From contig NZ_VIKU02000002.1 of the NCBI RefSeq assembly GCF_009371985.2, forward strand, positions 496,001-560,000: a DNA stretch of 64,000 nucleotides. The letters run 5' to 3'. The notes under the pieces were generated by a model. The model searched no databases. It was given only the letters and a program-made list of their open reading frames with translations, and was not told the DNA's origin. The DNA comes from Pelagihabitans pacificus. Its GTDB lineage: Bacteria; Bacteroidota; Bacteroidia; Flavobacteriales; Flavobacteriaceae. The position numbers and the translations under genes were made by a program. How positions within the stretch are numbered: position 1 is the stretch's first letter; each line of letters begins with the position of its first letter. Shown piece after piece: positions 1 through 64,000 of this stretch.

Positions 1-284
1 TCGCAGTTTCCATGGTTCATGATCCCGAAATCGTATTCCTGGACGAACCGACCGGCGGGGTAGACCCCCATGTTCGACGGCAATTTTGGGAAACCATTTA
101 CCAACAGGCCGATGCGGGACGTACCATTTTTGTGACCACGCACTATATGGACGAGGCCGAATACTGCGATAGGGTTTCGATTATGGTAGCGGGAAAAGTG
201 GAAGCGCTGGATAGCCCTGACAATCTGAAAAATCAATATGATTCGGAGACGATGGACGAGGTCTTTTTAAAACTCGCTAGATGA
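1..284 (+). CDS. ABC transporter ATP-binding protein, C-terminal part (partial)
   Basis: The reading frame is open from the window edge (frame beginning at base 3) to a TGA at 282-284, so only about 94 C-terminal residues are present. The fragment shows a Walker B segment ending in DEPT, a D-loop GGVDP and an H-loop TTHYMDEAE. This places it in the ABC-2 exporter ATPase group (YbhF/CcmA-like). The Walker A and signature motifs lie upstream, outside the window. Two ABC-2 permeases follow on the same strand, so it very probably energises that exporter; the substrate is unknown. The first visible ATG (base 12) is internal. Confidence 0.9.
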   Translation, partial: AVSMVHDPEIVFLDEPTGGVDPHVRRQFWETIYQQADAGRTIFVTTHYMDEAEYCDRVSIMVAGKVEALDSPDNLKNQYDSETMDEVFLKLAR

Positions 285-352
285 CCCATAGCGATCAAAG
301 CAGGGGAATAAAAGAATAGTAAACCTTAAAAACACTCTAAAAAACAATTACC

Positions 353-784
353 ATGAAAAGATACTTTTTTGTAGTACTAGCACTTCTGTTTGGTGGCATA
401 GGTCTCGCCCAGGAAACAGGGGATTTGACAATCAGGATCGATGTCGTCAAAAACAAGGGAAAAGGTCAGCTGGTTTTTTTGCTTTTTGATCAAGAAGAAG
501 GCTTTCCCAGGGAGGCCGATAAGGCCAAATACAGGGCCAAAATAAAAAAAGTCGTATCCAAAATGAGCCATACCTTCACGAACATCCCGTACGGGGAGTA
601 TGCCGTCTGTGTATTTCACGACGAGAACGAGAATGGTGCCATCGACACCAATTTTATGGGAATGCCGAAGGAACATGTGGCGGCTTCCAATATGACCGGG
701 ATGGGGCGACCCTCGTTCAAAAAGTGTGAGATCAATCTTGGCGAATCCAAAATGTCCGTCGAACTCGACTTTATAAACGATTAA
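353..784 (+). CDS. DUF2141 domain secreted protein
   Basis: A 143-residue protein with a cleavable-looking signal peptide (hydrophobic residues 5-19, then an Ala-Gln end). The mature part has the DUF2141 hallmark, an Asp/Asn-rich loop HDENENGAIDTNFMG followed by MPKE, resembling a calcium-binding loop. The family is common in Bacteroidota and Alphaproteobacteria and has no established function. It lies 68 bp after the ATPase and 3 bp before the first permease, so it is probably co-transcribed with the exporter. An envelope location is expected. Confidence 0.85.
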   Translation: MKRYFFVVLALLFGGIGLAQETGDLTIRIDVVKNKGKGQLVFLLFDQEEGFPREADKAKYRAKIKKVVSKMSHTFTNIPYGEYAVCVFHDENENGAIDTNFMGMPKEHVAASNMTGMGRPSFKKCEINLGESKMSVELDFIND

Positions 785-787
785 GCG

Positions 788-1897
788 ATGTTCAAGGTCT
801 TCAAGGCATTCGTTCAAAAAGAACTCTACCACATCCTCAGGGATAAACGTACCCTACTTATCCTGTTCGGCATGCCGGTCGCACAGGTATTGATTTTTGG
901 CTACGCGGTCACCAATGAATTTCGGGATGCCTACCTCGACATTTACGATCAGGCTGGGGATCACATGAGTCAAGAATTGGTTCAACATCTGCAAAGCTCG
1001 GGGCATTTTCAAGTAAATAACATGATTCGCTCCGACAAGCAATTGGAAGATGGTTTCAAGGCAGGAACCACCAAATTGGCCGTGGTGATTCCCGTAGATT
1101 TCGCCTCGGACCTGTCCAACGGAAAATCGGTAAGCGTACAACTACTGGCAGATGGATCAGATCCCAATAATGCGAATACTTTGGTGCAGTATGCGAGTAC
1201 CATGATCACCAGTTTTCAAAAAGAACGGTTAGACCAATCGGAAAATCCCTATCAGATTGGTGTGCAGACCCGCATGCTTTATAACCCGCAACTGGCAAGT
1301 GCCCACAATTTTGTGCCTGGTACCATCGCATTGATCCTGTTGATTATTTCGGCTATGATGACCTCTCTGACGATTGCCCGGGAAAAAGAATTGGGAACCA
1401 TGGAAATTCTATTGGTATCTCCCCTACCCCCATTGCTTATTATTTTGGGGAAAGTGGCCCCATACGCGGCTCTCTCGTTCATCGATGCATTGTTGGTACT
1501 TATTTTAGGGTATTTCGTTTTCGATGTTCCAATTGTAGGTAATCTGCTACTCTTATTGGCGGTATGTTTTCTTTACGTGGTGGCCGCCCTCGCCTTGGGG
1601 ACCTTGATATCGACAGTTTCCAAGACACAACAAGATGCCATGTTACGGTCGCTTATGGGTTTGATGATGCCGTCGATGCTGTTATCGGGGTTTATTTTTC
1701 CCTTAGCGAGTATGCCCAAAGTGTTGCAGGTCTTAGGGTCCATTATCCCGGCTACCTACTTCATCGAAATCTTAAAAGGTGTTATGTTAAGAGGCGTAGG
1801 TTTCGACCTAGTGGTCTGGGAGGTTATGATACTGGTGGGCATGACCGTTTTTCTGCTGTTCATGTCTTACCGAAACTTTAAAATACGATTGGAATAA
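788..1897 (+). CDS. ABC-2 type transporter permease (first of two)
   Basis: A 369-residue integral membrane protein of the ABC2_membrane_3 type: one N-terminal membrane segment (about residues 22-42), a large extracytoplasmic domain of roughly 130 residues, then about five C-terminal membrane segments. Between the loop and the second segment is the typical AREKELGTMEILLVSPL stretch, the coupling region of YbhS/YhhJ-like permeases. It starts 3 bp after the DUF2141 gene and its stop is 1 bp from the start of the next permease. The two permeases probably form a heterodimer with the upstream ATPase. Substrate not predictable. Confidence 0.9.
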   Translation: MFKVFKAFVQKELYHILRDKRTLLILFGMPVAQVLIFGYAVTNEFRDAYLDIYDQAGDHMSQELVQHLQSSGHFQVNNMIRSDKQLEDGFKAGTTKLAVVIPVDFASDLSNGKSVSVQLLADGSDPNNANTLVQYASTMITSFQKERLDQSENPYQIGVQTRMLYNPQLASAHNFVPGTIALILLIISAMMTSLTIAREKELGTMEILLVSPLPPLLIILGKVAPYAALSFIDALLVLILGYFVFDVPIVGNLLLLLAVCFLYVVAALALGTLISTVSKTQQDAMLRSLMGLMMPSMLLSGFIFPLASMPKVLQVLGSIIPATYFIEILKGVMLRGVGFDLVVWEVMILVGMTVFLLFMSYRNFKIRLE

Positions 1898-1898
1898 G

Positions 1899-3014
1899 AT
1901 GAAGATCCTCGCCTATTTAATCCAAAAAGAGTTTACACAAATATTTCGCAACAAGGCACTATTACCGATGATGACCATTTTGCCCATTGTGCAATTGATT
2001 GTTTTGAGCAATGCGGCCTCGAATGAGGTCAAGAATGTAAACATTGTCATCGTTGACAAAGACCACAGTGAACAGTCCCGACTCTTGACCCGGAAAGTAA
2101 TGGCCAACGATCGGTTTTCCCTGGTTAGCGCGCCCTATAACAAAGAGGATGCCATGGAAACCATGCAAAAGAACGACGCCGATATCATTCTCGAAATCCC
2201 TCAAAATTTTGAACGTTCCTTTCTAAAGGGCGAACGACCCCAACTTCAAATCTTGGTAAATGCCATCAACGGACAGCAGGCTACTGTGGGTGTTGGATAT
2301 CTCAACAGCATCATTGGTAGGTTCAACGCCGAGTTGATGAGCGACATAAAACGACCTATAGTAAATAAAAATGCGCAAATTCAGATTGCTTCCCGTAATT
2401 GGTACAACCCGGAAATCGAGTATACCCATTTTATGGCCCCTGGTATTCTTGCAGAGTTGACCGCTTTGCTCACCATCATTCTTTCGGCCATGAACATCGT
2501 ACGGGAACGCGAAATCGGGACCATTGAACAAATCAATGTGACCCCGATTAAGAAATGGCAGTTCATCTTAGGAAAGTTAGTACCCTTTCTTTGTGTTGGC
2601 CTTGTTCTTTTAACCGTAGGCCTGATAGCCAGCAAGCTGATTTTCGATATTCCCATTCGTGGCAACATCGGGATCATTTTTATTTACGGAATCGTCAACC
2701 TGGTAGCTGTTCTGGGACTGGGACTATTGATTTCGAATTTTGCCAACACCCAGCAACAGGCAATTTTCGTGGCTTTTTTCTTTATTTTGATTTTCGTGCT
2801 GATGTGCGGCCTGTTTACCCCCATTGATAGCATGCCAAAATGGGCTCAATATTTTACCCTCCCCAATCCCCTGGCACATTTTATATCGGTTTCTAGAAAG
2901 GTGTTGATGAAAGGCAGCGGATTGGCGGATATCAAGATGGAATTCCTCTATACCTTCCTCCTTGCCATTGTATTCAACAGCTTGGCGATATGGAGTTATA
3001 AAAAACAATCCTAA
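1899..3014 (+). CDS. ABC-2 type transporter permease (second of two)
   Basis: A 371-residue paralogue of the preceding permease with the same layout: N-terminal membrane segment, long extracytoplasmic loop, and a C-terminal membrane domain preceded by VREREIGTIEQINVTPI. It begins 1 bp after its partner stops, so translation is probably coupled. The pairing of two different permeases with one ATPase resembles YbhFSR-type exporters, in which a HlyD-like periplasmic adaptor is often encoded upstream; that region is outside the window. Function as exporter of drugs or envelope molecules is inference. Confidence 0.9.
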   Translation: MKILAYLIQKEFTQIFRNKALLPMMTILPIVQLIVLSNAASNEVKNVNIVIVDKDHSEQSRLLTRKVMANDRFSLVSAPYNKEDAMETMQKNDADIILEIPQNFERSFLKGERPQLQILVNAINGQQATVGVGYLNSIIGRFNAELMSDIKRPIVNKNAQIQIASRNWYNPEIEYTHFMAPGILAELTALLTIILSAMNIVREREIGTIEQINVTPIKKWQFILGKLVPFLCVGLVLLTVGLIASKLIFDIPIRGNIGIIFIYGIVNLVAVLGLGLLISNFANTQQQAIFVAFFFILIFVLMCGLFTPIDSMPKWAQYFTLPNPLAHFISVSRKVLMKGSGLADIKMEFLYTFLLAIVFNSLAIWSYKKQS

Positions 3015-3015
3015 G

Positions 3016-3855
3016 ATGAGGCAACGATTCGGTAACCTCGGATTCTTTTTGTTCCTTCTAGTCATAACTCATGCTATGGTAAGTGCTCAGCAAGACTCCC
3101 TTGTCCGATCTCCCAAGTTGACCGATAGGGAGCTATTGGCAAAAATCCCGATGTTTTCCATTTATGGTGACAATTATTTTATCACCGGTACCGATTTACG
3201 GGGGCCCGTAACCTCCGATACCAGTGATGCTAAATTCCAATTAGGTTTTAAGCAAATGCTGACCGATGTTTTATTGCCCTATGATGCCTTCCTTTTTTTC
3301 ACCTACCGGCAAAAGTCGTTCTGGGATATCTACAAAGATTCATTTCCCTTTAGGGAAACGAACTATAATCCTGGCCTAGGAATCGCCAAACTTTGGTTCA
3401 AGGATAATAAGCTGGACTACGGTTTATGGTTTCAATTTGAACACGAGTCGAACGGTAGGGACAGTATCAGTTCCAGAAGCTGGAACTTTTTATCGCTACG
3501 CTATTCAAAACCGATGGGAGATCGCTGGCAATTTATGGCGAAGGGATGGGTGCCCATCGGCGATATTTCCAGCAATCCCGACATTATGGATTACAAAGGC
3601 TATTTTCAGGTGCACCTCGCCTATCGCCCTACAAAAAATTTGATTTTTGAAGGTGATTTCAGCAAGAGCTTCACCGCCGATTGGAGAGGGAACGTCCAAT
3701 TATCGTTAAGTTGGAAACCCTTCAAAAAGTCGAATCAGTTCCTCTATTTGCAATACTACGTCGGGCAAGCCGAAAACTTGATCGAATACCAGGATAGTGT
3801 AAGCAAACTACGTATTGGAGTCGCCTTCAAAGAACTGTTTGGGAACTTTAGATGA
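3016..3855 (+). CDS. pldA: Outer membrane phospholipase A (OMPLA)
   Basis: A 279-residue protein with an N-terminal signal peptide (residues 1-24, ending VSAQ). The motif HESNG has His143 and Ser145, and Asn157 follows in SRSWN. E. coli PldA uses His142, Ser144 and Asn156 with identical spacing, so the catalytic triad appears intact. The rest is compatible with a 12-strand barrel. It would hydrolyse phospholipids misplaced in the outer leaflet of the outer membrane. The ATG at 3016 is 1 bp after the permease stop; an upstream in-frame ATG at 2962 would place extra residues before the signal peptide and overlap the permease, so I reject it. Confidence 0.85.
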   Translation: MRQRFGNLGFFLFLLVITHAMVSAQQDSLVRSPKLTDRELLAKIPMFSIYGDNYFITGTDLRGPVTSDTSDAKFQLGFKQMLTDVLLPYDAFLFFTYRQKSFWDIYKDSFPFRETNYNPGLGIAKLWFKDNKLDYGLWFQFEHESNGRDSISSRSWNFLSLRYSKPMGDRWQFMAKGWVPIGDISSNPDIMDYKGYFQVHLAYRPTKNLIFEGDFSKSFTADWRGNVQLSLSWKPFKKSNQFLYLQYYVGQAENLIEYQDSVSKLRIGVAFKELFGNFR

Positions 3856-4030
3856 AACGACCATCGAATTCGTAGATCGCTCTAGGCTCTTGGTAGAGTG
3901 AATGTTAGGGATTGTATATCTTTTTTTCAGCTCCGCAGCCTACATCCTATCTTTGATATGGTTATCAAAAATGGTATCAAGATAAGCAACCGTAAGACCA
4001 GAATATGCTGTTCAACAAAAATACAATGCG

Positions 4031-4891
4031 ATGAAGAAAAACAACATGTATTTGATAGGTCTTCTATGTGCAACCGGGCTCTGCATATTAGGTTGCGAAG
4101 ACGATGATGGTAGTGTGGCCAGTTCGGAAGTTGTAGCTGCCGAAGCGGTAAGCGATCAACAATACATCGAAATCCAAAACGCTACCGAAGCCATCACTGG
4201 GGTCTCCGGGGATGCCTTTTTGACCGATACCGGTGCAGACAAGCGGGCTAGTACTTATAAAATAACCGACTGTGTCGAACGCAGCTCCGAAGAGGTAAAT
4301 GGGCGGGTAACCATCACCTTGGACTATGGTGAAGGGTGTGAGCTCGGGAACGGTGATACCGTTTCCGGAGTGATCGCGATTACCTATGACCAGAATGATT
4401 CGGCAAATGGGGCGGTGATTCTCACCACTTTGGAAAATTACCGATACAACGATATTTCGGTTACGGGGAACGCTAGCTCGATATATATGGCCAACGAAGA
4501 AAACGGTGGTTTCATCTTTTCCTCTGAAACCGATCTGTCTTTTGAGTGGCCCGACGGACTCACTGCTATCAGCTATAGTTTGTCGGAAACGGAGACCGTC
4601 TTCGCAATTTCGGATGAGGCCTTTGATCTTTACACTTTGGTATCTGGAAACGGCAACACCGAATTTAGTAATGGGGATTCGTACGGCTACGAGATTACCG
4701 TCCCGCTACGTTCCGAAATTGGCTGTGCCTATATCGTGAGCGGAGTTATGGTTTCTTCGGAAAACAACAGTACGTTGACCAGGGATTATGGGGATGGCAG
4801 CTGTGACGATATCGCCACGGAAACAGACGACGATGGCAATACCGTTACGGTCGACTTGGACCGGGATACCATGGATAATGATAATAGCTAA
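4031..4891 (+). CDS. Hypothetical lipoprotein
   Basis: A 286-residue protein with a lipobox ILGC (Cys22) followed by EDDDG, the acidic +2 to +6 pattern typical of surface-exported Bacteroidota lipoproteins. The mature part is acidic, has several paired cysteines and ends in an Asp-rich tail (VDLDRDTMDNDNS). I do not recognise a domain. A perfect -7 octamer TATCTTTG lies at 3948-3955, so it probably has its own promoter, and a hairpin follows the gene at 4940. Function unknown; envelope location is likely. Confidence 0.75.
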   Translation: MKKNNMYLIGLLCATGLCILGCEDDDGSVASSEVVAAEAVSDQQYIEIQNATEAITGVSGDAFLTDTGADKRASTYKITDCVERSSEEVNGRVTITLDYGEGCELGNGDTVSGVIAITYDQNDSANGAVILTTLENYRYNDISVTGNASSIYMANEENGGFIFSSETDLSFEWPDGLTAISYSLSETETVFAISDEAFDLYTLVSGNGNTEFSNGDSYGYEITVPLRSEIGCAYIVSGVMVSSENNSTLTRDYGDGSCDDIATETDDDGNTVTVDLDRDTMDNDNS

Positions 4892-4939
4892 GTGTTTCAT
4901 AGTGATTTTTTTAATTAGCACTATTATTTCTTGACCGGA

Positions 4940-4967
4940 AGACCGCTTTTTTGGAGGCGGCCTTTTT
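4940..4967 (+). terminator. Probable intrinsic terminator after the lipoprotein gene
   Basis: AGACCGC (4940-4946) pairs with GCGGCCT (4957-4963) with one mismatch, followed by a T run (4963-4967). It lies 49 bp after the lipoprotein stop and separates it from the GH3 gene. Confidence 0.6.
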
Positions 4968-5085
4968 GGTTAAAAAATGGTACATTTATTTGGAAATGGA
5001 CTAACTGTAAGGCCTAATCGCAAAACGGGATTACAAAACCAACAAGTTTAAAAACCGGAAAACGATAGCTGACAAAAATCATCGC

Positions 5086-7050
5086 ATGAGCACTCTTTTT
5101 AAAAAACTTGTAAAAGGAATAGGCATTTTCGTCGGACTATTCCTAGCACTACTGTTGTTCACCTATTTGTTTTTCCTGATCGGATGGCGCACTGAATCAA
5201 AGGAAAATATGCAATTGCTGGGAGTTGAAGCCCCGTTACTTTCATCAGGCGGTATTCAATTTCGGGACTTGAACAAAAACGGAAAAGTAGATCCCTATGA
5301 AGATAAAAGGGTACCTCTTGAAAATCGGGTCGAAGACTTGGTCTCCCAAATGAACATCGAGGAAAAGGCCGGTTTACTATCGGCTCATTTTTTGGCCATG
5401 GAAGAAGACGGTTCCCTACTTGAAATCCCAACGCTCTCCGATCCTTTTTCTTTTTTGACCGAAAGCACATCCGGTACGATACTGAACAAGAAAATGAGCC
5501 ATGTACAAAATTTGGGTGGCACTTCTGCCTTGGCCTATGCCACATGGAACAACAATCTCCAAAAATTTGCCGAGCGTACGCGTTTGGGAATTCCCATCAC
5601 CCTTATTTCCGACCCAAGACATGGTACCATGGCCATGCCGGGGGCCAGTGCCCAGGCAAAATGGATCTCTGTATGGCCGTCCCAGTTGGGGCTTGGGGCC
5701 ATAGGGGATACCGTGTTGGTGCGAGAATTCGCCGATATCGCCCGGCAGGAATACTTGGCTATTGGTATCCGTTTGGCCCAACACCCCATGGCAGATATCG
5801 CTACCGACCCTCGCTGGGCAAGGGTCAACGGTACGTTTGGGGAAGATGCCCATTTGAGTGCCGCCCTTACCAAGGCGTATATTTTAGGGTTTCAAGGGGA
5901 TAGCCTTGGTACGAACAGTGTCGCATGTCAGACCAAACATTTCGCAGGCGGTGGTCCCCAGGAAGATGGCTGGGACGCCCATTTTGAGAGTGGTAAGGGG
6001 CAGGTGTATCCCGGTGATAACTTTGACTATCATTTGATTCCCTTTACCAACGGGGCCTTGGCCGCTAACACAGCCCAAATAATGCCTTATTATGGTATAC
6101 CCAAGGGGCAGGTCAAGGAAGAAGTCGGTTTTGCCTTTAGCAGGGAGATGATTCAGGAACTCCTCAGGGATTCCCTAAAGTTTGACGGCGTCGTGGCAAC
6201 CGATTGGGGCATTATCTCCGATATGGCGGTAAAGAATGCTTCGGCCTGGGGTGCGGAACATTTGACCGAAAAGGAACGGGTAAAGAAAGTATTGGATGCC
6301 GGATGCGATGTTTTTGGTGGGGAGTATGCCACCCAATATATCATCGACCTCGTTGAAAGCGGGGAGGTCTCGGGGGAGCGAATCGACGTTTCCGTCAAAA
6401 GGGTCTTGAGGGATAAGTTCCGTCTTGGCCTTTTCGACAATCCCTATGTGGACCTGGAAAAAGTGGATATTGTCGGAAATCCGATTTTTATGGAGAAAGG
6501 AAAGGAAGCGCAAAGAAGATCATTGGTGCTTTTGAAAAACGAAAAAGGTATGCTACCGCTTTCATCGGATAACAGAATATACCTCGAAGGGATGACCCAG
6601 GAAGGGTTATCCAAAAAATTTCACCAAATCGTAGACGATATGGATGATGCGGACGTCATTATTCAAAAATTGGAAACCCCTTCTTCACCGCCAGAAGGTG
6701 GTAGTTTACTGGAAAGGCTGATTCCGCAAGGACGATTGGATTTTCCCGAAGATGAAAAAAATAAGATTCTTGTACGTACCCGCTCCAAGCCAACCATCAC
6801 TGTTTTGACCATTCAGCGACCGCCGGTGATTCCCGATATCAATGCGGCCAGCAAGGCAGTGATTGCCGACTTCGAATGTCAGGACGAGATTATCCTTGAA
6901 TTGATATTCGGGAAATTCAATCCCACTGGGAAGCTTCCCATCGAAATTCCGTCGTCAATGGAAGCAGTGGAAAACCAGAAGGAAGACCTCCCTTACGATT
7001 CCAAAAATCCACTCTATCCCTTTGGCCATGGACTCACTTATAGCAAATGA
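5086..7050 (+). CDS. Glycoside hydrolase family 3 protein (beta-glucosidase type)
   Basis: A 654-residue protein with an N-terminal hydrophobic anchor (about residues 11-33), so probably attached to the periplasmic face of the inner membrane or exported. The TIM-barrel domain shows the substrate-binding DPRWAR (Asp241), KHFAGGG (Lys284-His285) and the nucleophile region VVATDWG (Asp373). The second domain runs to about residue 640 and ends PFGHGLTYS, without the C-terminal fibronectin-III domain of longer GH3 enzymes. An EF-hand-like DLNKNGKVDPYED near residue 61 is common in this subgroup. Hydrolysis of beta-glucosides is the family expectation; exact substrate unknown. No Sus-type transport genes sit beside it. 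Confidence 0.9.
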   Translation: MSTLFKKLVKGIGIFVGLFLALLLFTYLFFLIGWRTESKENMQLLGVEAPLLSSGGIQFRDLNKNGKVDPYEDKRVPLENRVEDLVSQMNIEEKAGLLSAHFLAMEEDGSLLEIPTLSDPFSFLTESTSGTILNKKMSHVQNLGGTSALAYATWNNNLQKFAERTRLGIPITLISDPRHGTMAMPGASAQAKWISVWPSQLGLGAIGDTVLVREFADIARQEYLAIGIRLAQHPMADIATDPRWARVNGTFGEDAHLSAALTKAYILGFQGDSLGTNSVACQTKHFAGGGPQEDGWDAHFESGKGQVYPGDNFDYHLIPFTNGALAANTAQIMPYYGIPKGQVKEEVGFAFSREMIQELLRDSLKFDGVVATDWGIISDMAVKNASAWGAEHLTEKERVKKVLDAGCDVFGGEYATQYIIDLVESGEVSGERIDVSVKRVLRDKFRLGLFDNPYVDLEKVDIVGNPIFMEKGKEAQRRSLVLLKNEKGMLPLSSDNRIYLEGMTQEGLSKKFHQIVDDMDDADVIIQKLETPSSPPEGGSLLERLIPQGRLDFPEDEKNKILVRTRSKPTITVLTIQRPPVIPDINAASKAVIADFECQDEIILELIFGKFNPTGKLPIEIPSSMEAVENQKEDLPYDSKNPLYPFGHGLTYSK

Positions 7051-7149
7051 ACGACCTCAAGACTACCTATAAGTCACTTGCTGAAAAAACGTTCTTGCTA
7101 CCGCTTTTTATAATTGAAGGCTAATTAGCACTTTTGAACACCTAAAATC

Positions 7150-7884
7150 CTAAAGCCCCACTCTTTTCATAAAATTGGCCTTGTAACTATCCCCAATGGG
7201 AATTCGTATATCGTCGATAATAATTTTACTTCGCTGTACTGCATCGATGTAATTGATATTGACCATGAATGATCGATGAACGCGAAAGAATTGATTCGAG
7301 GGTAGTTTGGCCTCCATTACGCGAAAACTCATCAAGGTTAAAATAGGTTTATTCGAATTTCCCTTACTATGGATTTTCAGATAGTCTTTTAACCCTTGTA
7401 TATACTTGATATCATCAAACTCCAATTTGATATTTCCGTATTCGGATTTGATAAAGATAAAACCATCTTTTATCGGTAGATCTCCCCCAGCGGACGTAAT
7501 ATTTTCGGTCGGCCCCTTCGCTGCCTGTTTCAGGGTGTACATTTCCTTTGCACGGTTCACTGCCTTGACAAAACGTTCGAAGGGAATCGGTTTTACCAGA
7601 TAATCGACCGCGTTTAGATCAAAGCCGTCCAAGGCATATTTTTGGTATGCCGTAGTGAAAACAAATAATGGTTTTCTATCCAATGTCTTGATAAATTCCA
7701 AACCGTTAATTTGTGGCATCTCGATGTCTGAAAAAACCAAGTCTACTTTCTGCTCCATTAAAAGCCCCGTAGCGTCAAACGGATTGGTGAAAGTACCGAT
7801 GACCTCCAAATAGCCGATATCCTCACAGTACGATTTCATGATGTTCAAGGCCAAGGGCTCGTCGTCAACAATAATACATCTCAT
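7150..7884 (-). CDS. LytTR family response regulator
   Basis: A 244-residue two-component regulator. The receiver domain (residues 1-125) has the acidic pair at Asp7-Asp8, phosphoacceptor Asp53 (FSDIEMP) and Lys in LVKPIPF. The C-terminal LytTR DNA-binding domain follows from about residue 145 (IFIKSEYGNIKLEFDDIKYI; FRVHRSFMVNINYID). Its start is 1 bp after the stop of the upstream sensor kinase, so the two form one operon. Target genes cannot be read from the sequence; the neighbouring DUF4907/Kelch/DUF6268 genes are candidates. Confidence 0.93.
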   Translation of the reverse strand: MRCIIVDDEPLALNIMKSYCEDIGYLEVIGTFTNPFDATGLLMEQKVDLVFSDIEMPQINGLEFIKTLDRKPLFVFTTAYQKYALDGFDLNAVDYLVKPIPFERFVKAVNRAKEMYTLKQAAKGPTENITSAGGDLPIKDGFIFIKSEYGNIKLEFDDIKYIQGLKDYLKIHSKGNSNKPILTLMSFRVMEAKLPSNQFFRVHRSFMVNINYIDAVQRSKIIIDDIRIPIGDSYKANFMKRVGL

Positions 7885-7885
7885 C

Positions 7886-8938
7886 TTACGAAAGTTTTAG
7901 TTGCAGGTCCACTCGATAATCGTCTTTATTATCCATAATCCTTAGGCAGTGGGCCTCCGGATATTGGAATCCCAGTCGATTTTTTACATTCTTAAGACCG
8001 ATCCCGGAATTCTCCTTATCGGTTTTCTTTGGTCCGATTAAATTAATCACCTTAAAATCCAAGGTGTTATCTTGAATTATAATCTTGATATCCACTTTGG
8101 TTCTACCCTTGTAATCCGTGCCATACTTAAACGCATTTTCAATAAAGGTAATGAGTAAAAGAGGTGCTATTTTCTTATCCACATAATCGCCTCGAATCAA
8201 CAATTTTACGTTTTCACTATCAGAGAGTCTTAATCGCTGTAAGGCCACGTAATTCTTAATATAGCCTATTTCCTTTTCAAGAGAAACCTCATTTTGGTTG
8301 GCCTCATAAAGCATGTACCGCATGAGTTCCGATAGGGTAATTACCGCCTCGGAAGCGTCATCGGATTTATTCCGTACCAAGGAGTAAACACTGTTCAAGG
8401 AGTTAAAAAGAAAATGGGGATTGAGTTGTGCCTTTAAAAACTCCAATTCGGTCTCCGCCCGTTGCGCCTCACTTTCGGCCTGTATCTTATCGCGTTCGTA
8501 AAAATCCTTTATCAATCGCAACGTACCGCCTAGAAGAAAAAATGCCAATGATACCGCGGTAATCATGGCATATTGAAGATGGCGGAAAGGACTGTCCTTC
8601 CCAATACCAACCATATCGCTCATTCTATCAAACGGCGAGCTCGAGGGTAGCCATTTAACCAAAAGGTTGAACATTACTAAAAATAATATCGAAAAAAGGG
8701 CGTACAGAAAAAACTTCTTCTTCAATAAGAGTTTTGGGGAGAGAATCGAATAATTGACATAAAACAGCACCGGGGGATAAACCAGCCTTAAGAGCATGCC
8801 TTCATCAATCTTACCAAAGGTCGATAAGGCCATACCCAACGGAAGGGTTAAAATACATATCCAAATGAAAACGTGTATCCACGGTTCCCTTACCAACAAC
8901 TTTTTTTTCAAACGCAAGGTATTAGGCAAATAGGTCAT
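7886..8938 (-). CDS. LytS-type sensor histidine kinase
   Basis: A protein of about 350 residues with four N-terminal membrane segments and a His_kinase (PF06580) domain. The phosphoacceptor is in LKAQLNPHFLFNSLN, and the ATP-binding part contains FIENAFKYG and SGIGLKNVKNRL. There is no extracellular sensor domain of note, so sensing is probably within or near the membrane. I start at 8938 (MTYLPN), just past the stop of the DUF4907 gene at 8946; the longer frame to 9007 would overlap that gene by 62 bp. It pairs with the LytTR regulator immediately downstream. Confidence 0.88.
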   Translation of the reverse strand: MTYLPNTLRLKKKLLVREPWIHVFIWICILTLPLGMALSTFGKIDEGMLLRLVYPPVLFYVNYSILSPKLLLKKKFFLYALFSILFLVMFNLLVKWLPSSSPFDRMSDMVGIGKDSPFRHLQYAMITAVSLAFFLLGGTLRLIKDFYERDKIQAESEAQRAETELEFLKAQLNPHFLFNSLNSVYSLVRNKSDDASEAVITLSELMRYMLYEANQNEVSLEKEIGYIKNYVALQRLRLSDSENVKLLIRGDYVDKKIAPLLLITFIENAFKYGTDYKGRTKVDIKIIIQDNTLDFKVINLIGPKKTDKENSGIGLKNVKNRLGFQYPEAHCLRIMDNKDDYRVDLQLKLS

Positions 8939-8945
8939 AAGATAC

Positions 8946-9293
8946 TCATTTTTTAAAAGTGATCCCATGTACCCGAAGTTCCTCAATCGAAATGGAAGGG
9001 CGCTCATTCAGTCTTATTTTGTCGACTACCAATTGTCCCGCTTTTTCGGCATCCTCCCTACAGGTAAAATACTGCTTGCCATTTACGGCCGGAATGTAGT
9101 CTTGCTGTATCAGTAGTTTCGAATCAAAGTGAATTTGGTATCCCCACCTATCCATTCCATGTGCTTGGGCAGTTACGCGATAGGAACCGTCACCAGCGCC
9201 CATACGTATGTCCTCATCCAAATAAAAACCCAGCAGCAATACCACCAATCCTATGACGAAAAGTGCCAATATATGTTTTAGATAGCCTTTCAT
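8946..9293 (-). CDS. DUF4907 family protein
   Basis: A 115-residue protein with one N-terminal membrane segment (residues 6-25) and a small extracytoplasmic domain containing GYQIHFDSKLLIQQDYIPAV split by short loops, characteristic of DUF4907. The family is restricted to Bacteroidota and typically sits beside Kelch-repeat proteins, as here. It is 33 bp from the Kelch gene and 7 bp from the kinase gene. Function unknown; a role in the envelope together with the Kelch lipoprotein is inferred from position only. Confidence 0.8.
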   Translation of the reverse strand: MKGYLKHILALFVIGLVVLLLGFYLDEDIRMGAGDGSYRVTAQAHGMDRWGYQIHFDSKLLIQQDYIPAVNGKQYFTCREDAEKAGQLVVDKIRLNERPSISIEELRVHGITFKK

Positions 9294-9326
9294 TGGTGGT
9301 ACGGCAGAATTACTTTTGTATCGCTA

Positions 9327-10346
9327 TCAGTCATCTTCATCTTCTTCCTCAAAAGGGAAGAATTCGCGATTGTCGTCCAAATAAAGGTTTGCACTGTTCC
9401 CCAAGGCAACAAATGCCCTGCTGCCATCGTAAAAGCCAATAGCCCCTCGCCTGGCAATACCCTCGTAGGCCGTCTTCTCTTCCCACAAATCGGTGGCCGG
9501 ATTGTATTCCCATACCGATGAGACTGCCCCTAATCCCGACGCACCGCAAGCAATATATCCCCTGTCACCAATGCTAAAGCCTACCGCATCACTTCGTTCT
9601 ATAAAATAATCGTCATCATCATCGAGGTCCAACAAGGCCGTCCAAGTCTCGTTCGAGGTATCGAACACCCAAAAATCGGTTTGGTCCAGACCATTTGATT
9701 CCCCAGTTCCAAAGTATACCTTGTCACCGATGGTAAAGCTGGTGGCATCCCTTCGTTTAGTGCCTCCAAAACCGACCAGTTCGGTCCAGCGGTCCGATGA
9801 CGGATCATACTTCCAGAAATCCTTGCGATCGTTGTCACCGTCATATCCAGTGCCCACATAGCCAATACTGGCCGAATTGAACGCGGTGGCACCCCTTCTA
9901 GGTGCCCCTCCAAAAGCTGCGATGGAATCCCAACGATTAGCACCGATATCATACCGGTAAAAATCGCCTAATTCATTGTCTCCATCAAAGCCTAGGCCTA
10001 CAAATCCGTCGCCATTGGCGGTAAAACCGACCGCAGCGCTACGTTCAACCCCTGGATAGTCGGCCAATTGCCTCCAAAAATCCCCTTCAATATCATACTC
10101 CCAAAAGTCTTTCAGATAATCATCCCCATCGAAGCCGGTACCCATATATCCTTTATTACCGATGGTAAAGGCCGCGGCACTGCTACGGGGGATACCGTCA
10201 AGAACGGAACGATCCTCCCAGTTTCCCAGGTTATCGTCGTCGTCGTCGTCACTAGAGCAGCTTACCGCGGCCAAAGACATCACAAGAACCGATAGAAACT
10301 TCACAGTTTTAAGGATAGTTAACGGCCGTTTAATCATTGTTTTCAT
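9327..10346 (-). CDS. Kelch-repeat lipoprotein
   Basis: A 339-residue protein with a lipobox AAVSC (Cys30) followed by SSDDDDDD. The mature region is built from about five Kelch-type repeats of roughly 50 residues, each with a GYVGTGYDGDN-like turn followed by a KDFWKYDP-like strand, which would fold as a beta-propeller. The start may be Met1 (10346) or Met4 (10337); both overlap the upstream gene stop by a few bases, suggesting translational coupling. Such propellers bind proteins or glycans; no catalytic residues are evident. Confidence 0.85.
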   Translation of the reverse strand: MKTMIKRPLTILKTVKFLSVLVMSLAAVSCSSDDDDDDNLGNWEDRSVLDGIPRSSAAAFTIGNKGYMGTGFDGDDYLKDFWEYDIEGDFWRQLADYPGVERSAAVGFTANGDGFVGLGFDGDNELGDFYRYDIGANRWDSIAAFGGAPRRGATAFNSASIGYVGTGYDGDNDRKDFWKYDPSSDRWTELVGFGGTKRRDATSFTIGDKVYFGTGESNGLDQTDFWVFDTSNETWTALLDLDDDDDYFIERSDAVGFSIGDRGYIACGASGLGAVSSVWEYNPATDLWEEKTAYEGIARRGAIGFYDGSRAFVALGNSANLYLDDNREFFPFEEEDEDD

Positions 10347-11241
10347 CTAATCTATTGTTTATGTTAATCGTTAATCCCATGGTGATATATAAGGAATCCC
10401 CCGTATTGAAATCGTTCAGCTGATTATGGTTTTGATCTAACAGAAGAAGCTGATTCTTTGAGAGATAGCCTACGTTTACCAATGAAGTTAGATACGGTTG
10501 CATTCGATAGGTGTGTTTGATGCCGATATCGATTGCTTCATACTCCAACTTTGAATGGGTAAAAGTGCCGGTGCCAAAGAAGCTCAATGGCCCGGAAAGG
10601 TTGGTATAGGAGCCCTGAGGCCTTGCGATAAAAGAAAGTTGCTGTCTTTCCCCAATAACATACTTTAAGGTGGTTTCCGGAAAGCCCAAACGATAGTGCC
10701 AGCTGTTTTTCAGGGTCCCTTCCAATGAAAGTATCGGATAAAAATCAGGTCTTCCCAACAAAGCTCCATAGCCAAGACCAAATCGCAAACCAAGATTATT
10801 TTTTTTCCCCTGCCAGATCTTCGTAAAAACTAGGCTTCCCGCGTATTGTATATCATCCTGTCCCAAACCATCAACCAAATTCGAGGAGATGACAGGGGAA
10901 AAAAGTGTCTCGATCGTCCAATTTCTCGAGAATTCGGAACGATAAAAAACCCCTGCCATCATGTGATGAGTCTCCTCCAATGGCTCGGTTTCCAGACCTA
11001 TGACCGTATCAAAAAAGTTATAGGTCTTCTTTTCATAAGACAGGTTCACCACCAACCGACTTCTTTTTCCCAATGGTATGTTAGGCGTAATCGCAAGCCT
11101 ATAGCTTCCCCAATAGATATCGCCAGCCGATGGCACCATCGAATAATCAAACCGGGCTATTTCATAACCGGTCATCTCTTGGGCCGTTATCTTCAATGTT
11201 GTCATAAAAAGTAGAAGGGCACTAAAAAAATAGCTTTTCAC
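10330..11241 (-). CDS. DUF6268 outer membrane protein
   Basis: A 303-residue protein with a signal peptide (residues 1-20, ending TAQ) and a mature region rich in alternating aromatic/hydrophobic strands, compatible with an outer-membrane beta-barrel of the DUF6268 type. It is the first gene of the minus-strand run DUF6268, Kelch, DUF4907, LytS, LytTR; the gene overlaps the Kelch gene by 17 bp. Function unknown. The run suggests a membrane complex with its own two-component system. Confidence 0.75.
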   Translation of the reverse strand: MKSYFFSALLLFMTTLKITAQEMTGYEIARFDYSMVPSAGDIYWGSYRLAITPNIPLGKRSRLVVNLSYEKKTYNFFDTVIGLETEPLEETHHMMAGVFYRSEFSRNWTIETLFSPVISSNLVDGLGQDDIQYAGSLVFTKIWQGKKNNLGLRFGLGYGALLGRPDFYPILSLEGTLKNSWHYRLGFPETTLKYVIGERQQLSFIARPQGSYTNLSGPLSFFGTGTFTHSKLEYEAIDIGIKHTYRMQPYLTSLVNVGYLSKNQLLLLDQNHNQLNDFNTGDSLYITMGLTININNRLDENND

Positions 11242-11461
11242 TTATTGATTTTGACTAAAAGTATTGGTGGTGGATAGGGTGGCAAAAAAAAAATAGACCA
11301 ACCGACAAAATGTCTATACCGTACGGCAAATTCTATCTACCAACACTGCAGTTGGCATTCATCGTGGGAATTAGGTGATTGGTATACAGATTAACCAAAT
11401 CGGTATAAAATACTTCGGGACACCTGACCGTTCCGTTTTATTTGCTTCAAATTAATATGGT

Positions 11462-12775
11462 ATGCGACTCCTTTTTGGTCTATTAGCAATAACTGCCTTA
11501 CTTTCTTCCTGCTCTGTGGAAGATCGTGAGATTCCCACTCTAGTGGTAGGGCAGGATTTCACCGATTCAAACGTACGTCTAGTGACGGTCGATACCTTTA
11601 CCGTGAAACTGACCACCTTTAAATTTGACAGTATCAACACCTCTACGAGCAATCGGCTGTTGGTGGGTAGCTATTACGATGATTTCTTTGGGCGGGTTTC
11701 CAGTCAGAGTTATTTTGAGCTTTCGGCAATCAACTATACGATTCCCTCCGATGCGGAACTTGATAGCATTGCATTGATTTTAGGGTATGACGGCTATTTT
11801 TATAATGATACCACGCAACTCGCGGAAATCAATGTATATCGACTACTGGAGGAAGTGTCTGCCGAGGACGACGTTTTCTACAATACCAGCCAACTTACAT
11901 TTGACACCGTTCCCGTGGTTACGCGCCGATTTTTTCCAGAACCGACCGGTGAGGACTCACTGCATATTCAAATACCCTTGGCCTTCGGAAGGGAACTTTT
12001 CGATTTGATTCAGGAAAACGATATCAATAGCGACCGTGAGGTGCGGGAAAAACTAAAGGGCTTCACCCTAAGGCCATCAAATGAAGAGAATACCGCGGTT
12101 ATCGGTTTCTCAAGAGATCCTGAAATTACCCGCTTACGCTTTTTTTATTCCATACCCGGAGAGTTCGAAGATGACGAGGAAGCCTTTGATCTCTTTATCA
12201 ATCAAAATACCGGTTTGCCCAGGGCCTTCAATCAGATTCAAAGCGATGTTACCGGTATGTTATTGGATACATTGACCGATCAGGAAATAAATCTGCCGTC
12301 GGAACTGAGCGGCAATTTTAGCTTTATTCAATCGGGAGTGGGCCACGCTACCAGGATAGAATTCCCCACCCTCACCGATATCGGCCAAATACCAGGAACC
12401 GGAACCATTCTCGATGCCATTTTAGAAATCAAGCCACCAGTGACTTCCTACAATGACAACTTACCCATTCGGGATTCCTTGAACGTACAGATCGTCGATC
12501 AGAACAACGTAATTACAGAGACCATTGTGAATGGAAATGGAGCCGTATTTGCCCGCATCAATGAAGCGAACAGTGAGTTCAACGATATATTCTATCAAAT
12601 ACCCTTGGTCACCTACCTCGATCAAGAACTGGCACAAATCCCAGAGGTGGAAGATGCCGTTATCATCTATCCCAAAAATTACAATCAAACGGTAGATCGT
12701 ATAGTGCTACAAGGAGCAGGAAGTAGTGATTTTGAGGCAAAACTTATTCTAACTTATGCTATTTATGATGAGTAG
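11462..12775 (+). CDS. DUF4270 family lipoprotein
   Basis: A 437-residue protein with lipobox LLSSC (Cys17). It shows the DUF4270 pattern: an N-terminal SSYYDDFFGRVSSQSYFEL-like segment (here GSYYDDFFGRVSSQSYFEL), a DAELDSIALILGY strand and a C-terminal half with repeated beta-strands. The family is Bacteroidota-specific, predicted surface or periplasmic, with no assigned function. Its 3' end overlaps the next gene by 20 bp (8 bp if that gene starts at its fifth codon), so the pair is an operon. A -7-like TTTATTTG precedes it. Confidence 0.85.
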   Translation: MRLLFGLLAITALLSSCSVEDREIPTLVVGQDFTDSNVRLVTVDTFTVKLTTFKFDSINTSTSNRLLVGSYYDDFFGRVSSQSYFELSAINYTIPSDAELDSIALILGYDGYFYNDTTQLAEINVYRLLEEVSAEDDVFYNTSQLTFDTVPVVTRRFFPEPTGEDSLHIQIPLAFGRELFDLIQENDINSDREVREKLKGFTLRPSNEENTAVIGFSRDPEITRLRFFYSIPGEFEDDEEAFDLFINQNTGLPRAFNQIQSDVTGMLLDTLTDQEINLPSELSGNFSFIQSGVGHATRIEFPTLTDIGQIPGTGTILDAILEIKPPVTSYNDNLPIRDSLNVQIVDQNNVITETIVNGNGAVFARINEANSEFNDIFYQIPLVTYLDQELAQIPEVEDAVIIYPKNYNQTVDRIVLQGAGSSDFEAKLILTYAIYDE

Positions 12776-14009
12776 AACCTGGCTGCTTCTTGCCATGGCG
12801 GCACTGATGACGTTCGATATGATTGGACAGACCAATAACCTCACAGGATCTCCATACTCGCTTTTTGGTCTTGGCGTAAGTACCAATTCGAATATCGGAA
12901 AGAACAGTGCCCTCGGCAGAGGCGGCTATGCCCTTGAGCCTGCTGGTTTTATCAATAATTACAACCCAGCCTCCTATGCCGCCGTTTCAGAAAAGAATTT
13001 TATGTATGACATCGGTTTTCTGGCAGAGTTGAGTACGGTTTCCAATCGGAACAATGAGGAACGCCGATTGGCAGGTAATATGTCGAGCCTGGCCATTGCC
13101 TCCAGTATCAGTAAAAAATCAGGGCTAGGACTTACCCTTGACCCCTATTCGGACGTGGGTTACGCCGTTGTTGGTATAGAAGGCAACATCGAAGGGTCGT
13201 TCGAAAAGTTCAGCAGTAATATCTTCGGTTCCGGCGGATTGAACGACCTTAAGCTAAGTTATGGCTATAGCATCAATGAACATATCAATGTAGGACTAGG
13301 AATCTCTTATCTTTTTGGGAGTATCGATGAAACAGAACGTATCAATACTGGTACCAGTTCCTTAAACGTGCAGGAAACCAACAGATACTTTGGTGCCCGA
13401 ATCGATTTTGGGGTCCAAGGCAAACTCAACGATTATTTCGCCATTGGGGCACGATGGCAATTACCGACCAGTCTAGCCGCCAGAAGGGACCGAAACGTAT
13501 CGAAGTCTACCGGACTATTACCGAATCCGGAACCAGTTGAAAACACGAGCGATATTACCATCCCTAGTTTTGATCTGCCTTTGGAAATAGGAACCGGTCT
13601 CGCCATCAGCCCATGGTCAAGTTTGACATTGAATCTCGACTACACCGGGAGCTATTGGGGCGCGACCGATCAACATGACAATATTGGAACTTTTGTGGAC
13701 CGAAACGTGTATGCCTTTGGCATGGAGTACCTCAAAGATGAAACTAGCTTTAAGTTTTGGGAACGAATTGGTTTTAGAGCCGGATTCAACTACGACAGTG
13801 GCTATTTACAGGTTAACGATGAGACGGTCGGTAGTTATTCGATTACCGGCGGACTGGGCATTCCTATCGGAAGATCGACCCTAAATCTTTCCTATGCCTA
13901 CCGCGGCAGTGGTTCTTCGGAAGGTATCCAGGTGCAGGAGACCTTTCATACCATCAATGTGAACATAAGCCTTCGGGATATTTGGTTTTTGAAACGGAAG
14001 GTAAATTAA
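12756..14009 (+). CDS. Outer membrane beta-barrel protein (FadL/OmpP1-like)
   Basis: A 417-residue protein with a signal peptide ending near MIGQ and a mature N-terminus NNLTGSPYSLFGLGVS, typical of Flavobacteriia outer-membrane proteins encoded next to DUF4270 proteins. Repeated glycine/aromatic strands (GLGISYLFG, GARWQLP, LSYAYRGSG) suggest a barrel related to the OmpP1/FadL transport family. The start could be Met1 (12756) or Met5 (12768). Partnership with the DUF4270 lipoprotein is inferred from the overlap. Transported compound unknown. Confidence 0.75.
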   Translation: MLFMMSRTWLLLAMAALMTFDMIGQTNNLTGSPYSLFGLGVSTNSNIGKNSALGRGGYALEPAGFINNYNPASYAAVSEKNFMYDIGFLAELSTVSNRNNEERRLAGNMSSLAIASSISKKSGLGLTLDPYSDVGYAVVGIEGNIEGSFEKFSSNIFGSGGLNDLKLSYGYSINEHINVGLGISYLFGSIDETERINTGTSSLNVQETNRYFGARIDFGVQGKLNDYFAIGARWQLPTSLAARRDRNVSKSTGLLPNPEPVENTSDITIPSFDLPLEIGTGLAISPWSSLTLNLDYTGSYWGATDQHDNIGTFVDRNVYAFGMEYLKDETSFKFWERIGFRAGFNYDSGYLQVNDETVGSYSITGGLGIPIGRSTLNLSYAYRGSGSSEGIQVQETFHTINVNISLRDIWFLKRKVN

Positions 14010-14053
14010 AATTTACTAATCCCTATAACTTTAAAAAACAATCCGATGACTAC

Positions 14054-15352
14054 CTAACGCCTTTGCCCAGCCATCCACTCCATGATAGTCACCGGTCTAC
14101 CGTTCATTAGAACCGGATTACCATCAAAATCAAAATCGGCATGATTGGCATGGGAATAGATCCATGACCAATGGCCGTTATAACGGTAATCATCCCCTCC
14201 GAAAAATCCGGTAATATCGATTACGTGGTCGTAAAAGGAGAAATGAATGTTTTCAGCGCCGGTATTTTTCAACCGTTTGTACAACGGAACCACGGTTTCC
14301 CCTGGTATCGTTACCTGATCGTCTTTGGAATGCACGAACCAAATTGGGATGTCTTTAATCGACCGAACCTGCTCATCGGTAATGAATTGATTTTGATAGG
14401 CCAGAGCACTGATATAACCTGCTGCGAAATAATCGGGATGTTGCAAGAGTAACTTCAAGCCCATATAACCGCCGTTGGAACATCCTCCGATGTAAATCCG
14501 GTCGGTATCTATTTCCGGATGCGCTGCAACATATGTTTTGATAAAGGCCATTAAGGCTTCATTATAAATATCGTCTTCCTTCCCGCGTGTATATTCCCCG
14601 CTGGCACTTTGCATCCAAAAAGTGGGACTTTGGGGTGCCAATACGAAGGCACCTCCAAACAGGGCTTGTATTTCCTCAGAGGCATAATTCACCGCTTTGT
14701 TCGCAATTAGGGGGATACTGGGATCGGTGCCCCCTTCCCCACCCCCGTGGAGCCAGATGATCAGAGGCCATTTATCGCTATCATTTTGAGGTGTAAAAGA
14801 TGCGTATGAGAGTGTAATGTCGTTGTGTGAATACGTGCCACTTAGATCGAATGTATCGATTTCGGGCATTATCCGTCCTTGCTCGTTGTCCCATATTTTT
14901 CCCGAAGGCTTGTGGTTGATGATCAATCGATAATCAATCCATTGATTGCTACCGCGGTTTTTGGTCCTAATATATTTTATGGGTGAGCCCAGTACGTCAT
15001 CCGGCCCTACAAAAAGGACCAGTGTAATATGGTGTCCTTCAGTGACCCTATTCCCCTTGCTATCGGAAACATAGGCGTAGACTACTTTTCTTTCTCCTGT
15101 GGATATCTCTGGTTCCATTGCTACGCCTTCCGCACTTCTGTTGACCGTCACTGAAAAATGGGATGCATTGGTCTCGGTAATGGACCGCTGATTTGGCAGG
15201 ATGACCTTATTTACCGCAGGCCCCCAATCGTAGCCCTTGACAACCAAAGTGTAACCTTTTCCTGAAGTTGTTACCTGTGCGGCCGTTGGTGTTAGTGAAA
15301 AGAAAATCAGTACCAACAGCGTTGCCTTGTATATATTAAAATAGGTTTTCAT
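14054..15352 (-). CDS. Secreted alpha/beta-hydrolase (prolyl oligopeptidase/PHB-depolymerase-like esterase)
   Basis: About 432 residues with a signal peptide (ending TAAQ), an N-terminal beta-rich domain of some 130 residues, and an alpha/beta-hydrolase domain. The oxyanion segment WLHGGGEGG, nucleophile elbow GCSNGG, an Asp in HSKDDQVT and a late His (NGHWSW) give a plausible Ser-Asp-His triad. The layout resembles secreted carbohydrate esterases and feruloyl/PHB-depolymerase-like enzymes of marine Bacteroidota. Substrate not determined. I take Met4 (15352) because it immediately precedes the signal peptide charge region. Confidence 0.8.
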   Translation of the reverse strand: MKTYFNIYKATLLVLIFFSLTPTAAQVTTSGKGYTLVVKGYDWGPAVNKVILPNQRSITETNASHFSVTVNRSAEGVAMEPEISTGERKVVYAYVSDSKGNRVTEGHHITLVLFVGPDDVLGSPIKYIRTKNRGSNQWIDYRLIINHKPSGKIWDNEQGRIMPEIDTFDLSGTYSHNDITLSYASFTPQNDSDKWPLIIWLHGGGEGGTDPSIPLIANKAVNYASEEIQALFGGAFVLAPQSPTFWMQSASGEYTRGKEDDIYNEALMAFIKTYVAAHPEIDTDRIYIGGCSNGGYMGLKLLLQHPDYFAAGYISALAYQNQFITDEQVRSIKDIPIWFVHSKDDQVTIPGETVVPLYKRLKNTGAENIHFSFYDHVIDITGFFGGDDYRYNGHWSWIYSHANHADFDFDGNPVLMNGRPVTIMEWMAGQRR

Positions 15353-15386
15353 GGTGTACATGGTTTTGGTTAGCTCTTAACTGGTG

Positions 15387-16061
15387 TTATTTTTCCGCTT
15401 TTTTATAGCTAATAGCCATTCCCCCGCCTGAATTATCCACGGTGGTGCTATAATTTTCAAGGCTTTGTACATACGCCAAGTACGCCCTCGTTCCGGACAT
15501 TCCCCGACGCCCTTCCGGACGCACATTGTGTGCCGTAAAACAACCACCTACCTCCAATTTCGGAGAAACTTCCTTAAAGTAATTCGTGTACCAATCCTTG
15601 TCGGCATCACTGAATACAAAATCAAAGGGGCCCTCCAATTTCTTGACCAATTCATGGGCATCGGCCAGTCTGGCATCCACATAATTCGTTAATCCCGCCT
15701 CTTTGATATTGGCAAGTGCCTTCTTGTATCGGGTCTCATCAATGTCAATGGTTATCAGCTTCCCACCGGTTTTACTAAACGCCCATGCAATCCATATCGT
15801 GGAATGCCCCGTGGAAGTTCCTATTTCGAGTCCCTTTGTATAGCCATTTTCGACGATGATGTCATATAGTAATTGCCCATCGGAAGCGGGAACGTTCATG
15901 TCTCGCCATTCGCTCTTTTGACTTTCGAGAAAGACTTTTACCTTAGTATCCAACCCAGTAGTATCCAAGGTTTCTTGCGCTTGAAGCGCAAAATTGTGGG
16001 GTAATACGACGATTAGAAGCAGGTGGACCAATCGCTTCGTTTTCGTTCCATTCATTTTCAT
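15387..16061 (-). CDS. Class I SAM-dependent O-methyltransferase with signal peptide
   Basis: The core resembles catechol/caffeoyl-CoA O-methyltransferases: motif I GLEIGTSTGHST, an acidic ribose contact in TIDIDE, and VFSDADKDWY with the metal-binding style Asp. From Met at 16061 (or 16055) the protein starts with a basic stretch and hydrophobic residues ending ALQAQ, a convincing Sec signal peptide, so the enzyme is predicted to be exported. A longer frame to 16145 exists but adds an unlikely N-terminus before the signal. It lies 34 bp after the esterase gene on the same strand. Substrate unknown; an exported SAM-dependent enzyme is unusual. Confidence 0.8.
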   Translation of the reverse strand: MKMNGTKTKRLVHLLLIVVLPHNFALQAQETLDTTGLDTKVKVFLESQKSEWRDMNVPASDGQLLYDIIVENGYTKGLEIGTSTGHSTIWIAWAFSKTGGKLITIDIDETRYKKALANIKEAGLTNYVDARLADAHELVKKLEGPFDFVFSDADKDWYTNYFKEVSPKLEVGGCFTAHNVRPEGRRGMSGTRAYLAYVQSLENYSTTVDNSGGGMAISYKKAEK

Positions 16062-16172
16062 GTGCAGGTCTTTTTGTAATTCTGAAAGGCTAACAAAACA
16101 ATATCCATAACTTTTTTCTTCTTTACTACGCAAGCAATGATTCAAACGCTACTACAAGATAATCCATAATTA

Positions 16173-18560
16173 TCAAAACCGTCTCCGTTGTCCGGAATAC
16201 TGCATGGCTTCTCCCTTACCAAAACCATAGCTGAATCCGAAGGCGACAAATGTGCCCCGTAGTCGTCGGCTAAAGACCTCGAAATCGGTCTGGACAATTT
16301 CGGTTTCATTGATTCGCGAAGCGAAAAGGTCCCGTACGCTCAGGTTCAATACAGCCTTCCCTTTAAGGATATTCTTTCGAAGACCCAAATCCATAAACAG
16401 AAAGTCGTTTCGTACCCCCTGAACCGTTTTTACCCGTGATCGATAGTTTCCGATGGTCTCCAATTCGAAATCGGCCGGTAGCTTAAGTTTGGCCATTACT
16501 TTTGAGGACCATTGGTTTCCGTCAAAATCGAACACCGTGCTATTAAAAATACCTTCCCTTTTAAATTGGCTATAGTTAAAATCCCCATTGAGGGTCATCC
16601 ATTTAAACGGACTGTACTTCGTGTTGAATTCGATTCCTGTTACATTATTTGTACCGATGTTTTCGGGTCTGACCGTATTGACGTTGTTTTCAAAGATCGA
16701 TACCCGTTCGATGACATCGGTCGTATAGCGTTGGTAGATGCCAAAATTCAAGGAAGCCTTTCCTAGTATGTAAATGCTGGTTAATTCATACGAATCGGTA
16801 AACTCGGGCTGTAACCCCGGGTTCCCCTGACGGATACTAAAATTGTTCCTGATATTAAAAAAAGGATTCAAATCCCAAAGCCTTGGTCGATACACCCTTC
16901 TTGAATAGCCCGCCTGTAAAGAAATCCTATCGGTAAATTTATAGGAGGTGTGAAAGCTTGGGAAAAGATTGGTATAATTCTGGTCGTTGGTCTCATTGGT
17001 GGTGGCAAGCAGTGTATTCAAATCGGTCTGCTCTAATCGCACACCCCCTTTTACTCCCCATTTCTTACCTTCATAGGCTGCGGTTGTATAAAGCCCCAAC
17101 ACATTTTGGTCAAACTCAAAGACGTTGGTAAGTCCGGGGTCTACCACAAAGCTACCCCCCACCAAATCGGACACTTCAAAATCGTTGCTTACGTCGTTCA
17201 AGACGTATTGGGCACCTGTCTCCAAACTCCACTTTTCCGAAAATGGGCGAGTGTAGTCCAATTTAAAGGTGAAGACCGATTCCTTGAAGTCGGTCCGGGT
17301 CTTCTGTTCGGCATCGTTGGAATCCCCGCTGATAGTCGTATTCACAAAATCCGAGGATTGATCTTTTCCAAAAAAATTGCCCAATGAGCTAAAAACAAGG
17401 TTATGGTCCTCATCACCCTTAAAGTCTTTCTTGTATTGTAGCTCAAATTGAAGTTTTGGGTTTTCCGCTTCGGTTACCTCTGTACGAAGCCATTCCGAGG
17501 TTACGGTGTTAGTGGCATCCACGGCGCTAAAATTGATCGTCGAGGGCTGATCTTCCAGCTCCAGGGCAAAATTACCGGAAAGCGTTAACACGCTGCTCTC
17601 ATTGATATAATAGTCGGTACCCAATACAAAGTTGTAATACGTCTCGTTGCGGAATTCCGTACCGGTCGACAAAATAGTGGTGTTGTTCACCAAATCGACA
17701 TTTCGGTTTTCGGTATCGTTGGGCAATTCCCGCAGTCCAAAACCCAACTGACTGAATAAATTGAATTTTTCGCCTCTCCGATTGAGACTTACCCCGATAC
17801 TATGCGCATCGGGGGCTCCTGTATTCACTGAAACGGAACCGTTTAGTCCCTTTCGTTGTTCCTTTTTTATAACAATATTGATAATACCCGAAGTACCTTC
17901 CGCATCGTATTTGGCCGACGGATTGGTAATCACCTCTACCCTATCGATCATATCGGCGGTAATGGTTCCCAAAGTGTTTCCTTCCTCGCTTGCGATTACC
18001 GAGGGTTTCCCATTGATCAATATTTGCACACCTTGACTTCCCCGCAAACTGATTTGGCCCTCGATATTTACATTCACAGAGGGTACATTGTTCAACACAT
18101 CCAAGGCACTGGCCCCGGTACTGCTCAAATCCTTACCAACGTTGAATACTCGCTTATCGAGCTTGAACTCCGTTCTTGAAACCTCTCCCTCGACCACAAC
18201 TTCTTCGAGCTGTTGTGCATCTTCTGACAGAGCAATAATCCCAAGATCTATATTCTTGGTGTCGGCAACAGGCTGTCCGAACGTTTTATTGGCAAATCCT
18301 ATGAAACTAATTTCAATATAGAAATTGGTGGCGGTGGTCTCCAAAACGAAACTGCCATCGTCCAAAGTAGTGGTTCCCGTAATAGGTTTTTTTGTCTCGT
18401 TATCCGCTACCATCACGGTGGCGAAGGCTATCGGCTGCTCCGTACCCTCCTCTACCACCTTGCCTAATATCGTCACGGTACGCTCCTGGGCCAACCCATT
18501 TGCACAAAACAAGAGCAACAGGAATATCAGGGTACAAGAAGCTTTAAGATTACATTTCAT
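16173..18560 (-). CDS. TonB-dependent receptor-like outer membrane protein
   Basis: About 795 residues: signal peptide ending GLAQ, a carboxypeptidase-regulatory-like domain (about 28-115), a plug domain (about 125-230, with VEVITNPSAKYDAEGTSGI) and a C-terminal barrel of the OMP_b-brl_3 type ending FSYGFGKG near the C-terminus. This subgroup of Bacteroidota receptors is found near two-component systems and is often not linked to SusD; none is present here. A divergent LytS/LytTR pair begins about 230 bp upstream. Ligand unknown. Confidence 0.88.
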   Translation of the reverse strand: MKCNLKASCTLIFLLLLFCANGLAQERTVTILGKVVEEGTEQPIAFATVMVADNETKKPITGTTTLDDGSFVLETTATNFYIEISFIGFANKTFGQPVADTKNIDLGIIALSEDAQQLEEVVVEGEVSRTEFKLDKRVFNVGKDLSSTGASALDVLNNVPSVNVNIEGQISLRGSQGVQILINGKPSVIASEEGNTLGTITADMIDRVEVITNPSAKYDAEGTSGIINIVIKKEQRKGLNGSVSVNTGAPDAHSIGVSLNRRGEKFNLFSQLGFGLRELPNDTENRNVDLVNNTTILSTGTEFRNETYYNFVLGTDYYINESSVLTLSGNFALELEDQPSTINFSAVDATNTVTSEWLRTEVTEAENPKLQFELQYKKDFKGDEDHNLVFSSLGNFFGKDQSSDFVNTTISGDSNDAEQKTRTDFKESVFTFKLDYTRPFSEKWSLETGAQYVLNDVSNDFEVSDLVGGSFVVDPGLTNVFEFDQNVLGLYTTAAYEGKKWGVKGGVRLEQTDLNTLLATTNETNDQNYTNLFPSFHTSYKFTDRISLQAGYSRRVYRPRLWDLNPFFNIRNNFSIRQGNPGLQPEFTDSYELTSIYILGKASLNFGIYQRYTTDVIERVSIFENNVNTVRPENIGTNNVTGIEFNTKYSPFKWMTLNGDFNYSQFKREGIFNSTVFDFDGNQWSSKVMAKLKLPADFELETIGNYRSRVKTVQGVRNDFLFMDLGLRKNILKGKAVLNLSVRDLFASRINETEIVQTDFEVFSRRLRGTFVAFGFSYGFGKGEAMQYSGQRRRF

Positions 18561-18793
18561 ACGGTACATTTCTTTTTACTTCAAAATTGGAGGTATATAA
18601 ACCCAATTAAAAACAAAATCCCCTGAACGACAGGGGCAGGATGGTCATCAGCATACTTTTCCGTAATTTATGGTGAAAATGTCGTTTAGGGGATTCTAAT
18701 GGTCGTTTGGAATATCGATTTTTAGACACTGAGGGAGAAGCCTTAGCTTTGAAACAACGAACCCGTCTTGAATTCAATAGAAAAATATAAAAC

Positions 18794-19801
18794 TTGATCG
18801 CTAGAAAAGAGCTGTTGTTTCAGTTTGTATTGCACTTGGTAGTGCTGTTGTTCTATGCATTCGATCGGAACGACCCGGGTATCGATTGGCCCCAAGTTGC
18901 CTTTTTCACCAATTATGCCTTGGCCTCCGCTTTTATTACGTATTTCTTGATGCCGCGCCTCTTATACCGCAAAAAGTACTGGTTGTTTTTTGGTGCCGTC
19001 CTTTTGGTGATTACGGGGGTGATTATTATCGAAGAACTCTTCCTGGAAAAAATATTCTATCCGGGCACGAGAAAGGCAGAGAACTTTCCGGGAATTTATT
19101 TCACCTTGGTCGATGTGCTACCGGTTATGGCAATTTTGTCGGGCTTTAAATTTGGATGGGATGCACTTCAAAAGCAAGAGCAAATCGATGAACTTAAAAA
19201 TACCGTTCAGGAGAGTGAGCTGCAGTTCCTGCGATCACAAATCAATCCACATTTTTTGTTTAACAACCTGAACAACCTATACTCCTATGCCTTGGAAGGG
19301 TCTATTAAAACCCCGGAAATAATTCTGGAGTTAAGTAGCGTACTCCGCTATATGCTGTACGAGTGCAAAGAAAAATTTGTCCCCTTGACCAAAGAAATCG
19401 AACAGTTGCATAACTTTATAAAACTCAATAAGCTACAGATCGAGCACAGAGGAACCATCAATTTTAAAACCCTGCATATTCATGCGGACTATAAAATTGC
19501 GCCCTTAATTTTGATTGTCTTTATAGAAAATGCCTTCAAGCACAGTCAATCCGGACAATCAAAGGATATAGAAATCGATATAGAAGTAAGCATGGCCGGC
19601 AATAAGTTGCAATTTAAATGTATCAATAACCATGAGGCCACAAAGGGGTTGGATACCGTTGCACAGGGCATTGGCCTGGAAAACGTGAAAAAACGATTGC
19701 AATTGATCTACCCCGATCGCCATACCTTGAATATACATGAGGGGCCTAACAGTTATGAAGTACGATTGACCCTTGAATTGGAAAAAATGAACTTGGCATG
19801 A
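18794..19801 (+). CDS. LytS-type sensor histidine kinase
   Basis: A 335-residue kinase with four N-terminal membrane segments and a PF06580 His_kinase domain (phosphoacceptor in RSQINPHFLFNNLN; ATP-binding FIENAFKHS and GIGLENVKKRL). The apparent start is TTG at 18794, shortly downstream of a perfect -7 octamer TAGCTTTG at 18744-18751; I see no better ATG upstream. The 3' end overlaps the LytTR regulator by 4 bp (ATGA). It is a paralogue of the kinase at 7886-8938 and is divergent from the TonB-type receptor gene. Confidence 0.85.
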   Translation: MIARKELLFQFVLHLVVLLFYAFDRNDPGIDWPQVAFFTNYALASAFITYFLMPRLLYRKKYWLFFGAVLLVITGVIIIEELFLEKIFYPGTRKAENFPGIYFTLVDVLPVMAILSGFKFGWDALQKQEQIDELKNTVQESELQFLRSQINPHFLFNNLNNLYSYALEGSIKTPEIILELSSVLRYMLYECKEKFVPLTKEIEQLHNFIKLNKLQIEHRGTINFKTLHIHADYKIAPLILIVFIENAFKHSQSGQSKDIEIDIEVSMAGNKLQFKCINNHEATKGLDTVAQGIGLENVKKRLQLIYPDRHTLNIHEGPNSYEVRLTLELEKMNLA

Positions 19802-20493
19802 ACTGTATTATCATCGAAGATCAACCTCCCGCACAACGGATTCTTAAAAAGTTCATAGAGGATGTGGGCACGCTACAATTGACCGGGATTTTCCCCGATG
19901 CGCTACAGGCGGTGGAATATTTGAAGACGAATAAGGTCGATTTGTTGTTTTTAGACATTCATTTGCCCAAAATATCCGGAATCGAGTTTTTGCGTACGAT
20001 GCCCCACCGACCGCATGTTATTTTAACCACTGCGTTCCCTGACTACGCTTTGGAGGGCTACGATCTAAATGTAGTCGACTATTTATTAAAACCTTTTTCC
20101 TTTCAACGATTTTTACAGGCAGTTGCCAAAGTGCCTAGCGTACAGGAAGCGATACGCAACAGTACGGAAAATCAACCATCCAGAGAAGAAATCTATATAA
20201 AGTCGGGCCATGAACACGTGAAAATAGCGATACAGGATATTTTTTATTTGCACTCCGACTCCGATTATACCGAGATACACACCGCTACGAAGAAATTATT
20301 ATCAACCGAACCATTACGCTTTTGGTTACAGGTACTGGAGCAACATTCATTTTCCCGTGTGCACAAGTCGTATATTATCAATACCCGGAAAATCGAACGT
20401 ATCTCAGGAAATTTGATATATATGGCCCCTAATTTTAAAATTCCCGTAGGGAGGGCCTTCAAAGAGGACTTTATGAAAAAAATACTAACTTAA
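19798..20493 (+). CDS. LytTR family response regulator
   Basis: A 231-residue regulator: receiver domain with Asp8, phosphoacceptor Asp53 (FLDIHLP) and Lys in LLKPFSF, then a LytTR DNA-binding domain (residues about 130-231; EEIYIKSGHEHVKIAIQDI, FSRVHKSYIINTRKI). The overlapping start with the kinase indicates a coupled two-component operon. The adjacent TonB receptor upstream and dienelactone hydrolase downstream are candidate targets. Confidence 0.92.
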   Translation: MNCIIIEDQPPAQRILKKFIEDVGTLQLTGIFPDALQAVEYLKTNKVDLLFLDIHLPKISGIEFLRTMPHRPHVILTTAFPDYALEGYDLNVVDYLLKPFSFQRFLQAVAKVPSVQEAIRNSTENQPSREEIYIKSGHEHVKIAIQDIFYLHSDSDYTEIHTATKKLLSTEPLRFWLQVLEQHSFSRVHKSYIINTRKIERISGNLIYMAPNFKIPVGRAFKEDFMKKILT

Positions 20494-20525
20494 GGCACAT
20501 GGCCGCCTACTAAAACCCTATACAG

Positions 20526-21410
20526 ATGAAAGAGATTAAAAAGGAAGACATTACGCAAGAGGTGTTCGACCTCTATGACGACTATGCCCATAATCGGGTC
20601 AGCAGGAGGCTATTTTTGGATAAATTATCCACTTATGCCGTCGGCGGTCTCACCGTTTCCTCACTCCTGAGTTTTATCTCACCTGATTACGTAAAGAAAA
20701 TTCAAATAACACAAGACGACCCACGTTTAAAATCCGAATTCATCGATTATGAATCACCAAAGGGTGGAGGTTCTATAAAGGGCTTGCTTTCCAGGCCTGC
20801 CGATGCAACGGGAAAGCTTCCGGGAATCGTGGTAGTACATGAAAATCGTGGCTTGAATCCACATATCGAAGACGTGGGAAGGCGTGCCGCACTGGCTGGG
20901 TTTATCTCGTTGGCCCCGGATGCCTTGACCCCATTGGGTGGTTACCCTGGCAATGATGATGATGGTCGTGAATTACAGCGCAAAAGGGATCGCAATGAGA
21001 TGCTGGAGGATTTTATCGCGGCATTCGAGTATTTAAAAGCACATCCCGATTGTACCGGTAAAGTGGGTGTCGTAGGTTTTTGTTTTGGAGGCTGGATTTC
21101 GAATATGATGGCGGTAAAAGTACCCGACTTGGGTGCGGCGGTGCCCTTTTACGGCGGACAGCCCAAGGAGGATATCGATAAAATCAATGCTCCTCTACTC
21201 CTTCATTTTGGGGAATTGGACAAAAGGGTCAACGAAGGATGGCCTGCTTATGAAGCAGCGCTTAAAGAATATGGCAAAGAATATAAGGCCTACATGTACG
21301 AGGGAGCAAACCATGGTTTTCACAACGATACCACGCCCAGGTACGACCGGGAAGACGCAGAATTGGCATGGAAGCGAACCATCGACTTTTTTCAAGAAAA
21401 ACTAGGATAA
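20526..21410 (+). CDS. Dienelactone hydrolase family protein, probable Tat substrate
   Basis: A 294-residue alpha/beta-hydrolase with the family's Cys-Asp-His triad: Cys186 in GFCFGG, Asp232 in GELDKR and His263 in GANHGF. The N-terminal region carries SRRLFLDKL at residues 26-34 followed by a hydrophobic stretch, matching a twin-arginine signal (SRRxFLK), which suggests export of a folded enzyme. Carboxymethylenebutenolidase activity is the family name-giving reaction, but many members are general esterases. It follows the LytTR regulator by 32 bp and could be co-transcribed; a hairpin terminator follows. Confidence 0.85.
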   Translation: MKEIKKEDITQEVFDLYDDYAHNRVSRRLFLDKLSTYAVGGLTVSSLLSFISPDYVKKIQITQDDPRLKSEFIDYESPKGGGSIKGLLSRPADATGKLPGIVVVHENRGLNPHIEDVGRRAALAGFISLAPDALTPLGGYPGNDDDGRELQRKRDRNEMLEDFIAAFEYLKAHPDCTGKVGVVGFCFGGWISNMMAVKVPDLGAAVPFYGGQPKEDIDKINAPLLLHFGELDKRVNEGWPAYEAALKEYGKEYKAYMYEGANHGFHNDTTPRYDREDAELAWKRTIDFFQEKLG

Positions 21411-21429
21411 TTGGCACACTAATCACTAT

Positions 21430-21457
21430 CACACCTCTGCCGAAAGAGGTGTGTTTT
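21430..21457 (+). terminator. Intrinsic terminator after the dienelactone hydrolase gene
   Basis: CACACCTC (21430-21437) and GAGGTGTG (21446-21453) form a perfect 8-bp stem with an 8-nt loop, followed by TTTT. It lies 19 bp past the stop codon and marks the left border of the regulated island. Confidence 0.8.
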
Positions 21458-21466
21458 ACCGAAAAA

Positions 21467-21631
21467 TCAGGTACCCTTTTTGTTTCGCCTTTCCTTCGGT
21501 TTTCTTGACCAAACCAAGAAAAATATAAAGGCAACGATCGTAAGTACCACCAAGGCAGCACCCAAGAAGTAAGTCTCTTCGTTCGTTTGTGTTTCCGCAA
21601 ACCCTTTTATCTGAGTAACAAGTGTTTTCAT
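21467..21631 (-). CDS. Small single-pass membrane protein (54 aa)
   Basis: A short frame translated as MKTLVTQIKGFAETQTNEE, then a hydrophobic segment (about residues 21-41, YFLGAALVVLTIVAFIFFLV) and a strongly basic tail (SRKPKERRNKKGT). The shape is that of a small inner-membrane protein with the tail inside. A composite regulator site and a perfect -7 octamer (TAGTTTTG at 21711-21704) lie upstream, with predicted +1 near 21700 and a 69-nt leader. A longer frame on the same strand starts at 21719, upstream of that start point, and so cannot use it. Function unknown. Confidence 0.7.
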   Translation of the reverse strand: MKTLVTQIKGFAETQTNEETYFLGAALVVLTIVAFIFFLVWSRKPKERRNKKGT

Positions 21632-21734
21632 CGTTTGTTTGTTTTATCACTTTCAAAAATTGCCCGTTTTTGTCAAGAGGCACACCTTCCATGGGTGGAT
21701 ATTCAAAACTATAGGTCATACGCTATATTAACTA

Positions 21735-21746
21735 TGACGAATGTCA
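21735..21746 (-). promoter_or_regulatory. CRP/FNR-like site of the composite promoter for the 54-aa membrane protein
   Basis: TGACGAATGTCA, 23 bp from the perfect -7 octamer TAGTTTTG (21711-21704, minus strand). Confidence 0.8.
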
Positions 21747-21823
21747 GCCCCGCTGTACGTGGGTGGCTTTGTTGATTATATAAAATTTCATTAGCTCCAA
21801 AGTTAGGAAGCCCTTCTGCCACC

Positions 21824-21835
21824 TGACCAATATCA
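21824..21835 (+). promoter_or_regulatory. CRP/FNR-like site for the patatin-like/cbpA/cbpM operon
   Basis: TGACCAATATCA, 23 bp upstream of the perfect -7 octamer TAGATTTG (21859-21866). Predicted +1 near 21870, 63-nt leader to the ATG at 21933. Confidence 0.85.
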
Positions 21836-21932
21836 TTTCGAAATCGTTACGACAAACCTAGATTTGACAGAAGTATAATTCAGATTCCAGAGGTTCCTCG
21901 TATACCACGTCTATCAATAAAATACGCTTGTA

Positions 21933-22724
21933 ATGGAAAACAAAAAAATTGGCTTGGTACTTTCAGGTGGCGGCCATAGAGCTGCCGCCCATGCCGGGGC
22001 GCTAAAGGCAATGGAGGAGCATGGTATTTTTCCCGATATCATTTCTGGGACAGGAGCAGGTGCCTTGGTAGGTGCCCTGTATGCGGCCAACCATTCTCCG
22101 GATGACATACTGGCCGCCTTTAAGGAAGTGGAAATCTTCAATTTTGCCAGGCATGATCCAAATTTTCAGAACATCATCGACACCGATCTATTTTGCGATA
22201 TGCTACAAGGGTATCTTCCAGAAGACAGTTTCGAGGCACTGGACAAAAAGGTATTGGTGACCACCACTGATTTGCTTCATGGCTGTGTAAAGGTTTTTGA
22301 AGAAGGGCCACTGATCAAGGTTTTACTTGCCTCCATTTCATTTCCCGGACTCTTTCAACCGGTCGACCTAGACAATTCATTGTATATTGATGGCTGCATC
22401 CTGGATAACTTTCCCGTTGAACCCATACATGGGAAGTGCGATGTAATTTACGGGGTATATGTGAGTCCTGTGGCCAAAATGGAATTTTCCGATTTTAAGC
22501 ACACATATACCATTTTGGATAGGGCTTTTCAGTTACCCATGAATCGAAATGCCAAGGAAAAGTTTCCGCTCTGCGATGTGCTAATTTATCCACACCAATT
22601 GGGCAATCACAGTCTTTTTGATGCGCAACATTTAAATACTATTTTTGAGATAGGATACAAGACCACCTTGCAAGAATTGAAAAGAAGAAAAGCGCAGATC
22701 AACTTTCTAAAAATGAAAAGCTAG
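21933..22724 (+). CDS. Patatin-like protein lacking the catalytic serine
   Basis: A 263-residue patatin-fold protein. The oxyanion loop SGGGHR is present but the usual following Gly is Ala, and the nucleophile elbow reads GTGAG: residue 41 (codon GGA at 22053-22055) is Gly where patatins have Ser. The dyad aspartate is kept (YIDGC). A canonical paralogue with GTSAG is encoded at 55748-56530, and the two share long stretches (PDDSFEAL/PEDSFEAL, DNFPVEP/NNFPVDL). It is therefore probably not a lipase; a regulatory or lipid-binding role is possible. First gene of an operon with cbpA and cbpM. Confidence 0.85.
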   Translation: MENKKIGLVLSGGGHRAAAHAGALKAMEEHGIFPDIISGTGAGALVGALYAANHSPDDILAAFKEVEIFNFARHDPNFQNIIDTDLFCDMLQGYLPEDSFEALDKKVLVTTTDLLHGCVKVFEEGPLIKVLLASISFPGLFQPVDLDNSLYIDGCILDNFPVEPIHGKCDVIYGVYVSPVAKMEFSDFKHTYTILDRAFQLPMNRNAKEKFPLCDVLIYPHQLGNHSLFDAQHLNTIFEIGYKTTLQELKRRKAQINFLKMKS

Positions 22725-22756
22725 TCCAGCTTCGCATCTAAACTAGCGATACTACA

Positions 22757-23650
22757 ATGGAGTTTATAGACTACTACAAGGTATTGGGAATTCAAAAAAA
22801 AGCGACCGACGCAGAGGTTAAGAAGGCGTATAGAAAGCTGGCCCGTAAGTATCACCCCGACCTTAATCCAAATGACAAGGAGGCAGAACGCAAGTTCAAA
22901 CAGATCAACGAAGCAAATGAGGTGCTGAGCGACCCTGAAAAACGGAAAAAATACGACCAGTATGGGAAAGATTGGCAGCATGCCGAGGAGTTTGAAAAAC
23001 AACGGAAAGCAGGTCGTTCCCAAAGTGGTTTTGGGGGGTATACCTATTCTGGTGGCCAGTCGACGGAAGATTTTTCCGATTTTTTCGAAAGCATGTTCGG
23101 GGGTGGCGGTTTCCGTTCTTCCAGGAGAGGAGGGCAGTTTCGTGGCCAGGACTACCAGGCAGAACTACGCTTGAACCTGACCGACACCCTTTCTACCCAA
23201 AAGCAGACGCTCACCGTCAATCAAAAAAATATACGAATTACCATTCCCGCTGGTGTGGAAGATGGGCAGACGATTAAAATTTCCGGTCATGGAGGGCCCG
23301 GCATCAATAAAGGTCCGGCCGGGGATCTTTACATCACCTTTCATGTAAAGAACAACACCTCTTTTAAACGCGATGGGGCCAATCTGTACAAATCGGTAGA
23401 AATACCGTTGACAAAGGCCGTTCTAGGGGGAGACATCACCATTGATACCTTGAGCGGAAAGGTAAAATTGAAAGTAAAGCCGGAAACTGCAAACGGGGCC
23501 AAAGTAAAGTTGAAGGGAAAAGGGCTGCCAAAATACAAAAAACAGGGCCAGTTCGGGGATTTGTACATCACCTATGAAGTAAAGATGCCTACCAAACTTA
23601 CCGAAAGACAAAAAAAACTCTTTCAAGAGCTGGCAGAGACCAACCTTTAA
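22757..23650 (+). CDS. cbpA: DnaJ-family co-chaperone, CbpA type
   Basis: A 297-residue J-protein: J domain (residues 3-70) with HPD in [10 protein letters not shown], a Gly/Ser-rich linker (about 85-125), and two DnaJ C-terminal beta-domains (about 130-290). The Cys-rich zinc finger of DnaJ is missing, which is the CbpA/DjlA-B type layout. It would deliver substrates to DnaK under stress and may bind DNA. It starts 32 bp after the patatin-like gene and is followed by its expected modulator CbpM. Confidence 0.9.
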
Positions 23651-23659
23651 GCAAAACAT

Positions 23660-23953
23660 ATGGAGCGGCACTATATACGTATTACCGATTTTTGTAAAAG
23701 CCACTACGTCGAGGAGTCTTTTATTTACGAATTGTTCGAATATGAATTGATATCGTTGGAGATCGTCGACGAACAAAAATTCATCCACGAAGCGGAATTA
23801 CCCCAGTTGGAAAAAATGGTACGACTGTATCGAGACCTGAACATCAATCCGGAGGGCATTGACGCCATTCATCATTTGTTGCGTAAGACCTTATCGATGC
23901 AAGAGGAGATAAATCGACTCAGAAGACGCTTGAACCGCCTTGAGGAACCCTAA
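23660..23953 (+). CDS. cbpM: CbpM-like chaperone modulator
   Basis: A 97-residue protein of the CbpM/MerR-like HTH type: N-terminal RITDFCKSHYVEESFIYELF segment folded like a MerR winged helix, DELPQLEKM-like centre (here EAELPQLEKMVRL), and a C-terminal coiled coil (EINRLRRRLNRLEE). E. coli CbpM binds the J domain of CbpA and inhibits it. It lies 9 bp after cbpA, as in most genomes with this pair. The last 4 bases overlap the convergent L,D-transpeptidase gene. Confidence 0.88.
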   Translation: MERHYIRITDFCKSHYVEESFIYELFEYELISLEIVDEQKFIHEAELPQLEKMVRLYRDLNINPEGIDAIHHLLRKTLSMQEEINRLRRRLNRLEEP

Positions 23954-24897
23954 TTACCATAGCCATAAATATCCTTTAAAAGAAATATTACCTGGCCTTC
24001 CTCGTAGACCTCCAAATCATAGCGGATTTTAATTTTAGTTCCTATCGGGGCATGGTAATAGATTACCCAGGCATCTGCCTCCTTTGTGCCTATACAACCG
24101 TTGGAATAGGCTTTTCCCAAAGTAGCTGGATTGGTCGTAGGGTGAATCATCTGCCCATTTCGAACCCCGTTGATTTCAGTTTCAATCCATGGTATTTGGG
24201 GCATCACAGTCGTTTTTCCATCATCCCGTTTCGTTAAAAAGAACTGTTTTCCATCTACCGGATTATAGAAATCAGGTTCCTTCACGTGGGCAACGATGAA
24301 TCCTTTTCCTTCCTTGGTCCGTAAGTCGGTAATACGGTCGCCGAAGGCCAAGTACCGTTTCCGATTTTGTCCTACCCTAATAGGGAAAGTATACAGCAAA
24401 ACGGAATCTTCATAAATGCGTAATTTAAACTCGGGAATATTAATGTCGATCTCGGTGTTTTCGATGGCTTGCAACAAACGGTTTGCGGTCAATGAATCAG
24501 GAATGCTGAGATTGCTTCCTTTCGATAATACAACCATTTTCCGCTGGTCGTACACAAACGAATCCCGTTGCTTCATTCGGTAATAATCGGTATTTTTCAA
24601 GGTATCGATGACCCAAGGATTGGCTCTGATCAACAGGTGTTCTGAAAGTGGATAGGGGACCAACGAGTCATATCGTGCCACCAAAGAGTCGATATAATCG
24701 AAATACTTCGCAACCTCAACATCATGGGGCACCTTGACATTTATTGGTAGTATGCGCTTTTCGATGCTGTCCTGAAGCAATTCCGTTTGGTCGAAGGTAT
24801 TGTCGACCACACCCGGATTTCGATGGTTACAAGAGCACATAATCAATAAAAGCAACCATTGATACCCTATCTTACGGAGTGGAAATAGCGAAAACAT
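23950..24897 (-). CDS. L,D-transpeptidase lipoprotein (YkuD family)
   Basis: A 315-residue protein with an N-terminal hydrophobic segment ending in a Cys pair (MCSC, Cys22/Cys24), probably a lipoprotein. The YkuD catalytic motif is present: MIHPTTNP followed by YSNGCIG, with Cys as nucleophile. Such enzymes make 3-3 peptidoglycan cross-links or attach proteins to the wall in the periplasm. It begins 5 bp after the HMA protein gene and shares its regulated promoter, suggesting wall remodelling during stress or growth arrest. Confidence 0.9.
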   Translation of the reverse strand: MFSLFPLRKIGYQWLLLLIMCSCNHRNPGVVDNTFDQTELLQDSIEKRILPINVKVPHDVEVAKYFDYIDSLVARYDSLVPYPLSEHLLIRANPWVIDTLKNTDYYRMKQRDSFVYDQRKMVVLSKGSNLSIPDSLTANRLLQAIENTEIDINIPEFKLRIYEDSVLLYTFPIRVGQNRKRYLAFGDRITDLRTKEGKGFIVAHVKEPDFYNPVDGKQFFLTKRDDGKTTVMPQIPWIETEINGVRNGQMIHPTTNPATLGKAYSNGCIGTKEADAWVIYYHAPIGTKIKIRYDLEVYEEGQVIFLLKDIYGYGN

Positions 24898-24902
24898 ACG
24901 AT

Positions 24903-25172
24903 TTAGCCCCCTATTCGCCCCATAGCGCAGCTTACATACGATTTAGCCATTCTTCCCAGGCCATTTTTTTCATTTGCCAAAGGATAGCCCAGCTTAGCAA
25001 GTACATCTTTTACCGCATGAAAGTCTTCTTTCCTTTGATAGCCAAAGGAAACCGTACTGGAATCTGTATCGACCGAGACGTTTTCTACCTGTTCCAAAGA
25101 ATTCAATTTGCCTAAAATGGTGGCTGCACAACCTCCACATTTCAGATTCTGTATTTCAATGGTTGTATGCAT
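24903..25172 (-). CDS. Heavy-metal-associated (HMA) domain protein
   Basis: From Met at 25172 the product is 89 residues with an HMA ferredoxin-like fold: strand TIEIQNLKCGGCAATI with CGGC at residues 12-15, then VENVSVDTDSSTVSF. It would bind Cu(I) or a similar soft metal; no copper ATPase is nearby. A longer frame reaches 25235, but the -7 octamer of the regulated promoter (25199-25192, predicted +1 near 25188) lies downstream of that start, so 25172 is preferred. The C-terminus is an atypical Gly/Met-containing tail. Confidence 0.85.
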   Translation of the reverse strand: MHTTIEIQNLKCGGCAATILGKLNSLEQVENVSVDTDSSTVSFGYQRKEDFHAVKDVLAKLGYPLANEKNGLGRMAKSYVSCAMGRIGG

Positions 25173-25222
25173 ATTGATTTTTTTTGAAGTATAAAGGTAG
25201 GTATCGGATACGATTCGAAAAA

Positions 25223-25234
25223 TGACATCTATCA
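25223..25234 (-). promoter_or_regulatory. CRP/FNR-like site for the HMA/L,D-transpeptidase operon
   Basis: TGACATCTATCA, 23 bp from -7 octamer TACCTTTA (25199-25192, one mismatch to TAnnTTTG). Predicted leader about 16 nt. Confidence 0.75.
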
Positions 25235-25240
25235 TAGTGT

Positions 25241-25996
25241 TTAAGGCCTAGCCTCGCCGAGCCACCAGTGAGTTTTTATGGGTTTCTTTACGAGTCCGAA
25301 TTTTTTAACGGCATGTTCTTTCAGATGTTCGACCATGTCATCGACCGAATCGGTTAAAAAAAGTAACTTCATATCCTCCTCGTCGATGCTTTCGTGTTCC
25401 GCCATGATTTGAATATGCTCGTACAGCTCTTTATGGTATTTTTTTCCAAAGAGTACGACCGGGAAATGAAGAATCATTTTGGTCTGTATCAAGGTCAATG
25501 CCTCGAACAACTCATCCAGCGTGCCGATACCGCCGGGCATTACAACAAACGCGTAAGAATACTTCAAAAGCAAAAACTTGCGAACGAAAAAGTATGGAAT
25601 ATCGATCCATTTGTGCAAATAGGGATTGGCCTCCTGTTCCTGCGGTAAGATGATATTACATCCTATGGAATATCCGTTGTTCACATACGCCCCTTTGTTG
25701 GCCGCCTCCATGATGCCGGGACCACCTCCGGTCATCACCGAAAAACCAAGCTCCGACAATGCTTTGCCGACTTCCTCGGCCAGTTTGTAATAGGGATTGG
25801 AGGCATCAAATCGCGCAGAGCCAAAAACCGTCACGCAGGGACCCACAAAATGCAGTTTCCGAAAGGCCCGGATAAAATTATACTGCACCTTAAAAGTGAA
25901 CCATAATTCCCTAAATCGGTTTCGAGGCCCCTTCAAAAAAGCACGTTCGGAGCGCGGATGCAATCCGTTGTTATTTCGCTGAATGTTGTTCTTCAT
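25241..25996 (-). CDS. LOG family protein (TIGR00730-like nucleotide phosphoribohydrolase)
   Basis: A 251-residue Rossmann-fold protein with the LOG hallmarks GGGPGIMEAANKGA and PGGIGTLDELFE. Homologues (LOG, PpnN, YgdH) cleave nucleoside 5'-monophosphates to base plus ribose 5-phosphate; in E. coli PpnN this is controlled by (p)ppGpp. The protein is longer at the N-terminus than the minimal family (about 190 residues), with a basic helical extension. It is divergent from mlaE and each gene has its own regulator site. Substrate specificity cannot be assigned. Confidence 0.85.
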   Translation of the reverse strand: MKNNIQRNNNGLHPRSERAFLKGPRNRFRELWFTFKVQYNFIRAFRKLHFVGPCVTVFGSARFDASNPYYKLAEEVGKALSELGFSVMTGGGPGIMEAANKGAYVNNGYSIGCNIILPQEQEANPYLHKWIDIPYFFVRKFLLLKYSYAFVVMPGGIGTLDELFEALTLIQTKMILHFPVVLFGKKYHKELYEHIQIMAEHESIDEEDMKLLFLTDSVDDMVEHLKEHAVKKFGLVKKPIKTHWWLGEARP

Positions 25997-26100
25997 AGGG
26001 TACGGTTATTCAAAATAGATGTTCAACCGAAAACAGGTTTTGAATCTGCTTACAAACTCGGTTTACCGCTAAAATTAGTTAGTTGGCCTAAGGCCAAAAA

Positions 26101-26112
26101 TGACCATGGTCA
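26101..26112 (-). promoter_or_regulatory. CRP/FNR-like site for the LOG-family gene
   Basis: TGACCATGGTCA, a perfect palindrome, 23 bp from -7 octamer TAATTTTA (26077-26070, one mismatch). Predicted leader about 70 nt. Its centre is 24 bp from the next site. Confidence 0.75.
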
Positions 26113-26124
26113 TAGTGCAGACTA

Positions 26125-26136
26125 TGATATTGGTCA
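26125..26136 (+). promoter_or_regulatory. CRP/FNR-like site for the mlaEFD operon
   Basis: TGATATTGGTCA, 23 bp upstream of the perfect -7 octamer TATATTTG (26160-26167). The predicted +1 (about 26171) coincides with the first ATG of mlaE. Confidence 0.82.
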
Positions 26137-26170
26137 TTTCAAAGCCTAAGAGGTCGCACTATATTTGAGT

Positions 26171-26974
26171 ATGCCGGAGAAAGCAACAGTTATCGGTTTA
26201 CAGCAACAAATGGCCGACCGGATAAAACTATTTTTTATCCAAATCGGTGACCTCTCCTATTTTGCCGGTCGTTTTTTCAAAGAGGTATTGAGGCCTCCTT
26301 TCGAGTTTAGGGAATTATTGCGGCAGTGCTATCAAATGGGCAACCGCTCGCTCATGCTGGTGGGTATTACCGGTTTTATCATTGGGCTGGTTCTTACCCT
26401 TCAATCCAGACCCACCTTGATTCAATTTGGCGCGGTTTCATGGATGCCCAATATGGTTGGGATTTCCATCGTTAGGGAAATCGGCCCGGTCATTACCGCC
26501 CTCATTTGTGCGGGGCGAATCGCCTCCGGTATCGGAGCGGAGTTAGGGTCTATGAGAGTTACCGAACAAATAGATGCCATGGAAGTGTCCGGTACCAATC
26601 CTTTTAAGTATTTGGTGGTGACCCGAATTTTAGCCACGACCTTAATGCTGCCGTTATTGGTGGTCTTTGGCGATCTGGTTGCGCTATACGGTTCCGCATT
26701 GGTCGAAAATCTTAAGGGGGATGTCTCTTTTCAACTTTATTTCAATACCGTTTTCGACGCCTTGGCCTATGGTGATCTGGTGCCTGCCACCGTTAAATCG
26801 TTCTTTTTCGGATTTGTGATCGGTCTGGTAGGTTGCTACAAAGGGTATTATAGTAAAAAGGGAACTGCTGGTGTGGGCTACGCCGCGAATACCGCAGTCG
26901 TAATGGCCTCATTACTCCTGTTTGTCGTAGACTTTATTGCCGTTTTTGTATCTGACATCTTTTATGAACTTTAA
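26171..26974 (+). CDS. mlaE: MlaE family lipid ABC transporter permease
   Basis: Up to 267 residues with the MlaE permease fold: an amphipathic N-terminal helix, then about five membrane segments, including the conserved VREIGPVITALICAGRI and GAELGSMRVTEQIDAMEVSG stretches. Together with the next two genes it forms an MlaFED-like transporter moving phospholipids between membranes. The regulated promoter places +1 at about the ATG at 26171, so either the mRNA is leaderless or translation starts at the ATG at 26210, which would give 254 residues, the usual family length. Confidence 0.9.
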   Translation: MPEKATVIGLQQQMADRIKLFFIQIGDLSYFAGRFFKEVLRPPFEFRELLRQCYQMGNRSLMLVGITGFIIGLVLTLQSRPTLIQFGAVSWMPNMVGISIVREIGPVITALICAGRIASGIGAELGSMRVTEQIDAMEVSGTNPFKYLVVTRILATTLMLPLLVVFGDLVALYGSALVENLKGDVSFQLYFNTVFDALAYGDLVPATVKSFFFGFVIGLVGCYKGYYSKKGTAGVGYAANTAVVMASLLLFVVDFIAVFVSDIFYEL

Positions 26975-26978
26975 AATC

Positions 26979-27773
26979 ATGAATAAGGAAGAAGTAATCG
27001 ATACCGCCCATACCGCAACACCTGGCACAGGTAATGAAAGAAATGCCGTGATACGCATTCGCGATGTGTACAAAAGTTTTGGGGACAATCATGTGCTCAA
27101 TGGTTTTAATATGGTGCTTTATGAGGGAGAGAATTTAGTGGTCATGGGCAAATCGGGTTCGGGAAAGTCTGTCATGATTAAATGCTTGGTCGGACTCATG
27201 GCGCCCGATAGCGGCTATATTGAAGTCATGGGGAAAGAAATTGCCACCCTCGATCATGAAACGCTCGACATACTCCGATCGGATATCGGATTTCTTTTTC
27301 AGGGCAGTGCATTGTACGATTCGATGACGGTACGTGAAAACTTGGAATTTCCCATGCGAAGGCACAAAGAGAAGTTGGGAGTGATCGATGATACCACACC
27401 CTTGGTACTGGAAGCCCTTGAAAATGTAGGCCTTGCCCATGCCATCGACCTGATGCCTGCCGAACTTTCAGGAGGGATGAAACGAAGGGTAGCCCTCGCA
27501 CGTACCTTGATCTTAAAGCCTAAAATCATTCTGTACGATGAGCCTACCAGCGGTCTTGATCCCATTACCGCCAAGGAAATTATTGAATTGATGCGCTCCA
27601 TTCAAAAGAAATATGGCACTTCTTCCTTGATCATTACCCATGATGTAGATTGTGCCCGGGTGATATCGGAGCGAATGATCCTATTGGTAGACGGTATCAA
27701 CTATGCCGAAGGCACCTATGACGTACTATCGAAATCGACCGATCCAAAAGTAGACGCTTTCTTTAAAAAATAA
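26979..27773 (+). CDS. mlaF: MlaF family lipid ABC transporter ATP-binding protein
   Basis: About 264 residues with Walker A GKSGSGKS, Q-loop LFQGSALYDSMTV, signature LSGGMKRRVALAR, Walker B ILYDEPTSGLDP and H-loop ITHD. The GSALFDS-like text after the Q-loop is typical of MlaF/Mkl ATPases. ATG at 26979 follows the mlaE stop by 4 bp; longer frames overlap mlaE and are not needed. It energises phospholipid transport at the inner membrane. Confidence 0.92.
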   Translation: MNKEEVIDTAHTATPGTGNERNAVIRIRDVYKSFGDNHVLNGFNMVLYEGENLVVMGKSGSGKSVMIKCLVGLMAPDSGYIEVMGKEIATLDHETLDILRSDIGFLFQGSALYDSMTVRENLEFPMRRHKEKLGVIDDTTPLVLEALENVGLAHAIDLMPAELSGGMKRRVALARTLILKPKIILYDEPTSGLDPITAKEIIELMRSIQKKYGTSSLIITHDVDCARVISERMILLVDGINYAEGTYDVLSKSTDPKVDAFFKK

Positions 27774-27777
27774 GACC

Positions 27778-28761
27778 ATGGCAAAGACAACATTGGAAAA
27801 CTTAAAATTGGGAATTTTTGTCGTTTTGGGTACCGTGCTATTGCTAGTAGCCTCCTATCTAATCGGCAATCGGCAAAATATGTTCGGCAGGACCTTTCCG
27901 GTCACCGCTGTTTTTAAAAATGCGAACGGACTACAAAACGGGAACAACGTTCGATTCTCGGGAATCAGCGTGGGAACCGTAAACAAAATTGAAATGGTCA
28001 ATGATACGGCTATTAGGGTGCACATGATCATCGAGGAAAAAATGAAGCCGCACATTAAAAAAGATGCGGTTGCCATGATCGGTTCCGATGGTCTGGTGGG
28101 GAGTATGCTGGTCAACATTGTTCCGGGAAGTGGAAACGCCCCAGTGATCCAACCTGGTGATGAGCTTCAATCTTATAGTAAGGTAGCGACCCAGGACATG
28201 CTTAGTACGCTGAACGTGACCAACGAAAATGCGGCCTTGCTTACCTCCGACCTCTTAAAGGTGACCCAATCGTTGATTCGGGGAGAGGGTACCTTGGGTA
28301 GGTTGCTCAACGATACGCTCATGGCGTCGGAACTACAACAAACCATCAGCAATTTGAAATATACCAGCAACCAAGCGAACACCGCGATCTCCGAATTGAA
28401 CGAAATCATTGCCAGTATTGATTTTGAGGAGAGTGCGGCCGGGGTACTGCTGAGTGATACGGTCTCAGGAGGAAAAATGCGAAACATCATTGGCAATTTG
28501 GAGACTTCCAGTACCGAAATTGAAAAAATGGTCTTGGATTTGAACAGCGTGGTCAAAGAATTAAAGGAAGGGGATGGTGCTCTCCCTTATCTAACGAAGG
28601 ACTCTCTGTTGGTGGGGCAATTGGAAAATACCATGCGAAATATTGAACAAGGTACTGAACGTTTCAATGAAAATATGGAAGCCCTAAAACATAATTTTTT
28701 GACCCGAAGGTATTTCAAAAGGCAGGAAAAACAACGGGTAAAGGAATCAAGGAACCAATAG
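27778..28761 (+). CDS. mlaD: MlaD family MCE-domain lipid-binding protein
   Basis: A 327-residue protein: one N-terminal membrane helix (about 10-29), an MCE domain (about 38-118; VRFSGISVGTVNKIEM, LVGSMLVNIVPG), and a C-terminal helical region with repeated NLETSSTEI-like heptads that may form a coiled coil. MCE proteins assemble as hexameric rings carrying lipids across the periplasm. It begins 4 bp after mlaF. Confidence 0.9.
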   Translation: MAKTTLENLKLGIFVVLGTVLLLVASYLIGNRQNMFGRTFPVTAVFKNANGLQNGNNVRFSGISVGTVNKIEMVNDTAIRVHMIIEEKMKPHIKKDAVAMIGSDGLVGSMLVNIVPGSGNAPVIQPGDELQSYSKVATQDMLSTLNVTNENAALLTSDLLKVTQSLIRGEGTLGRLLNDTLMASELQQTISNLKYTSNQANTAISELNEIIASIDFEESAAGVLLSDTVSGGKMRNIIGNLETSSTEIEKMVLDLNSVVKELKEGDGALPYLTKDSLLVGQLENTMRNIEQGTERFNENMEALKHNFLTRRYFKRQEKQRVKESRNQ

Positions 28762-28767
28762 CATAAG

Positions 28768-29568
28768 ATGACCGACAAGACCTTACTACAAATAAGCTAT
28801 GCCATCGTATTCCTCGCCGCCAGCTCCTGCATTATCAGTATCTACGACAACAGTATCTATCAGGATGGTGAATGGGCCAATGCCCAACTACTGGGGCAGG
28901 ATATCGTTACCCTGTCCATCATAGTGCCCCTGCTGTTCGTCTCCTCGCGACAAGCCTTTCTGGAACAGCGATGGAAATGGCGGATGGTTCTTGGGGGCAT
29001 CCTGTTTTACTTTGTATATACGTACGCATTTTTCATGTTCGTTACTTCCCTTACCTTCCTATACTTTTTTCACCTGCCCATATTCGGTCTATCCATTATG
29101 GGCTTCTTTGGAATAGTAGCAAAGCTTTTCCAAGAAGATTTTGGGCTGGTCTGCTACCATAAATTCGCAAAAGGAGCGGCCATCGGTTTTCTGCTCTTGA
29201 TTTCCCTGATGTTGGGCTTTCTTTGGTTATCGGATATTATCTCCCATTTGACCGTTGAAGGACACCGTTCCGATACCCCGGATGGGGAGCCGCTCTTGAT
29301 TGTTTATTCTTTGGACCTATCGTTAGTGGTGCCCCTGATGCTCTTGGCAGTCTTCGGTCTATGGAGAAGAAGGCGCTACGGATATCTGCTTGCGGGAATT
29401 ATGCTCACTAAAGCCGCCACCATTGGTTTCGCCTTAATGGGCATGTCCTTGGCCCTGTACATCAAAAAATTGAGTTTGGATGTATTCCTTATGATATGCT
29501 GGTTTATTCTGGGGATTATGGGAACACTGACCGCACTATTATATCTACGGAAACTACGGCGAATCTGA
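28768..29568 (+). CDS. Uncharacterised multi-pass membrane protein
   Basis: A 266-residue protein with about seven to eight predicted membrane segments and short loops; a periplasmic or cytoplasmic loop near residues 158-178 is polar (EGHRSDTPDGEP) and a cluster RRRRYG precedes the last segments. I do not recognise the family. It starts 6 bp after mlaD, so it is probably the last gene of the mla operon, and it converges with the minus-strand DUF6544 gene. Confidence 0.75.
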   Translation: MTDKTLLQISYAIVFLAASSCIISIYDNSIYQDGEWANAQLLGQDIVTLSIIVPLLFVSSRQAFLEQRWKWRMVLGGILFYFVYTYAFFMFVTSLTFLYFFHLPIFGLSIMGFFGIVAKLFQEDFGLVCYHKFAKGAAIGFLLLISLMLGFLWLSDIISHLTVEGHRSDTPDGEPLLIVYSLDLSLVVPLMLLAVFGLWRRRRYGYLLAGIMLTKAATIGFALMGMSLALYIKKLSLDVFLMICWFILGIMGTLTALLYLRKLRRI

Positions 29569-29587
29569 ATCTTATTTAAGAGACTGT

Positions 29588-30688
29588 TTAAAAAGGTTTC
29601 GTAAGATTATATTCCAAGTCGGTAATCTCTGGTCGTAACCACTCAAAATCTCCCTCCTTCAATTTCCAAATGACCGCGCATTTATAGGGAATTTTAATGC
29701 CTTCAAATTCGTTAAAGGCCACTGCTTCAATACGCCAGGTTTCCAAAGAGGCATCCTCCCCTCCTCCATAATAACGCGGTGCCTCAAAGGAAATCATCGC
29801 TCCTTCCGAAGTAAACTGAAATACTCCTGAAACTTCGTACCCCCCTATAGACAAACTTGCCTTTGCAGAAGAGGCATCCAACGCTTGCCAGCTGATATTT
29901 TTATGGAGGGCAGCCGATGGAAACCAACATATTTCCGCCAAGTACCGAAGTGCCGCGCCGGTATTGATTTTGTCATTGTTCCCTTCATGTACGACCGGTA
30001 TCACGGATGCCAATTTGATCAGCATGTCACCTTTGCCATTCCGCAGTTTGTCCCTTCCCAGCGTTTTTACCATGGGCATGGCCCGAACCTCCGTCGACCA
30101 TATGAACGATGTTCGCTCCATGTCAACATATTGTGTTGCTGTAAAAGGCATCCATGCACCGTCTGGTTTGTTTCGCACGCTACCCCTTTGCTTTAACCGT
30201 ACCGATCGGGCCCACGTTTTCCCAACAACACCGGTATGACGCAACCACCGTTGCACAATCGGGGGTAAATCATTCAAATCGTTTTCCCTTACAATACGTG
30301 CGTCCCGTGACTCAATGTCTTGCAACAATTCCATGGTTTCGGCTCGCACCATCCGATGAAATCGATAGGTTCCAAAACCGGGAATAGCCACTAACAGAAT
30401 GAGTAAATTGGCCAGGGTGCCAAAACGGGCATCCTTCCAAACCATGATAATCAATAGCTGGGAAAGTAACGCGGCCACCAGGCACAGAATGGCCCAGTAG
30501 TCTTTCTTGAGAAGAAAAAATACAAGGGTCGTCAAAAACAACACGGTGGCAAACAACCAGAGCATTCCGATCGGTTTTGAAATGCTCTGGGTCAACGCAC
30601 TTATTTCTTTCAATTGAAACGCTTTCACGAAACCCATTAGATGAATGAGTCCGTGAATGGCCAGAATAACAGCGAATACTATTCTCAT
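29588..30688 (-). CDS. DUF6544 family membrane protein
   Basis: About 366 residues: four N-terminal membrane segments in the first 120 residues, then a soluble domain of about 240 residues with the DUF6544 pattern (LPPIVQRWLRHTGVVG; QYVDMERTSFIW; WFPSAAL; FNEFEGIKIPYKC). Met10 at 30688 starts directly before the first membrane segment. The soluble domain recalls lipid-binding beta-folds, but no function is established. It is the last gene of a six-gene minus-strand run starting at 33423. Confidence 0.8.
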   Translation of the reverse strand: MRIVFAVILAIHGLIHLMGFVKAFQLKEISALTQSISKPIGMLWLFATVLFLTTLVFFLLKKDYWAILCLVAALLSQLLIIMVWKDARFGTLANLLILLVAIPGFGTYRFHRMVRAETMELLQDIESRDARIVRENDLNDLPPIVQRWLRHTGVVGKTWARSVRLKQRGSVRNKPDGAWMPFTATQYVDMERTSFIWSTEVRAMPMVKTLGRDKLRNGKGDMLIKLASVIPVVHEGNNDKINTGAALRYLAEICWFPSAALHKNISWQALDASSAKASLSIGGYEVSGVFQFTSEGAMISFEAPRYYGGGEDASLETWRIEAVAFNEFEGIKIPYKCAVIWKLKEGDFEWLRPEITDLEYNLTKPF

Positions 30689-30718
30689 GGTATACAGAGT
30701 TGATACTTTTACCAAATT

Positions 30719-31642
30719 TCATGAAATTTCAAAATGCCGAAGTACCCTTAAGGCCCTCAACGTATTCCATCGACTGGGTTTACCCGCCTTTTCCATATCA
30801 AAATAGGTCTGTCCGGGATGTTTCGCCTGCACGTTCCAGGTACCTTCCTTGTTTCTCTTCCGTAACAAAACATCAAGAGCGGGCCGCATACGATCATCCC
30901 AGGCTACCCCGGCATGCCGAAAGTAATCCAATGCACTGAGGATATCGTACCTCCAGCGTCTTGGATAGGACAACCGCAGAAAATCCTTGTTGATTATTTT
31001 ACCTGTTCTATCCGAGAGATACAAGCGATGTAGTAGCATGAATTCCTGTGAAGCGGTCAGGGCCAGTGCTACTTCTTTTTTTCGATACGAATACCTGTTT
31101 TGGAGGTACTCTGTCATCCCTTCGGCCACCGAAAGCGTGCTGTGAAGTGAGCTGTGCACGCAGCCGGAACGGTTCGAACGGCAGTTAAACCCTCCATCGG
31201 GCATCTGTTCCTTCAAGAGGCAATCGATGACCGATTCCAATTGAGCTCCATCCGCTTTAAAGTAGCTGGCATAATTCAGGAACATTCCGTTTACACAGAC
31301 ATCGCTTTTTTGGGCTTGAAGGAGTCGAATTCCACCATCCTCCGCTAGGCACGTATTCAGTATCATATCGATAGATTCCTTAATCAATCTATTATCGGTA
31401 GGAAAACAAAGATTTCGAAGGTCTAAAAGCGTGTAATGGGACGAAGTCCATTTAGGGTAGTAGAACTCCCTTCCCCAATGTCCGTTTTCCTTTCTTTCAG
31501 ACAATAATCGCGCACCCCAACCTTCTTGGGCAATTCTATCTTGCAGATTGGGTCTTTCCGAGGACAACAGGTCGCGATGTACCTGATATTGTATGGCTAC
31601 ATCGCCTTTTAGAAGCCATGCCCGTATGGTATCATGGTTCAT
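30719..31642 (-). CDS. Alpha-toroid protein (prenyltransferase/squalene-cyclase-like repeat)
   Basis: About 307 residues of helical repeats resembling the alpha/alpha toroid of terpene cyclases and prenyltransferases: WTSSHYTLLDLRNL, CLLKEQMPDGGFNC, CVHSSLHSTLSVAEGM and RNKEGTWNVQ. The catalytic DxDD motif of squalene-hopene cyclases is not visible, so enzymatic cyclisation is doubtful. The start may be Met9 (31642) or Met1 (31666); both overlap the phosphatidyltransferase gene. Its close link to a CDP-alcohol phosphatidyltransferase and a DUF6544 protein hints at lipid metabolism, but this is inference. Confidence 0.75.
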   Translation of the reverse strand: MNHDTIRAWLLKGDVAIQYQVHRDLLSSERPNLQDRIAQEGWGARLLSERKENGHWGREFYYPKWTSSHYTLLDLRNLCFPTDNRLIKESIDMILNTCLAEDGGIRLLQAQKSDVCVNGMFLNYASYFKADGAQLESVIDCLLKEQMPDGGFNCRSNRSGCVHSSLHSTLSVAEGMTEYLQNRYSYRKKEVALALTASQEFMLLHRLYLSDRTGKIINKDFLRLSYPRRWRYDILSALDYFRHAGVAWDDRMRPALDVLLRKRNKEGTWNVQAKHPGQTYFDMEKAGKPSRWNTLRALRVLRHFEIS

Positions 31643-32234
31643 TTTTGATTTGTATTCTTCTTTCATCCCTTAAGGCCCAGTAAATTCCCTTGACATCCTT
31701 TACCCAAATATCATACATATAAATAAGGGTAATTTCTTCGATCGTTTCCAATACCCCGATGATAATCATACCATAAAATAGCCAGTAGACCGGGCCAAAG
31801 AACAACAACCATAGGATAAATACACTTTGCACCACCGCCGAAGTTTTGGCCAGGTAGGTGTGAAAGGCGGTCGCTTTACCATACTTTCGAAAGGCAAGCA
31901 CCATTTGAATGAGATAGGGAACAAAGGCAACCGCAATTAAAAGAAGGTTTTCCCTAATAAACTCGTTTTCAAATAACCATAGGCCGATTAGTCCCATAAT
32001 AAGGGTTAGCTGATCGCCTATGGAGTCTAATTGGGAACCTCGTGCACTGGAAATTTTCAATTTTCGAGCCAGAAAGCCATCTACCGCATCCGTGCTATAA
32101 CTGATCAGTAAAAACCATGTGAACCATTCGCGTTCCCCAAACCATACCAACGCCAAAAGAAGGGGTACCGCTAGAATCCGATAGAACGAGAACCAGTCTG
32201 CGATATTAAAGTCTTTTAGTGTAAACATGGTCAA
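31632..32234 (-). CDS. CDP-alcohol phosphatidyltransferase family protein
   Basis: A 200-residue integral membrane enzyme with the diagnostic motif D-x2-D-G-x2-A-R-x8-G-x3-D-x3-D, here DAVDGFLAR then GSQLDSIGD. About six membrane helices. Such enzymes transfer a phosphatidyl group from CDP-diacylglycerol to an alcohol such as glycerol phosphate, inositol or serine. The acceptor is not predictable. The genes on both sides overlap it (4 bp with the flavodoxin-like gene), so it is tightly embedded in the operon. Confidence 0.87.
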   Translation of the reverse strand: MTMFTLKDFNIADWFSFYRILAVPLLLALVWFGEREWFTWFLLISYSTDAVDGFLARKLKISSARGSQLDSIGDQLTLIMGLIGLWLFENEFIRENLLLIAVAFVPYLIQMVLAFRKYGKATAFHTYLAKTSAVVQSVFILWLLFFGPVYWLFYGMIIIGVLETIEEITLIYMYDIWVKDVKGIYWALRDERRIQIKNEP

Positions 32235-32746
32235 GGGTTTTGATCGAATAGGAGCGCTAGACGATCGGTAATCTTGTTAACATATTGAGGAACATTTTCA
32301 ATGATCGATTCACCGGTCAAGGCATCCACACCCTCGATTTTATAAGAACCTTCGCCCGAAGTAGCCACCACAACCATACGATTCCTTTGTTCCTTGTTCT
32401 CTTCGATAAAGGCCGCCACAGGCTCAGGTGGCTTCCAATTCTCCCAAGTATGCATGATTACGATGGCGTTGAACGCATCCATATCGATTTCAGTCAATTC
32501 GTGCACATCGATGACCTTAATGTAGGTTGCGCGGGTTTTGTAATAATTTACAAGCTCCTGGGTGAGGGCGTTTTTAAAGTCGCTGCCCTGGGTAGCGATC
32601 AACAGGCTGTTCTCAAGAGCAGGGGTGTTCACTTCGTACGCGGTTACCCGATCCATCGAATACCGTTGTTGGTACCAGAACAGGAAAACAAAAAAAACAA
32701 CCATCATGACCACGAGTACCGACAGTATTTTTTTCAATCTTTTCAT
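32231..32746 (-). CDS. Membrane-anchored flavodoxin-like protein
   Basis: A 171-residue protein with one N-terminal membrane helix (about 5-25) and a soluble domain that looks like a short flavodoxin fold: first strand NSLLIATQGSDFKNALTQEL, central strand AIVIMHTWENWKPPEPVAAF, then MVVVATSGEG. The canonical phosphate loop (T/S-x-T-G-x-T) is not clear, so FMN binding is uncertain. A second protein of the same build is encoded at 41941-42537 in another regulated operon. Function unknown. Confidence 0.7.
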   Translation of the reverse strand: MKRLKKILSVLVVMMVVFFVFLFWYQQRYSMDRVTAYEVNTPALENSLLIATQGSDFKNALTQELVNYYKTRATYIKVIDVHELTEIDMDAFNAIVIMHTWENWKPPEPVAAFIEENKEQRNRMVVVATSGEGSYKIEGVDALTGESIIENVPQYVNKITDRLALLFDQNP

Positions 32747-32749
32747 ACC

Positions 32750-32965
32750 CTAAGACAATGAATGGGTTTCCAAATAGTGCTTTAGCATTTGTTGTAAGCC
32801 CTCCAAGTAGTCTTTCAAGGTATGCAGGTCGATGGTAGGATGGGCGTCCGATGGAATGGTCATGGGGGTTTCGTCCAAAAATCGATACAGTTCCGGATAA
32901 TCGGATTCAATCGTATAGGTCAACCGCGTAATTTCGGAAAGAACCGTTCCCAGATTTTCCATCAT
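32750..32965 (-). CDS. Hypothetical protein (71 aa)
   Basis: A short acidic, probably helical protein. It starts 8 bp after the stop of the gene upstream and ends 3 bp before the next start, so it fits neatly in the operon. No motif recognised. Two adjacent Met codons leave the start ambiguous by one residue. Confidence 0.6.
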   Translation of the reverse strand: MMENLGTVLSEITRLTYTIESDYPELYRFLDETPMTIPSDAHPTIDLHTLKDYLEGLQQMLKHYLETHSLS

Positions 32966-32973
32966 TCCCCTGT

Positions 32974-33423
32974 TTAAGTTTCCATCACACTGGTAAGTTC
33001 CTCACTATCGATAATGTATTCGGTGATATTAAACACCTCCTTTCGATTGGTCCTGAATAGCTTAACGAAATTGGCTATTTCTTCTTCCAAATGCTCATGT
33101 TCCGTTTTAATAACTCCCGCATCCGACCGGTTCGAGTCCTCGACCAAATAACCCAACTGTATCATATGCTTATGGAGTTTTTCCAGCAAATCCTTGCTTT
33201 TCACCTTCAACTCGAACAAGTTCGATTTTGTTTTTCCAACAAGATCCAAATTTTCCTTCTTCGTAATCCATATCAAATATTTATCGATTAGATGGTGTAG
33301 AAATCGCAGATCATCCTTGTAGAATTCCAGGTCGGATTTCCAATGTTGGGTAATAACATATAGCTCGTCCCATGGACCGTCTTTCAAGAAATCTTCTTCA
33401 GTGTTTTTACTTTTTGTAGCCAT
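32974..33423 (-). CDS. Hypothetical helical protein, HWKS family copy 1
   Basis: A 149-residue, highly charged and probably all-helical cytoplasmic protein. The N-terminal segment HWKSDLEFYKDDLRFLHHLI matches HWKSELAFWKDELRSFNNRL of the protein at 48270-48656, so the two are paralogues. No known domain recognised; coiled-coil interaction is likely. It is the first gene of the six-gene run and has a regulated promoter with a leader of about 23 nt. Confidence 0.75.
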   Translation of the reverse strand: MATKSKNTEEDFLKDGPWDELYVITQHWKSDLEFYKDDLRFLHHLIDKYLIWITKKENLDLVGKTKSNLFELKVKSKDLLEKLHKHMIQLGYLVEDSNRSDAGVIKTEHEHLEEEIANFVKLFRTNRKEVFNITEYIIDSEELTSVMET

Positions 33424-33480
33424 GATTAAGGGGTTTTACGTTACAACCTTAAATGTAGGGGAGCCTACACCCAATTAAAA

Positions 33481-33492
33481 TGACTAAAGTCA
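33481..33492 (-). promoter_or_regulatory. CRP/FNR-like site for the six-gene operon 33423-29588
   Basis: TGACTAAAGTCA, 23 bp from -7 octamer TACATTTA (33457-33450, one mismatch). One of two sites in the 158-bp gap between divergent genes. Confidence 0.8.
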
Positions 33493-33511
33493 TATAAGAA
33501 GAACCTGTTAA

Positions 33512-33523
33512 TGATTCATATCA
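33512..33523 (+). promoter_or_regulatory. CRP/FNR-like site for the universal stress protein gene
   Basis: TGATTCATATCA, 23 bp from octamer TAGTTTCA (33547-33554, two mismatches). Predicted leader about 24 nt. Confidence 0.75.
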
Positions 33524-33581
33524 TTTTAAATTCGGATTTACCAAAGTAGTTTCACAAAAGCAATTCTAAACATCTTGGATA

Positions 33582-34427
33582 ATGAAGAACATCCTGTATG
33601 CAACGGACTATTCCAAAAACTCCATAGCCGCCCTTAAGTTGGCCCATAAATTGGCAACAAGAATGGGATGCAAGTTAATCGTAATGCACGTATTCGACCC
33701 CCCGCTTTCACTCGCTAGTACCGTTTCGATGACCTATGTGAAAAAAGAAACCCGGTTGTTTGTAGAACACCGTGACAAATTGAAGGCCTTTTGTTTAGAC
33801 CATTTGGGCGATGAATGGGAAAATGCCGATTTAAATATTGTGGTGGATGAAAATGTCTCGGCAACCGATAGTATTCTTGAAAATATTGTAAAATTGGACG
33901 TAACCATGGTCGTGGTAGGTACTAAAGGCGCAAGTAAACTAAAGGAATTTCTATTGGGAAGTACTACGAAAGCATTGATACGTAAGGCCCCAAGTGCCGT
34001 GCTTGCAGTACCGGAAACGTCCGAAGTAGCCCAAATTGAAAATATTATCTATGCCAGTGATTTCGAAAACAGCGATATATTTGCCATTCACCGACTTGTG
34101 AAAATCGCCGAACCCTTTCAAGCGACCATCAAATTGCTCCATATCGTCTCCGGGAAGCAAGGGCAGGCAAAGGAACAAATGGAATGGTTCAAGGAAATAC
34201 TCAAAAGAAAAGTTTCCTATCCAAAAATTGAATTCCACCTCCGGTCTTCGGAAGATTTATTATTTGAACTACAAACGTTTCTTAAAACGGAAAAGGCCGA
34301 TATGCTGGCCATGTTGGAAAGGGAAAAAAAAGGCATTTTTGGTAAACTTATCCATCGTGATAAGGTTATGCAGACCGTATCGGAGACCACCGTTCCCTTG
34401 TTGAGTTTTAGTGTGGGAGCGCTTTAA
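33582..34427 (+). CDS. Universal stress protein, two UspA domains
   Basis: A 281-residue protein of two tandem UspA folds (residues 1-145 and about 150-280). The first domain ends with VVGTKGASKLKEFLLGSTTKALIRKAPSAVLAVP, here read in pieces; its G-x2-G-x9-G-S loop (GTKGA...GS) suggests ATP binding. The second domain is degenerate, lacking a clear loop. USPs accumulate during growth arrest, low oxygen and energy stress. It is monocistronic, convergent with the SDR gene, and has a regulated promoter. Confidence 0.92.
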   Translation: MKNILYATDYSKNSIAALKLAHKLATRMGCKLIVMHVFDPPLSLASTVSMTYVKKETRLFVEHRDKLKAFCLDHLGDEWENADLNIVVDENVSATDSILENIVKLDVTMVVVGTKGASKLKEFLLGSTTKALIRKAPSAVLAVPETSEVAQIENIIYASDFENSDIFAIHRLVKIAEPFQATIKLLHIVSGKQGQAKEQMEWFKEILKRKVSYPKIEFHLRSSEDLLFELQTFLKTEKADMLAMLEREKKGIFGKLIHRDKVMQTVSETTVPLLSFSVGAL

Positions 34428-34463
34428 CCCATGACGGGTGTTGGTTTGGACGAGGCAAAATGA

Positions 34464-35357
34464 TTAGGCGTTGACCACGGAGCGATTCCTCTCTGCCGCA
34501 ATTTTGAATCTTTTATCGTTTACGACCTTTTTACCGCCTATCATTGTAAACTGTTTTCTTATTTTTTCCCTATTGCCCTGAAGGAGCCAACCACTGAACC
34601 GAGGAAGGTATCGGGTAGCAAAACTGGTAAAACGCCCTAATGCGGTAAGTGTCACTATATTTTTCCTTTTGATGATCATCGATCGAATGCTTTTGGCAAC
34701 CGACTCGGGCTTTGCCAACCGAATATTGGTTCTTCTAGGCAAATAAATCCACGTCCCGTCTACATCCAAAATGGCCTTCTTCGGATCATTTTCGGTGAAA
34801 CCCACAAATGCAGTCCCGACATGTATGTTATCATCACAAAGTTCTATACGCAGGGCATCGGCAAGGGCAGCCTGTGCCATTTTGGAGGCTGAATAAGCGG
34901 AGTTATAAGGCATCCCCCTAAATCCGCCCGCACTATTGATAAAAATGAGATGTCCCTTGGTTTTCCTTAAATAAGGAATGGCATATTTACTCAAATAGGC
35001 CGATCCAATGAAGTTGGTCCGTATCAGGATATCGAAATTGGTTTCCGCCATCTTCGCTACCGAACCCCTGCTGCTGACAGCGGCATTATTGACCAATATA
35101 TCGAGTTGTCCATAATAATCAACAGCCTTCTCAATAAGGTAGCTGCACTCCTCCAGATATCTGATATCTGCGGCAAAGGCGGTAACCTCATATCCTTTTT
35201 CCTTTAGTTCCGCTTCAGTACGTTCTAATTTATCGAGGTCCCTACCATTCAAGACAACCTTTGCTCCCTTCGATGCAAGGTCGGTTGCGATGGCTTTACC
35301 AATACCCATACTGGAGCCGCTTATCAAGACCACTTTATCTTTCAGATAATCTGACAT
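34464..35357 (-). CDS. Short-chain dehydrogenase/reductase
   Basis: A 297-residue SDR with the cofactor motif SGSSMGIGKAIA, NNAAVS, catalytic Ser in FINSAGG, and Tyr/Lys in YSASKMAQAAL. The extra C-terminal basic region (about residues 220-297) resembles the dehydrogenase/reductase group 7 proteins acting at membranes. Oxidises or reduces an alcohol/ketone with NAD(P); substrate unknown. It is 18 bp downstream of the quinone oxidoreductase gene and probably co-transcribed. Confidence 0.88.
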   Translation of the reverse strand: MSDYLKDKVVLISGSSMGIGKAIATDLASKGAKVVLNGRDLDKLERTEAELKEKGYEVTAFAADIRYLEECSYLIEKAVDYYGQLDILVNNAAVSSRGSVAKMAETNFDILIRTNFIGSAYLSKYAIPYLRKTKGHLIFINSAGGFRGMPYNSAYSASKMAQAALADALRIELCDDNIHVGTAFVGFTENDPKKAILDVDGTWIYLPRRTNIRLAKPESVAKSIRSMIIKRKNIVTLTALGRFTSFATRYLPRFSGWLLQGNREKIRKQFTMIGGKKVVNDKRFKIAAERNRSVVNA

Positions 35358-35375
35358 AATTCCTTAAAATTTGGG

Positions 35376-36395
35376 TCACCAGCCAACAACTATTTTTCCC
35401 ATAGACTTTCGGGACTCCAAAAAGCTATGTGCTTGTGCCAATTCAGTTATCGGGTATTCCCCTCCGACATGTGGTTCAAGAATACCTTGTTCGGTCAAAT
35501 GAATGACGCTTTTCATCGCTCCGGCCACTTTTTCTGGATGTTCTTCGGCCAATTTCAGCATATTTACCCCTATCATTCCTTTGGATTGACTTAAGAACTG
35601 CACGGGGTGATAGACACCAAACTGGGCCAAGACCCGTAGCTTTCCAAAAATAGAGTTGGTTTTGTTCATCGAAGAGACCCCATAGGATACAATTCTGCCC
35701 CCTGCCCCGAGTAATCGATATCCCTTTTTGACCGATTTACCTCCCATAGGATCAAAAATGACATCCAATCCGCTTTTACCAATAATTTTTCGTACGGCCT
35801 CCCCAAAGTCGTTCTGTTTGTAATTGAGGGGATATTGCACCCCATTTGTACGGAGGTATGCGATTTTCTCCGGCGAACTACAGGTGCCAAAAACGATGCA
35901 TTTTTTGTGGAGTGCCATTTGTGTCAATGCAGTGCCTACCCCCCCTGCGGCGGCATGAATCAGCACTTTGTCATTCTCTTGAAGATTCGCCATATGATGA
36001 CTTAAAAAGTAGGCAGTGCTATATTGGGTAGCCAAGGCGACAGCGACCCCTGGCGGAAGGTTTTCGGGAATCTTATACACCACTTCCTTTTCGGCCACGG
36101 CGTATTCCGCATAGCCTCCAAAACGGGTCAAGGCCGTTACCCTATCGCCTTCTTGTAGATGTTCTACGTTTTCCCCACAGACCGCAATCCTACCGACCAC
36201 ATCATAACCAAGCACGGTCGGAATCGGAGGGGCACCCTTGTATAGCCCTAAGCGCGCCATCACATCCGCAAAATTGAGACCAAAGGCCTCCACTTGAATG
36301 AGTACCTGGTCAGGAGCGGGTTTGGGCTTCTCGATATCCCTTATTTCAAAGGCTGTAGCCGAAGGTCCGTATTTGACTAAGTGGGCAGCCCTCAT
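35376..36395 (-). CDS. Zinc-independent quinone oxidoreductase (MDR family)
   Basis: About 339 residues of the medium-chain dehydrogenase superfamily, QOR-like: N-terminal GroES-like domain (VEAFGLNFADVMARLG), Rossmann domain with HAAAGGVGTALTQMA, no zinc cysteines. Reduces quinones or enoyl substrates with NADPH. I use Met at 36395, which begins the conserved MRAAHLVKYG; the longer frame to 36440 would start upstream of the predicted +1 (about 36415). Operon with the SDR gene. Confidence 0.88.
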   Translation of the reverse strand: MRAAHLVKYGPSATAFEIRDIEKPKPAPDQVLIQVEAFGLNFADVMARLGLYKGAPPIPTVLGYDVVGRIAVCGENVEHLQEGDRVTALTRFGGYAEYAVAEKEVVYKIPENLPPGVAVALATQYSTAYFLSHHMANLQENDKVLIHAAAGGVGTALTQMALHKKCIVFGTCSSPEKIAYLRTNGVQYPLNYKQNDFGEAVRKIIGKSGLDVIFDPMGGKSVKKGYRLLGAGGRIVSYGVSSMNKTNSIFGKLRVLAQFGVYHPVQFLSQSKGMIGVNMLKLAEEHPEKVAGAMKSVIHLTEQGILEPHVGGEYPITELAQAHSFLESRKSMGKIVVGW

Positions 36396-36449
36396 AACGA
36401 GACGGTATTGTTTTGATCGCAAGTTAGGGTTTGCCGGCACCTTTCGATA

Positions 36450-36461
36450 TGAGGAAAGTCA
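36450..36461 (-). promoter_or_regulatory. Weak CRP/FNR-like site for the quinone oxidoreductase/SDR operon
   Basis: TGAGGAAAGTCA (one half-site base off), 23 bp from TAACTTGC (36426-36419, two mismatches). Included because spacing and position agree with the stronger sites. Confidence 0.45.
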
Positions 36462-36497
36462 TGATGGTTGATTTAAAAAGGAAGTAAAGGTCTTTGC

Positions 36498-36509
36498 TGA
36501 CCTACATCA
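36498..36509 (+). promoter_or_regulatory. CRP/FNR-like site for the bactofilin-like gene
   Basis: TGACCTACATCA, 23 bp upstream of TTGTTTTG (36533-36540, one mismatch). Predicted leader about 26 nt. Confidence 0.78.
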
Positions 36510-36569
36510 TTGCCTAACTTATTGATTTTTAATTGTTTTGGACGTTACTAACAATAAATACATCTAATC

Positions 36570-37751
36570 ATGAAAACGTTGATACTTTTCCTTGGATTGT
36601 TGTTTCCCCTGGCTGCCGTTGCCCAATACGAAAGTTCAAAACAAAAGACCATCTCCGAAAAACAGTACGATGACCTTTATCGCGCCGGAGACACGGTTAA
36701 CATCGATGCTACGGTAGCAGGGGACGTGGTAATCGCCGGTGGTATTCTTACCGTGAGGGATACGGTAGAACAGGACCTCATAATGGCGGGTGGCGAGATT
36801 TTGGTCAAAGGGTATGTAGGCGACGATATACGAACCGCTGGCGGAACACTCACCATCGATTCCGAAATCGGTGATGATGTCATCATTGCCGGGGGGAAAG
36901 TATTACTTACCGAAAATGCCGTCGTTCACGGAAACCTCATCAATTTTTCGGGCGATATCGTGATGAACGGTGCGGTAAAGGGATCGGTCAGGTCGTATTC
37001 GGGTGAATTGGAAATGAACGGCACTGTTGGCAAAGGAGCACAGCTCTACGGGGAAGAAATAACGATCAACGGCGAAATATTTGGGGAATCCAAAATCGCG
37101 GCCGAGCAAATCCGCATCGGGAACGAGGCAGTATTCCGTGATAATGTCACATATTGGTCAGCCGATTCGGACGTGGACTTCAAAAACTCCTTAAGAGGCG
37201 CAACGGCCTCCTTTTCGGAGGAGCTCAAGGGTGAACGGGATGAATTCAACGGTAAAGGCTTCGGAATCGCCGCTATCGGATTTTGGATTTTCTATTTGCT
37301 CTCGGCACTTTTGGTGCTTCTACTCCTCAACTGGGCGTTCGGGGACTTTTTCTATTCGGCCGTCGAATACCTTGAGAACGTGCCCCTAAAAAGCTTCGGT
37401 TACGGTCTGGTGTACCTATTTGGTGTTCCCGTGCTTATACTAATCGCCTTTATAATCGTTATTGGTATTCCGTTAGGCTTGTTTTTGGCAGGGTTCTATT
37501 TGTTCAGCTTATTGTTCGGTCATCTAGTGACCGCCTTGTTGGCCAGTCATTATCTTAATAAAAAATCAGATGGTTCCTGGAGCTTTTGGACGATTGTATT
37601 ACTGGCGCTGGGATTAGCGGCAACTTTACGTTTAGTAACCTTTATCCCATTTTTAGGTGCCCTGTTATCCATGATATTAATAGCCATTGGTTATGGGTCG
37701 CTCGCCTATACCCTATTGCAAAAAAGAGCGTTGCTAAAACTAGGTACCTAA
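36570..37751 (+). CDS. Exported bactofilin-like polymer-forming protein with membrane C-terminus
   Basis: A 393-residue protein with a signal peptide (residues 1-18, ending AVAQ), a right-handed beta-helix-like region (about 40-200) of bactofilin repeats such as GDVVIAGGILTV, GDDIRTAGGTLTI and GDDVIIAGGKVLL, then about four membrane segments (about 228-390). Bactofilins polymerise and are normally cytoplasmic; here the signal peptide and the C-terminal membrane domain imply a periplasmic beta-helix tethered to the inner membrane. Regulated promoter upstream. Role in envelope scaffolding is inferred. Confidence 0.82.
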   Translation: MKTLILFLGLLFPLAAVAQYESSKQKTISEKQYDDLYRAGDTVNIDATVAGDVVIAGGILTVRDTVEQDLIMAGGEILVKGYVGDDIRTAGGTLTIDSEIGDDVIIAGGKVLLTENAVVHGNLINFSGDIVMNGAVKGSVRSYSGELEMNGTVGKGAQLYGEEITINGEIFGESKIAAEQIRIGNEAVFRDNVTYWSADSDVDFKNSLRGATASFSEELKGERDEFNGKGFGIAAIGFWIFYLLSALLVLLLLNWAFGDFFYSAVEYLENVPLKSFGYGLVYLFGVPVLILIAFIIVIGIPLGLFLAGFYLFSLLFGHLVTALLASHYLNKKSDGSWSFWTIVLLALGLAATLRLVTFIPFLGALLSMILIAIGYGSLAYTLLQKRALLKLGT

Positions 37752-38016
37752 AAGATCCTGCTAGATTCAGTTTGAACGCTAAAATACAGTCTGGAAATGG
37801 GCCAAGATACTCCTTGGCCCAAGGTGACGACATGGAACTTTCGAGGAGTAAGAGTACTTCCCCTTGGTTTCAATGGGAATAGAATTTTGCCCCCCCCCTT
37901 CAAAGCATGACTTCCCATAACCAAAAATATTCTGTGTACAGCAAGAAGACATCGATTCGGAAGATCCAGAACAAAAATGAAAGCTTAGTACTACCGAAAT
38001 AAAATCAAACAAAACC
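37752..38016. other. Intergenic stretch between convergent genes
   Basis: The 397-bp gap 37752-38148 between the bactofilin-like gene and the convergent PepSY-like gene contains a terminator at its right part (38017-38065). In the remaining 265 bp I see no convincing gene, promoter or repeat. Confidence 0.5.
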
Positions 38017-38065
38017 AAAAAAAATCCCGGGCTTTCGAGCAGCTTGCGCTACGCCCAGCCCGGGA
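38017..38065 (-). terminator. Intrinsic terminator of the PepSY-like gene
   Basis: TCCCGGGCT (38025-38033) and AGCCCGGGA (38057-38065) form a perfect 9-bp stem with a 23-nt loop; on the minus strand the hairpin is followed by a run of eight T (38024-38017). Confidence 0.85.
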
Positions 38066-38148
38066 ATAAAAGCTAACCAACACTTTTCGTCCTTAGTCCA
38101 AAACACCTAACTTCTTAGGAATTTTGTGCGAAGTGATTTCAGATTCAA

Positions 38149-38658
38149 TTACATAAAATTACCCTGTTCATCCAACTTCACCCGAACGACCTTATCACCA
38201 TTCTCCAATTTCAACTTATATTTTTTGGATACACCTTTTTTATCGTGATAGTTTACCAAATAAACATCCTTGGTAATAGTCCACCCTGGGAATCGCTCCA
38301 ATACCGATTTTTTTACCGCATCAGGTAAATTAATATTCTCGAAACGCTCGGCAGTACGAACGAGCTTGCCATCTCTATCATAGGCCGCTAGAATCTTTCC
38401 TTGTGGGATGTAAAAGTTAATACGATAGAGATCCCAATCATCTTGGTAATAGTCGGAATCTTTCACATCAAAAGACGCTACTTTACGTTCCAGCATTTGA
38501 ACAGGCAAGGAAGCGACCTCCCCCGTATTTACGTCATTCAAATACTTGTAATTTGTTGCATAAACGGTAACCTCTGAAAGCTCTTCCGTTTTAACGATTT
38601 GCGAGAATGCCTGGGTGGTTAGTCCAATCGCCAGTAAACCTAACAATACTTTTTTCAT
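38149..38658 (-). CDS. Secreted PepSY-like protein
   Basis: A 169-residue protein with a signal peptide (residues 1-19, ending AFSQ). The C-terminal part, with LPDAVKKSVLERFPGWTI and YKLKLENGDKVVRVKLDEQG, resembles the PepSY-like (DUF2874) fold of Bacteroidota periplasmic proteins. No catalytic residues. It is monocistronic with a regulated promoter (leader about 55 nt) and its own terminator. Function unknown. Confidence 0.78.
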   Translation of the reverse strand: MKKVLLGLLAIGLTTQAFSQIVKTEELSEVTVYATNYKYLNDVNTGEVASLPVQMLERKVASFDVKDSDYYQDDWDLYRINFYIPQGKILAAYDRDGKLVRTAERFENINLPDAVKKSVLERFPGWTITKDVYLVNYHDKKGVSKKYKLKLENGDKVVRVKLDEQGNFM

Positions 38659-38747
38659 GATTCTTTTATTTAATTAATAATCAAGCGTTTGCATAAACCA
38701 AGTTCGGTTCATATTGCTAATTTATTCTGGTTTTGGCGGTACTACAA

Positions 38748-38759
38748 TGACCTAGGTCA
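38748..38759 (-). promoter_or_regulatory. CRP/FNR-like site for the PepSY-like gene
   Basis: TGACCTAGGTCA, a perfect palindrome, 23 bp from TAAATTAG (38724-38717, one mismatch). Confidence 0.8.
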
Positions 38760-38806
38760 GTCAAATGTTAAAGCCCCGTAGCTAAGTTCCCGGTACCATA
38801 CGGCAC

Positions 38807-38818
38807 TGATCAAAATCA
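38807..38818 (+). promoter_or_regulatory. CRP/FNR-like site for the PNPOx-like gene
   Basis: TGATCAAAATCA, 23 bp upstream of the perfect octamer TAGATTTG (38842-38849). Predicted leader about 52 nt. Confidence 0.82.
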
Positions 38819-38904
38819 TTTGTATTGAAGTCGAAAGCCCTTAGATTTGATAGTAATAGGGTTGCTCAAATATTGAGGCAGTCTTATCCACAATCCCTAA
38901 AACC

Positions 38905-39366
38905 ATGGTTATGATAAAAGATATGGAGCTCAAGGAGTGTAAAAGTGTCCTCAGTAAAAATTATATCGGTCGGATCGGTTATATTTCACAAGGTAGTCCC
39001 GATATCCTGCCAATGACCTTTTATTATCATCCCGATCAAAATAGCATTATTTCCTATTCCTCCGAAGGCGGTAAAATTATGGCCATGCGAAACAATAGTT
39101 CCGTCTCTTTTCAAGTAGACGATATCGTTTCCGGGAATGAGTGGCGCTCCGTATTGGTGAGGGGCGAATTCGAGGAAATCAGTGGAACCGATGCCAAATA
39201 CTTGCTTCATGAGTTTTCGGAAGCGGTAAAAGCGGTCATCAAGACAAGGGAAAATGCATCCCCAAAGTTTATCAGCGAATTCTCGAGCAAACTGGAATCC
39301 CAAGGCACACCCATCGTATTTCGTATAAGAATTTCAGAAATCACCGGTAAGCAAAGGGTTTCCTAG
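38905..39366 (+). CDS. Pyridoxamine 5'-phosphate oxidase-like flavin-binding protein
   Basis: A 153-residue split-barrel protein: NYIGRIGYISQGSPDILPM, SVSFQVDDI and WRSVLVRGEFEEI are typical of the PNPOx-like group that binds FMN, F420 or haem. The start may be Met1 (38905) or Met3 (38911). Homologues are common in low-oxygen and nitrosative-stress regulons, where they may act as reductases. It is alone between two regulated promoters. Confidence 0.82.
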   Translation: MVMIKDMELKECKSVLSKNYIGRIGYISQGSPDILPMTFYYHPDQNSIISYSSEGGKIMAMRNNSSVSFQVDDIVSGNEWRSVLVRGEFEEISGTDAKYLLHEFSEAVKAVIKTRENASPKFISEFSSKLESQGTPIVFRIRISEITGKQRVS

Positions 39367-39455
39367 TCATTTTCAATTGCCGATTACCAGCTGACTTCCG
39401 AATTTTTCTACCTTGAGATAATCGATTCCTCTTATTGACCACATTCCAAACCCTA

Positions 39456-39467
39456 TGACCGAAATCA
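39456..39467 (+). promoter_or_regulatory. CRP/FNR-like site for the ppsA operon
   Basis: TGACCGAAATCA, 23 bp upstream of TAGTTTCG (39491-39498, one mismatch). Predicted leader about 25 nt. Confidence 0.8.
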
Positions 39468-39526
39468 TTTGGAATAACCATTGATCGTACTAGTTTCGAT
39501 AGTCGGCAATACCTAATGTAAAGGAC

Positions 39527-41929
39527 ATGAAAAAACAAATTAAAACCTTTGGTACCATCGGTATCTCGGATATAGCCTCCGTAGGGGGTAAAAATGCCTC
39601 CTTGGGCGAAATGTACAATCAACTGACCCAAAAAGGAGTACGCATCCCGAATGGTTTCGCCACCACTTCCAGTGCCTTTTGGCATTTCCTCGAAGAGCAT
39701 GACATACGGGAAGCCTTAAAAAAAATCTTGACCGAATTGGATAGAAAACAGTTTTCGAATCTATCGGTTATAGGTGAAAGAGCAAGAAATCTCATTCTCA
39801 AGCATCCCTTTTCAGCTACCTTTTCCACAGCTATCATCCATGCCTACAGAGAATTATGTGGTCAAGAATACAAAGCCGTCGCCGTACGTAGTAGTGCGAC
39901 TGCCGAAGACCTACCCGATGCCAGTTTTGCCGGGCAACACGACACTTTTTTAAACATTCAAGGGGAGGAAGCACTCCTAGTGGCCGTTAAAAAGTGTTTT
40001 GCCTCCCTCTACACGAATCGTGCCATCAAGTACCGGGAAGACAAGGGCTTTGAACATTCCGAAATAGCCTTGTCGGTAGGGATTCAGTTAATGGTACGTT
40101 CCGATAAAGGATGTTCAGGCGTTGGTTTTACCATAGAACCTGAATCTGGCTTCGATAATGCCATACTCTTATCCGGGGTTTGGGGCCTTGGGGAGAACAT
40201 TGTCCAAGGAATTGTAAATCCGGATGAATTCTATGTGTTCAAACCAGGACTAAGGAAAGGCACCTACCCCATCATACAAAAAAAGTTGGGTGATAAGGAA
40301 TTGACCATGGTGTATGCTTCCAACGAGGTAGCAGCCACGACACTAAATGTCGATACGCCACCTGAACGACAGCAACAGTATGTGTTATCGGACGAAGAGA
40401 TCGTTACCTTGGCGAAATGGGCCTTACTGATAGAGGACCATTACAAAAAACCCATGGATATCGAATGGGCGAAAGATGGTGTTACGAATGAACTGTTCAT
40501 TACCCAAGCCCGCCCGGAAACCGTACATCATACCAAAAATAAGAACATTCATATTGAATACCGGTTAAAGGAAAAAGGCAAGGTGTTGGCCCAAGGAAAT
40601 GCAGTGGGTTCAAAAATAAAAGTTGGCCATGCCCTATTATTACAATCACCTAGAGAGGCCATTGATCTAAAACCTGACACGATTATCGTTACCGATACCA
40701 TCACACCGGATTGGGACCCCTTGCTTAAAAGAGTGGGCGGAATTATTACAAATAAAGGGGGCAGAACCAGTCATGCAGCAATCGTAGCACGGGAATTAGG
40801 GGTGCCGGCAATCGTGGGGTGTGGGAATGCCACAGCAACCATTGAAAATGGCAAGACCGTAACGCTTTCCTGTGCACAGGGGAAAACAGGATACATCTAT
40901 CAAGGAGCACTCGCCTTTGAGGAAGAGGAAATCGACTTTTCCAATATACGAATGCCCAAGACCGAAGCCAAGTTTATTTTGGCCGATCCCGAAAATGCCT
41001 TTTCACTTTCTTTCTATCCTAATAATGGCGTAGGTCTATTGCGAATGGAGTTCATTATCACGCATATGGTGAAAGTGCATCCCATGGCGTTGATCAAGTT
41101 TGATGAAGTCACGGATTCCGAAGACAAAAAAGAAATTGAAAAACTCACCAAGAATTATGTTGACAGATCCGCCTATTTTGTGGATACACTCTCGCAGGGC
41201 ATCGCAACGATCGCAGCGGCTTTTTACCCAAAAGAGGTAATTGTACGTTTAAGTGATTTCAAAACCAACGAATACGCCAATTTGATAGGAGGAACCCCTT
41301 TTGAACCCAAAGAGGAAAATCCGATGCTCGGTTTTAGGGGGGCTTCTAGATACTATAGCGAACTTTATAAGGATGGATTTGCATTGGAGTGCGCCGCAAT
41401 CAAAAAAGTACGCGATACCATGGGACTCACCAATCTAAAAGTGATGGTTCCTTTTTGTAGAACCGTTCAAGAAGGTAAACAAGTACTGCGCATCATGGAA
41501 GCAAACGGATTAAAACAAGGAGTCAACACCCTCGAAGTATACACCATGATAGAGATACCCAGCAATGTAATTCTGGGCGAACAATTTGCAGAAATCTTTG
41601 ACGGATTCTCGATCGGTTCCAACGATTTGACCCAACTCACTTTGGGTATTGATCGCGATTCTGAAATCATGGGGCAATTATTCGATGAAAATGAGGAAGC
41701 CGCAAGAAAAATGATTGCGCTGGCCATTCAAACGGCACGTGAAAAGTCTGTAAAAATCGGTCTGTGCGGACAGGCTCCAAGCGACTTTCCCGAATTTGCC
41801 GATTTTTTGGTAAAGGAGGGCATCAACAGTATCTCTTTCAATCCGGATGCGCTGCTAAAAGGGATCAATAATATCAATAAGGCGGAGCGAAAAGCAATTG
41901 AATCGGGAACCTTGATCGGCAGCAACTAA
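39527..41929 (+). CDS. ppsA: Phosphoenolpyruvate synthase
   Basis: An 800-residue enzyme, the usual PpsA length. N-terminal ATP-grasp domain (about 5-345; VRSSATAEDLPDASFAGQHD), swivelling domain with the phosphohistidine in GGRTSHAAI (His about 416), and C-terminal PEP/pyruvate barrel with MLGFRGASRYY and FSIGSNDLTQLTLG. It converts pyruvate, ATP and water to PEP, AMP and phosphate, opening gluconeogenesis or, running in reverse or with pyrophosphate, energy saving. First gene of the operon ppsA, flavodoxin-like, pfkB. Confidence 0.95.
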   Translation: MKKQIKTFGTIGISDIASVGGKNASLGEMYNQLTQKGVRIPNGFATTSSAFWHFLEEHDIREALKKILTELDRKQFSNLSVIGERARNLILKHPFSATFSTAIIHAYRELCGQEYKAVAVRSSATAEDLPDASFAGQHDTFLNIQGEEALLVAVKKCFASLYTNRAIKYREDKGFEHSEIALSVGIQLMVRSDKGCSGVGFTIEPESGFDNAILLSGVWGLGENIVQGIVNPDEFYVFKPGLRKGTYPIIQKKLGDKELTMVYASNEVAATTLNVDTPPERQQQYVLSDEEIVTLAKWALLIEDHYKKPMDIEWAKDGVTNELFITQARPETVHHTKNKNIHIEYRLKEKGKVLAQGNAVGSKIKVGHALLLQSPREAIDLKPDTIIVTDTITPDWDPLLKRVGGIITNKGGRTSHAAIVARELGVPAIVGCGNATATIENGKTVTLSCAQGKTGYIYQGALAFEEEEIDFSNIRMPKTEAKFILADPENAFSLSFYPNNGVGLLRMEFIITHMVKVHPMALIKFDEVTDSEDKKEIEKLTKNYVDRSAYFVDTLSQGIATIAAAFYPKEVIVRLSDFKTNEYANLIGGTPFEPKEENPMLGFRGASRYYSELYKDGFALECAAIKKVRDTMGLTNLKVMVPFCRTVQEGKQVLRIMEANGLKQGVNTLEVYTMIEIPSNVILGEQFAEIFDGFSIGSNDLTQLTLGIDRDSEIMGQLFDENEEAARKMIALAIQTAREKSVKIGLCGQAPSDFPEFADFLVKEGINSISFNPDALLKGINNINKAERKAIESGTLIGSN

Positions 41930-41940
41930 AGAACTTTCAC

Positions 41941-42537
41941 ATGACACGAAAAAAAGGAAAACTGATACTTACCATCATTGTCGGGGCATTGGTATTTCTT
42001 TGGATAGTGCTAACATTCGTTGCACAGCGCAAAGGACCGGAACGGATGGCGAGCTTCGGTAATGAATCAAGTTCCCAAAAAGCGTTGATCGTTTACAACC
42101 CGGATGTGTTCTACAATTTAGACGAACAGGTCTGTACCGCATTTGCCGAAGGACTTACCGAAGCGGGCTGGTATGTCACCATTGCCACCGTAGCGGCGGC
42201 CGAGAAACTATCCCACGAAACCCATGAACTTCATGTTTTCTGTGCCAATACGTATAATTGGGCACCGGACTGGCCGACGAGCAATTTTATTGAAAACCAT
42301 CCTTCGCTGGATAAAAGCAAGGTAGTTGCCATCACATTGGGAAGCGGCTCCACCAAAAGATCGCAATCGCTACTGGAGGAAATCATCCAACGAAAAGAAG
42401 CAGAGCTCCTTTCTTCGGAAGTTTATTGGTTGATGCGGCCAAACGAAGATACCAGCACCGAGAAATCGAACATAGAAGCTGCCCTTGAAAGCGCCAAGGC
42501 TTTGGGAAAAAAGACCGCACAAAGCATCCTGGAATGA
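41941..42537 (+). CDS. Membrane-anchored flavodoxin-like protein
   Basis: A 198-residue protein with an N-terminal membrane helix (about 7-27) and a flavodoxin-type alpha/beta domain (KALIVYNPDVFYNLDEQVC, LHVFCANTYNWAPDWP, VVAITLGSGST). The first loop lacks the clear T-G-x-T of FMN-binding flavodoxins. Built like the protein at 32231-32746. It starts 11 bp after ppsA and overlaps pfkB by 4 bp. Function unknown; redox or signalling at the membrane is possible. Confidence 0.72.
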   Translation: MTRKKGKLILTIIVGALVFLWIVLTFVAQRKGPERMASFGNESSSQKALIVYNPDVFYNLDEQVCTAFAEGLTEAGWYVTIATVAAAEKLSHETHELHVFCANTYNWAPDWPTSNFIENHPSLDKSKVVAITLGSGSTKRSQSLLEEIIQRKEAELLSSEVYWLMRPNEDTSTEKSNIEAALESAKALGKKTAQSILE

Positions 42538-43481
42538 ATAATATCATCACCCTCACCGTAAACCCGGTGGTAGATAAGAATACCACTGTCCCAAGACTCA
42601 TTCCCCATTCGAAGTTGCGCTGTACAGCACCTATCTACTTTCCAGGAGGGGGTGGTATCAATGTCTCGAGGGCCATTCGTAACCTAGGAGGTGCCTCCAC
42701 CGCCATTTATTTGGCTGGCGGGGCTACAGGCATACGCCTCAGAGAATTAATGAACGAATCGGACATCGTACAGCAAACAGTACCTTTAAAAGGGGAGACC
42801 CGTCAAAATCTTTCGGTAATGGACCAATCGACCCAATTACAATACCGTTTTAGTCCTCCAGGTCCGTGGGTACATGAAAAAGAATGGAAAAAAGCCTTAT
42901 TACTAGTCGAAAAAAGCCTTAGTCAAGGAGATTATCTGGTCGCCAGTGGAAAACTACCACCGGGTATTCCCCCTGATTTTTTTGTAAAGGTGGCCACAAT
43001 TGTGAAGAACAAAAATGCCAAATTAGTGCTCGACACCAAAGGGGAAGCACTGAGACATGCCATTAAAGCGACTATTTTTCTTTTCAAACCCAATATTTCC
43101 GAGCTGGCCAGTTTGCTAGGAAAATCTTCGATTGTATTCTCTGAACTAGAAGTATTGGTCCAAAGTTTTATGAAAACCCATCCCTGTGAAATAATGGTCG
43201 TTTCCTTGGGTTCCCAGGGCGCTTTATTGGCGACCAAAACACAAATAGAGTATATTCCTGCACCCATCGTACCGCAAAAAAGTCTTATTGGCGCCGGCGA
43301 TAGCATGGTCGCAGGCATGGTTTTAAGCTTGATGGAAGGTAAAACGCTTCGTGAAATGGCACAATTTGGCGTTGCTTGCGGTAGTGCTGCCACCATGCGT
43401 ACAGGGACACAGCTTTGCGAAAAAGAACAAGTGCAACCCTTGTTTGACTGGATCAGGTCTAATGTTAAAGTTTTAAAATAA
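42534..43481 (+). CDS. pfkB: 1-phosphofructokinase/PfkB-type hexose kinase
   Basis: A 315-residue ribokinase-fold sugar kinase of the hexose-phosphate group: GGGGINVSRAIRNLGG near the N-terminus and the catalytic GAGDSMVAGMV near the C-terminus (Asp as base). The substrate is fructose 1- or 6-phosphate or tagatose 6-phosphate; the absence of a fructose PTS nearby favours 6-phosphofructokinase II activity. It lies with ppsA, so glycolytic and gluconeogenic steps are co-regulated. A regulated promoter follows immediately downstream. Confidence 0.88.
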   Translation: MNNIITLTVNPVVDKNTTVPRLIPHSKLRCTAPIYFPGGGGINVSRAIRNLGGASTAIYLAGGATGIRLRELMNESDIVQQTVPLKGETRQNLSVMDQSTQLQYRFSPPGPWVHEKEWKKALLLVEKSLSQGDYLVASGKLPPGIPPDFFVKVATIVKNKNAKLVLDTKGEALRHAIKATIFLFKPNISELASLLGKSSIVFSELEVLVQSFMKTHPCEIMVVSLGSQGALLATKTQIEYIPAPIVPQKSLIGAGDSMVAGMVLSLMEGKTLREMAQFGVACGSAATMRTGTQLCEKEQVQPLFDWIRSNVKVLK

Positions 43482-43490
43482 TGGTAAAAC

Positions 43491-43502
43491 TGACTTAGGT
43501 CA
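43491..43502 (+). promoter_or_regulatory. CRP/FNR-like site of a promoter for a non-coding transcript
   Basis: TGACTTAGGTCA, 23 bp upstream of TAAATTAG (43526-43533, one mismatch). Predicted +1 near 43537; the next gene starts only at 43892. Confidence 0.78.
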
Positions 43503-43536
43503 TTTTATCTCGTACAAAAGCCTCGTAAATTAGCCC

Positions 43537-43751
43537 CATCATTAGCAGTAAAGCGGTTCTTTAGCAAATTAATGATATTGGTCCGTATCCCTGCAAGGGG
43601 GTATTGATCATAGTGGGGGATCGACGAAATCTTTGCTCCGATCGACCTCTAGTCCATTTTAGCAATAAAGTGGTTTAAAGGATGGATTGAAAGTATTGAT
43701 GAACTTAATCTCTCATGGGAAACAGGAAGCTTCGGCTTCCTGTTTTTTTTT
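43537..43751 (+). ncRNA. Candidate regulated small RNA (about 215 nt)
   Basis: The stretch begins at the predicted +1 of a composite promoter and ends with a strong intrinsic terminator. It has no open frame longer than 18 codons (an 11-codon frame at 43572-43607 is the only one near the 5' end). Possible hairpins: TATCCC/GGGGTA at 43586-43603 and GATCG/CGATC further on. It matches no RNA family I recognise. An alternative is a leader or attenuator for pta, although the terminator would normally stop transcription 140 bp before pta. Confidence 0.6.
43721..43751 (+). terminator. Strong UUCG intrinsic terminator
   Basis: AACAGGAAGC (43721-43730) and GCTTCCTGTT (43735-43744) form a perfect 10-bp stem capped by a TTCG tetraloop, with nine consecutive T (43743-43751). 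Confidence 0.92.
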
Positions 43752-43891
43752 GTAGCGGAACAATAACCCCAATAACAATCGTTTTAGCGATAGGAAGCTC
43801 CTATTTTTATCTTTTACTTAACCTAGCCGGCATTCCCATTCATAAAATCTTTGCTTAACTTCGGCCCTTTTAAAACAAGTAGCTTTTATCA

Positions 43892-45985
43892 ATGAGCAAA
43901 GCCATTTACATTGCCACTACCGAGCCCAATAGCGGCAAATCGATCGTTTCATTGGGACTCATGCAACTCTTATTGGGAAAAACGGCCAAAGTCGGCTATT
44001 TCAGACCAATCATCGACGATTTTAATAATGGGGAAACCGACAATCACATCCGCACAATATTGACCCATTTTGAGCTGGATATGGAATTTGCAGATGCCTA
44101 TGCCTACACCCGTAGTAAGGTGGTGCAAAAAAAGAACGAGGATAAGGACGATGAAATTCTGAGTTACATCATCCAAAAGTACAAAGCTATTGAAGAGCGG
44201 TTCGACTTTGTATTGGTCGAGGGAACCGATTTCTCCGGTGAGGGAGCTATCATCGAATGGGATATCAATGTACTGGTCGCCAAAAACCTAGGTATCCCAG
44301 CTGTGATTATTACGGCTGGCACGGGAAAAACCCTCGAAGAATTGCTCGGAAACCTCTATATGGCCTATGATTCCTTCAAGGAACAAGGGGTTGAAGTGCT
44401 ATTGACGGTGGCCAACAAAGTGCAGCCCGAGAATCAGGAATTGGTGGTTTCCGAACTTCGGAAAACACTTCCCAATAATGTATTGGTAGGATGTATTCCC
44501 TTGAATCCCATGCTCGCGAATCCATCGGTCAAAGAGATTGCAGACAAGCTAGGGGCCGAGGTATTGTTCGGGGAATCGTTCCTGAACAATCAGGCTGGCA
44601 GATTTAGTGTGGGCGCTATGCAGCTACGCAATTACCTTACCCATCTCAAAAAAGATAGTCTGGTTATTACCCCAGGTGACCGAGCAGACATTATTCTAGG
44701 TGCCTTACAGGCCAACCTATCGGCAAATTATCCCAACGTATCGGGCATGATCCTTACCGGCGGATTGGTACCCGAGGAGCCGATTATCAAACTGATCGAG
44801 GGGCTTTCGGATATTGTTCCCATTTTATTGGTGAAAGGGGGAACTTTTTCCGTCACCAATCGAATCGGTGCCATACGGCCCCGTATTTATGCGGAAAATA
44901 TCCAAAAGATTACGACATCGATACAGGATTTCGAGAAGTACATACCCGTCAATGACCTCGCGGAACGGCTCATTACCTTCGAAGCAAAAGGGATTACGCC
45001 CCGAATGTTTCAGTACAATTTGCTCAAACGAGCCAGATCTGCAAAAAAACATATCGTTTTACCAGAGGGAATGGACGAACGAATCCTTATAGCTACAAAA
45101 AAATTAATTGATTCGGAAGCGGTGAGCATTACCTTGCTGGGCGATCAAGAGCAGATTCAAGCCAAGATTGCCGAGTTGGACATCGACCTTAAAACAAGTA
45201 GTATCGATATCGTTGACCCCAAGAAATCTCCCCATTTTATAGACTATGCAACCACCTTGTTTGAATTGCGAAAACATAAAAATGTAAACCTCGCCATGGC
45301 CATGGACCTCATGGAAGATGTTTCCTATTTTGGAACCATGATGGTGTACAAGGGACATGCCGATGGAATGGTGTCCGGTGCCGTACATACCACCCAACAC
45401 ACCATACGACCTGCGCTCCAATTTATTAAGACGCGTCCCGAGGTCTCCATTGTATCCTCCATCTTTTTTATGTGTCTCCCTGATAGGGTAACGGTTTTCG
45501 GTGATTGTGCCATCAATCCGAATCCTACTGCAGAGCAATTATCGGAAATCGCGATATCCTCTGCAGCCACCAGTGCCGCTTTTGGCATCGAGCCCCGTAT
45601 CGCCATGTTGTCGTACTCTTCCGGTGCGTCCGGAGTGGGCGAGGATGTAGACCGCGTACGCCTGGCAACCGAAATAGTCAAACAGAAAAGACCGGACTTA
45701 AAAGTAGAGGGACCCATTCAATATGATGCCGCCGTCGATAGTAAGGTCGGTAAAAGCAAGTTGCCCGACTCCGAAGTGGCCGGGCAGGCGACCGTATTTA
45801 TTTTTCCCGATTTAAATACGGGTAACAACACCTATAAAGCGGTACAACGGGAAACAGGTGCCCTAGCCATTGGACCCATGCTGCAGGGACTTAAAAAACC
45901 GGTAAACGACCTGAGCCGGGGGTGTACCGTGGACGATATTTTCAACACGGTCATAATTACCGCGATACAGGCCGAGGGAATCTAA
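43892..45985 (+). CDS. pta: Phosphate acetyltransferase (long form)
   Basis: A 697-residue enzyme with the long-form layout: N-terminal P-loop-like domain (EPNSGKSIVSLGL, residues 10-22), a central DRTGG domain, and a C-terminal phosphotransacetylase domain (from about 375; VLPEGMDERIL, DGMVSGAVHTTQHTIRPALQ, SSGASGVGEDVDRVR). It interconverts acetyl-CoA and acetyl phosphate. With ackA, 12 bp downstream, it forms the acetate fermentation/ATP-yielding pathway. Its own promoter is unclear (TAGCTTTT at 43880-43887 is a candidate). Confidence 0.95.
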   Translation: MSKAIYIATTEPNSGKSIVSLGLMQLLLGKTAKVGYFRPIIDDFNNGETDNHIRTILTHFELDMEFADAYAYTRSKVVQKKNEDKDDEILSYIIQKYKAIEERFDFVLVEGTDFSGEGAIIEWDINVLVAKNLGIPAVIITAGTGKTLEELLGNLYMAYDSFKEQGVEVLLTVANKVQPENQELVVSELRKTLPNNVLVGCIPLNPMLANPSVKEIADKLGAEVLFGESFLNNQAGRFSVGAMQLRNYLTHLKKDSLVITPGDRADIILGALQANLSANYPNVSGMILTGGLVPEEPIIKLIEGLSDIVPILLVKGGTFSVTNRIGAIRPRIYAENIQKITTSIQDFEKYIPVNDLAERLITFEAKGITPRMFQYNLLKRARSAKKHIVLPEGMDERILIATKKLIDSEAVSITLLGDQEQIQAKIAELDIDLKTSSIDIVDPKKSPHFIDYATTLFELRKHKNVNLAMAMDLMEDVSYFGTMMVYKGHADGMVSGAVHTTQHTIRPALQFIKTRPEVSIVSSIFFMCLPDRVTVFGDCAINPNPTAEQLSEIAISSAATSAAFGIEPRIAMLSYSSGASGVGEDVDRVRLATEIVKQKRPDLKVEGPIQYDAAVDSKVGKSKLPDSEVAGQATVFIFPDLNTGNNTYKAVQRETGALAIGPMLQGLKKPVNDLSRGCTVDDIFNTVIITAIQAEGI

Positions 45986-45997
45986 GGAATTAAAACT

Positions 45998-47200
45998 ATG
46001 AACATTCTCATCATCAATAGCGGGAGCTCCTCGATAAAATACCAGTTGTTCGATATGCCTTCAAAACGGGTGATATGTGCTGGAGCTATTGAACGTATCG
46101 GCAGTGATGAAGCTATTTTTAAGTATAAGGCCAAAGACGTTTTTGTCGAAGAAGAACGGAAAATACACACTCATAAACGAGGGCTAGAGGAAATCGCGGA
46201 CATGTTGCGCGATACCCATAAGGGGGTCATAAAAATGGCGGATGAAATCCATGCCGTAGGTCACCGAGTAGTGCATGGTGGCAACCGCTTTTCAGAAACG
46301 ACCTTGATCAATAAGGAAGTTAAGGAAAAAATCAGCGCCTTTTCAACCCTTGCCCCGCTGCACAACCCTGCAAACCTAGAGGGCATCATACTGGCCGAGG
46401 AGATCTTTCCAAAGGCCAGTCAGGTTGCGGTTTTCGATACCGCTTTTCATCAGACGATGCCTAAAAAGGCGAAAAAATATGCGATTCCAACAGCCTTATT
46501 TACCGAACATGGCATACAGGCTTACGGCTTTCACGGTACCAGTCACAAATATGTCTCCGAACGGGCCCTGGAATATCTAAATCAAGACAACCCCAAAATG
46601 ATATCCATTCATCTAGGGAATGGCTGTAGCATGACGGCGATCAAGAATGGAAAAAGCGTTGACCACAGTATGGGTTTTGCACCTTCCAACGGATTGATCA
46701 TGGGCTCCAGAAGTGGGGATATCGATCATTCGATTGTTTTTCATCTGACAGAGCAGCTGGGCTATGGGCAGCACGCGGTAAAGGAAATGCTACTAAAAAA
46801 AAGTGGTTTGTTGGGGCTCACCGGATACAACGACCTGAGAGACATACAGGCAGAGGCTAAAAAGGGAAATGCCGATTGTTCACTGGCCCTGGAAATGAGT
46901 GCCTACCGAATTAAGAAGTATATCGGTGCCTATACCGCCGCAATGAATGGACTCCATGCCATACTTTTCACTGCGGGAATTGGTGAGAATTCGAGCATCC
47001 TGAGAAAAATGGTCTGCCAGGAAATGACGTATTTCGGTATTGAACTGGACGACTTCAAAAATGAATCGGGATCAAGTGGCATTCGGGAAATAAACACTGC
47101 TTCATCCAGGGTAAAAATCCTCGTGGTGCCGACTAACGAGGAGCTGGAAATCGCACAGCAAACATTTGCACTTTGCGGGAAGCTAGGTAAAGGCTTTTAA
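45998..47200 (+). CDS. ackA: Acetate kinase
   Basis: A 400-residue ASKHA-fold kinase: INSGSSSIKYQLF at the N-terminus, GHRVVHGG, GFHGTSHKYVS and GNGCSMTAIKNGKS. It converts acetyl phosphate and ADP to acetate and ATP, so pta-ackA supplies ATP by substrate-level phosphorylation when respiration is limited. Acetyl phosphate could also phosphorylate response regulators such as the nearby REC-CRP protein; that is speculation. Ends 25 bp from a convergent lipoprotein gene. Confidence 0.96.
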   Translation: MNILIINSGSSSIKYQLFDMPSKRVICAGAIERIGSDEAIFKYKAKDVFVEEERKIHTHKRGLEEIADMLRDTHKGVIKMADEIHAVGHRVVHGGNRFSETTLINKEVKEKISAFSTLAPLHNPANLEGIILAEEIFPKASQVAVFDTAFHQTMPKKAKKYAIPTALFTEHGIQAYGFHGTSHKYVSERALEYLNQDNPKMISIHLGNGCSMTAIKNGKSVDHSMGFAPSNGLIMGSRSGDIDHSIVFHLTEQLGYGQHAVKEMLLKKSGLLGLTGYNDLRDIQAEAKKGNADCSLALEMSAYRIKKYIGAYTAAMNGLHAILFTAGIGENSSILRKMVCQEMTYFGIELDDFKNESGSSGIREINTASSRVKILVVPTNEELEIAQQTFALCGKLGKGF

Positions 47201-47225
47201 ACCCGTCTTGTGTTAATAATCGGAT

Positions 47226-47711
47226 TCACCGTTGCCCTTCCTCCTGCGACTCCATTAGTCCAGGATGGTATTTCTTCAAAAATGCGTTTCTCAACGAGTC
47301 CATTTGTTTGATGATGCCTTCCATATCGGAATGATGCCGTTCCCAATTTTTGAAGAAATAGTCTTCCTCGAAAAAATCCTTCATGAACAGGGAATCCTTT
47401 CTTGGAAAAGAAGGAAAAAAACCGTTCCGCGAAAGCGGTGCCTCCTGATCGAAATAACTTCGAAAAGAATCCATGATACTGTCCAAATTTATCTTGAGCG
47501 ATTCCCCATTAGGGTTTGAATAGGAATAGGAATAAATCGAATCGTACCGAATCAGGTTCCCGAATTCGTCATACTCTTTTTTCACCTCCCATTGCCCCTC
47601 GGGTATTTCGGTGGAGTCCTTTTTTACCTCGGCCTTTTCCAATTCGCTTTCTTCTTGCCCTTTACAACCGGCAAAAAGCAAAATCAACACCATAAACATT
47701 ATTCTCTTCAT
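47226..47711 (-). CDS. Hypothetical lipoprotein
   Basis: A 161-residue protein with lipobox LFAGC (Cys16). The mature part is very charged (about one third Asp/Glu/Lys/Arg), with KKEYDEFGNLIRYDSIYSYSYS near the N-terminus and a probable helix toward the C-terminus. No domain recognised. It follows the gene at 47741-48136 by 29 bp and is probably expressed from the regulated promoter upstream of that gene. Confidence 0.7.
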   Translation of the reverse strand: MKRIMFMVLILLFAGCKGQEESELEKAEVKKDSTEIPEGQWEVKKEYDEFGNLIRYDSIYSYSYSNPNGESLKINLDSIMDSFRSYFDQEAPLSRNGFFPSFPRKDSLFMKDFFEEDYFFKNWERHHSDMEGIIKQMDSLRNAFLKKYHPGLMESQEEGQR

Positions 47712-47740
47712 GATTGTTATGATTTAAAAGGATACATATT

Positions 47741-48136
47741 TCAATCATTGCTCCGGCGTACACCACGATTGCTACGACCTCTATTCGCATTGTGCTCTTC
47801 ATGGTAGCGTCGAATATTGTCATCGTTGTAATTTCGAATGCGCTCATAGCGCGACCTTCTCAAGTCGATATTGCGATACCGTGTCGGCAATACCTTTCTA
47901 CGTACCCAGACCCCGGCATCTAGATAAACGTACGTGCGTGACGACAAGTCGTAGTAAAAACTGAACTCGGGAAAATAGACATAGCGTACCAGTTCGAGTC
48001 TGTTGGGATAAAACCAAGGAGGAGGGGGATCGGCCACCCTGGTGGTAAGCACCACCGGACCACAGCTTGCCAAGAGTAAAAACAGCACATAAACAAAAAA
48101 TAACAATAACGACCGGTAACAAGCTCTATATTCCAT
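47741..48136 (-). CDS. Hypothetical lipoprotein with Arg-rich C-terminus
   Basis: A 131-residue protein with lipobox LLASC (Cys25), an aromatic-rich middle (WFYPNRLELVRYVYFPEF, TYVYLDAGVWVRRKVLP) and a C-terminal Arg/Asn tail. The YVYLDAGVW pattern is found in small Bacteroidota envelope proteins of unknown function. Shares one regulator site with the divergent gene at 48270; predicted leader about 16 nt. Confidence 0.72.
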   Translation of the reverse strand: MEYRACYRSLLLFFVYVLFLLLASCGPVVLTTRVADPPPPWFYPNRLELVRYVYFPEFSFYYDLSSRTYVYLDAGVWVRRKVLPTRYRNIDLRRSRYERIRNYNDDNIRRYHEEHNANRGRSNRGVRRSND

Positions 48137-48186
48137 TTTCGAGGGTTTGATACTACAAAATAAATGGAGCAGGTTTGTTTTCGAAA

Positions 48187-48198
48187 TGACCTACATCA
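48187..48198. promoter_or_regulatory. CRP/FNR-like site serving two divergent promoters
   Basis: TGACCTACATCA lies 23 bp from a perfect octamer TAATTTTG on the plus strand (48222-48229) and also 23 bp from TTATTTTG on the minus strand (48163-48156, one mismatch). One palindromic site may activate both directions. Confidence 0.82.
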
Positions 48199-48269
48199 TT
48201 TTCAAACCGCTCTGTATCAAATAATTTTGAATATCATATTCATACGACATACAAACAAATACACAGGCC

Positions 48270-48656
48270 ATGGAAAAAGAGATCATATACGATTCAAACC
48301 TACATTTTGAACATATTCATTGGAAATCCGAACTCGCTTTTTGGAAAGACGAACTCAGGTCTTTCAATAACAGATTAAGTGAATTGGTAACCCGTTGGAC
48401 CAAACAGGAGGTATTGAAACAACTGGAGCATTTCCAGAACGAGTTCATATTACATGGTGGAATCATCGACGATTTACTGGAAACCATCGAAGAGCACGAA
48501 ACAAGCATTGAGGGCCATAGCAAGATGGGGCGGGAAGCGATGGATATAGCGCTCGTAAAAAAACATATGGAATTCAGGGATCAAATGGAGACGCAGCGCC
48601 AGATTTATGCCGATTTAAAAAAAGAGTTCTTTCAATTTTTGACCAAGTATATGTAG
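48270..48656 (+). CDS. Hypothetical helical protein, HWKS family copy 2
   Basis: A 128-residue charged helical protein, paralogue of the protein at 32974-33423: both carry HWKS(D/E)L-x-F-(W/Y)-K-D-(D/E)-L-R near the N-terminus followed by a long amphipathic helix and W-x-T-K-(K/Q)-E. No known domain recognised. Regulated promoter with perfect octamer; predicted leader about 37 nt. The BON gene 130 bp downstream could be part of the same transcript. Confidence 0.75.
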   Translation: MEKEIIYDSNLHFEHIHWKSELAFWKDELRSFNNRLSELVTRWTKQEVLKQLEHFQNEFILHGGIIDDLLETIEEHETSIEGHSKMGREAMDIALVKKHMEFRDQMETQRQIYADLKKEFFQFLTKYM

Positions 48657-48786
48657 GGTTACCAAAGACTCCGATTACCTCCTCCGACTATGATACCCGA
48701 ACCTTATATGAATTTGGTCAATCCCCTATCATTGTTTGGCGTGCATTTCACTCCCATGTAACTATCTTTAAGAATACTTGAACGCA

Positions 48787-49458
48787 ATGAAAACAGATGC
48801 AGAAATCAGAAGACATATCCTGGACGAATTAGCTTGGTTACCGGGTGTTGATGAATCCCATATCGGCGTCACAGTCGAAGACGGTATCGTAACCCTGAGC
48901 GGAACGGTAGATGAACACAGTAAAAAAGTCGCGGCCCATGAAGCGGTAAAGTGTGTGGCCGGTGTGAAAGCCGTAGCCGAAGATATCGAGATTGTACACG
49001 GTGAAGATTATTCGAAGACCGATAATGAAATCGCAAAGGCGGCAGTCAGCGCGTTGGAATGGAACGCCTCGGTACCCAAGGAAAAAGTAATGGTATTGGT
49101 AGAGGATGGCTATATCTATCTTACAGGAAACGTGCCATGGGAGTATCAAAAAAAAGCCGCCCAACGTACGGTGGAAAACCTCCGTGGGGTAAGGGGAGTA
49201 ATCAATACGATTGAAATTATCCCTACGGCAGAGCCGAGCGATGTTGAAAATGAAATAAAAAGAGCGCTGGAACGTTCGGCCAATCTGGAGGAAAAGGGTA
49301 TCAGGGTGCAAGTAGACGGACGCACTGTGCAACTCAAAGGCAGGGTACATTCCTTAAAGGAAAGGGAGTTGGCGGAAAAAGCCGCTTACAAGGCGCCGGG
49401 CGTACAAAAAGTTCAAAACGATATTGTAGTTCAAATCCATCCTGCATACTCTACCTGA
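48787..49458 (+). CDS. Triple BON-domain protein
   Basis: About 223 residues composed of three consecutive BON domains (about 5-72, 78-145, 150-217), each with V-x-V-x-(D/E)-G-x-(V/I)-x-L-x-G followed by A-x-x-V-x-G-V-x-x-V-x-(N/D). BON domains bind membranes or lipids; OsmY-like proteins protect the periplasm under stress. No signal peptide is seen, so this one may be cytoplasmic. Start taken at ATG 48787; the frame extends to a TTG at 48778. Confidence 0.88.
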   Translation: MKTDAEIRRHILDELAWLPGVDESHIGVTVEDGIVTLSGTVDEHSKKVAAHEAVKCVAGVKAVAEDIEIVHGEDYSKTDNEIAKAAVSALEWNASVPKEKVMVLVEDGYIYLTGNVPWEYQKKAAQRTVENLRGVRGVINTIEIIPTAEPSDVENEIKRALERSANLEEKGIRVQVDGRTVQLKGRVHSLKERELAEKAAYKAPGVQKVQNDIVVQIHPAYST

Positions 49459-49520
49459 CGGCTCTAACCTAAAAAATACTTCATCCCAATATCGACCGGG
49501 CCCTTACACCTGGAACCGTA

Positions 49521-49532
49521 TGATATAAATCA
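49521..49532 (+). promoter_or_regulatory. CRP/FNR-like site for the YtxH/holin-like operon
   Basis: TGATATAAATCA, 23 bp upstream of the perfect octamer TACATTTG (49556-49563). Predicted leader about 37 nt. Confidence 0.85.
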
Positions 49533-49603
49533 TTTCAATTCGATCGTCTTTGATTTACATTTGATACAGAGTATTAAAGATTCGTTAACTTAAAATCATC
49601 ATC

Positions 49604-49933
49604 ATGACAAACGATAGTGGAAATGTAGTTTTTGCCTTGTTAACAGGGGCGGCGTTAGGAGCCGCGTTCGGTGTATTATTTGCACCGGACAAGGGTTCGG
49701 AGACCAGGGAAAAAATTAGAACCAAAGCAGTCGATGCCAAGAACGACCTCACCGATAAGGTCACGCATGCGAAAGAGGAACTGAGCAAGACCATAAAGGA
49801 TAAGAAAGAAGAGTTCGATCACAAACTGGAAGAAACCCTCAGCCACATGAGCTATAAGGCCGATGACATCATCGCTACCTTGGAACGCAAATTGGAGGAA
49901 TTAAAAAAGAAAAACGCCCAACTTCAGAAATAG
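49604..49933 (+). CDS. YtxH domain general-stress protein
   Basis: A 109-residue protein: one glycine-rich membrane segment (ALLTGAALGAAFGVLFAPDKG) followed by a long Lys/Glu helix, the YtxH layout. B. subtilis YtxH is a SigB general-stress protein. The GVLFAPDKGSETREK stretch is the family signature. It is the first gene of a three-gene operon with a holin-like protein and a small basic protein. Confidence 0.87.
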   Translation: MTNDSGNVVFALLTGAALGAAFGVLFAPDKGSETREKIRTKAVDAKNDLTDKVTHAKEELSKTIKDKKEEFDHKLEETLSHMSYKADDIIATLERKLEELKKKNAQLQK

Positions 49934-49939
49934 CGGCCC

Positions 49940-50281
49940 ATGGCTTATGATGAACTAAAAAGAGACCTCACGGAGGCAGATGCCGATGTGAGGTCCTATC
50001 TCGAACACAGTGAAGAGTATTTTAAACTCAAGGTTTTCAAGGTGCTCATGGGGTCGGTCACTGCAGCCGCCAAAGCCTTATTGGTAGGAGCCGCAACGCT
50101 GGTGGCGCTGCTCATGCTATCCTTTGCAGCCTCCTATGCCTTTGGATTGGTCCTGGGCAGTAATTATCAGGGATTTTTGATCGTTGGCCTTTTTTATGTA
50201 CTGGTCGCCATCCTATGTTACCTATTTCGAGATAAATTGGACACACCTTTGCTACGTAAGTTTTCCGACTATTTTTTTTGA
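49940..50281 (+). CDS. Holin-superfamily-like membrane protein (YqjE type)
   Basis: A 113-residue protein with two membrane segments (about 52-75 and 83-102) preceded by a helical N-terminus (YDELKRDLTEADADVRSYLE). This matches the phage holin-like/YqjE proteins regularly found beside YtxH- or YqjD-type stress proteins, not phage lysis genes. Six bp after the YtxH gene. Function unknown. Confidence 0.78.
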   Translation: MAYDELKRDLTEADADVRSYLEHSEEYFKLKVFKVLMGSVTAAAKALLVGAATLVALLMLSFAASYAFGLVLGSNYQGFLIVGLFYVLVAILCYLFRDKLDTPLLRKFSDYFF

Positions 50282-50290
50282 AACACCATC

Positions 50291-50566
50291 ATGAAGCGAT
50301 ATAGTTCTTTTGAAGAGGTCGACACCCGTTTACGAGTTTTGGAACTCCAACGGGAAATCGATAAGGAAAATCTAAAACTCAATCTGAACAGTGCCAGGAC
50401 AAATCTCTTGCCCTCGCAGCTCAGGAGCGGATTAGGCCTAAACGACACGCTTAAAAAATTGGCGCTTACCTTTGTACTGAAAAAGGTGTTAAAACGGTAT
50501 AAGGATCGCAGGGATGAGCGCCTTTTGGAACAAAGACGTGAAACAATTGCCGAACAGACAACCTAA
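50291..50566 (+). CDS. Small basic hypothetical protein
   Basis: A 91-residue helical protein, rich in Arg/Lys/Glu/Leu (VDTRLRVLELQREIDKENLK; basic RYKDRRDERL towards the C-terminus). It occupies the position of YqjK-like proteins after YtxH and YqjE-type genes. Starts 9 bp after the preceding gene and ends 4 bp from the convergent regulator gene. Confidence 0.68.
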   Translation: MKRYSSFEEVDTRLRVLELQREIDKENLKLNLNSARTNLLPSQLRSGLGLNDTLKKLALTFVLKKVLKRYKDRRDERLLEQRRETIAEQTT

Positions 50567-50570
50567 AAAA

Positions 50571-51641
50571 CTACCTAAAATCCGCCACACGTTTTAGTTC
50601 TTCCTTGTTCAACAAAACAATCCTCCTACCTTGATCGGTGGTAATAAGACCTTCCTCCTTGAAATCGGATAAGGTTCGTATCGCGGTCTCGGTCGCTGTA
50701 CCTATCATTCCCGCAAAATCTTCCCGGGGAATCCCCACACCTCCGTTCACCTTATCCATGATAATTCCTTTTTGGTACAACTCCAATAAGGCCTTGGCGG
50801 CACGTTGTCGTACGGATGCATAAGCCATATCCACCAAATGCTCCTGAACATCGATCAGGTTATTGGATACCATTCCTATGAACTTTTGGGAGACCAGGTG
50901 ATTGCCGTACAACAACTTGGTGAAATCATCCTTTGGTATGGCGCATACCTCGGCGTCCTCCATGACCGTTGCCGTTTCGATATAGGTTCCTGATTTATTC
51001 AGAAGGGATAACTGCCCCACAAAATCACCGGCTTTATAAATGCCGGTCACGAATTCTTTCCCCGACTCGGTCCCTTTATAGGTTTTGATGGTTCCACTCT
51101 CTATGAAATAGAGGGAATGTGCGCCGTCTCCCTCCCAATAAAGAAATTCCCCTTTTTCGAGCTCCTTTGGACGATATTCTTTCGAAAGCTCCTCCAAATC
51201 CATGTACTGGGATGCTTCTTCCAGAAAAGTATTAAGGCCTTTAATATTTTTGGCGATTTCTTTCTTGAGGAAATTGTTCTTTTGAAGGCGGCAGTCGATC
51301 GCTTCCAAAAGTTCCCTTTCTTCAAAGGGTTTCGTCAGGTAATCATCCGCACCCATATTCATCCCGAGACGCATGTCGGCCCTCGCTGTCTTTGCAGTTA
51401 GGAAAATGAAAGGAACACTGGCTGTAGCACTATTTTTCCCTAGTTGCTCGAGTACCTCGTATCCATCCATTTCAGGCATCATGATATCGCATACCACGAT
51501 GTCAGGTATAAATTGTTTGGCTTTTTCCACTCCTTTTAGGCCATTTTCGGCTGTGGCCACTTGGTAGTTTGCGAGTTGCAAAATCTCCGCCGTGTTTTCA
51601 CGTACGTCTTGGTTATCCTCAATGAGTAGTACTTTTTTCAT
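50571..51641 (-). CDS. Response regulator fused to a CRP/FNR-type DNA-binding domain
   Basis: A 356-residue regulator: receiver domain (1-120; Glu8-Asp9, phosphoacceptor Asp52, Thr82, Lys104), linker helix, cNMP-binding-type beta-roll (about 155-265) and winged-helix HTH (about 275-350). The beta-roll segment GQLSLLNKSGTYIETATV lacks the Arg that holds the cAMP phosphate in CRP, and there are no FNR-type cluster cysteines, so control is probably by phosphorylation. In the recognition helix Glu318 and Arg322 match CRP Glu181/Arg185, while CRP Arg180 is Thr, predicting TGA...TCA rather than TGTGA sites. It overlaps the LOV kinase by 4 bp; the likely regulator of the composite promoters. Confidence 0.9.
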   Translation of the reverse strand: MKKVLLIEDNQDVRENTAEILQLANYQVATAENGLKGVEKAKQFIPDIVVCDIMMPEMDGYEVLEQLGKNSATASVPFIFLTAKTARADMRLGMNMGADDYLTKPFEERELLEAIDCRLQKNNFLKKEIAKNIKGLNTFLEEASQYMDLEELSKEYRPKELEKGEFLYWEGDGAHSLYFIESGTIKTYKGTESGKEFVTGIYKAGDFVGQLSLLNKSGTYIETATVMEDAEVCAIPKDDFTKLLYGNHLVSQKFIGMVSNNLIDVQEHLVDMAYASVRQRAAKALLELYQKGIIMDKVNGGVGIPREDFAGMIGTATETAIRTLSDFKEEGLITTDQGRRIVLLNKEELKRVADFR

Positions 51642-54511
51642 TTTCTTTTCAGGTTTAAGGGTAATTCTACGATAAAGGTGCTTCCCTTACCTTCTTTACT
51701 TTTAAATCGCACAGCGCCACCCATAAGTTCGGTGTATTGTTTAACGATATGCAGTCCAAGGCCGGTACCTTGAATATTGGTGACGTTCCCGGCACGGAAA
51801 AATCGTTGGAACAGGCTCTTTTGTTCCTTTTTAGGAATGCCGATGCCCTGGTCCTTAATCTTGATCAAAAGCTTTTTTCCCTCTGTGGCGATACGACATT
51901 TAATCTTCGTATGCTCCTCGGAATACTTGATAGCGTTCGAGAAAAGATTGTTTAGGACATGGCTGAGCAGTTTTGGGTCTAGATACACCAAAACTTCCGT
52001 ATTGTCCTGTTCTAAAATAAGTTCCTGTCCTTCCTTCAGGTTTACTTCCATCTCATCTATCAATGACTTGACAAAATCGATCAGTTCAAATTGTTGCGCA
52101 TGCATTTGTACCTTGCCTTCTTCCAATTTGCTCAAGGATAGGAAATCGTTCAGGATTACCACCAGATTCCGCACATTCGCCCGAATGCGCATCACGTGTT
52201 TTTTTCTTTTCTCTTCCTGACCCGGTTCGTTTTGTTTTCCGATAAGAATCGCAGAGGATAGGATGGCACTCAGAGGCGTGCGAAATTCGTGGGAAGCCAT
52301 GGAGATAAAGCGCGACTTTAATTCATTGAGTTCCTGTTCTATTTTCAGGGCATTCGACAATTCTTGTTGTACTTTTTTCTGATCGGTAATATTGCTGTAA
52401 ACAAACAAGGCCCAAACAACGTCGGGATCATCCGACCACAAGGGAGTGGAATTCGCCGTATAGCTATTTCCCATGTACTCCAGCTCGAAAGTAAGATGAC
52501 TTCCGTTCAGGGTTTTATTGACATCTTCACGGATTTTCCCGATCTGTTCTTTTGAAAAAATCGGAAGATCATCAATACGTAATCCCTCGAAATCGCCTTT
52601 TCTAAGGTTAAACCGTTTCAGTTCCTGTCCCTCGACATATACCAATTCGAAATCTTGATTGAACACTACGATGACACCTTTGGGAAAGTTTTGGGCAATG
52701 GCCGAAAATAGTGCTTGGCTTCTTCGCGCCCTGCTTTCAGCGGACCTGGTTTCCTGTATCTGATCTTCCAGGCTTAAATTGATTTCCACCAGTTGCTGTA
52801 CCGTGTCCTTAAGTTCTACGGTACGTTCTTTTACCCGCTGTTCCAAGGTTTGGGCGTAGGCCTCCAATTGTTTCCTACTCGTAAACAACTCGGTTCTAAT
52901 ATCATGATGTTCGATTGCCAGGGCACTGAGTTGGGTAAGATCGGCCATGATCTCTTTGTACGCTTCCAATGATGTCTCCGGTGTCTTGCAATAAACGGCG
53001 AAAGTACCCAGCACCTCGTCTTTCACCGATAAAATGGGGAACGCCCAACAAGAGACAAATCCATTGTGTAAGGCGACCTCCTTATTGTTTTTCCAAAGCG
53101 GGTGGGTAGCAATATCGGGCGTAAAAATCTCCTGTTTCGTATGCGCCGCAGCCCCACAACAACCCGCTTCCGGTCCCACGGCCAATCCTTCCATGGCTTT
53201 GACGAACGGTTCCGGGAGGTGGGGCGCTGCCAAATTGCGTAGGATACCTTTATCATCCACTAGTTGAATGGCGGCCCTACAGCCTTTTACGTGTTTTTCG
53301 AGTGCTTCCACCAAGCAATTACCTATCGCATCCAACGGGTGGTCCTGCGCAATCATCTCTAAAATCTTTCGGATATCATCCTTAAGCTGAATCGCCTTTT
53401 TTTTGTCCGTTACGTCGTGCTGTACCCCGATGAAATGGGTTAATCGCTGTTCTTTATCATAAACGGGGGTAAGCGTAAGCTCGTTCCAAAAGAGTGTGCC
53501 GTCTTTACGATAATTGCGTAGGGTCTCTTTACAAAGCGTACCCGTCTTGATGGCTTTGCGAATATTTTCAATCCCGGGCTGATCTCGATCGTCTTTCTGC
53601 AAAAAGCGACAGTTTCTTCCCAAGGCTTCACTACTTCTATACCCCGTCATATGGGTAAAGGCAGGATTGCTATAGATAATCGGAAGATCGGGTTGTTGCG
53701 CATCCGCAATCAAAATACCGTTCCCCGCGGCATCCAAAGCCCTATTCCGAATGTGTAATACGTCTTGTATTGCCTTATTTTGGGTGATATCCCTAACAAG
53801 GGTGAGGAGACGGTGATTGTTTAATCGCACCGTACGGGCTTCATAGACTATCTTTCCCTTTTCACCTTGCATGGTGTATTCCCGAATTTGTACCTCCTTT
53901 TCCTTGATCGCTTTTCGATGTGTTTTGAGTATCTCCCTGGCCATTTCCGGTGGAACCACCTCCTTGATGTTTTTACCAACCAAGTCTTCTTCACTTACTT
54001 GAGAATCTCCCCGGTTGGGCATGTAACAGTCGAGGAAATCCCCTCGGAAATTATGAATGAACATCATATCCGGAATGGCTTCCAAGAGCGCATTGCTCTT
54101 TGCCTCATTGGCCCTTAACTCCTGTTCCACCAGATACTGTTGCGTAGCGTCCTTTACAAAAGCAATCGTCACCGAATGGTCGTTGACCACCGCTGGACTA
54201 AGACTGATTTCTACCGGAAATTGGGAGCCATCCTTTTTTAAACCCCATAGGTTCCGGTTCTTGCCCATGGGCCTGGCCATCGGGTTTTTGATGTATTTTC
54301 TCCGATGTCCGATGTGCTTTTTTCGCAGGTTTTCCTGAATCAGTTGTTCTACCCTGCATGCTGTAAGTTCTCCGTTGTCATAGCCGAACATATGTTCCCC
54401 GGCCGGGTTTATTGTAAGAAGTGACCCATCATCATCGACAACGAGAATTCCTTCTACCGAGGATTCAAAAATGCTCTGAAAAAGCTTCGTATTATCCAGT
54501 TCGTCTATCAT
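51638..54511 (-). CDS. LOV-domain hybrid-sensing histidine kinase (PAS-PAS-LOV-GAF-PAS-HK)
   Basis: A 957-residue soluble kinase without membrane segments. Order: PAS (about 10-125), PAS (140-245), LOV (255-370), GAF (380-535), coiled coil (545-595), PAS (600-712), HisKA (732-800; His741 in SHEFRTPLS) and HATPase (845-955). The LOV domain has GRNCRFLQ with Cys301, then Asn333, Asn343 and Gln364, the same spacing (32, 42, 63) as the flavin-binding Cys450/Asn482/Asn492/Gln513 of oat phototropin LOV2, so blue-light flavin-adduct chemistry is expected. Partner is the REC-CRP protein immediately downstream. Other inputs (redox, gases) may enter through PAS and GAF domains. Confidence 0.92.
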   Translation of the reverse strand: MIDELDNTKLFQSIFESSVEGILVVDDDGSLLTINPAGEHMFGYDNGELTACRVEQLIQENLRKKHIGHRRKYIKNPMARPMGKNRNLWGLKKDGSQFPVEISLSPAVVNDHSVTIAFVKDATQQYLVEQELRANEAKSNALLEAIPDMMFIHNFRGDFLDCYMPNRGDSQVSEEDLVGKNIKEVVPPEMAREILKTHRKAIKEKEVQIREYTMQGEKGKIVYEARTVRLNNHRLLTLVRDITQNKAIQDVLHIRNRALDAAGNGILIADAQQPDLPIIYSNPAFTHMTGYRSSEALGRNCRFLQKDDRDQPGIENIRKAIKTGTLCKETLRNYRKDGTLFWNELTLTPVYDKEQRLTHFIGVQHDVTDKKKAIQLKDDIRKILEMIAQDHPLDAIGNCLVEALEKHVKGCRAAIQLVDDKGILRNLAAPHLPEPFVKAMEGLAVGPEAGCCGAAAHTKQEIFTPDIATHPLWKNNKEVALHNGFVSCWAFPILSVKDEVLGTFAVYCKTPETSLEAYKEIMADLTQLSALAIEHHDIRTELFTSRKQLEAYAQTLEQRVKERTVELKDTVQQLVEINLSLEDQIQETRSAESRARRSQALFSAIAQNFPKGVIVVFNQDFELVYVEGQELKRFNLRKGDFEGLRIDDLPIFSKEQIGKIREDVNKTLNGSHLTFELEYMGNSYTANSTPLWSDDPDVVWALFVYSNITDQKKVQQELSNALKIEQELNELKSRFISMASHEFRTPLSAILSSAILIGKQNEPGQEEKRKKHVMRIRANVRNLVVILNDFLSLSKLEEGKVQMHAQQFELIDFVKSLIDEMEVNLKEGQELILEQDNTEVLVYLDPKLLSHVLNNLFSNAIKYSEEHTKIKCRIATEGKKLLIKIKDQGIGIPKKEQKSLFQRFFRAGNVTNIQGTGLGLHIVKQYTELMGGAVRFKSKEGKGSTFIVELPLNLKRK

Positions 54512-54544
54512 AAGAACTTATTACTTAGTACATTTCCCAAGCCG

Positions 54545-55597
54545 TTATACAGCCTGTAAATCAACCATCCGAATTTTAGGGAGTGCATTTGGATGATTTT
54601 CCCGTATGAACGAAATCAGTTGTTCCCTTATATCGCAACGTAGGTTCCAAACGTCGGTCGCATTTTTTGCGCTAAAAGTGGCCCTTAACTGCATCGCACG
54701 GCTATCGCTATCGGTCACCAGTAAGTCTGCCTCCTTTTTGTCCCATAAGCGATGATTCTTAAGCAGTTTGAGGAATTTCTCCCGCAACTCGGCTACCGGA
54801 AACGTATAATCCACATAGAGATATACACTCCCGATAAGCCTGCGGGAAGCAAAGCTCCAGTTCACAAACGATTTGTCGTTAAAGTAGTTAAGTGGTAATA
54901 CCAGCCGACGCCAGTCCCATGTTCGCACGACCACGTAGGTCAACGTGATGTCTTCAACCGTTCCAAACTCTCCCTCGATAACGACTTCATCATCGATTTT
55001 AAGCGTTTGGGTAAAAGCGATTTGAAATCCGGTAATCAGATTGGCAATCGATTTTTGGGCAGCTACCCCAACGATAATGCCCAAAACCCCCGCCGAAGTC
55101 AGAATGGTCTCCCCTAACTGTTTCGCAGTGGGTATATTCCATAAAATGGAGGCCAAGGCTATGGTAGCGATGACGACTTGGGCAATACTCTTCATAAACC
55201 GCAGTTGTGTGAGTACCTTCCGCTCCTTTGCCTGATGAACGCCATCAACGTTGAATGTATGTTTTACCGCTTCCTCCAACGCGCCTAAGGCAGTGATGAA
55301 CAACCATGCCAAATTCACAATGATCAACATCTCCAAGAGTTTGTGCCAAAAAGAGTCCAGTCCTATATAAGGAAGCGTCAAATATGTGAACAGCAGCGGA
55401 AGGAACCAAAAGGTGGGGGCTTTCAAATGCGTTAAAAGCTCCTCTTTTAAAACGGAGGGTTTTTTGCTATTGTAGAGTTTAAAAATGGCAAAAAGAATCC
55501 ACCGTACCGCTAGTCCCAAAAGAATGCTGGCCCCGGGTACCAATAGATAAGCCAACCAAGGCATATCTTCAAACAAATTCGAAATGAACATTTCCAT
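54545..55597 (-). CDS. MscS family mechanosensitive channel
   Basis: A 350-residue channel with about four N-terminal membrane helices and the pore/beta region ILGIIVGVAAQKSIANLI-like (here VLGIIVGVAAQKSIANLITG) followed by the Sm-like domain GEFGTVEDITLTYVVVRTWDWRR and a C-terminal alpha/beta domain. Releases ions on membrane tension. It is the first gene of an operon with the LOV kinase (33 bp downstream) and the REC-CRP regulator, all behind a composite promoter; predicted leader only about 11-17 nt. Confidence 0.9.
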   Translation of the reverse strand: MEMFISNLFEDMPWLAYLLVPGASILLGLAVRWILFAIFKLYNSKKPSVLKEELLTHLKAPTFWFLPLLFTYLTLPYIGLDSFWHKLLEMLIIVNLAWLFITALGALEEAVKHTFNVDGVHQAKERKVLTQLRFMKSIAQVVIATIALASILWNIPTAKQLGETILTSAGVLGIIVGVAAQKSIANLITGFQIAFTQTLKIDDEVVIEGEFGTVEDITLTYVVVRTWDWRRLVLPLNYFNDKSFVNWSFASRRLIGSVYLYVDYTFPVAELREKFLKLLKNHRLWDKKEADLLVTDSDSRAMQLRATFSAKNATDVWNLRCDIREQLISFIRENHPNALPKIRMVDLQAV

Positions 55598-55642
55598 TTC
55601 CGTTCTTTTATCAAATGTATCATTGCTTCTCGGGCTTAAAAA

Positions 55643-55654
55643 TGATTTTGGTCA
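55643..55654 (-). promoter_or_regulatory. CRP/FNR-like site for the mscS/LOV kinase/REC-CRP operon
   Basis: TGATTTTGGTCA, 23 bp from the perfect octamer TACATTTG (55619-55612). Indicates autoregulation if the REC-CRP protein binds these sites. Confidence 0.85.
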
Positions 55655-55680
55655 TCATTCAACGACCACGCTGCCCTATA

Positions 55681-55692
55681 TGACAAGGGTCA
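55681..55692 (+). promoter_or_regulatory. CRP/FNR-like site for the patatin gene
   Basis: TGACAAGGGTCA, 23 bp upstream of TATTTTTA (55716-55723, one mismatch). Predicted +1 near 55727 excludes the ATG at 55726 and supports 55748. Confidence 0.78.
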
Positions 55693-55747
55693 TAGTATCC
55701 CCACTTGTCAGCAGGTATTTTTACCATGGAAACCGAAAAAAAAGAGC

Positions 55748-56530
55748 ATGAAGACTGGTTTGGTACTTTCAGGGGGTGGTGCTCGCGGTATAGCCCATAT
55801 AGGAGCGATCAAGGCATTGGAGGAAGAGGGAATACATCCGTCCTATATCGCAGGTACCAGCGCGGGTGCCATTGTTGGTGGATTATATGCCGGTGGATGT
55901 ACCTGGGAAGAAATATTGGATTTTTTTAAAACACTCGAGATATTTACCATCGATAAATATGCCCGGAAAAAACCGGGATTTGTCGATACTACCAAGTTTT
56001 ATTCCGAACTGAAGAATTACTTGCCCGACGACAGCTTTGAAGCATTGAAAAAACCGTTGTTCATAACCGCCACCAACCTACTGGATGGTAGCTTGCAGGT
56101 GTTTCATCGAGGCGAATTAATAAGCCCGCTACTCGCATCCGCGGCGGTTCCCGGAATATTTGCACCGGTACAAATCAATAATGGTTACTACGCGGACGGT
56201 GGCATGCTCAACAATTTTCCCGTGGATTTGATCAAAACGTACTGTGCCCAAATTGTCGGGGTATATGTAAATCCGTTCGAAAAGGTACAGATCAAGGATT
56301 TAAAACACGCGTATAGTGTTATGGAGCGCGCCTACCACATCAAAGTCGCCAGCGAATCGTTCTCCAAATTCGATGATTGCAATCTTTTGGTACGTCCCAA
56401 GAATATGAGCAGTTTCGGGATGTTTGCCCTAAAAAATATCGATGTGATATTTCAATTGGGATATGATGCCGCCAAAGAGGCCTTACGAGCCGAACACACC
56501 CTACAGCTTCCTACTTCTTCCCAAGGTTGA
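55748..56530 (+). CDS. Patatin-like phospholipase
   Basis: A 260-residue patatin-family lipase with an intact dyad: oxyanion loop SGGGARG, nucleophile elbow GTSAG and YADGG aspartate. Begins with KTGLVLSGGGARGIAHIGAI, no signal peptide, so probably cytoplasmic or inner-membrane associated, acting as phospholipase A or lysophospholipase. Paralogue of the Ser-less protein at 21933-22724; both have composite promoters. Confidence 0.92.
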   Translation: MKTGLVLSGGGARGIAHIGAIKALEEEGIHPSYIAGTSAGAIVGGLYAGGCTWEEILDFFKTLEIFTIDKYARKKPGFVDTTKFYSELKNYLPDDSFEALKKPLFITATNLLDGSLQVFHRGELISPLLASAAVPGIFAPVQINNGYYADGGMLNNFPVDLIKTYCAQIVGVYVNPFEKVQIKDLKHAYSVMERAYHIKVASESFSKFDDCNLLVRPKNMSSFGMFALKNIDVIFQLGYDAAKEALRAEHTLQLPTSSQG

Positions 56531-56551
56531 TTTCGTTTTGGATCAAGGCAC

Positions 56552-56563
56552 TGACCTAGGTCA
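56552..56563 (+). promoter_or_regulatory. CRP/FNR-like site for the YceI-like gene
   Basis: TGACCTAGGTCA, a perfect palindrome, 23 bp upstream of the perfect octamer TACTTTTG (56587-56594). Predicted leader about 17 nt. Confidence 0.88.
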
Positions 56564-56614
56564 TTCATTGGCTTCAAGGTAGCAGCTACTTTTGGGGTAT
56601 TAATTGCCTTACCA

Positions 56615-57262
56615 ATGAAGAAAGGAAACAATCGAGTGTTGATTTGGTTGATGGTTCTAATGGTTCTTTCTTGTAAGCAGAGTGGGACAAAGGACCAATC
56701 TACCGCAACGGGGCCTGCAACAGCCAAGTCTGGGCAACCCTATTCAATCGACACCTCCGAAACGGTATTACAATGGACCGCCTATAAGTTTACAAACAGA
56801 GCGGCGGTAAACGGAACCTTTAGCGACTTTGTGCTATTTACAAAAGGTACATCGGAAACTACAAATGTCCTTTCACCAGGGGATTCCATCGTTATCAACA
56901 CCCTCTCGGTCGATACCGGTAATGGCATTCGGGACGACAAATTAAGAAGGTACTTCTTTCAAGTACTCCATTCCGATACCATTAAAGGTACCATTTTGGA
57001 AGCAGGGGAAGAAACAGGTAAAATGTCTTTGGAAATCAACGCTCTTTCCAACACAGTAGATTATCGTTATTCCCGAAAAAAAGATACGCTGATACTAACC
57101 ACGGGCATCGATTTGTCCGATTGGGAAGGGGAAGAGGCCATCAACTCACTGAATCGGGAATGTTATGAACTTCATATGGGCCCTGACGGAATCTCAAAAT
57201 TATGGCCGACCATTGATATTTCCTTGAAACTACCCATGAAAATCGATTCGGTAGCGCGGTAG
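56615..57262 (+). CDS. YceI family lipoprotein
   Basis: A 215-residue protein with lipobox MVLSC (Cys20) and a YceI-type lipocalin-like beta-barrel: YSIDTSETVLQWTAYKFT near residue 44, VNGTFSDF, NTLSVDTGNGIRDDKLRRYFF. YceI proteins bind long isoprenoids or fatty-acid amides in the periplasm; some members are stress-induced. Convergent with the P-ATPase gene. Confidence 0.85.
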   Translation: MKKGNNRVLIWLMVLMVLSCKQSGTKDQSTATGPATAKSGQPYSIDTSETVLQWTAYKFTNRAAVNGTFSDFVLFTKGTSETTNVLSPGDSIVINTLSVDTGNGIRDDKLRRYFFQVLHSDTIKGTILEAGEETGKMSLEINALSNTVDYRYSRKKDTLILTTGIDLSDWEGEEAINSLNRECYELHMGPDGISKLWPTIDISLKLPMKIDSVAR

Positions 57263-57273
57263 TCATCACCTAT

Positions 57274-59931
57274 TCAAGATACCCTTAAGCGTATTAAACG
57301 TTTTACCAGTTGTGCCAATACCAAAGACCCGGATGCAAACATGATTACCGTACCCATCTGTGCAAGGGAGAGCGGGCCCAGAGAAAGGTAGGTGGCGACG
57401 ACAGGAACCAAATAGGCCCCAAAGGTAATCGCCAACGACAAAAGAATCGCTCCCCATATCCAATGATTGGCCGTTACCTCATTTTTGAAAAAGGATTCGC
57501 TTCGCTTGGGCATATTAAAAACATTGACCAATTGTGCCAATACCAAGGTATAAAAGGCCATGTTATTGATGGTTTTCGATGGTAGGTTCAAAACCGAATC
57601 CGCATAGACCACCACACCCAACACGGCTATACCGATACAGAGACCGTAAACTAGTATGGCCACCCAATCACTTGATGTAATAATCGGATCTTTCGGGTTC
57701 TTGGGGGGTTGCTCCATAACATCTTCCTCTCCTTTTCCAAGTCCAAGTGCCAAGGCCGGAAAGACATCGGTTACCAAGTTCAAAAATAGGATTTGTAAGG
57801 GCAGCAATGGGGACGGAAGATTTAAAAGGGCCGCAGTACCGACAGAAAGAATTTCCGCCAGATTACAGGACAATAGATAGACCACAAATTGACGGATGTT
57901 CTGAAATACCACCCTCCCTTGACGAATCGCCAGTTCTATGGCCGTAAACCGATCGTTCTTAAGGATAACATCAGCCACTTCACGAGCCGCTTCCGTACCC
58001 CGTACCCCCATGGCGATTCCGATGTCTGCCTTCTTCAAGGCGGGCACATCGTTGATACCATCACCGATCATGCCCACGATATGGTTATTTTTTTGGTAAA
58101 AACGTACCAAATCCAGTTTCTGTTCAGGAGTGACCCGAGCAAAAATCGAAGCATTTCGTAGTTGTTCGTTATGTACCTCGGATGCATTCATATAGGTAAC
58201 GAGGTCCTTGCCCCGATATACGGCTTGCCGCGTACCGTCATCTTCCCTTTCCAATAAACCGATATCCCTGGCAATTTTTTCCGAAGTTCCAGGGTGATCA
58301 CCGGTAACCATGACCACCTTGATCCCTGCCCTTTTGTAGGTGTCGATGGTTGCCTTTACATCTTCCCTAGCTGGATCCAAGAAACCCATAATCCCCAAAA
58401 AAACAAGTTGTTCCAAAAGGGTCTGCTTTACGGGCTCCTGTTTTACTTCCTTATATGCAAAAGCCAAGGTGCGCAACCCCTGTTCCGCCAAAATATCGAC
58501 CTTTTTACCCCAAATTTGCCTATTCACGAAAGGCTTCGTTCCATCGGCACACATAATACGGTCGCAATGGGCGGTTAGGTTCTCAAAAGCCCCTTTTGCA
58601 TATACATGAAAGTGGTCTTGATGCCGATGTGCGGTGGCCATCAGCTTCCGCTCTTCGCTAAAGGGCAGCTCTAATTTTTCTGGATTTTTTTCCCTAACGG
58701 TAATGGGGTCATATCCCATATGCGTTGCAAAATCAATTAGGGCCCGTTCAATCGAATCACCCTGTTTTTCAATCGATTCGACATCGATATTATTACAAAG
58801 AATAGCGGTCATCATCATTTTGTGAAAAACAGGATGTTGCTTTATGGAAGTTAAAAAATCATTTTTCCGATGATAGATATCGGCCAATGATTGCTCCCCA
58901 AATTCCAGGGAATGAACTTTCATTTGGTCTTCGGTCAAGGTTCCCGTTTTGTCGGTACAGATAATATCCGTAGCGCCCAAGGTCTGAACGGCTTCCAGTT
59001 TTTTAATGATTACCTGTTTTTTTGAGAGTCGCATCATGCCCTGTGCCAGGGCGATCGTAGCGACGATCGGGAGTCCTTCGGGTATCGCCGCGACTGCCAA
59101 TGCCACCGCCGTCTCGATCATCAGCAGCAACTCTTCCCCGCGTATGTAGCCCATGATTATAATGATCAACGCGAAAAACAACGTTAACCATATCAACCAC
59201 TTGCTCAACTCCTTCAGTTTTTTCTCCAAAGGGGTTCGTTCCTTCAATGCATCGACACCCATCTGCTGTATATGACCTAATTGGGTATGTCTTCCAGTAG
59301 CCGTCACGATAGCCTTCCCCGACCCCGTAGTGACCGTAGTACCGCGAAAAAGCATATTGGATCTATCCGTTAAGGGGATATCGGCATGTAATATATTCGT
59401 TGTTTTGGAGACTTGGGCACTTTCACCTGTAAGGGCCGATTCTTTCACGGAAAGATTTTCGACCTCGATCAAACGTGCATCCGCCGCTACCACATCCCCA
59501 CGTTCTACCAGTAAAAGATCTCCGGGAACGACTTCCGAAGCCTTGATATGCACTTTTTGACCCGACCGGAGCACATAAGTCATCGCTTGACCCATTTTCC
59601 GGAGTTCCTCCAAGGAACGCACCGTCTGCAGTTCCATGAAAAAGCCAATGGCGACCGAAATCAAAATAACGATAAGGATGGCCATACCCTCAAGAAAATC
59701 ATTGAATAGGAATGCCAAAACGGCCGCTACGACCAAAATATAGATGATAGGGTCGGCTAAATGATCCGCCAGTATGCGCCATCGTTTCTTTGGACCGCTT
59801 TCTGGTATTTGGTTGGGGCCATGCGCTGAAAGACGCCCGAGGGCCTCTTCTTCTTCGAGCCCCCTAACCCGATCTCCCATCAGATGGGTGATTACATCCT
59901 CTACCGAAACAGCAAACGGATTTTGAACCAT
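57274..59931 (-). CDS. Calcium-type (P2A/P2B) cation-transporting P-type ATPase
   Basis: About 885 residues: actuator domain (LTGESAQV), M4 motif AAIPEGLP, phosphorylation site CTDKTGTLTEDQ, hinge MVTGDHPGTSEKIA and MIGDGINDVPALKKADIGIAMG, and M6 NLVTDVFPALALG. PEGL in M4 and N-x-x-T-D in M6 match calcium pumps of the SERCA group, so Ca2+ (or Mn2+) export is likely. Start at 59931 (MVQNPFAVS), the usual start of this group; the frame runs on to 60000. About 125 bp after hsp20, probably the same transcript. Confidence 0.92.
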   Translation of the reverse strand: MVQNPFAVSVEDVITHLMGDRVRGLEEEEALGRLSAHGPNQIPESGPKKRWRILADHLADPIIYILVVAAVLAFLFNDFLEGMAILIVILISVAIGFFMELQTVRSLEELRKMGQAMTYVLRSGQKVHIKASEVVPGDLLLVERGDVVAADARLIEVENLSVKESALTGESAQVSKTTNILHADIPLTDRSNMLFRGTTVTTGSGKAIVTATGRHTQLGHIQQMGVDALKERTPLEKKLKELSKWLIWLTLFFALIIIIMGYIRGEELLLMIETAVALAVAAIPEGLPIVATIALAQGMMRLSKKQVIIKKLEAVQTLGATDIICTDKTGTLTEDQMKVHSLEFGEQSLADIYHRKNDFLTSIKQHPVFHKMMMTAILCNNIDVESIEKQGDSIERALIDFATHMGYDPITVREKNPEKLELPFSEERKLMATAHRHQDHFHVYAKGAFENLTAHCDRIMCADGTKPFVNRQIWGKKVDILAEQGLRTLAFAYKEVKQEPVKQTLLEQLVFLGIMGFLDPAREDVKATIDTYKRAGIKVVMVTGDHPGTSEKIARDIGLLEREDDGTRQAVYRGKDLVTYMNASEVHNEQLRNASIFARVTPEQKLDLVRFYQKNNHIVGMIGDGINDVPALKKADIGIAMGVRGTEAAREVADVILKNDRFTAIELAIRQGRVVFQNIRQFVVYLLSCNLAEILSVGTAALLNLPSPLLPLQILFLNLVTDVFPALALGLGKGEEDVMEQPPKNPKDPIITSSDWVAILVYGLCIGIAVLGVVVYADSVLNLPSKTINNMAFYTLVLAQLVNVFNMPKRSESFFKNEVTANHWIWGAILLSLAITFGAYLVPVVATYLSLGPLSLAQMGTVIMFASGSLVLAQLVKRLIRLRVS

Positions 59932-60055
59932 TTGGAAATATTTTAAAAAATGCTTGACAGGAAAACGAAGCCCCTGCACCCAACCTGAATACATGGACAA
60001 AATTCAGGTTTTGGTACAAGGGCGTTTCAAAAGAAAAGTAAGCTATCTCACATTG

Positions 60056-60520
60056 CTATGAAATCTCCACTTTTTTAGGTGGTATCTTTTTAGCCTCTTC
60101 TTTTTTAAGAAGATTAAAGCTAAGGATACCATCTTTGTATGCAGCCTTAATTTCTTCCTGTTTTACACTTTCAGGTAATTGCAGGGATCTTTCGAAGGAG
60201 TTATAGCTGAACTCCCTACGGGTATAATTCTCCTCTTTTTCCTCTTTCTCCATTTTCTTTTCGGCGGAAATGTTCAAGCAACCATCTTCAATAGTCACTT
60301 CAAAGTCTTTCTTGGCAAATCCAGGGGCTGCCAATTCAATCTCAAAATGATCATCTGTTTCTTTGATGTTCAGTGCGGGTTCCCCTGTTTTTCCTGTCCA
60401 AAAACGATCGGGCAGCATGTCCCTGACCCATTTTCTATTGTCAAAAAAATCGTCCATGTCAAAAAAATCTTGGGTGATCAGGTTTCCAAAGGGTCTCCTT
60501 TTAAATTTTACTAGTGACAT
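60056..60520 (-). CDS. Hsp20/alpha-crystallin small heat-shock protein
   Basis: A 154-residue small heat-shock protein: N-terminal arm (about 1-45), alpha-crystallin domain (about 46-140; ALNIKETDDHFEIELAAPGF, LNISAEKKMEKEE, SFERSLQLPESV, AAYKDGILSFNLLKKE) and a C-terminal extension KKIPPKKVEIS with an IxP-like anchor. Holds unfolded proteins without ATP. First gene before the P-ATPase; regulated promoter with a leader of about 33 nt. Confidence 0.95.
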   Translation of the reverse strand: MSLVKFKRRPFGNLITQDFFDMDDFFDNRKWVRDMLPDRFWTGKTGEPALNIKETDDHFEIELAAPGFAKKDFEVTIEDGCLNISAEKKMEKEEKEENYTRREFSYNSFERSLQLPESVKQEEIKAAYKDGILSFNLLKKEEAKKIPPKKVEIS

Positions 60521-60587
60521 AATATTGCATTTTTAGGTTAAACATTTTTTCTACGTCGAAAGTAGCACCCTAAAGTCGGATGGGAAA

Positions 60588-60599
60588 TGATCTAGGTCA
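60588..60599 (-). promoter_or_regulatory. CRP/FNR-like site for the hsp20/P-ATPase operon
   Basis: TGATCTAGGTCA, 23 bp from TACTTTCG (60564-60557, one mismatch). Confidence 0.8.
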
Positions 60600-60685
60600 G
60601 TATGGCCTCTTTTTCACACAAAAAAAGAGAGAAGAAATCAAAACAGCGAGGTCTCGGCAAAATGACACCGCCATGACAGCTTTGT

Positions 60686-61339
60686 CTATAACTTAGGGCC
60701 AAAGGCCAAATCACCCGCGTCGCCCAAGCCAGGGATAATATAGCCTTTGGAAGTAAGTTGTTCATCAATGGCTGCAATCCATAAGTGTGTGTTTTCGGGA
60801 AAAACCTTATTGACATAAGCGATGCCGTCTTTTGAGCCAATCACTGAAATGATATGTATTTGTTTGGGCTCCCCATGGGTTTTCAAAGCCTTCAATACAT
60901 TTTCCAGGGTACGCCCCGTGGCCAACATGGGGTCGGTAAGCACTAGGGTCTTGCCTCCCAAGGCGGGAGCGGCAAAATACTTCACAATGACTTCAAAGGC
61001 GTCACCCCCATCGGTATGATGGCGATAGGCAGAAATGAAGGCGTTTTCGGCCCGGTCAAAATAATTGAGCATGCCCTGGTGTAGCGGTAATCCGGCACGT
61101 AGTACGGAACACAGCACCATTTGATTCTCAGGTAGGGACATATCCTTGGTTCCGAAGGGTGTCTGTACCGTTTTTACCGAATACTTCAGATTCTTGCTCA
61201 GTTCATAACTCAGTACTTCCCCGATACGCTCTATATTTCGCCTGAATCGCATGGGGTCTTTCTGAACCTGCTCGTCCCGGATCTCGGCAATAAACTGGTT
61301 TAAGAGCGAATTTCCTTCGCCAAAATGGTGAATGGTCAT
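60686..61339 (-). CDS. upp: Uracil phosphoribosyltransferase
   Basis: A 217-residue type I phosphoribosyltransferase: PRPP loop VLTDPMLATGRTL and the C-terminal uracil-binding YIIPGLGDAGDLAFG. Converts uracil and PRPP to UMP (pyrimidine salvage). A perfect -7 octamer TAATTTTG (61410-61403) lies upstream without any CRP/FNR-like site at the 23-bp distance, so it is probably outside the island's regulon. CACAGT/ACTGTG (61373-61391) could form a small hairpin in its leader. Confidence 0.94.
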   Translation of the reverse strand: MTIHHFGEGNSLLNQFIAEIRDEQVQKDPMRFRRNIERIGEVLSYELSKNLKYSVKTVQTPFGTKDMSLPENQMVLCSVLRAGLPLHQGMLNYFDRAENAFISAYRHHTDGGDAFEVIVKYFAAPALGGKTLVLTDPMLATGRTLENVLKALKTHGEPKQIHIISVIGSKDGIAYVNKVFPENTHLWIAAIDEQLTSKGYIIPGLGDAGDLAFGPKL

Positions 61340-61503
61340 GACGGATTATTTTATGAAGTGATTTTTTAGTGCCACAGTCTTAGCTACTGTGCTCAAAAAC
61401 GACAAAATTAGAGTGCAAAATAAAACATGCAGGTAAAATAATAAGTCTAAATCACTTCGTATCCTAAAAGTACGTTTTTAAATTTTGGTCGCACTCTTCC
61501 TCT

Positions 61504-61692
61504 TCAATCCGTCACTCCGAATTTCTTCAAAATATCTTCCATCAAACACCATTTGGTAAAGGCAGATTGCAAGAGGTTCAGACCGACGAACGCGGTAAAC
61601 CAGAGCCAATGAATGTTGACATAAATCGCCAATAGCAAACTTATCAGTATAAAAGTGCCAGCAACCGCCCTTACAATTCTATTTTTTTTCAT
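61504..61692 (-). CDS. DUF2892 small membrane protein
   Basis: A 62-residue protein with the DUF2892 pattern: basic N-terminus NRIVRAVAGTFIL, two membrane segments with LLAIYVNIHWLWFTAFVGLNL in the centre, and CLMEDILKKFG at the end with one Cys. Homologues are fused or linked to rhodanese and to metal-stress genes. It lies 100 bp after the small unknown gene of the RND cluster and may belong to the same transcript. Confidence 0.82.
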   Translation of the reverse strand: MKKNRIVRAVAGTFILISLLLAIYVNIHWLWFTAFVGLNLLQSAFTKWCLMEDILKKFGVTD

Positions 61693-61792
61693 CTGTTTGA
61701 ATTTTATCGTTTATTCAAGGTCATAGCGCATTCGTTATCGACGATTTCGGTCGGTATCAACTTCCCCTTGTTGCCCGTTTTGTAATTCTCGT

Positions 61793-62098
61793 TTAGATAA
61801 ATTTTTCAATGGGAACCACTATCGCCTTTATGGGATTGTTGGTCTCTAAAGCTTCATTGAATTCCTCGATCAATCGAAACAGTGCTTCGATCTTTTCATT
61901 CTCTGTGAACGAAAAGAACAAGCTCGACTCTACCCCACCGCTTTCACTAGGGAACCAGCTCGCCGTGCGCACCATCGAGGTGGGGTTTTTGTACCCGTCA
62001 ATATCCGAGCTGCTAAAACTTTCGATATTGGCTTCTTTAAATAGCCTCAGGATATCCTTTTCGAATTCCTCAACAACCGTTACGATCAGTAGTTTCAT
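61793..62098 (-). CDS. Hypothetical small protein linked to an RND pump
   Basis: A 101-residue protein predicted as an alternating beta-alpha fold (KLLIVTVVEEFEKDILRLFK, SSLFFSFTENEKIEALFRLI), reminiscent of PII/CutA-like ferredoxin folds, though I cannot confirm the family. It starts 12 bp after the RND permease stop, so it is almost certainly co-transcribed. A metal- or nucleotide-sensing accessory role is only a guess. Confidence 0.7.
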   Translation of the reverse strand: MKLLIVTVVEEFEKDILRLFKEANIESFSSSDIDGYKNPTSMVRTASWFPSESGGVESSLFFSFTENEKIEALFRLIEEFNEALETNNPIKAIVVPIEKFI

Positions 62099-62110
62099 TT
62101 TTCGTTTTTT

Positions 62111-64000
62111 TTAGTCTTTTTCAACATCACTCTCCGGTTCTCCCTCGGTCGGATACTTCTTTCGTTCAATCATATAGTACACCAGGGGCACTACCAACAA
62201 GGTCAATACGGTAGATACAATGGTACCCCCCATCAATGAAATGGCCAAACCTTGGAAAATGGGATCAAAGAGAATGACAAAGGCCCCGATAACGACCGTA
62301 CCCGCCGTCAACAAGATGGGAGTGGTTCTAACAGCGCCCGCTTCAATGACCGCTTGCTTTATCGGGATACCGTCGGCAAGTCTTATATTGACAAAGTCGA
62401 TCAACAAGACCGAGTTCCGCACCATGATACCCGCCAAGGCAATCATACCAATAAAGGAAGTTGCGGTAAAGAATGCCCCCAATAACCAATGCCCCAGTAC
62501 GATACCCACCAACGAAAGCGGAATCGCCACCATCATCACCACAGGGGCCTTAAAGTTCTGGAACCAACCCACGATCAAAATATAAATGATAACGATGACA
62601 CCTAAAAAAGCGATTCCCAAATCACGGAACACTTCCAATGTAATCTGCCATTCGCCATCCCATTTTACGGTATAGTCATCCTCAAAATCGGGTTGCTCCA
62701 TATAAAGCTCATCAATGGAATGGCCCTCTGGAAGCTCAATTTCCTTCAACTTATCCGTCATGCCTAGAATTGCGTACACCGGACTCTCCAGTTCCCCCGC
62801 CATATCGGCCAATACATACACCACCCGTTTTTGGTTCTTACGGTAAATGCTCTTGGCACTGGTCGTTTCCTCAATATCGACCAAATCGCCAATGGGTACC
62901 ACAGTTCCATGATTCGATTGTACTTTCAATTGGGAAATGTCGTTGATGGTCGATTTTTCCTTTTCATCCAATGCCAATAAAAGATCTACTTGCTTAGAGG
63001 CATCCTCATCGTACAAGGTGGTGATGGCCTTTTCGGACAAGGCCATATGCATCGTATGGGCGATTTGTTGCGGTGCCACCCCATAGGTCATTGCTTTTTC
63101 CTTATCAATGACAAATAGATATTCGGTTTGGTCGGCTTCCACCATCCAATCTACGTCGACCACATCGTCCGTTCTTTTTAGAATATGTTGTACCTGATTG
63201 GCGATATCGATTTGCGTATCGTAATCGGGACCGTAAATTTCCCCGACGATGGTCGACAACACGGGTGGACCCGGGGGCACTTCCACTACTTTTATATTGG
63301 CACCGTACTTTGCACCGATTCGTTGTATATCGGGTCTTAACAGACTTGCAATACCATGACTTTGGGCGCTGCGCTCGCCTTTGTCGATCAGGTTCACCTG
63401 AATATCAGCCATATTGCTACCACCACGAAGATCATAATGTCGTACCAGTCCATTAAAAGTAATCGGGGCCGAAGTACCTACGTAGTGTTGATAATCGATT
63501 ACCTCCGGGCGCGTTCGAAGGTACTGGGCAATTTCCTTGGCGACCACTCCGGTTCGTTCCAAGGTCGTTCCCTCGGGCATATCGATGACTACCTGAAATT
63601 CATTCTTGTTATCAAAGGGCAGCATTTTAACGGCTACCGATTTGGTGAAGAACATTCCAACCGAGCCTAGTAACAAAACGAACGTGGTCCCCAAAAAGAG
63701 CCAACGGTATTTCTTGTTCTCGATCAGGGGTCGTTCCAACTTGTCGTACCACCGGTAAATGAGCGAATTTTCCAGTGCTTTTTCCTTTTTTTCGCTGCCT
63801 TTTTTTTCTTTCTCACGTAAAAAGATATAGCCCAGATAGGGTGTAATGGTCAAGGCCACAAAGAGCGACAGCAACATCGCGATCGAAGCCCCGATGGGCA
63901 TGGGCGACATATAGGGGCCCATCAAACCCGATACAAAGGCCATCGGAAGTACCGAGGCAATGACCGTAAACGTCGCAAGGATAGTCGGGTTCCCTACTTC
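62111..64000 (-). CDS. RND efflux pump inner-membrane permease, C-terminal part (partial)
   Basis: The frame runs open from the window edge (EVGNPTILATFTVIASVLP) to a stop at 62111, about 629 residues. It has membrane segments of the AcrB/CusA fold, a periplasmic porter part and a second membrane bundle (FIGMIALAGIMVRNSVLLIDF, LLTAGTVVIGAFVILFDP, MGGTIVSTVLTLLVVPLVYY). Whether metals or organic compounds are exported cannot be told without the N-terminal part; the linked DUF2892 and PII-like proteins lean towards metals. The first internal Met is at 63943. Confidence 0.92.
   Translation of the reverse strand, partial: EVGNPTILATFTVIASVLPMAFVSGLMGPYMSPMPIGASIAMLLSLFVALTITPYLGYIFLREKEKKGSEKKEKALENSLIYRWYDKLERPLIENKKYRWLFLGTTFVLLLGSVGMFFTKSVAVKMLPFDNKNEFQVVIDMPEGTTLERTGVVAKEIAQYLRTRPEVIDYQHYVGTSAPITFNGLVRHYDLRGGSNMADIQVNLIDKGERSAQSHGIASLLRPDIQRIGAKYGANIKVVEVPPGPPVLSTIVGEIYGPDYDTQIDIANQVQHILKRTDDVVDVDWMVEADQTEYLFVIDKEKAMTYGVAPQQIAHTMHMALSEKAITTLYDEDASKQVDLLLALDEKEKSTINDISQLKVQSNHGTVVPIGDLVDIEETTSAKSIYRKNQKRVVYVLADMAGELESPVYAILGMTDKLKEIELPEGHSIDELYMEQPDFEDDYTVKWDGEWQITLEVFRDLGIAFLGVIVIIYILIVGWFQNFKAPVVMMVAIPLSLVGIVLGHWLLGAFFTATSFIGMIALAGIMVRNSVLLIDFVNIRLADGIPIKQAVIEAGAVRTTPILLTAGTVVIGAFVILFDPIFQGLAISLMGGTIVSTVLTLLVVPLVYYMIERKKYPTEGEPESDVEKD

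Follow-up and report, generated by a model that had tools for sequence, protein, structure and literature searches.

A palindrome placed exactly 23 bp from the sigma box: a probable class II CRP/FNR-type promoter of the Bacteroidia and its candidate regulators

Introduction

In the class II CRP/FNR promoters of Proteobacteria, a TGA-N6-TCA core is centred at -41.5 and the sigma box starts at -12. The regulons of FNR, ANR, and FixK include the genes for the cbb3 oxidase, FixI/FixS, HemN-like enzymes, fermentation enzymes, and universal stress proteins (Usp). The DosR regulon of mycobacteria is a clustered set of low-oxygen survival genes, many of them encoding universal stress proteins. The lxa locus of Burkholderia cenocepacia is reported to hold clustered low-oxygen genes with six universal stress proteins (PMC9104464). 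The HcpR sites are given as TTGAC-N4-GTCAA and assigned to a CRP/FNR-family protein (PMC1274295).

Here we analyse a composite element in Pelagihabitans pacificus. The material is a stretch of 64,000 nt, hereafter called the “window” (GCF_009371985.2, contig NZ_VIKU02000002.1, positions 496,001-560,000, forward strand). The element consists of the palindromic 12-mer TGAY-N4-RTCA, followed after 23 bp by the Bacteroidota octamer TAnnTTTG. A TGA-N6-TCA site thus stands at one fixed distance from a sigma box, which is the geometry of the class II CRP/FNR promoter. We propose, with a probability of about 0.8, that it serves in Bacteroidota as a class II activator-dependent sigma-A promoter, which CRP/FNR proteins sharing one recognition helix would bind and activate.

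Results

Candidate composite promoters in the window

A preliminary description of this DNA had claimed 19 palindromes. Eighteen match TGAY-N4-RTCA exactly, while the site at 36450, TGAGGAAAGTCA, has one mismatch, and its octamer, TAACTTGC, has two. Our recount reproduced the tally of eight perfect octamers, ten with one mismatch, and two with two, and the site at 48187 indeed serves both directions, with an octamer on either side. The composites are as follows; “kept” refers to orthologous matches.

21704..21746, minus strand: perfect octamer, upstream of ORF 21456-21719
21824..21866, plus strand: perfect octamer, upstream of patatin-like ORF 21933
25192..25234, minus strand: one octamer mismatch, facing HMA-domain ORF 24903-25235
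26070..26112, minus strand: one mismatch, upstream of Lysine_decarbox-family ORF 25241-25996
26125..26167, plus strand: perfect octamer, upstream of the MlaE, ABC, and MlaD genes
33450..33492, minus strand: one mismatch, upstream of ORF 32974-33423
33512..33554, plus strand: weak composite, two octamer mismatches, upstream of universal stress protein 33582
36498..36540, plus strand: one mismatch, upstream of ORF 36570-37751
38717..38759, minus strand: one mismatch, upstream of ORF 38149-38658; kept in 3/3
38807..38849, plus strand: perfect octamer, upstream of Pyridox_ox_2 ORF 38905; kept in 4/4
39456..39498, plus strand: one mismatch, upstream of PEP-synthase-like ORF 39527; kept in 1/3
43491..43533, plus strand: one mismatch, about 360 bp upstream of the Pta and AckA genes; kept in 1/5
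48156..48198, minus strand: bidirectional site, leftward octamer with one mismatch, upstream of ORF 47741-48136; kept in 2/6
48187..48229, plus strand: bidirectional site, perfect rightward octamer, upstream of ORF 48270-48656; kept in 12/14
49521..49563, plus strand: perfect octamer, upstream of YtxH-like ORF 49604; kept in 15/16
55612..55654, minus strand: perfect octamer, upstream of the MscS-like gene, followed by the kinase and REC-CRP genes; kept in 3/3 MscS matches
55681..55723, plus strand: one mismatch, upstream of patatin-like ORF 55748; kept in 11/13
56552..56594, plus strand: perfect octamer, upstream of YceI-like ORF 56615; absent in the single match
60557..60599, minus strand: one mismatch, upstream of the Hsp20 gene 60056-60520; kept with at most one mismatch in 19/20

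As listed, ORF 24903-25235 begins at an ATG on the far side of the site, and a later ATG places the start 19 nt from the octamer. The weak composite at 33512 has the same octamer, TAGTTTCA, in its L068 match.

About four 12-mers per 64 kb had been predicted by chance, in agreement with our computed expectation of 3.94. The window contains 20 exact 12-mers (maximum of 100 shuffles, nine) and 18 composites with at most one mismatch (expected, 0.14; shuffle maximum, two), and these expected counts and shuffles rule out a chance excess of 12-mers. The exact 12-mers at 5070 and 46632 have no octamer. The earlier statement that the gaps to the left of 21,450 are free of sites is correct for the composite but fails for the 12-mer, because the one at 5070 stands just before the ORF at 5086.

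Spacing and abundance across genomes

Enrichment of the 23-bp spacing throughout the genome had been set beforehand as a check, and it was found: perfect 12-mer/octamer pairs with gaps of 8-38 bp number 42 in the P. pacificus genome, and 30 of them have a gap of exactly 23. The full perfect pattern has 30 matches and its reversed control none; one reversed-control match turned up in the variable-gap search. Across 80 named loci of Bacteroidota, the gap of 23 occurs in 84 perfect pairs, as compared to 19 for 39 other gaps taken together. The 99 genomes taken from the genus, family, and order of P. pacificus (its own among them) contain 578 matches versus 10 for the reversed control. A draw from the phylum yielded 232 matches versus 6 within the class, and a small excess outside it (39 versus 5; 111 genomes). 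The sites, and with them the proposed regulon, reach far beyond the window.

Could the elements have arisen by the copying of a mobile or duplicated repeat that carries a promoter by chance? Many similar 43-bp elements do stand in one stretch, and 19 of the 30 perfect sites of the genome crowd into 143 kb. However, the element is not a copied repeat, because its 19 inner spacer bases are near random; the outer flanks are likewise near random, and orthologous promoters preserve both boxes and their distance while most of the other bases differ. We consider this origin next to inconceivable.

The bases bordering the palindrome were counted in 260 sites (68 from the P. pacificus genome and 192 from relatives, leaving out those at the extreme ends of stretches). 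The base preceding TGAY is A in 58%, C in 38%, G in 1%, and T in 2%, and that following RTCA is T in 95% and G in 5%. This bears out the earlier observation that the outer base is A or C and lacks the T of the FNR box. When positions 4 and 9 were freed, Y and R were present in 92 of the 93 TGA-N6-TCA + 23 + octamer matches. The octamer variant TTAG with a left C occurs in 41 of the 260 sites. We considered these as a separate promoter subclass; they are partly explained by two orthologous promoters, as 10 of the 14 Hsp20 matches listed and 2 of the 3 ORF 38149 matches have this form.

Position relative to the predicted transcript start

Transcript-start mapping in a flavobacterium places the octamer at -12 to -5 (PMC9723704). 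This would put the centre of the palindrome at -41.5, where class II CRP/FNR sites stand. The median distance from octamer to ORF is 26 nt, which predicts a leader of about 22 nt, and the same study gives a median leader of 24 nt.

Centred at -41.5, the palindrome would overlie the -33 box, where a TTT run occupies the expected place of its TTTG. It could thus be an operator at which a repressor covers the -33 region, instead of an activator site. This is very unlikely, as the fixed 23-bp distance is demanded by class II activation and unneeded for repression. As for the earlier proposal that the site replaces the -33 element, it may hold, or the element may still contribute; the TTT run may be the palindrome's own arm. 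TTTG at spacer 18-21 occurs in 2 of 73 perfect composites and in 16 of 479 other octamers; this comparison decides little, because TTTG is equally rare before other octamers.

Conservation and gene content

Conservation among relatives, likewise set beforehand as a check, was also found: in addition to the genome-wide matches described above, the composite with at most one octamer mismatch is kept in 74 of 100 orthologous matches in the named loci. The poorly kept window promoters are those of Usp (3/9), ORF 47741 (2/6), Pta (1/5), and PEP synthase (1/3), and the four with a single orthologous match each are kept in 0/4.

The genes downstream of the sites include those for the cbb3 oxidase, a HemN-like enzyme, pyruvate:ferredoxin oxidoreductase, Pta-AckA, PPDK, universal stress proteins, Hsp20, and a hibernation factor, as well as FixI- and FixS-type genes. 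Judging by the encoded proteins, the regulon is one of low-oxygen energy metabolism, with respiration and fermentation, and of survival, which oxygen would control. An ORF starts within 130 nt of 63 of 68 composites, versus 38 of 68 directions of octamer-less palindromes; this nearness is weak evidence, because octamer-less palindromes are also often near ORF starts.

Candidate regulators

Which proteins read the site? The window encodes the following candidate and two neighbours.

50571..51641, minus strand: REC-CRP, with receiver, cNMP-binding, and Crp helix-turn-helix domains; candidate activator
51638..54511, minus strand: PAS- and GAF-domain histidine kinase; its gene overlaps the REC-CRP gene
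54545..55597, minus strand: MscS-like channel gene; candidate operon head

The kinase is likely the partner of REC-CRP, and the MscS-like gene is probably the first gene of an MscS-kinase-REC-CRP operon. The composite at 55612..55654 makes autoregulation of REC-CRP possible. In the receiver, the phospho-acceptor Asp52 and Lys104 are present in 79 of 79 rows, and, together with the adjoining kinase gene, these identify REC-CRP as a two-component response regulator.

The genome encodes three CRP/FNR proteins with one common recognition helix: this REC-CRP, a second REC-CRP encoded 84 kb away, and an FNR-like protein. The helix is of the type G-(T/I)-A-T-E-x-x-I-R. Across 31 FNR-like and 79 REC-CRP rows, its E and R never vary, and the I is present in 31/31 and 76/79, respectively. 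The FNR-like protein matches the solved FNR proteins 9qlt and 5cvr, the best match being the Crp/Fnr-family protein 2gau. It keeps C-x2-C and Cys111, and Cys58 is found in 31/31 rows; it lacks the third N-terminal Cys that FNR has, so that the four-cysteine arrangement of FNR is incomplete. If the sites belong to this protein, they also depart from the FNR box TTGAT-N4-ATCAA, the outer T being as rare as noted above.

Using a cutoff of E 1e-45 in the 99 genomes, which are related and thus non-independent, we found the FNR-like protein in 52 genomes and REC-CRP in 25. The mean number of sites per genome is 1.4 with neither (n=39), 5.8 with the FNR-like protein only (n=35), 7.5 with REC-CRP only (n=8), and highest, 15.2, with both (n=17). 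Among the 39 genomes lacking both types, seven have three or more sites. When six of these (all but G090) were searched again, five held a more distant relative, and none was found in G056 (82% complete). Other CRP-family paralogs of the P. pacificus genome (L032-L034) may also act as regulators.

The wider distribution of the FNR-like protein suggests that it alone might use the sites, with the REC-CRPs binding something else. Its gene adjoins a copper-type P-ATPase gene and the cbb3 genes, all with one-mismatch composites, and a same-strand composite lies upstream of the FNR-like gene in 8 of the 10 nearest copies (own included), in 7 of these at 22-26 nt from the start. We nevertheless consider sole use by the FNR-like protein unlikely. 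A looser search of all eight REC-CRP-only genomes, at E 1e-15, refuted the idea that each of them hides an FNR-like protein: in G035, G048, G049, and G050, REC-CRP itself is the only relative found, yet these genomes have 9, 5, 5, and 10 sites, respectively, and sites still stand upstream of FixS and HemN-like genes in G035 and G050. G030 (88% complete) has two relatives, both REC-CRPs, while G016, G039, and G044 contain another family member besides REC-CRP; the clean cases are thus four, or five with G030. Furthermore, the sites are densest in the genome stretch holding both REC-CRP genes, the recognition helices match, and sites precede Usp genes in 6 of 29 REC-CRP-only loci as compared to 0 of 29 FNR-like-only loci.

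The REC-CRP of the window had been put forward as the protein to be tested. It stands as a candidate, and its gene, probably transcribed from a perfect composite promoter, lies where sites are abundant; 533 kb flanking the genes of 28 nearer relatives contain 194 sites with at most one mismatch. It is not the sole candidate, however, given the three helix-sharing proteins. That it is the dedicated regulator is improbable, since the 35 of 99 genomes with the FNR-like protein and without REC-CRP still average 5.8 sites, and the same element stands before the cbb3 and FixI-like genes that neighbour the FNR-like gene.

Discussion

The proposed class II promoter would operate as follows.

Activator binding: A dimeric CRP/FNR-type activator would bind (A/C)TGAY-N4-RTCAT, which is predicted to be centred on -41.5 and to cover the position of the -33 box. 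The activators would be the CRP/FNR proteins with the helix G-(T/I)-A-T-E-x-x-I-R, three of which are encoded in this genome.

Polymerase recruitment: The bound activator would then recruit RNA polymerase to the TAnnTTTG exactly 23 bp downstream.

Signal input: The FNR-like protein, with its conserved cysteines, may use an iron-sulfur cluster to sense oxygen. The REC-CRP of the window (with its PAS/GAF kinase), the second REC-CRP, and the FNR-like protein would act on shared or overlapping sites, and the regulon could therefore be driven by direct oxygen sensing, phosphorylation, or both.

A broader reading is tentative, at slightly below even odds. Across the class Bacteroidia, (A/C)TGAY-N4-RTCAT + 23 bp + TAnnTTTG would be read interchangeably by the FNR-like sensor and the two-component REC-CRPs. 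In some lineages, phosphorylation would have replaced direct oxygen sensing on unchanged cis sites; REC-CRP would add a Usp arm to the cbb3/HemN core, and the FNR-like protein would use the rearranged cluster cysteines C-x2-C, C58, and C111.

If true, this provides an exact, searchable promoter rule for a low-oxygen response in much of the class, and the regulon could be listed from sequence alone. It would also exemplify the exchange of a sensor while the binding sites stay the same, and class II activation with the unusual sigma factor of Bacteroidota would become testable. Many low-oxygen genes of these marine bacteria would be under one precise switch, with different species using different sensor proteins. 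Among the entries listed in searches of the openly licensed literature, there was no description of this element, which is weak evidence of novelty.

How does the element compare with the known systems? Among the clustered low-oxygen systems, the DosR regulon has a similar gene content, and DosR also has a sensor kinase. The likeness to lxa, too, is only in gene content (Usp, metabolism, transport, and clustering). Both systems differ from ours in phylum, regulator family, and promoter architecture; gene content and clustering of this type are observed here, while low-oxygen induction is predicted. HcpR has the TGAC-N4-GTCA core in common, but its outer T-A pair is absent here, and its regulons centre on hcp.

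The resemblance to the FNR, ANR, and FixK regulons lies in the site-associated genes, which are of the same kinds as the known targets. The FNR-like protein differs from FNR in lacking the third N-terminal Cys, in its invariant Cys58, and in its helix, E-x-x-I-R and not E-x-x-S-R; furthermore, some genomes here have REC-CRP as the only relative. With the Proteobacterial class II CRP/FNR promoters, the element shares the core, the predicted centre at -41.5, and the start of the sigma box at -12, but the box is TAnnTTTG, and the outer base is A or C, where FNR sites have T and CRP sites have G.

A composite promoter with a fixed 23-bp gap

The window was recounted for the composite site, which consists of the palindromic 12-mer TGAY-N4-RTCA, exactly 23 bp, and the octamer TAnnTTTG. 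The preliminary description had listed 19 palindromes, of which 18 are exact and one, at 36450, reads TGAGGAAAGTCA; the weak composites are this one and 33512. Its octamer tally—eight perfect, ten with one mismatch, and two with two—was reproduced exactly, and the site at 48187 indeed faces genes on both sides. Exact 12-mers occur 20 times in the window, as compared to 3.94 expected from shuffles, and composites with at most one mismatch over the full 43-bp pattern occur 18 times, as compared to 0.14 expected. The 12-mers at 5070 and 46632 have no octamer.

The proposed 23-bp spacing is enriched genome-wide. When the gap was left free from 8 to 38 bp and TGAC and TGAT sites were scanned separately, 20 of 24 TGAC pairs and 10 of 18 TGAT pairs had a gap of 23. 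The perfect composite occurs 30 times in the 4.56-Mb genome, and the reversed pattern, searched as a control, does not occur. The window is C12:496001-560000 (C12 and C1 are contigs of this genome), and 19 of the 30 perfect sites lie within C12:517.7-660.7 kb, about 3% of the genome, as do both REC-CRP genes (see below). Thirteen 20-kb stretches elsewhere in the genome (260 kb) contain no perfect site and two one-mismatch sites. The sequence examined amounts to about 670 kb in 35 stretches (8 kb overlapping the window), twenty of which were picked for holding, adjoining or separating sites; the 68 sites with at most one octamer mismatch discussed below come from those twenty stretches and the window, not from the whole genome.

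Conservation in related genomes

The sites are conserved in relatives, a point on which the preliminary description had made its proposal depend. Among 99 genomes of the same genus, family and order, the present one included, 80 have at least one perfect match, and the 99 together hold 578, versus 10 for the reversed control. In a phylum-wide draw of 148 genomes, a match is present in 34 of 37 from the same class or closer, and in 26 of 111 outside the class. We also compared 80 loci around relatives of REC-CRP, the best 80 of 508 candidate stretches, spanning Arenibacter, Maribacter, Pricia, Aquimarina, Formosa and further taxa as distant as Cytophagales and Chitinophagales MAGs. A scan of gaps from 5 to 44 yielded 84 perfect pairs at gap 23, versus 19 at the remaining 39 gaps combined. 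The nearer 28 loci account for 73 of these 84 pairs, and the farther 52, of which 22 have a site with at most one mismatch, for 11. In four loci from distant Bacteroidota MAGs (L091, L094, L096, L097), a site lies directly 3′ of the REC-CRP gene with the 23-bp gap kept, and the octamer reads CATTTTTG.

The promoters of orthologous genes were located by tblastn of 19 window genes against the 80 loci (E 1e-20; match beginning within 30 residues of the protein start; 150 bp or more of upstream sequence). The composite, with at most one octamer mismatch, is present at 74 of 100 matches from 15 genes (the two patatin genes counted once), bearing in mind that the matches may include paralogs and that the loci are interrelated.

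Composite kept at tblastn matches in the 80 loci
Hsp20: 19 of 20
YtxH: 15 of 16
ORF 48270: 12 of 14
Patatin: 11 of 13
Pyridox: 4 of 4
MscS: 3 of 3
ORF 38149: 3 of 3
Usp: 3 of 9
ORF 47741: 2 of 6
Pta: 1 of 5
PEP synthase: 1 of 3

The composite is absent at all matches (0 of 4) of four single-match genes, and three window genes have no match in these loci. The Hsp20 promoter (window 60557-60599; matches in L060-L081) has an octamer variant ending TTAG, together with a left C, in 10 of the 14 relatives' promoters shown; this looks less like decay than like a stable variant. Counts and conservation together establish the promoter rule.

Site anatomy and promoter position

From 260 non-duplicate sites—the 68 described above plus 192 from the 28 nearer loci, with the 12-mer fixed by the search and at most one octamer mismatch—we derived the consensus A-A-(A/C)-TGAY-N4-RTCA-T-T-T-(C/T)-N19-TAnnTTTG. 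On the left, A or C is the outer base in 96% of sites; on the right, T is in 95%. The 19 bases preceding the octamer are near random. Octamer mismatches concentrate on the last two letters and always spare the T at positions 5 and 6. When positions 4 and 9 of the 12-mer were left free, they were Y and R in 92 of 93 perfect matches from the nearer loci, the C12 stretches and the window.

In a published flavobacterium start map (PMC9723704), TAnnTTTG lies at −12 to −5; with the 23-bp gap, the 12-mer would thereby occupy −47 to −36, centred at −41.5. The first suitable start codon follows the octamer at a median of 26 nt (65 of 68 sites having one within 300 nt), with ORFs called by a simple rule rather than taken from annotation.

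Candidate regulators

Which protein reads the sites? The genome has eight HTH_Crp_2 matches, six of them above the cut-off, and three proteins share the helix G-(T/I)-A-T-E-x-x-I-R:

Window 50571-51641, minus strand: REC-CRP, with receiver, cNMP-binding and Crp helix-turn-helix domains
C12:631.6 kb: second REC-CRP, 84 kb from the first
C1:54931-55629 (L137:14931-15629): FNR-like protein

Thr occupies the position preceding the helix Glu in 31 of 31 FNR-like rows (this genome's protein counted twice) and in 64 of 79 REC-CRP rows (2 of the 80 loci yielded none). Published comparative work (PMC1274295) links the corresponding residue of CRP, R180, with an outer base of the site, and we infer that a Thr there is in keeping with an outer base other than the G of CRP or the T of FNR.

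Within the 31 FNR-like rows (L137, L047-L056, L152-L171), Cys 9, 12, 58 and 111 are near-invariant (30, 31, 31 and 31 rows). Cysteines of FNR act as cluster ligands, and in the alignment the third of these lies at another place than in the FNR-like proteins, whose four cysteines possibly form a rearranged iron-sulfur ligand arrangement. Among the REC-CRPs, all 79 rows retain the receiver Asp, and just 16 of the 79 have Cys at the place of 111; C-x2-C was found in none of nine inspected.

In the window (55597-50571), a perfect composite promoter precedes the MscS, kinase and REC-CRP genes, which look like one operon; this arrangement suggests autoregulation.

We classified the 99 genomes by regulator at E 1e-45. 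Perfect sites average 1.4 per genome with neither type (n=39), 5.8 with FNR-like only (n=35), 7.5 with REC-CRP only (n=8) and 15.2 with both (n=17). Among genomes of at least 3 Mb, site numbers remain higher in every regulator class than in the class with neither type (p ≤0.0015 by one-sided rank tests that leave kinship uncorrected). When the eight REC-CRP-only genomes were searched at a looser cut-off, just one relative, REC-CRP itself, was found in G035, G048, G049 and G050, two REC-CRPs in G030, and another family member besides in G016, G039 and G044.

Site loci were fetched for REC-CRP-only genomes (30 of 37; G016, G035, G039, G050) and FNR-like-only genomes (30 of 39; G014, G026, G027), and an ORF lies downstream at 29 of 30 loci of either set. 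These 58 ORFs were typed by BLAST against labelled proteins, and 30 of them were scanned with Pfam as well. Common to both, respectively, are FixS (3, 3), a HemN-like radical-SAM enzyme (3, 2) and the S30AE hibernation factor (1, 1). "HemN-like" is our name: Pfam finds Radical_SAM in all six scanned (one from this genome, five from relatives) and HemN_C in one. In the REC-CRP-only set (L172-L201), 6 of 29 sites are followed by a Usp gene, versus 0 of 29 in the FNR-like-only set (L202-L231), which alone has PFL (2), Pta (2) and FixI (1). These seven genomes, with phylogeny uncontrolled, hint at a shared core plus a Usp arm accompanying REC-CRP. We propose class II activation, regulator identity and oxygen control with certainty falling in that order.

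Candidate target genes

A single palindrome separates the FNR-like gene from that of a FixI-like copper-type P-ATPase (L137:14834-14907). It has a one-mismatch octamer 23 bp off either side, and the right-hand octamer lies 23 nt upstream of the FNR-like gene; the palindrome may drive both genes. Composites in both directions occur at 8 of the 10 nearest fetched FNR-like copies, this one included. In the same FNR-like/cbb3 gene set, one-mismatch composites precede a Usp gene and, by about 20 nt, a FixS-like ORF followed by a fused CcoN-CcoO gene; none of these composites is among the 30 perfect sites.

Behind sites with at most one mismatch lie ten Usp genes (nine by Pfam, one by BLAST); an eleventh, at window 33582, follows a two-mismatch site. 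The other targets at this threshold include PEP synthase- and PPDK-like enzymes, Pta-AckA, a PfkB kinase, pyruvate:ferredoxin oxidoreductases, a ferredoxin, the HemN-like enzyme, the cbb3 genes, Hsp20, the S30AE hibernation factor, patatins, two YgaP-like membrane proteins and an MlaE-type transporter. Less in line with a low-oxygen theme are a GH3 glycosidase, a LytTR response regulator and FadL-type and OmpA-type proteins, and many target genes at the sites of this genome have no Pfam match. The likeness of this set to the DosR regulon lies in gene content. The same holds for its likeness to the Burkholderia lxa locus (PMC9104464).
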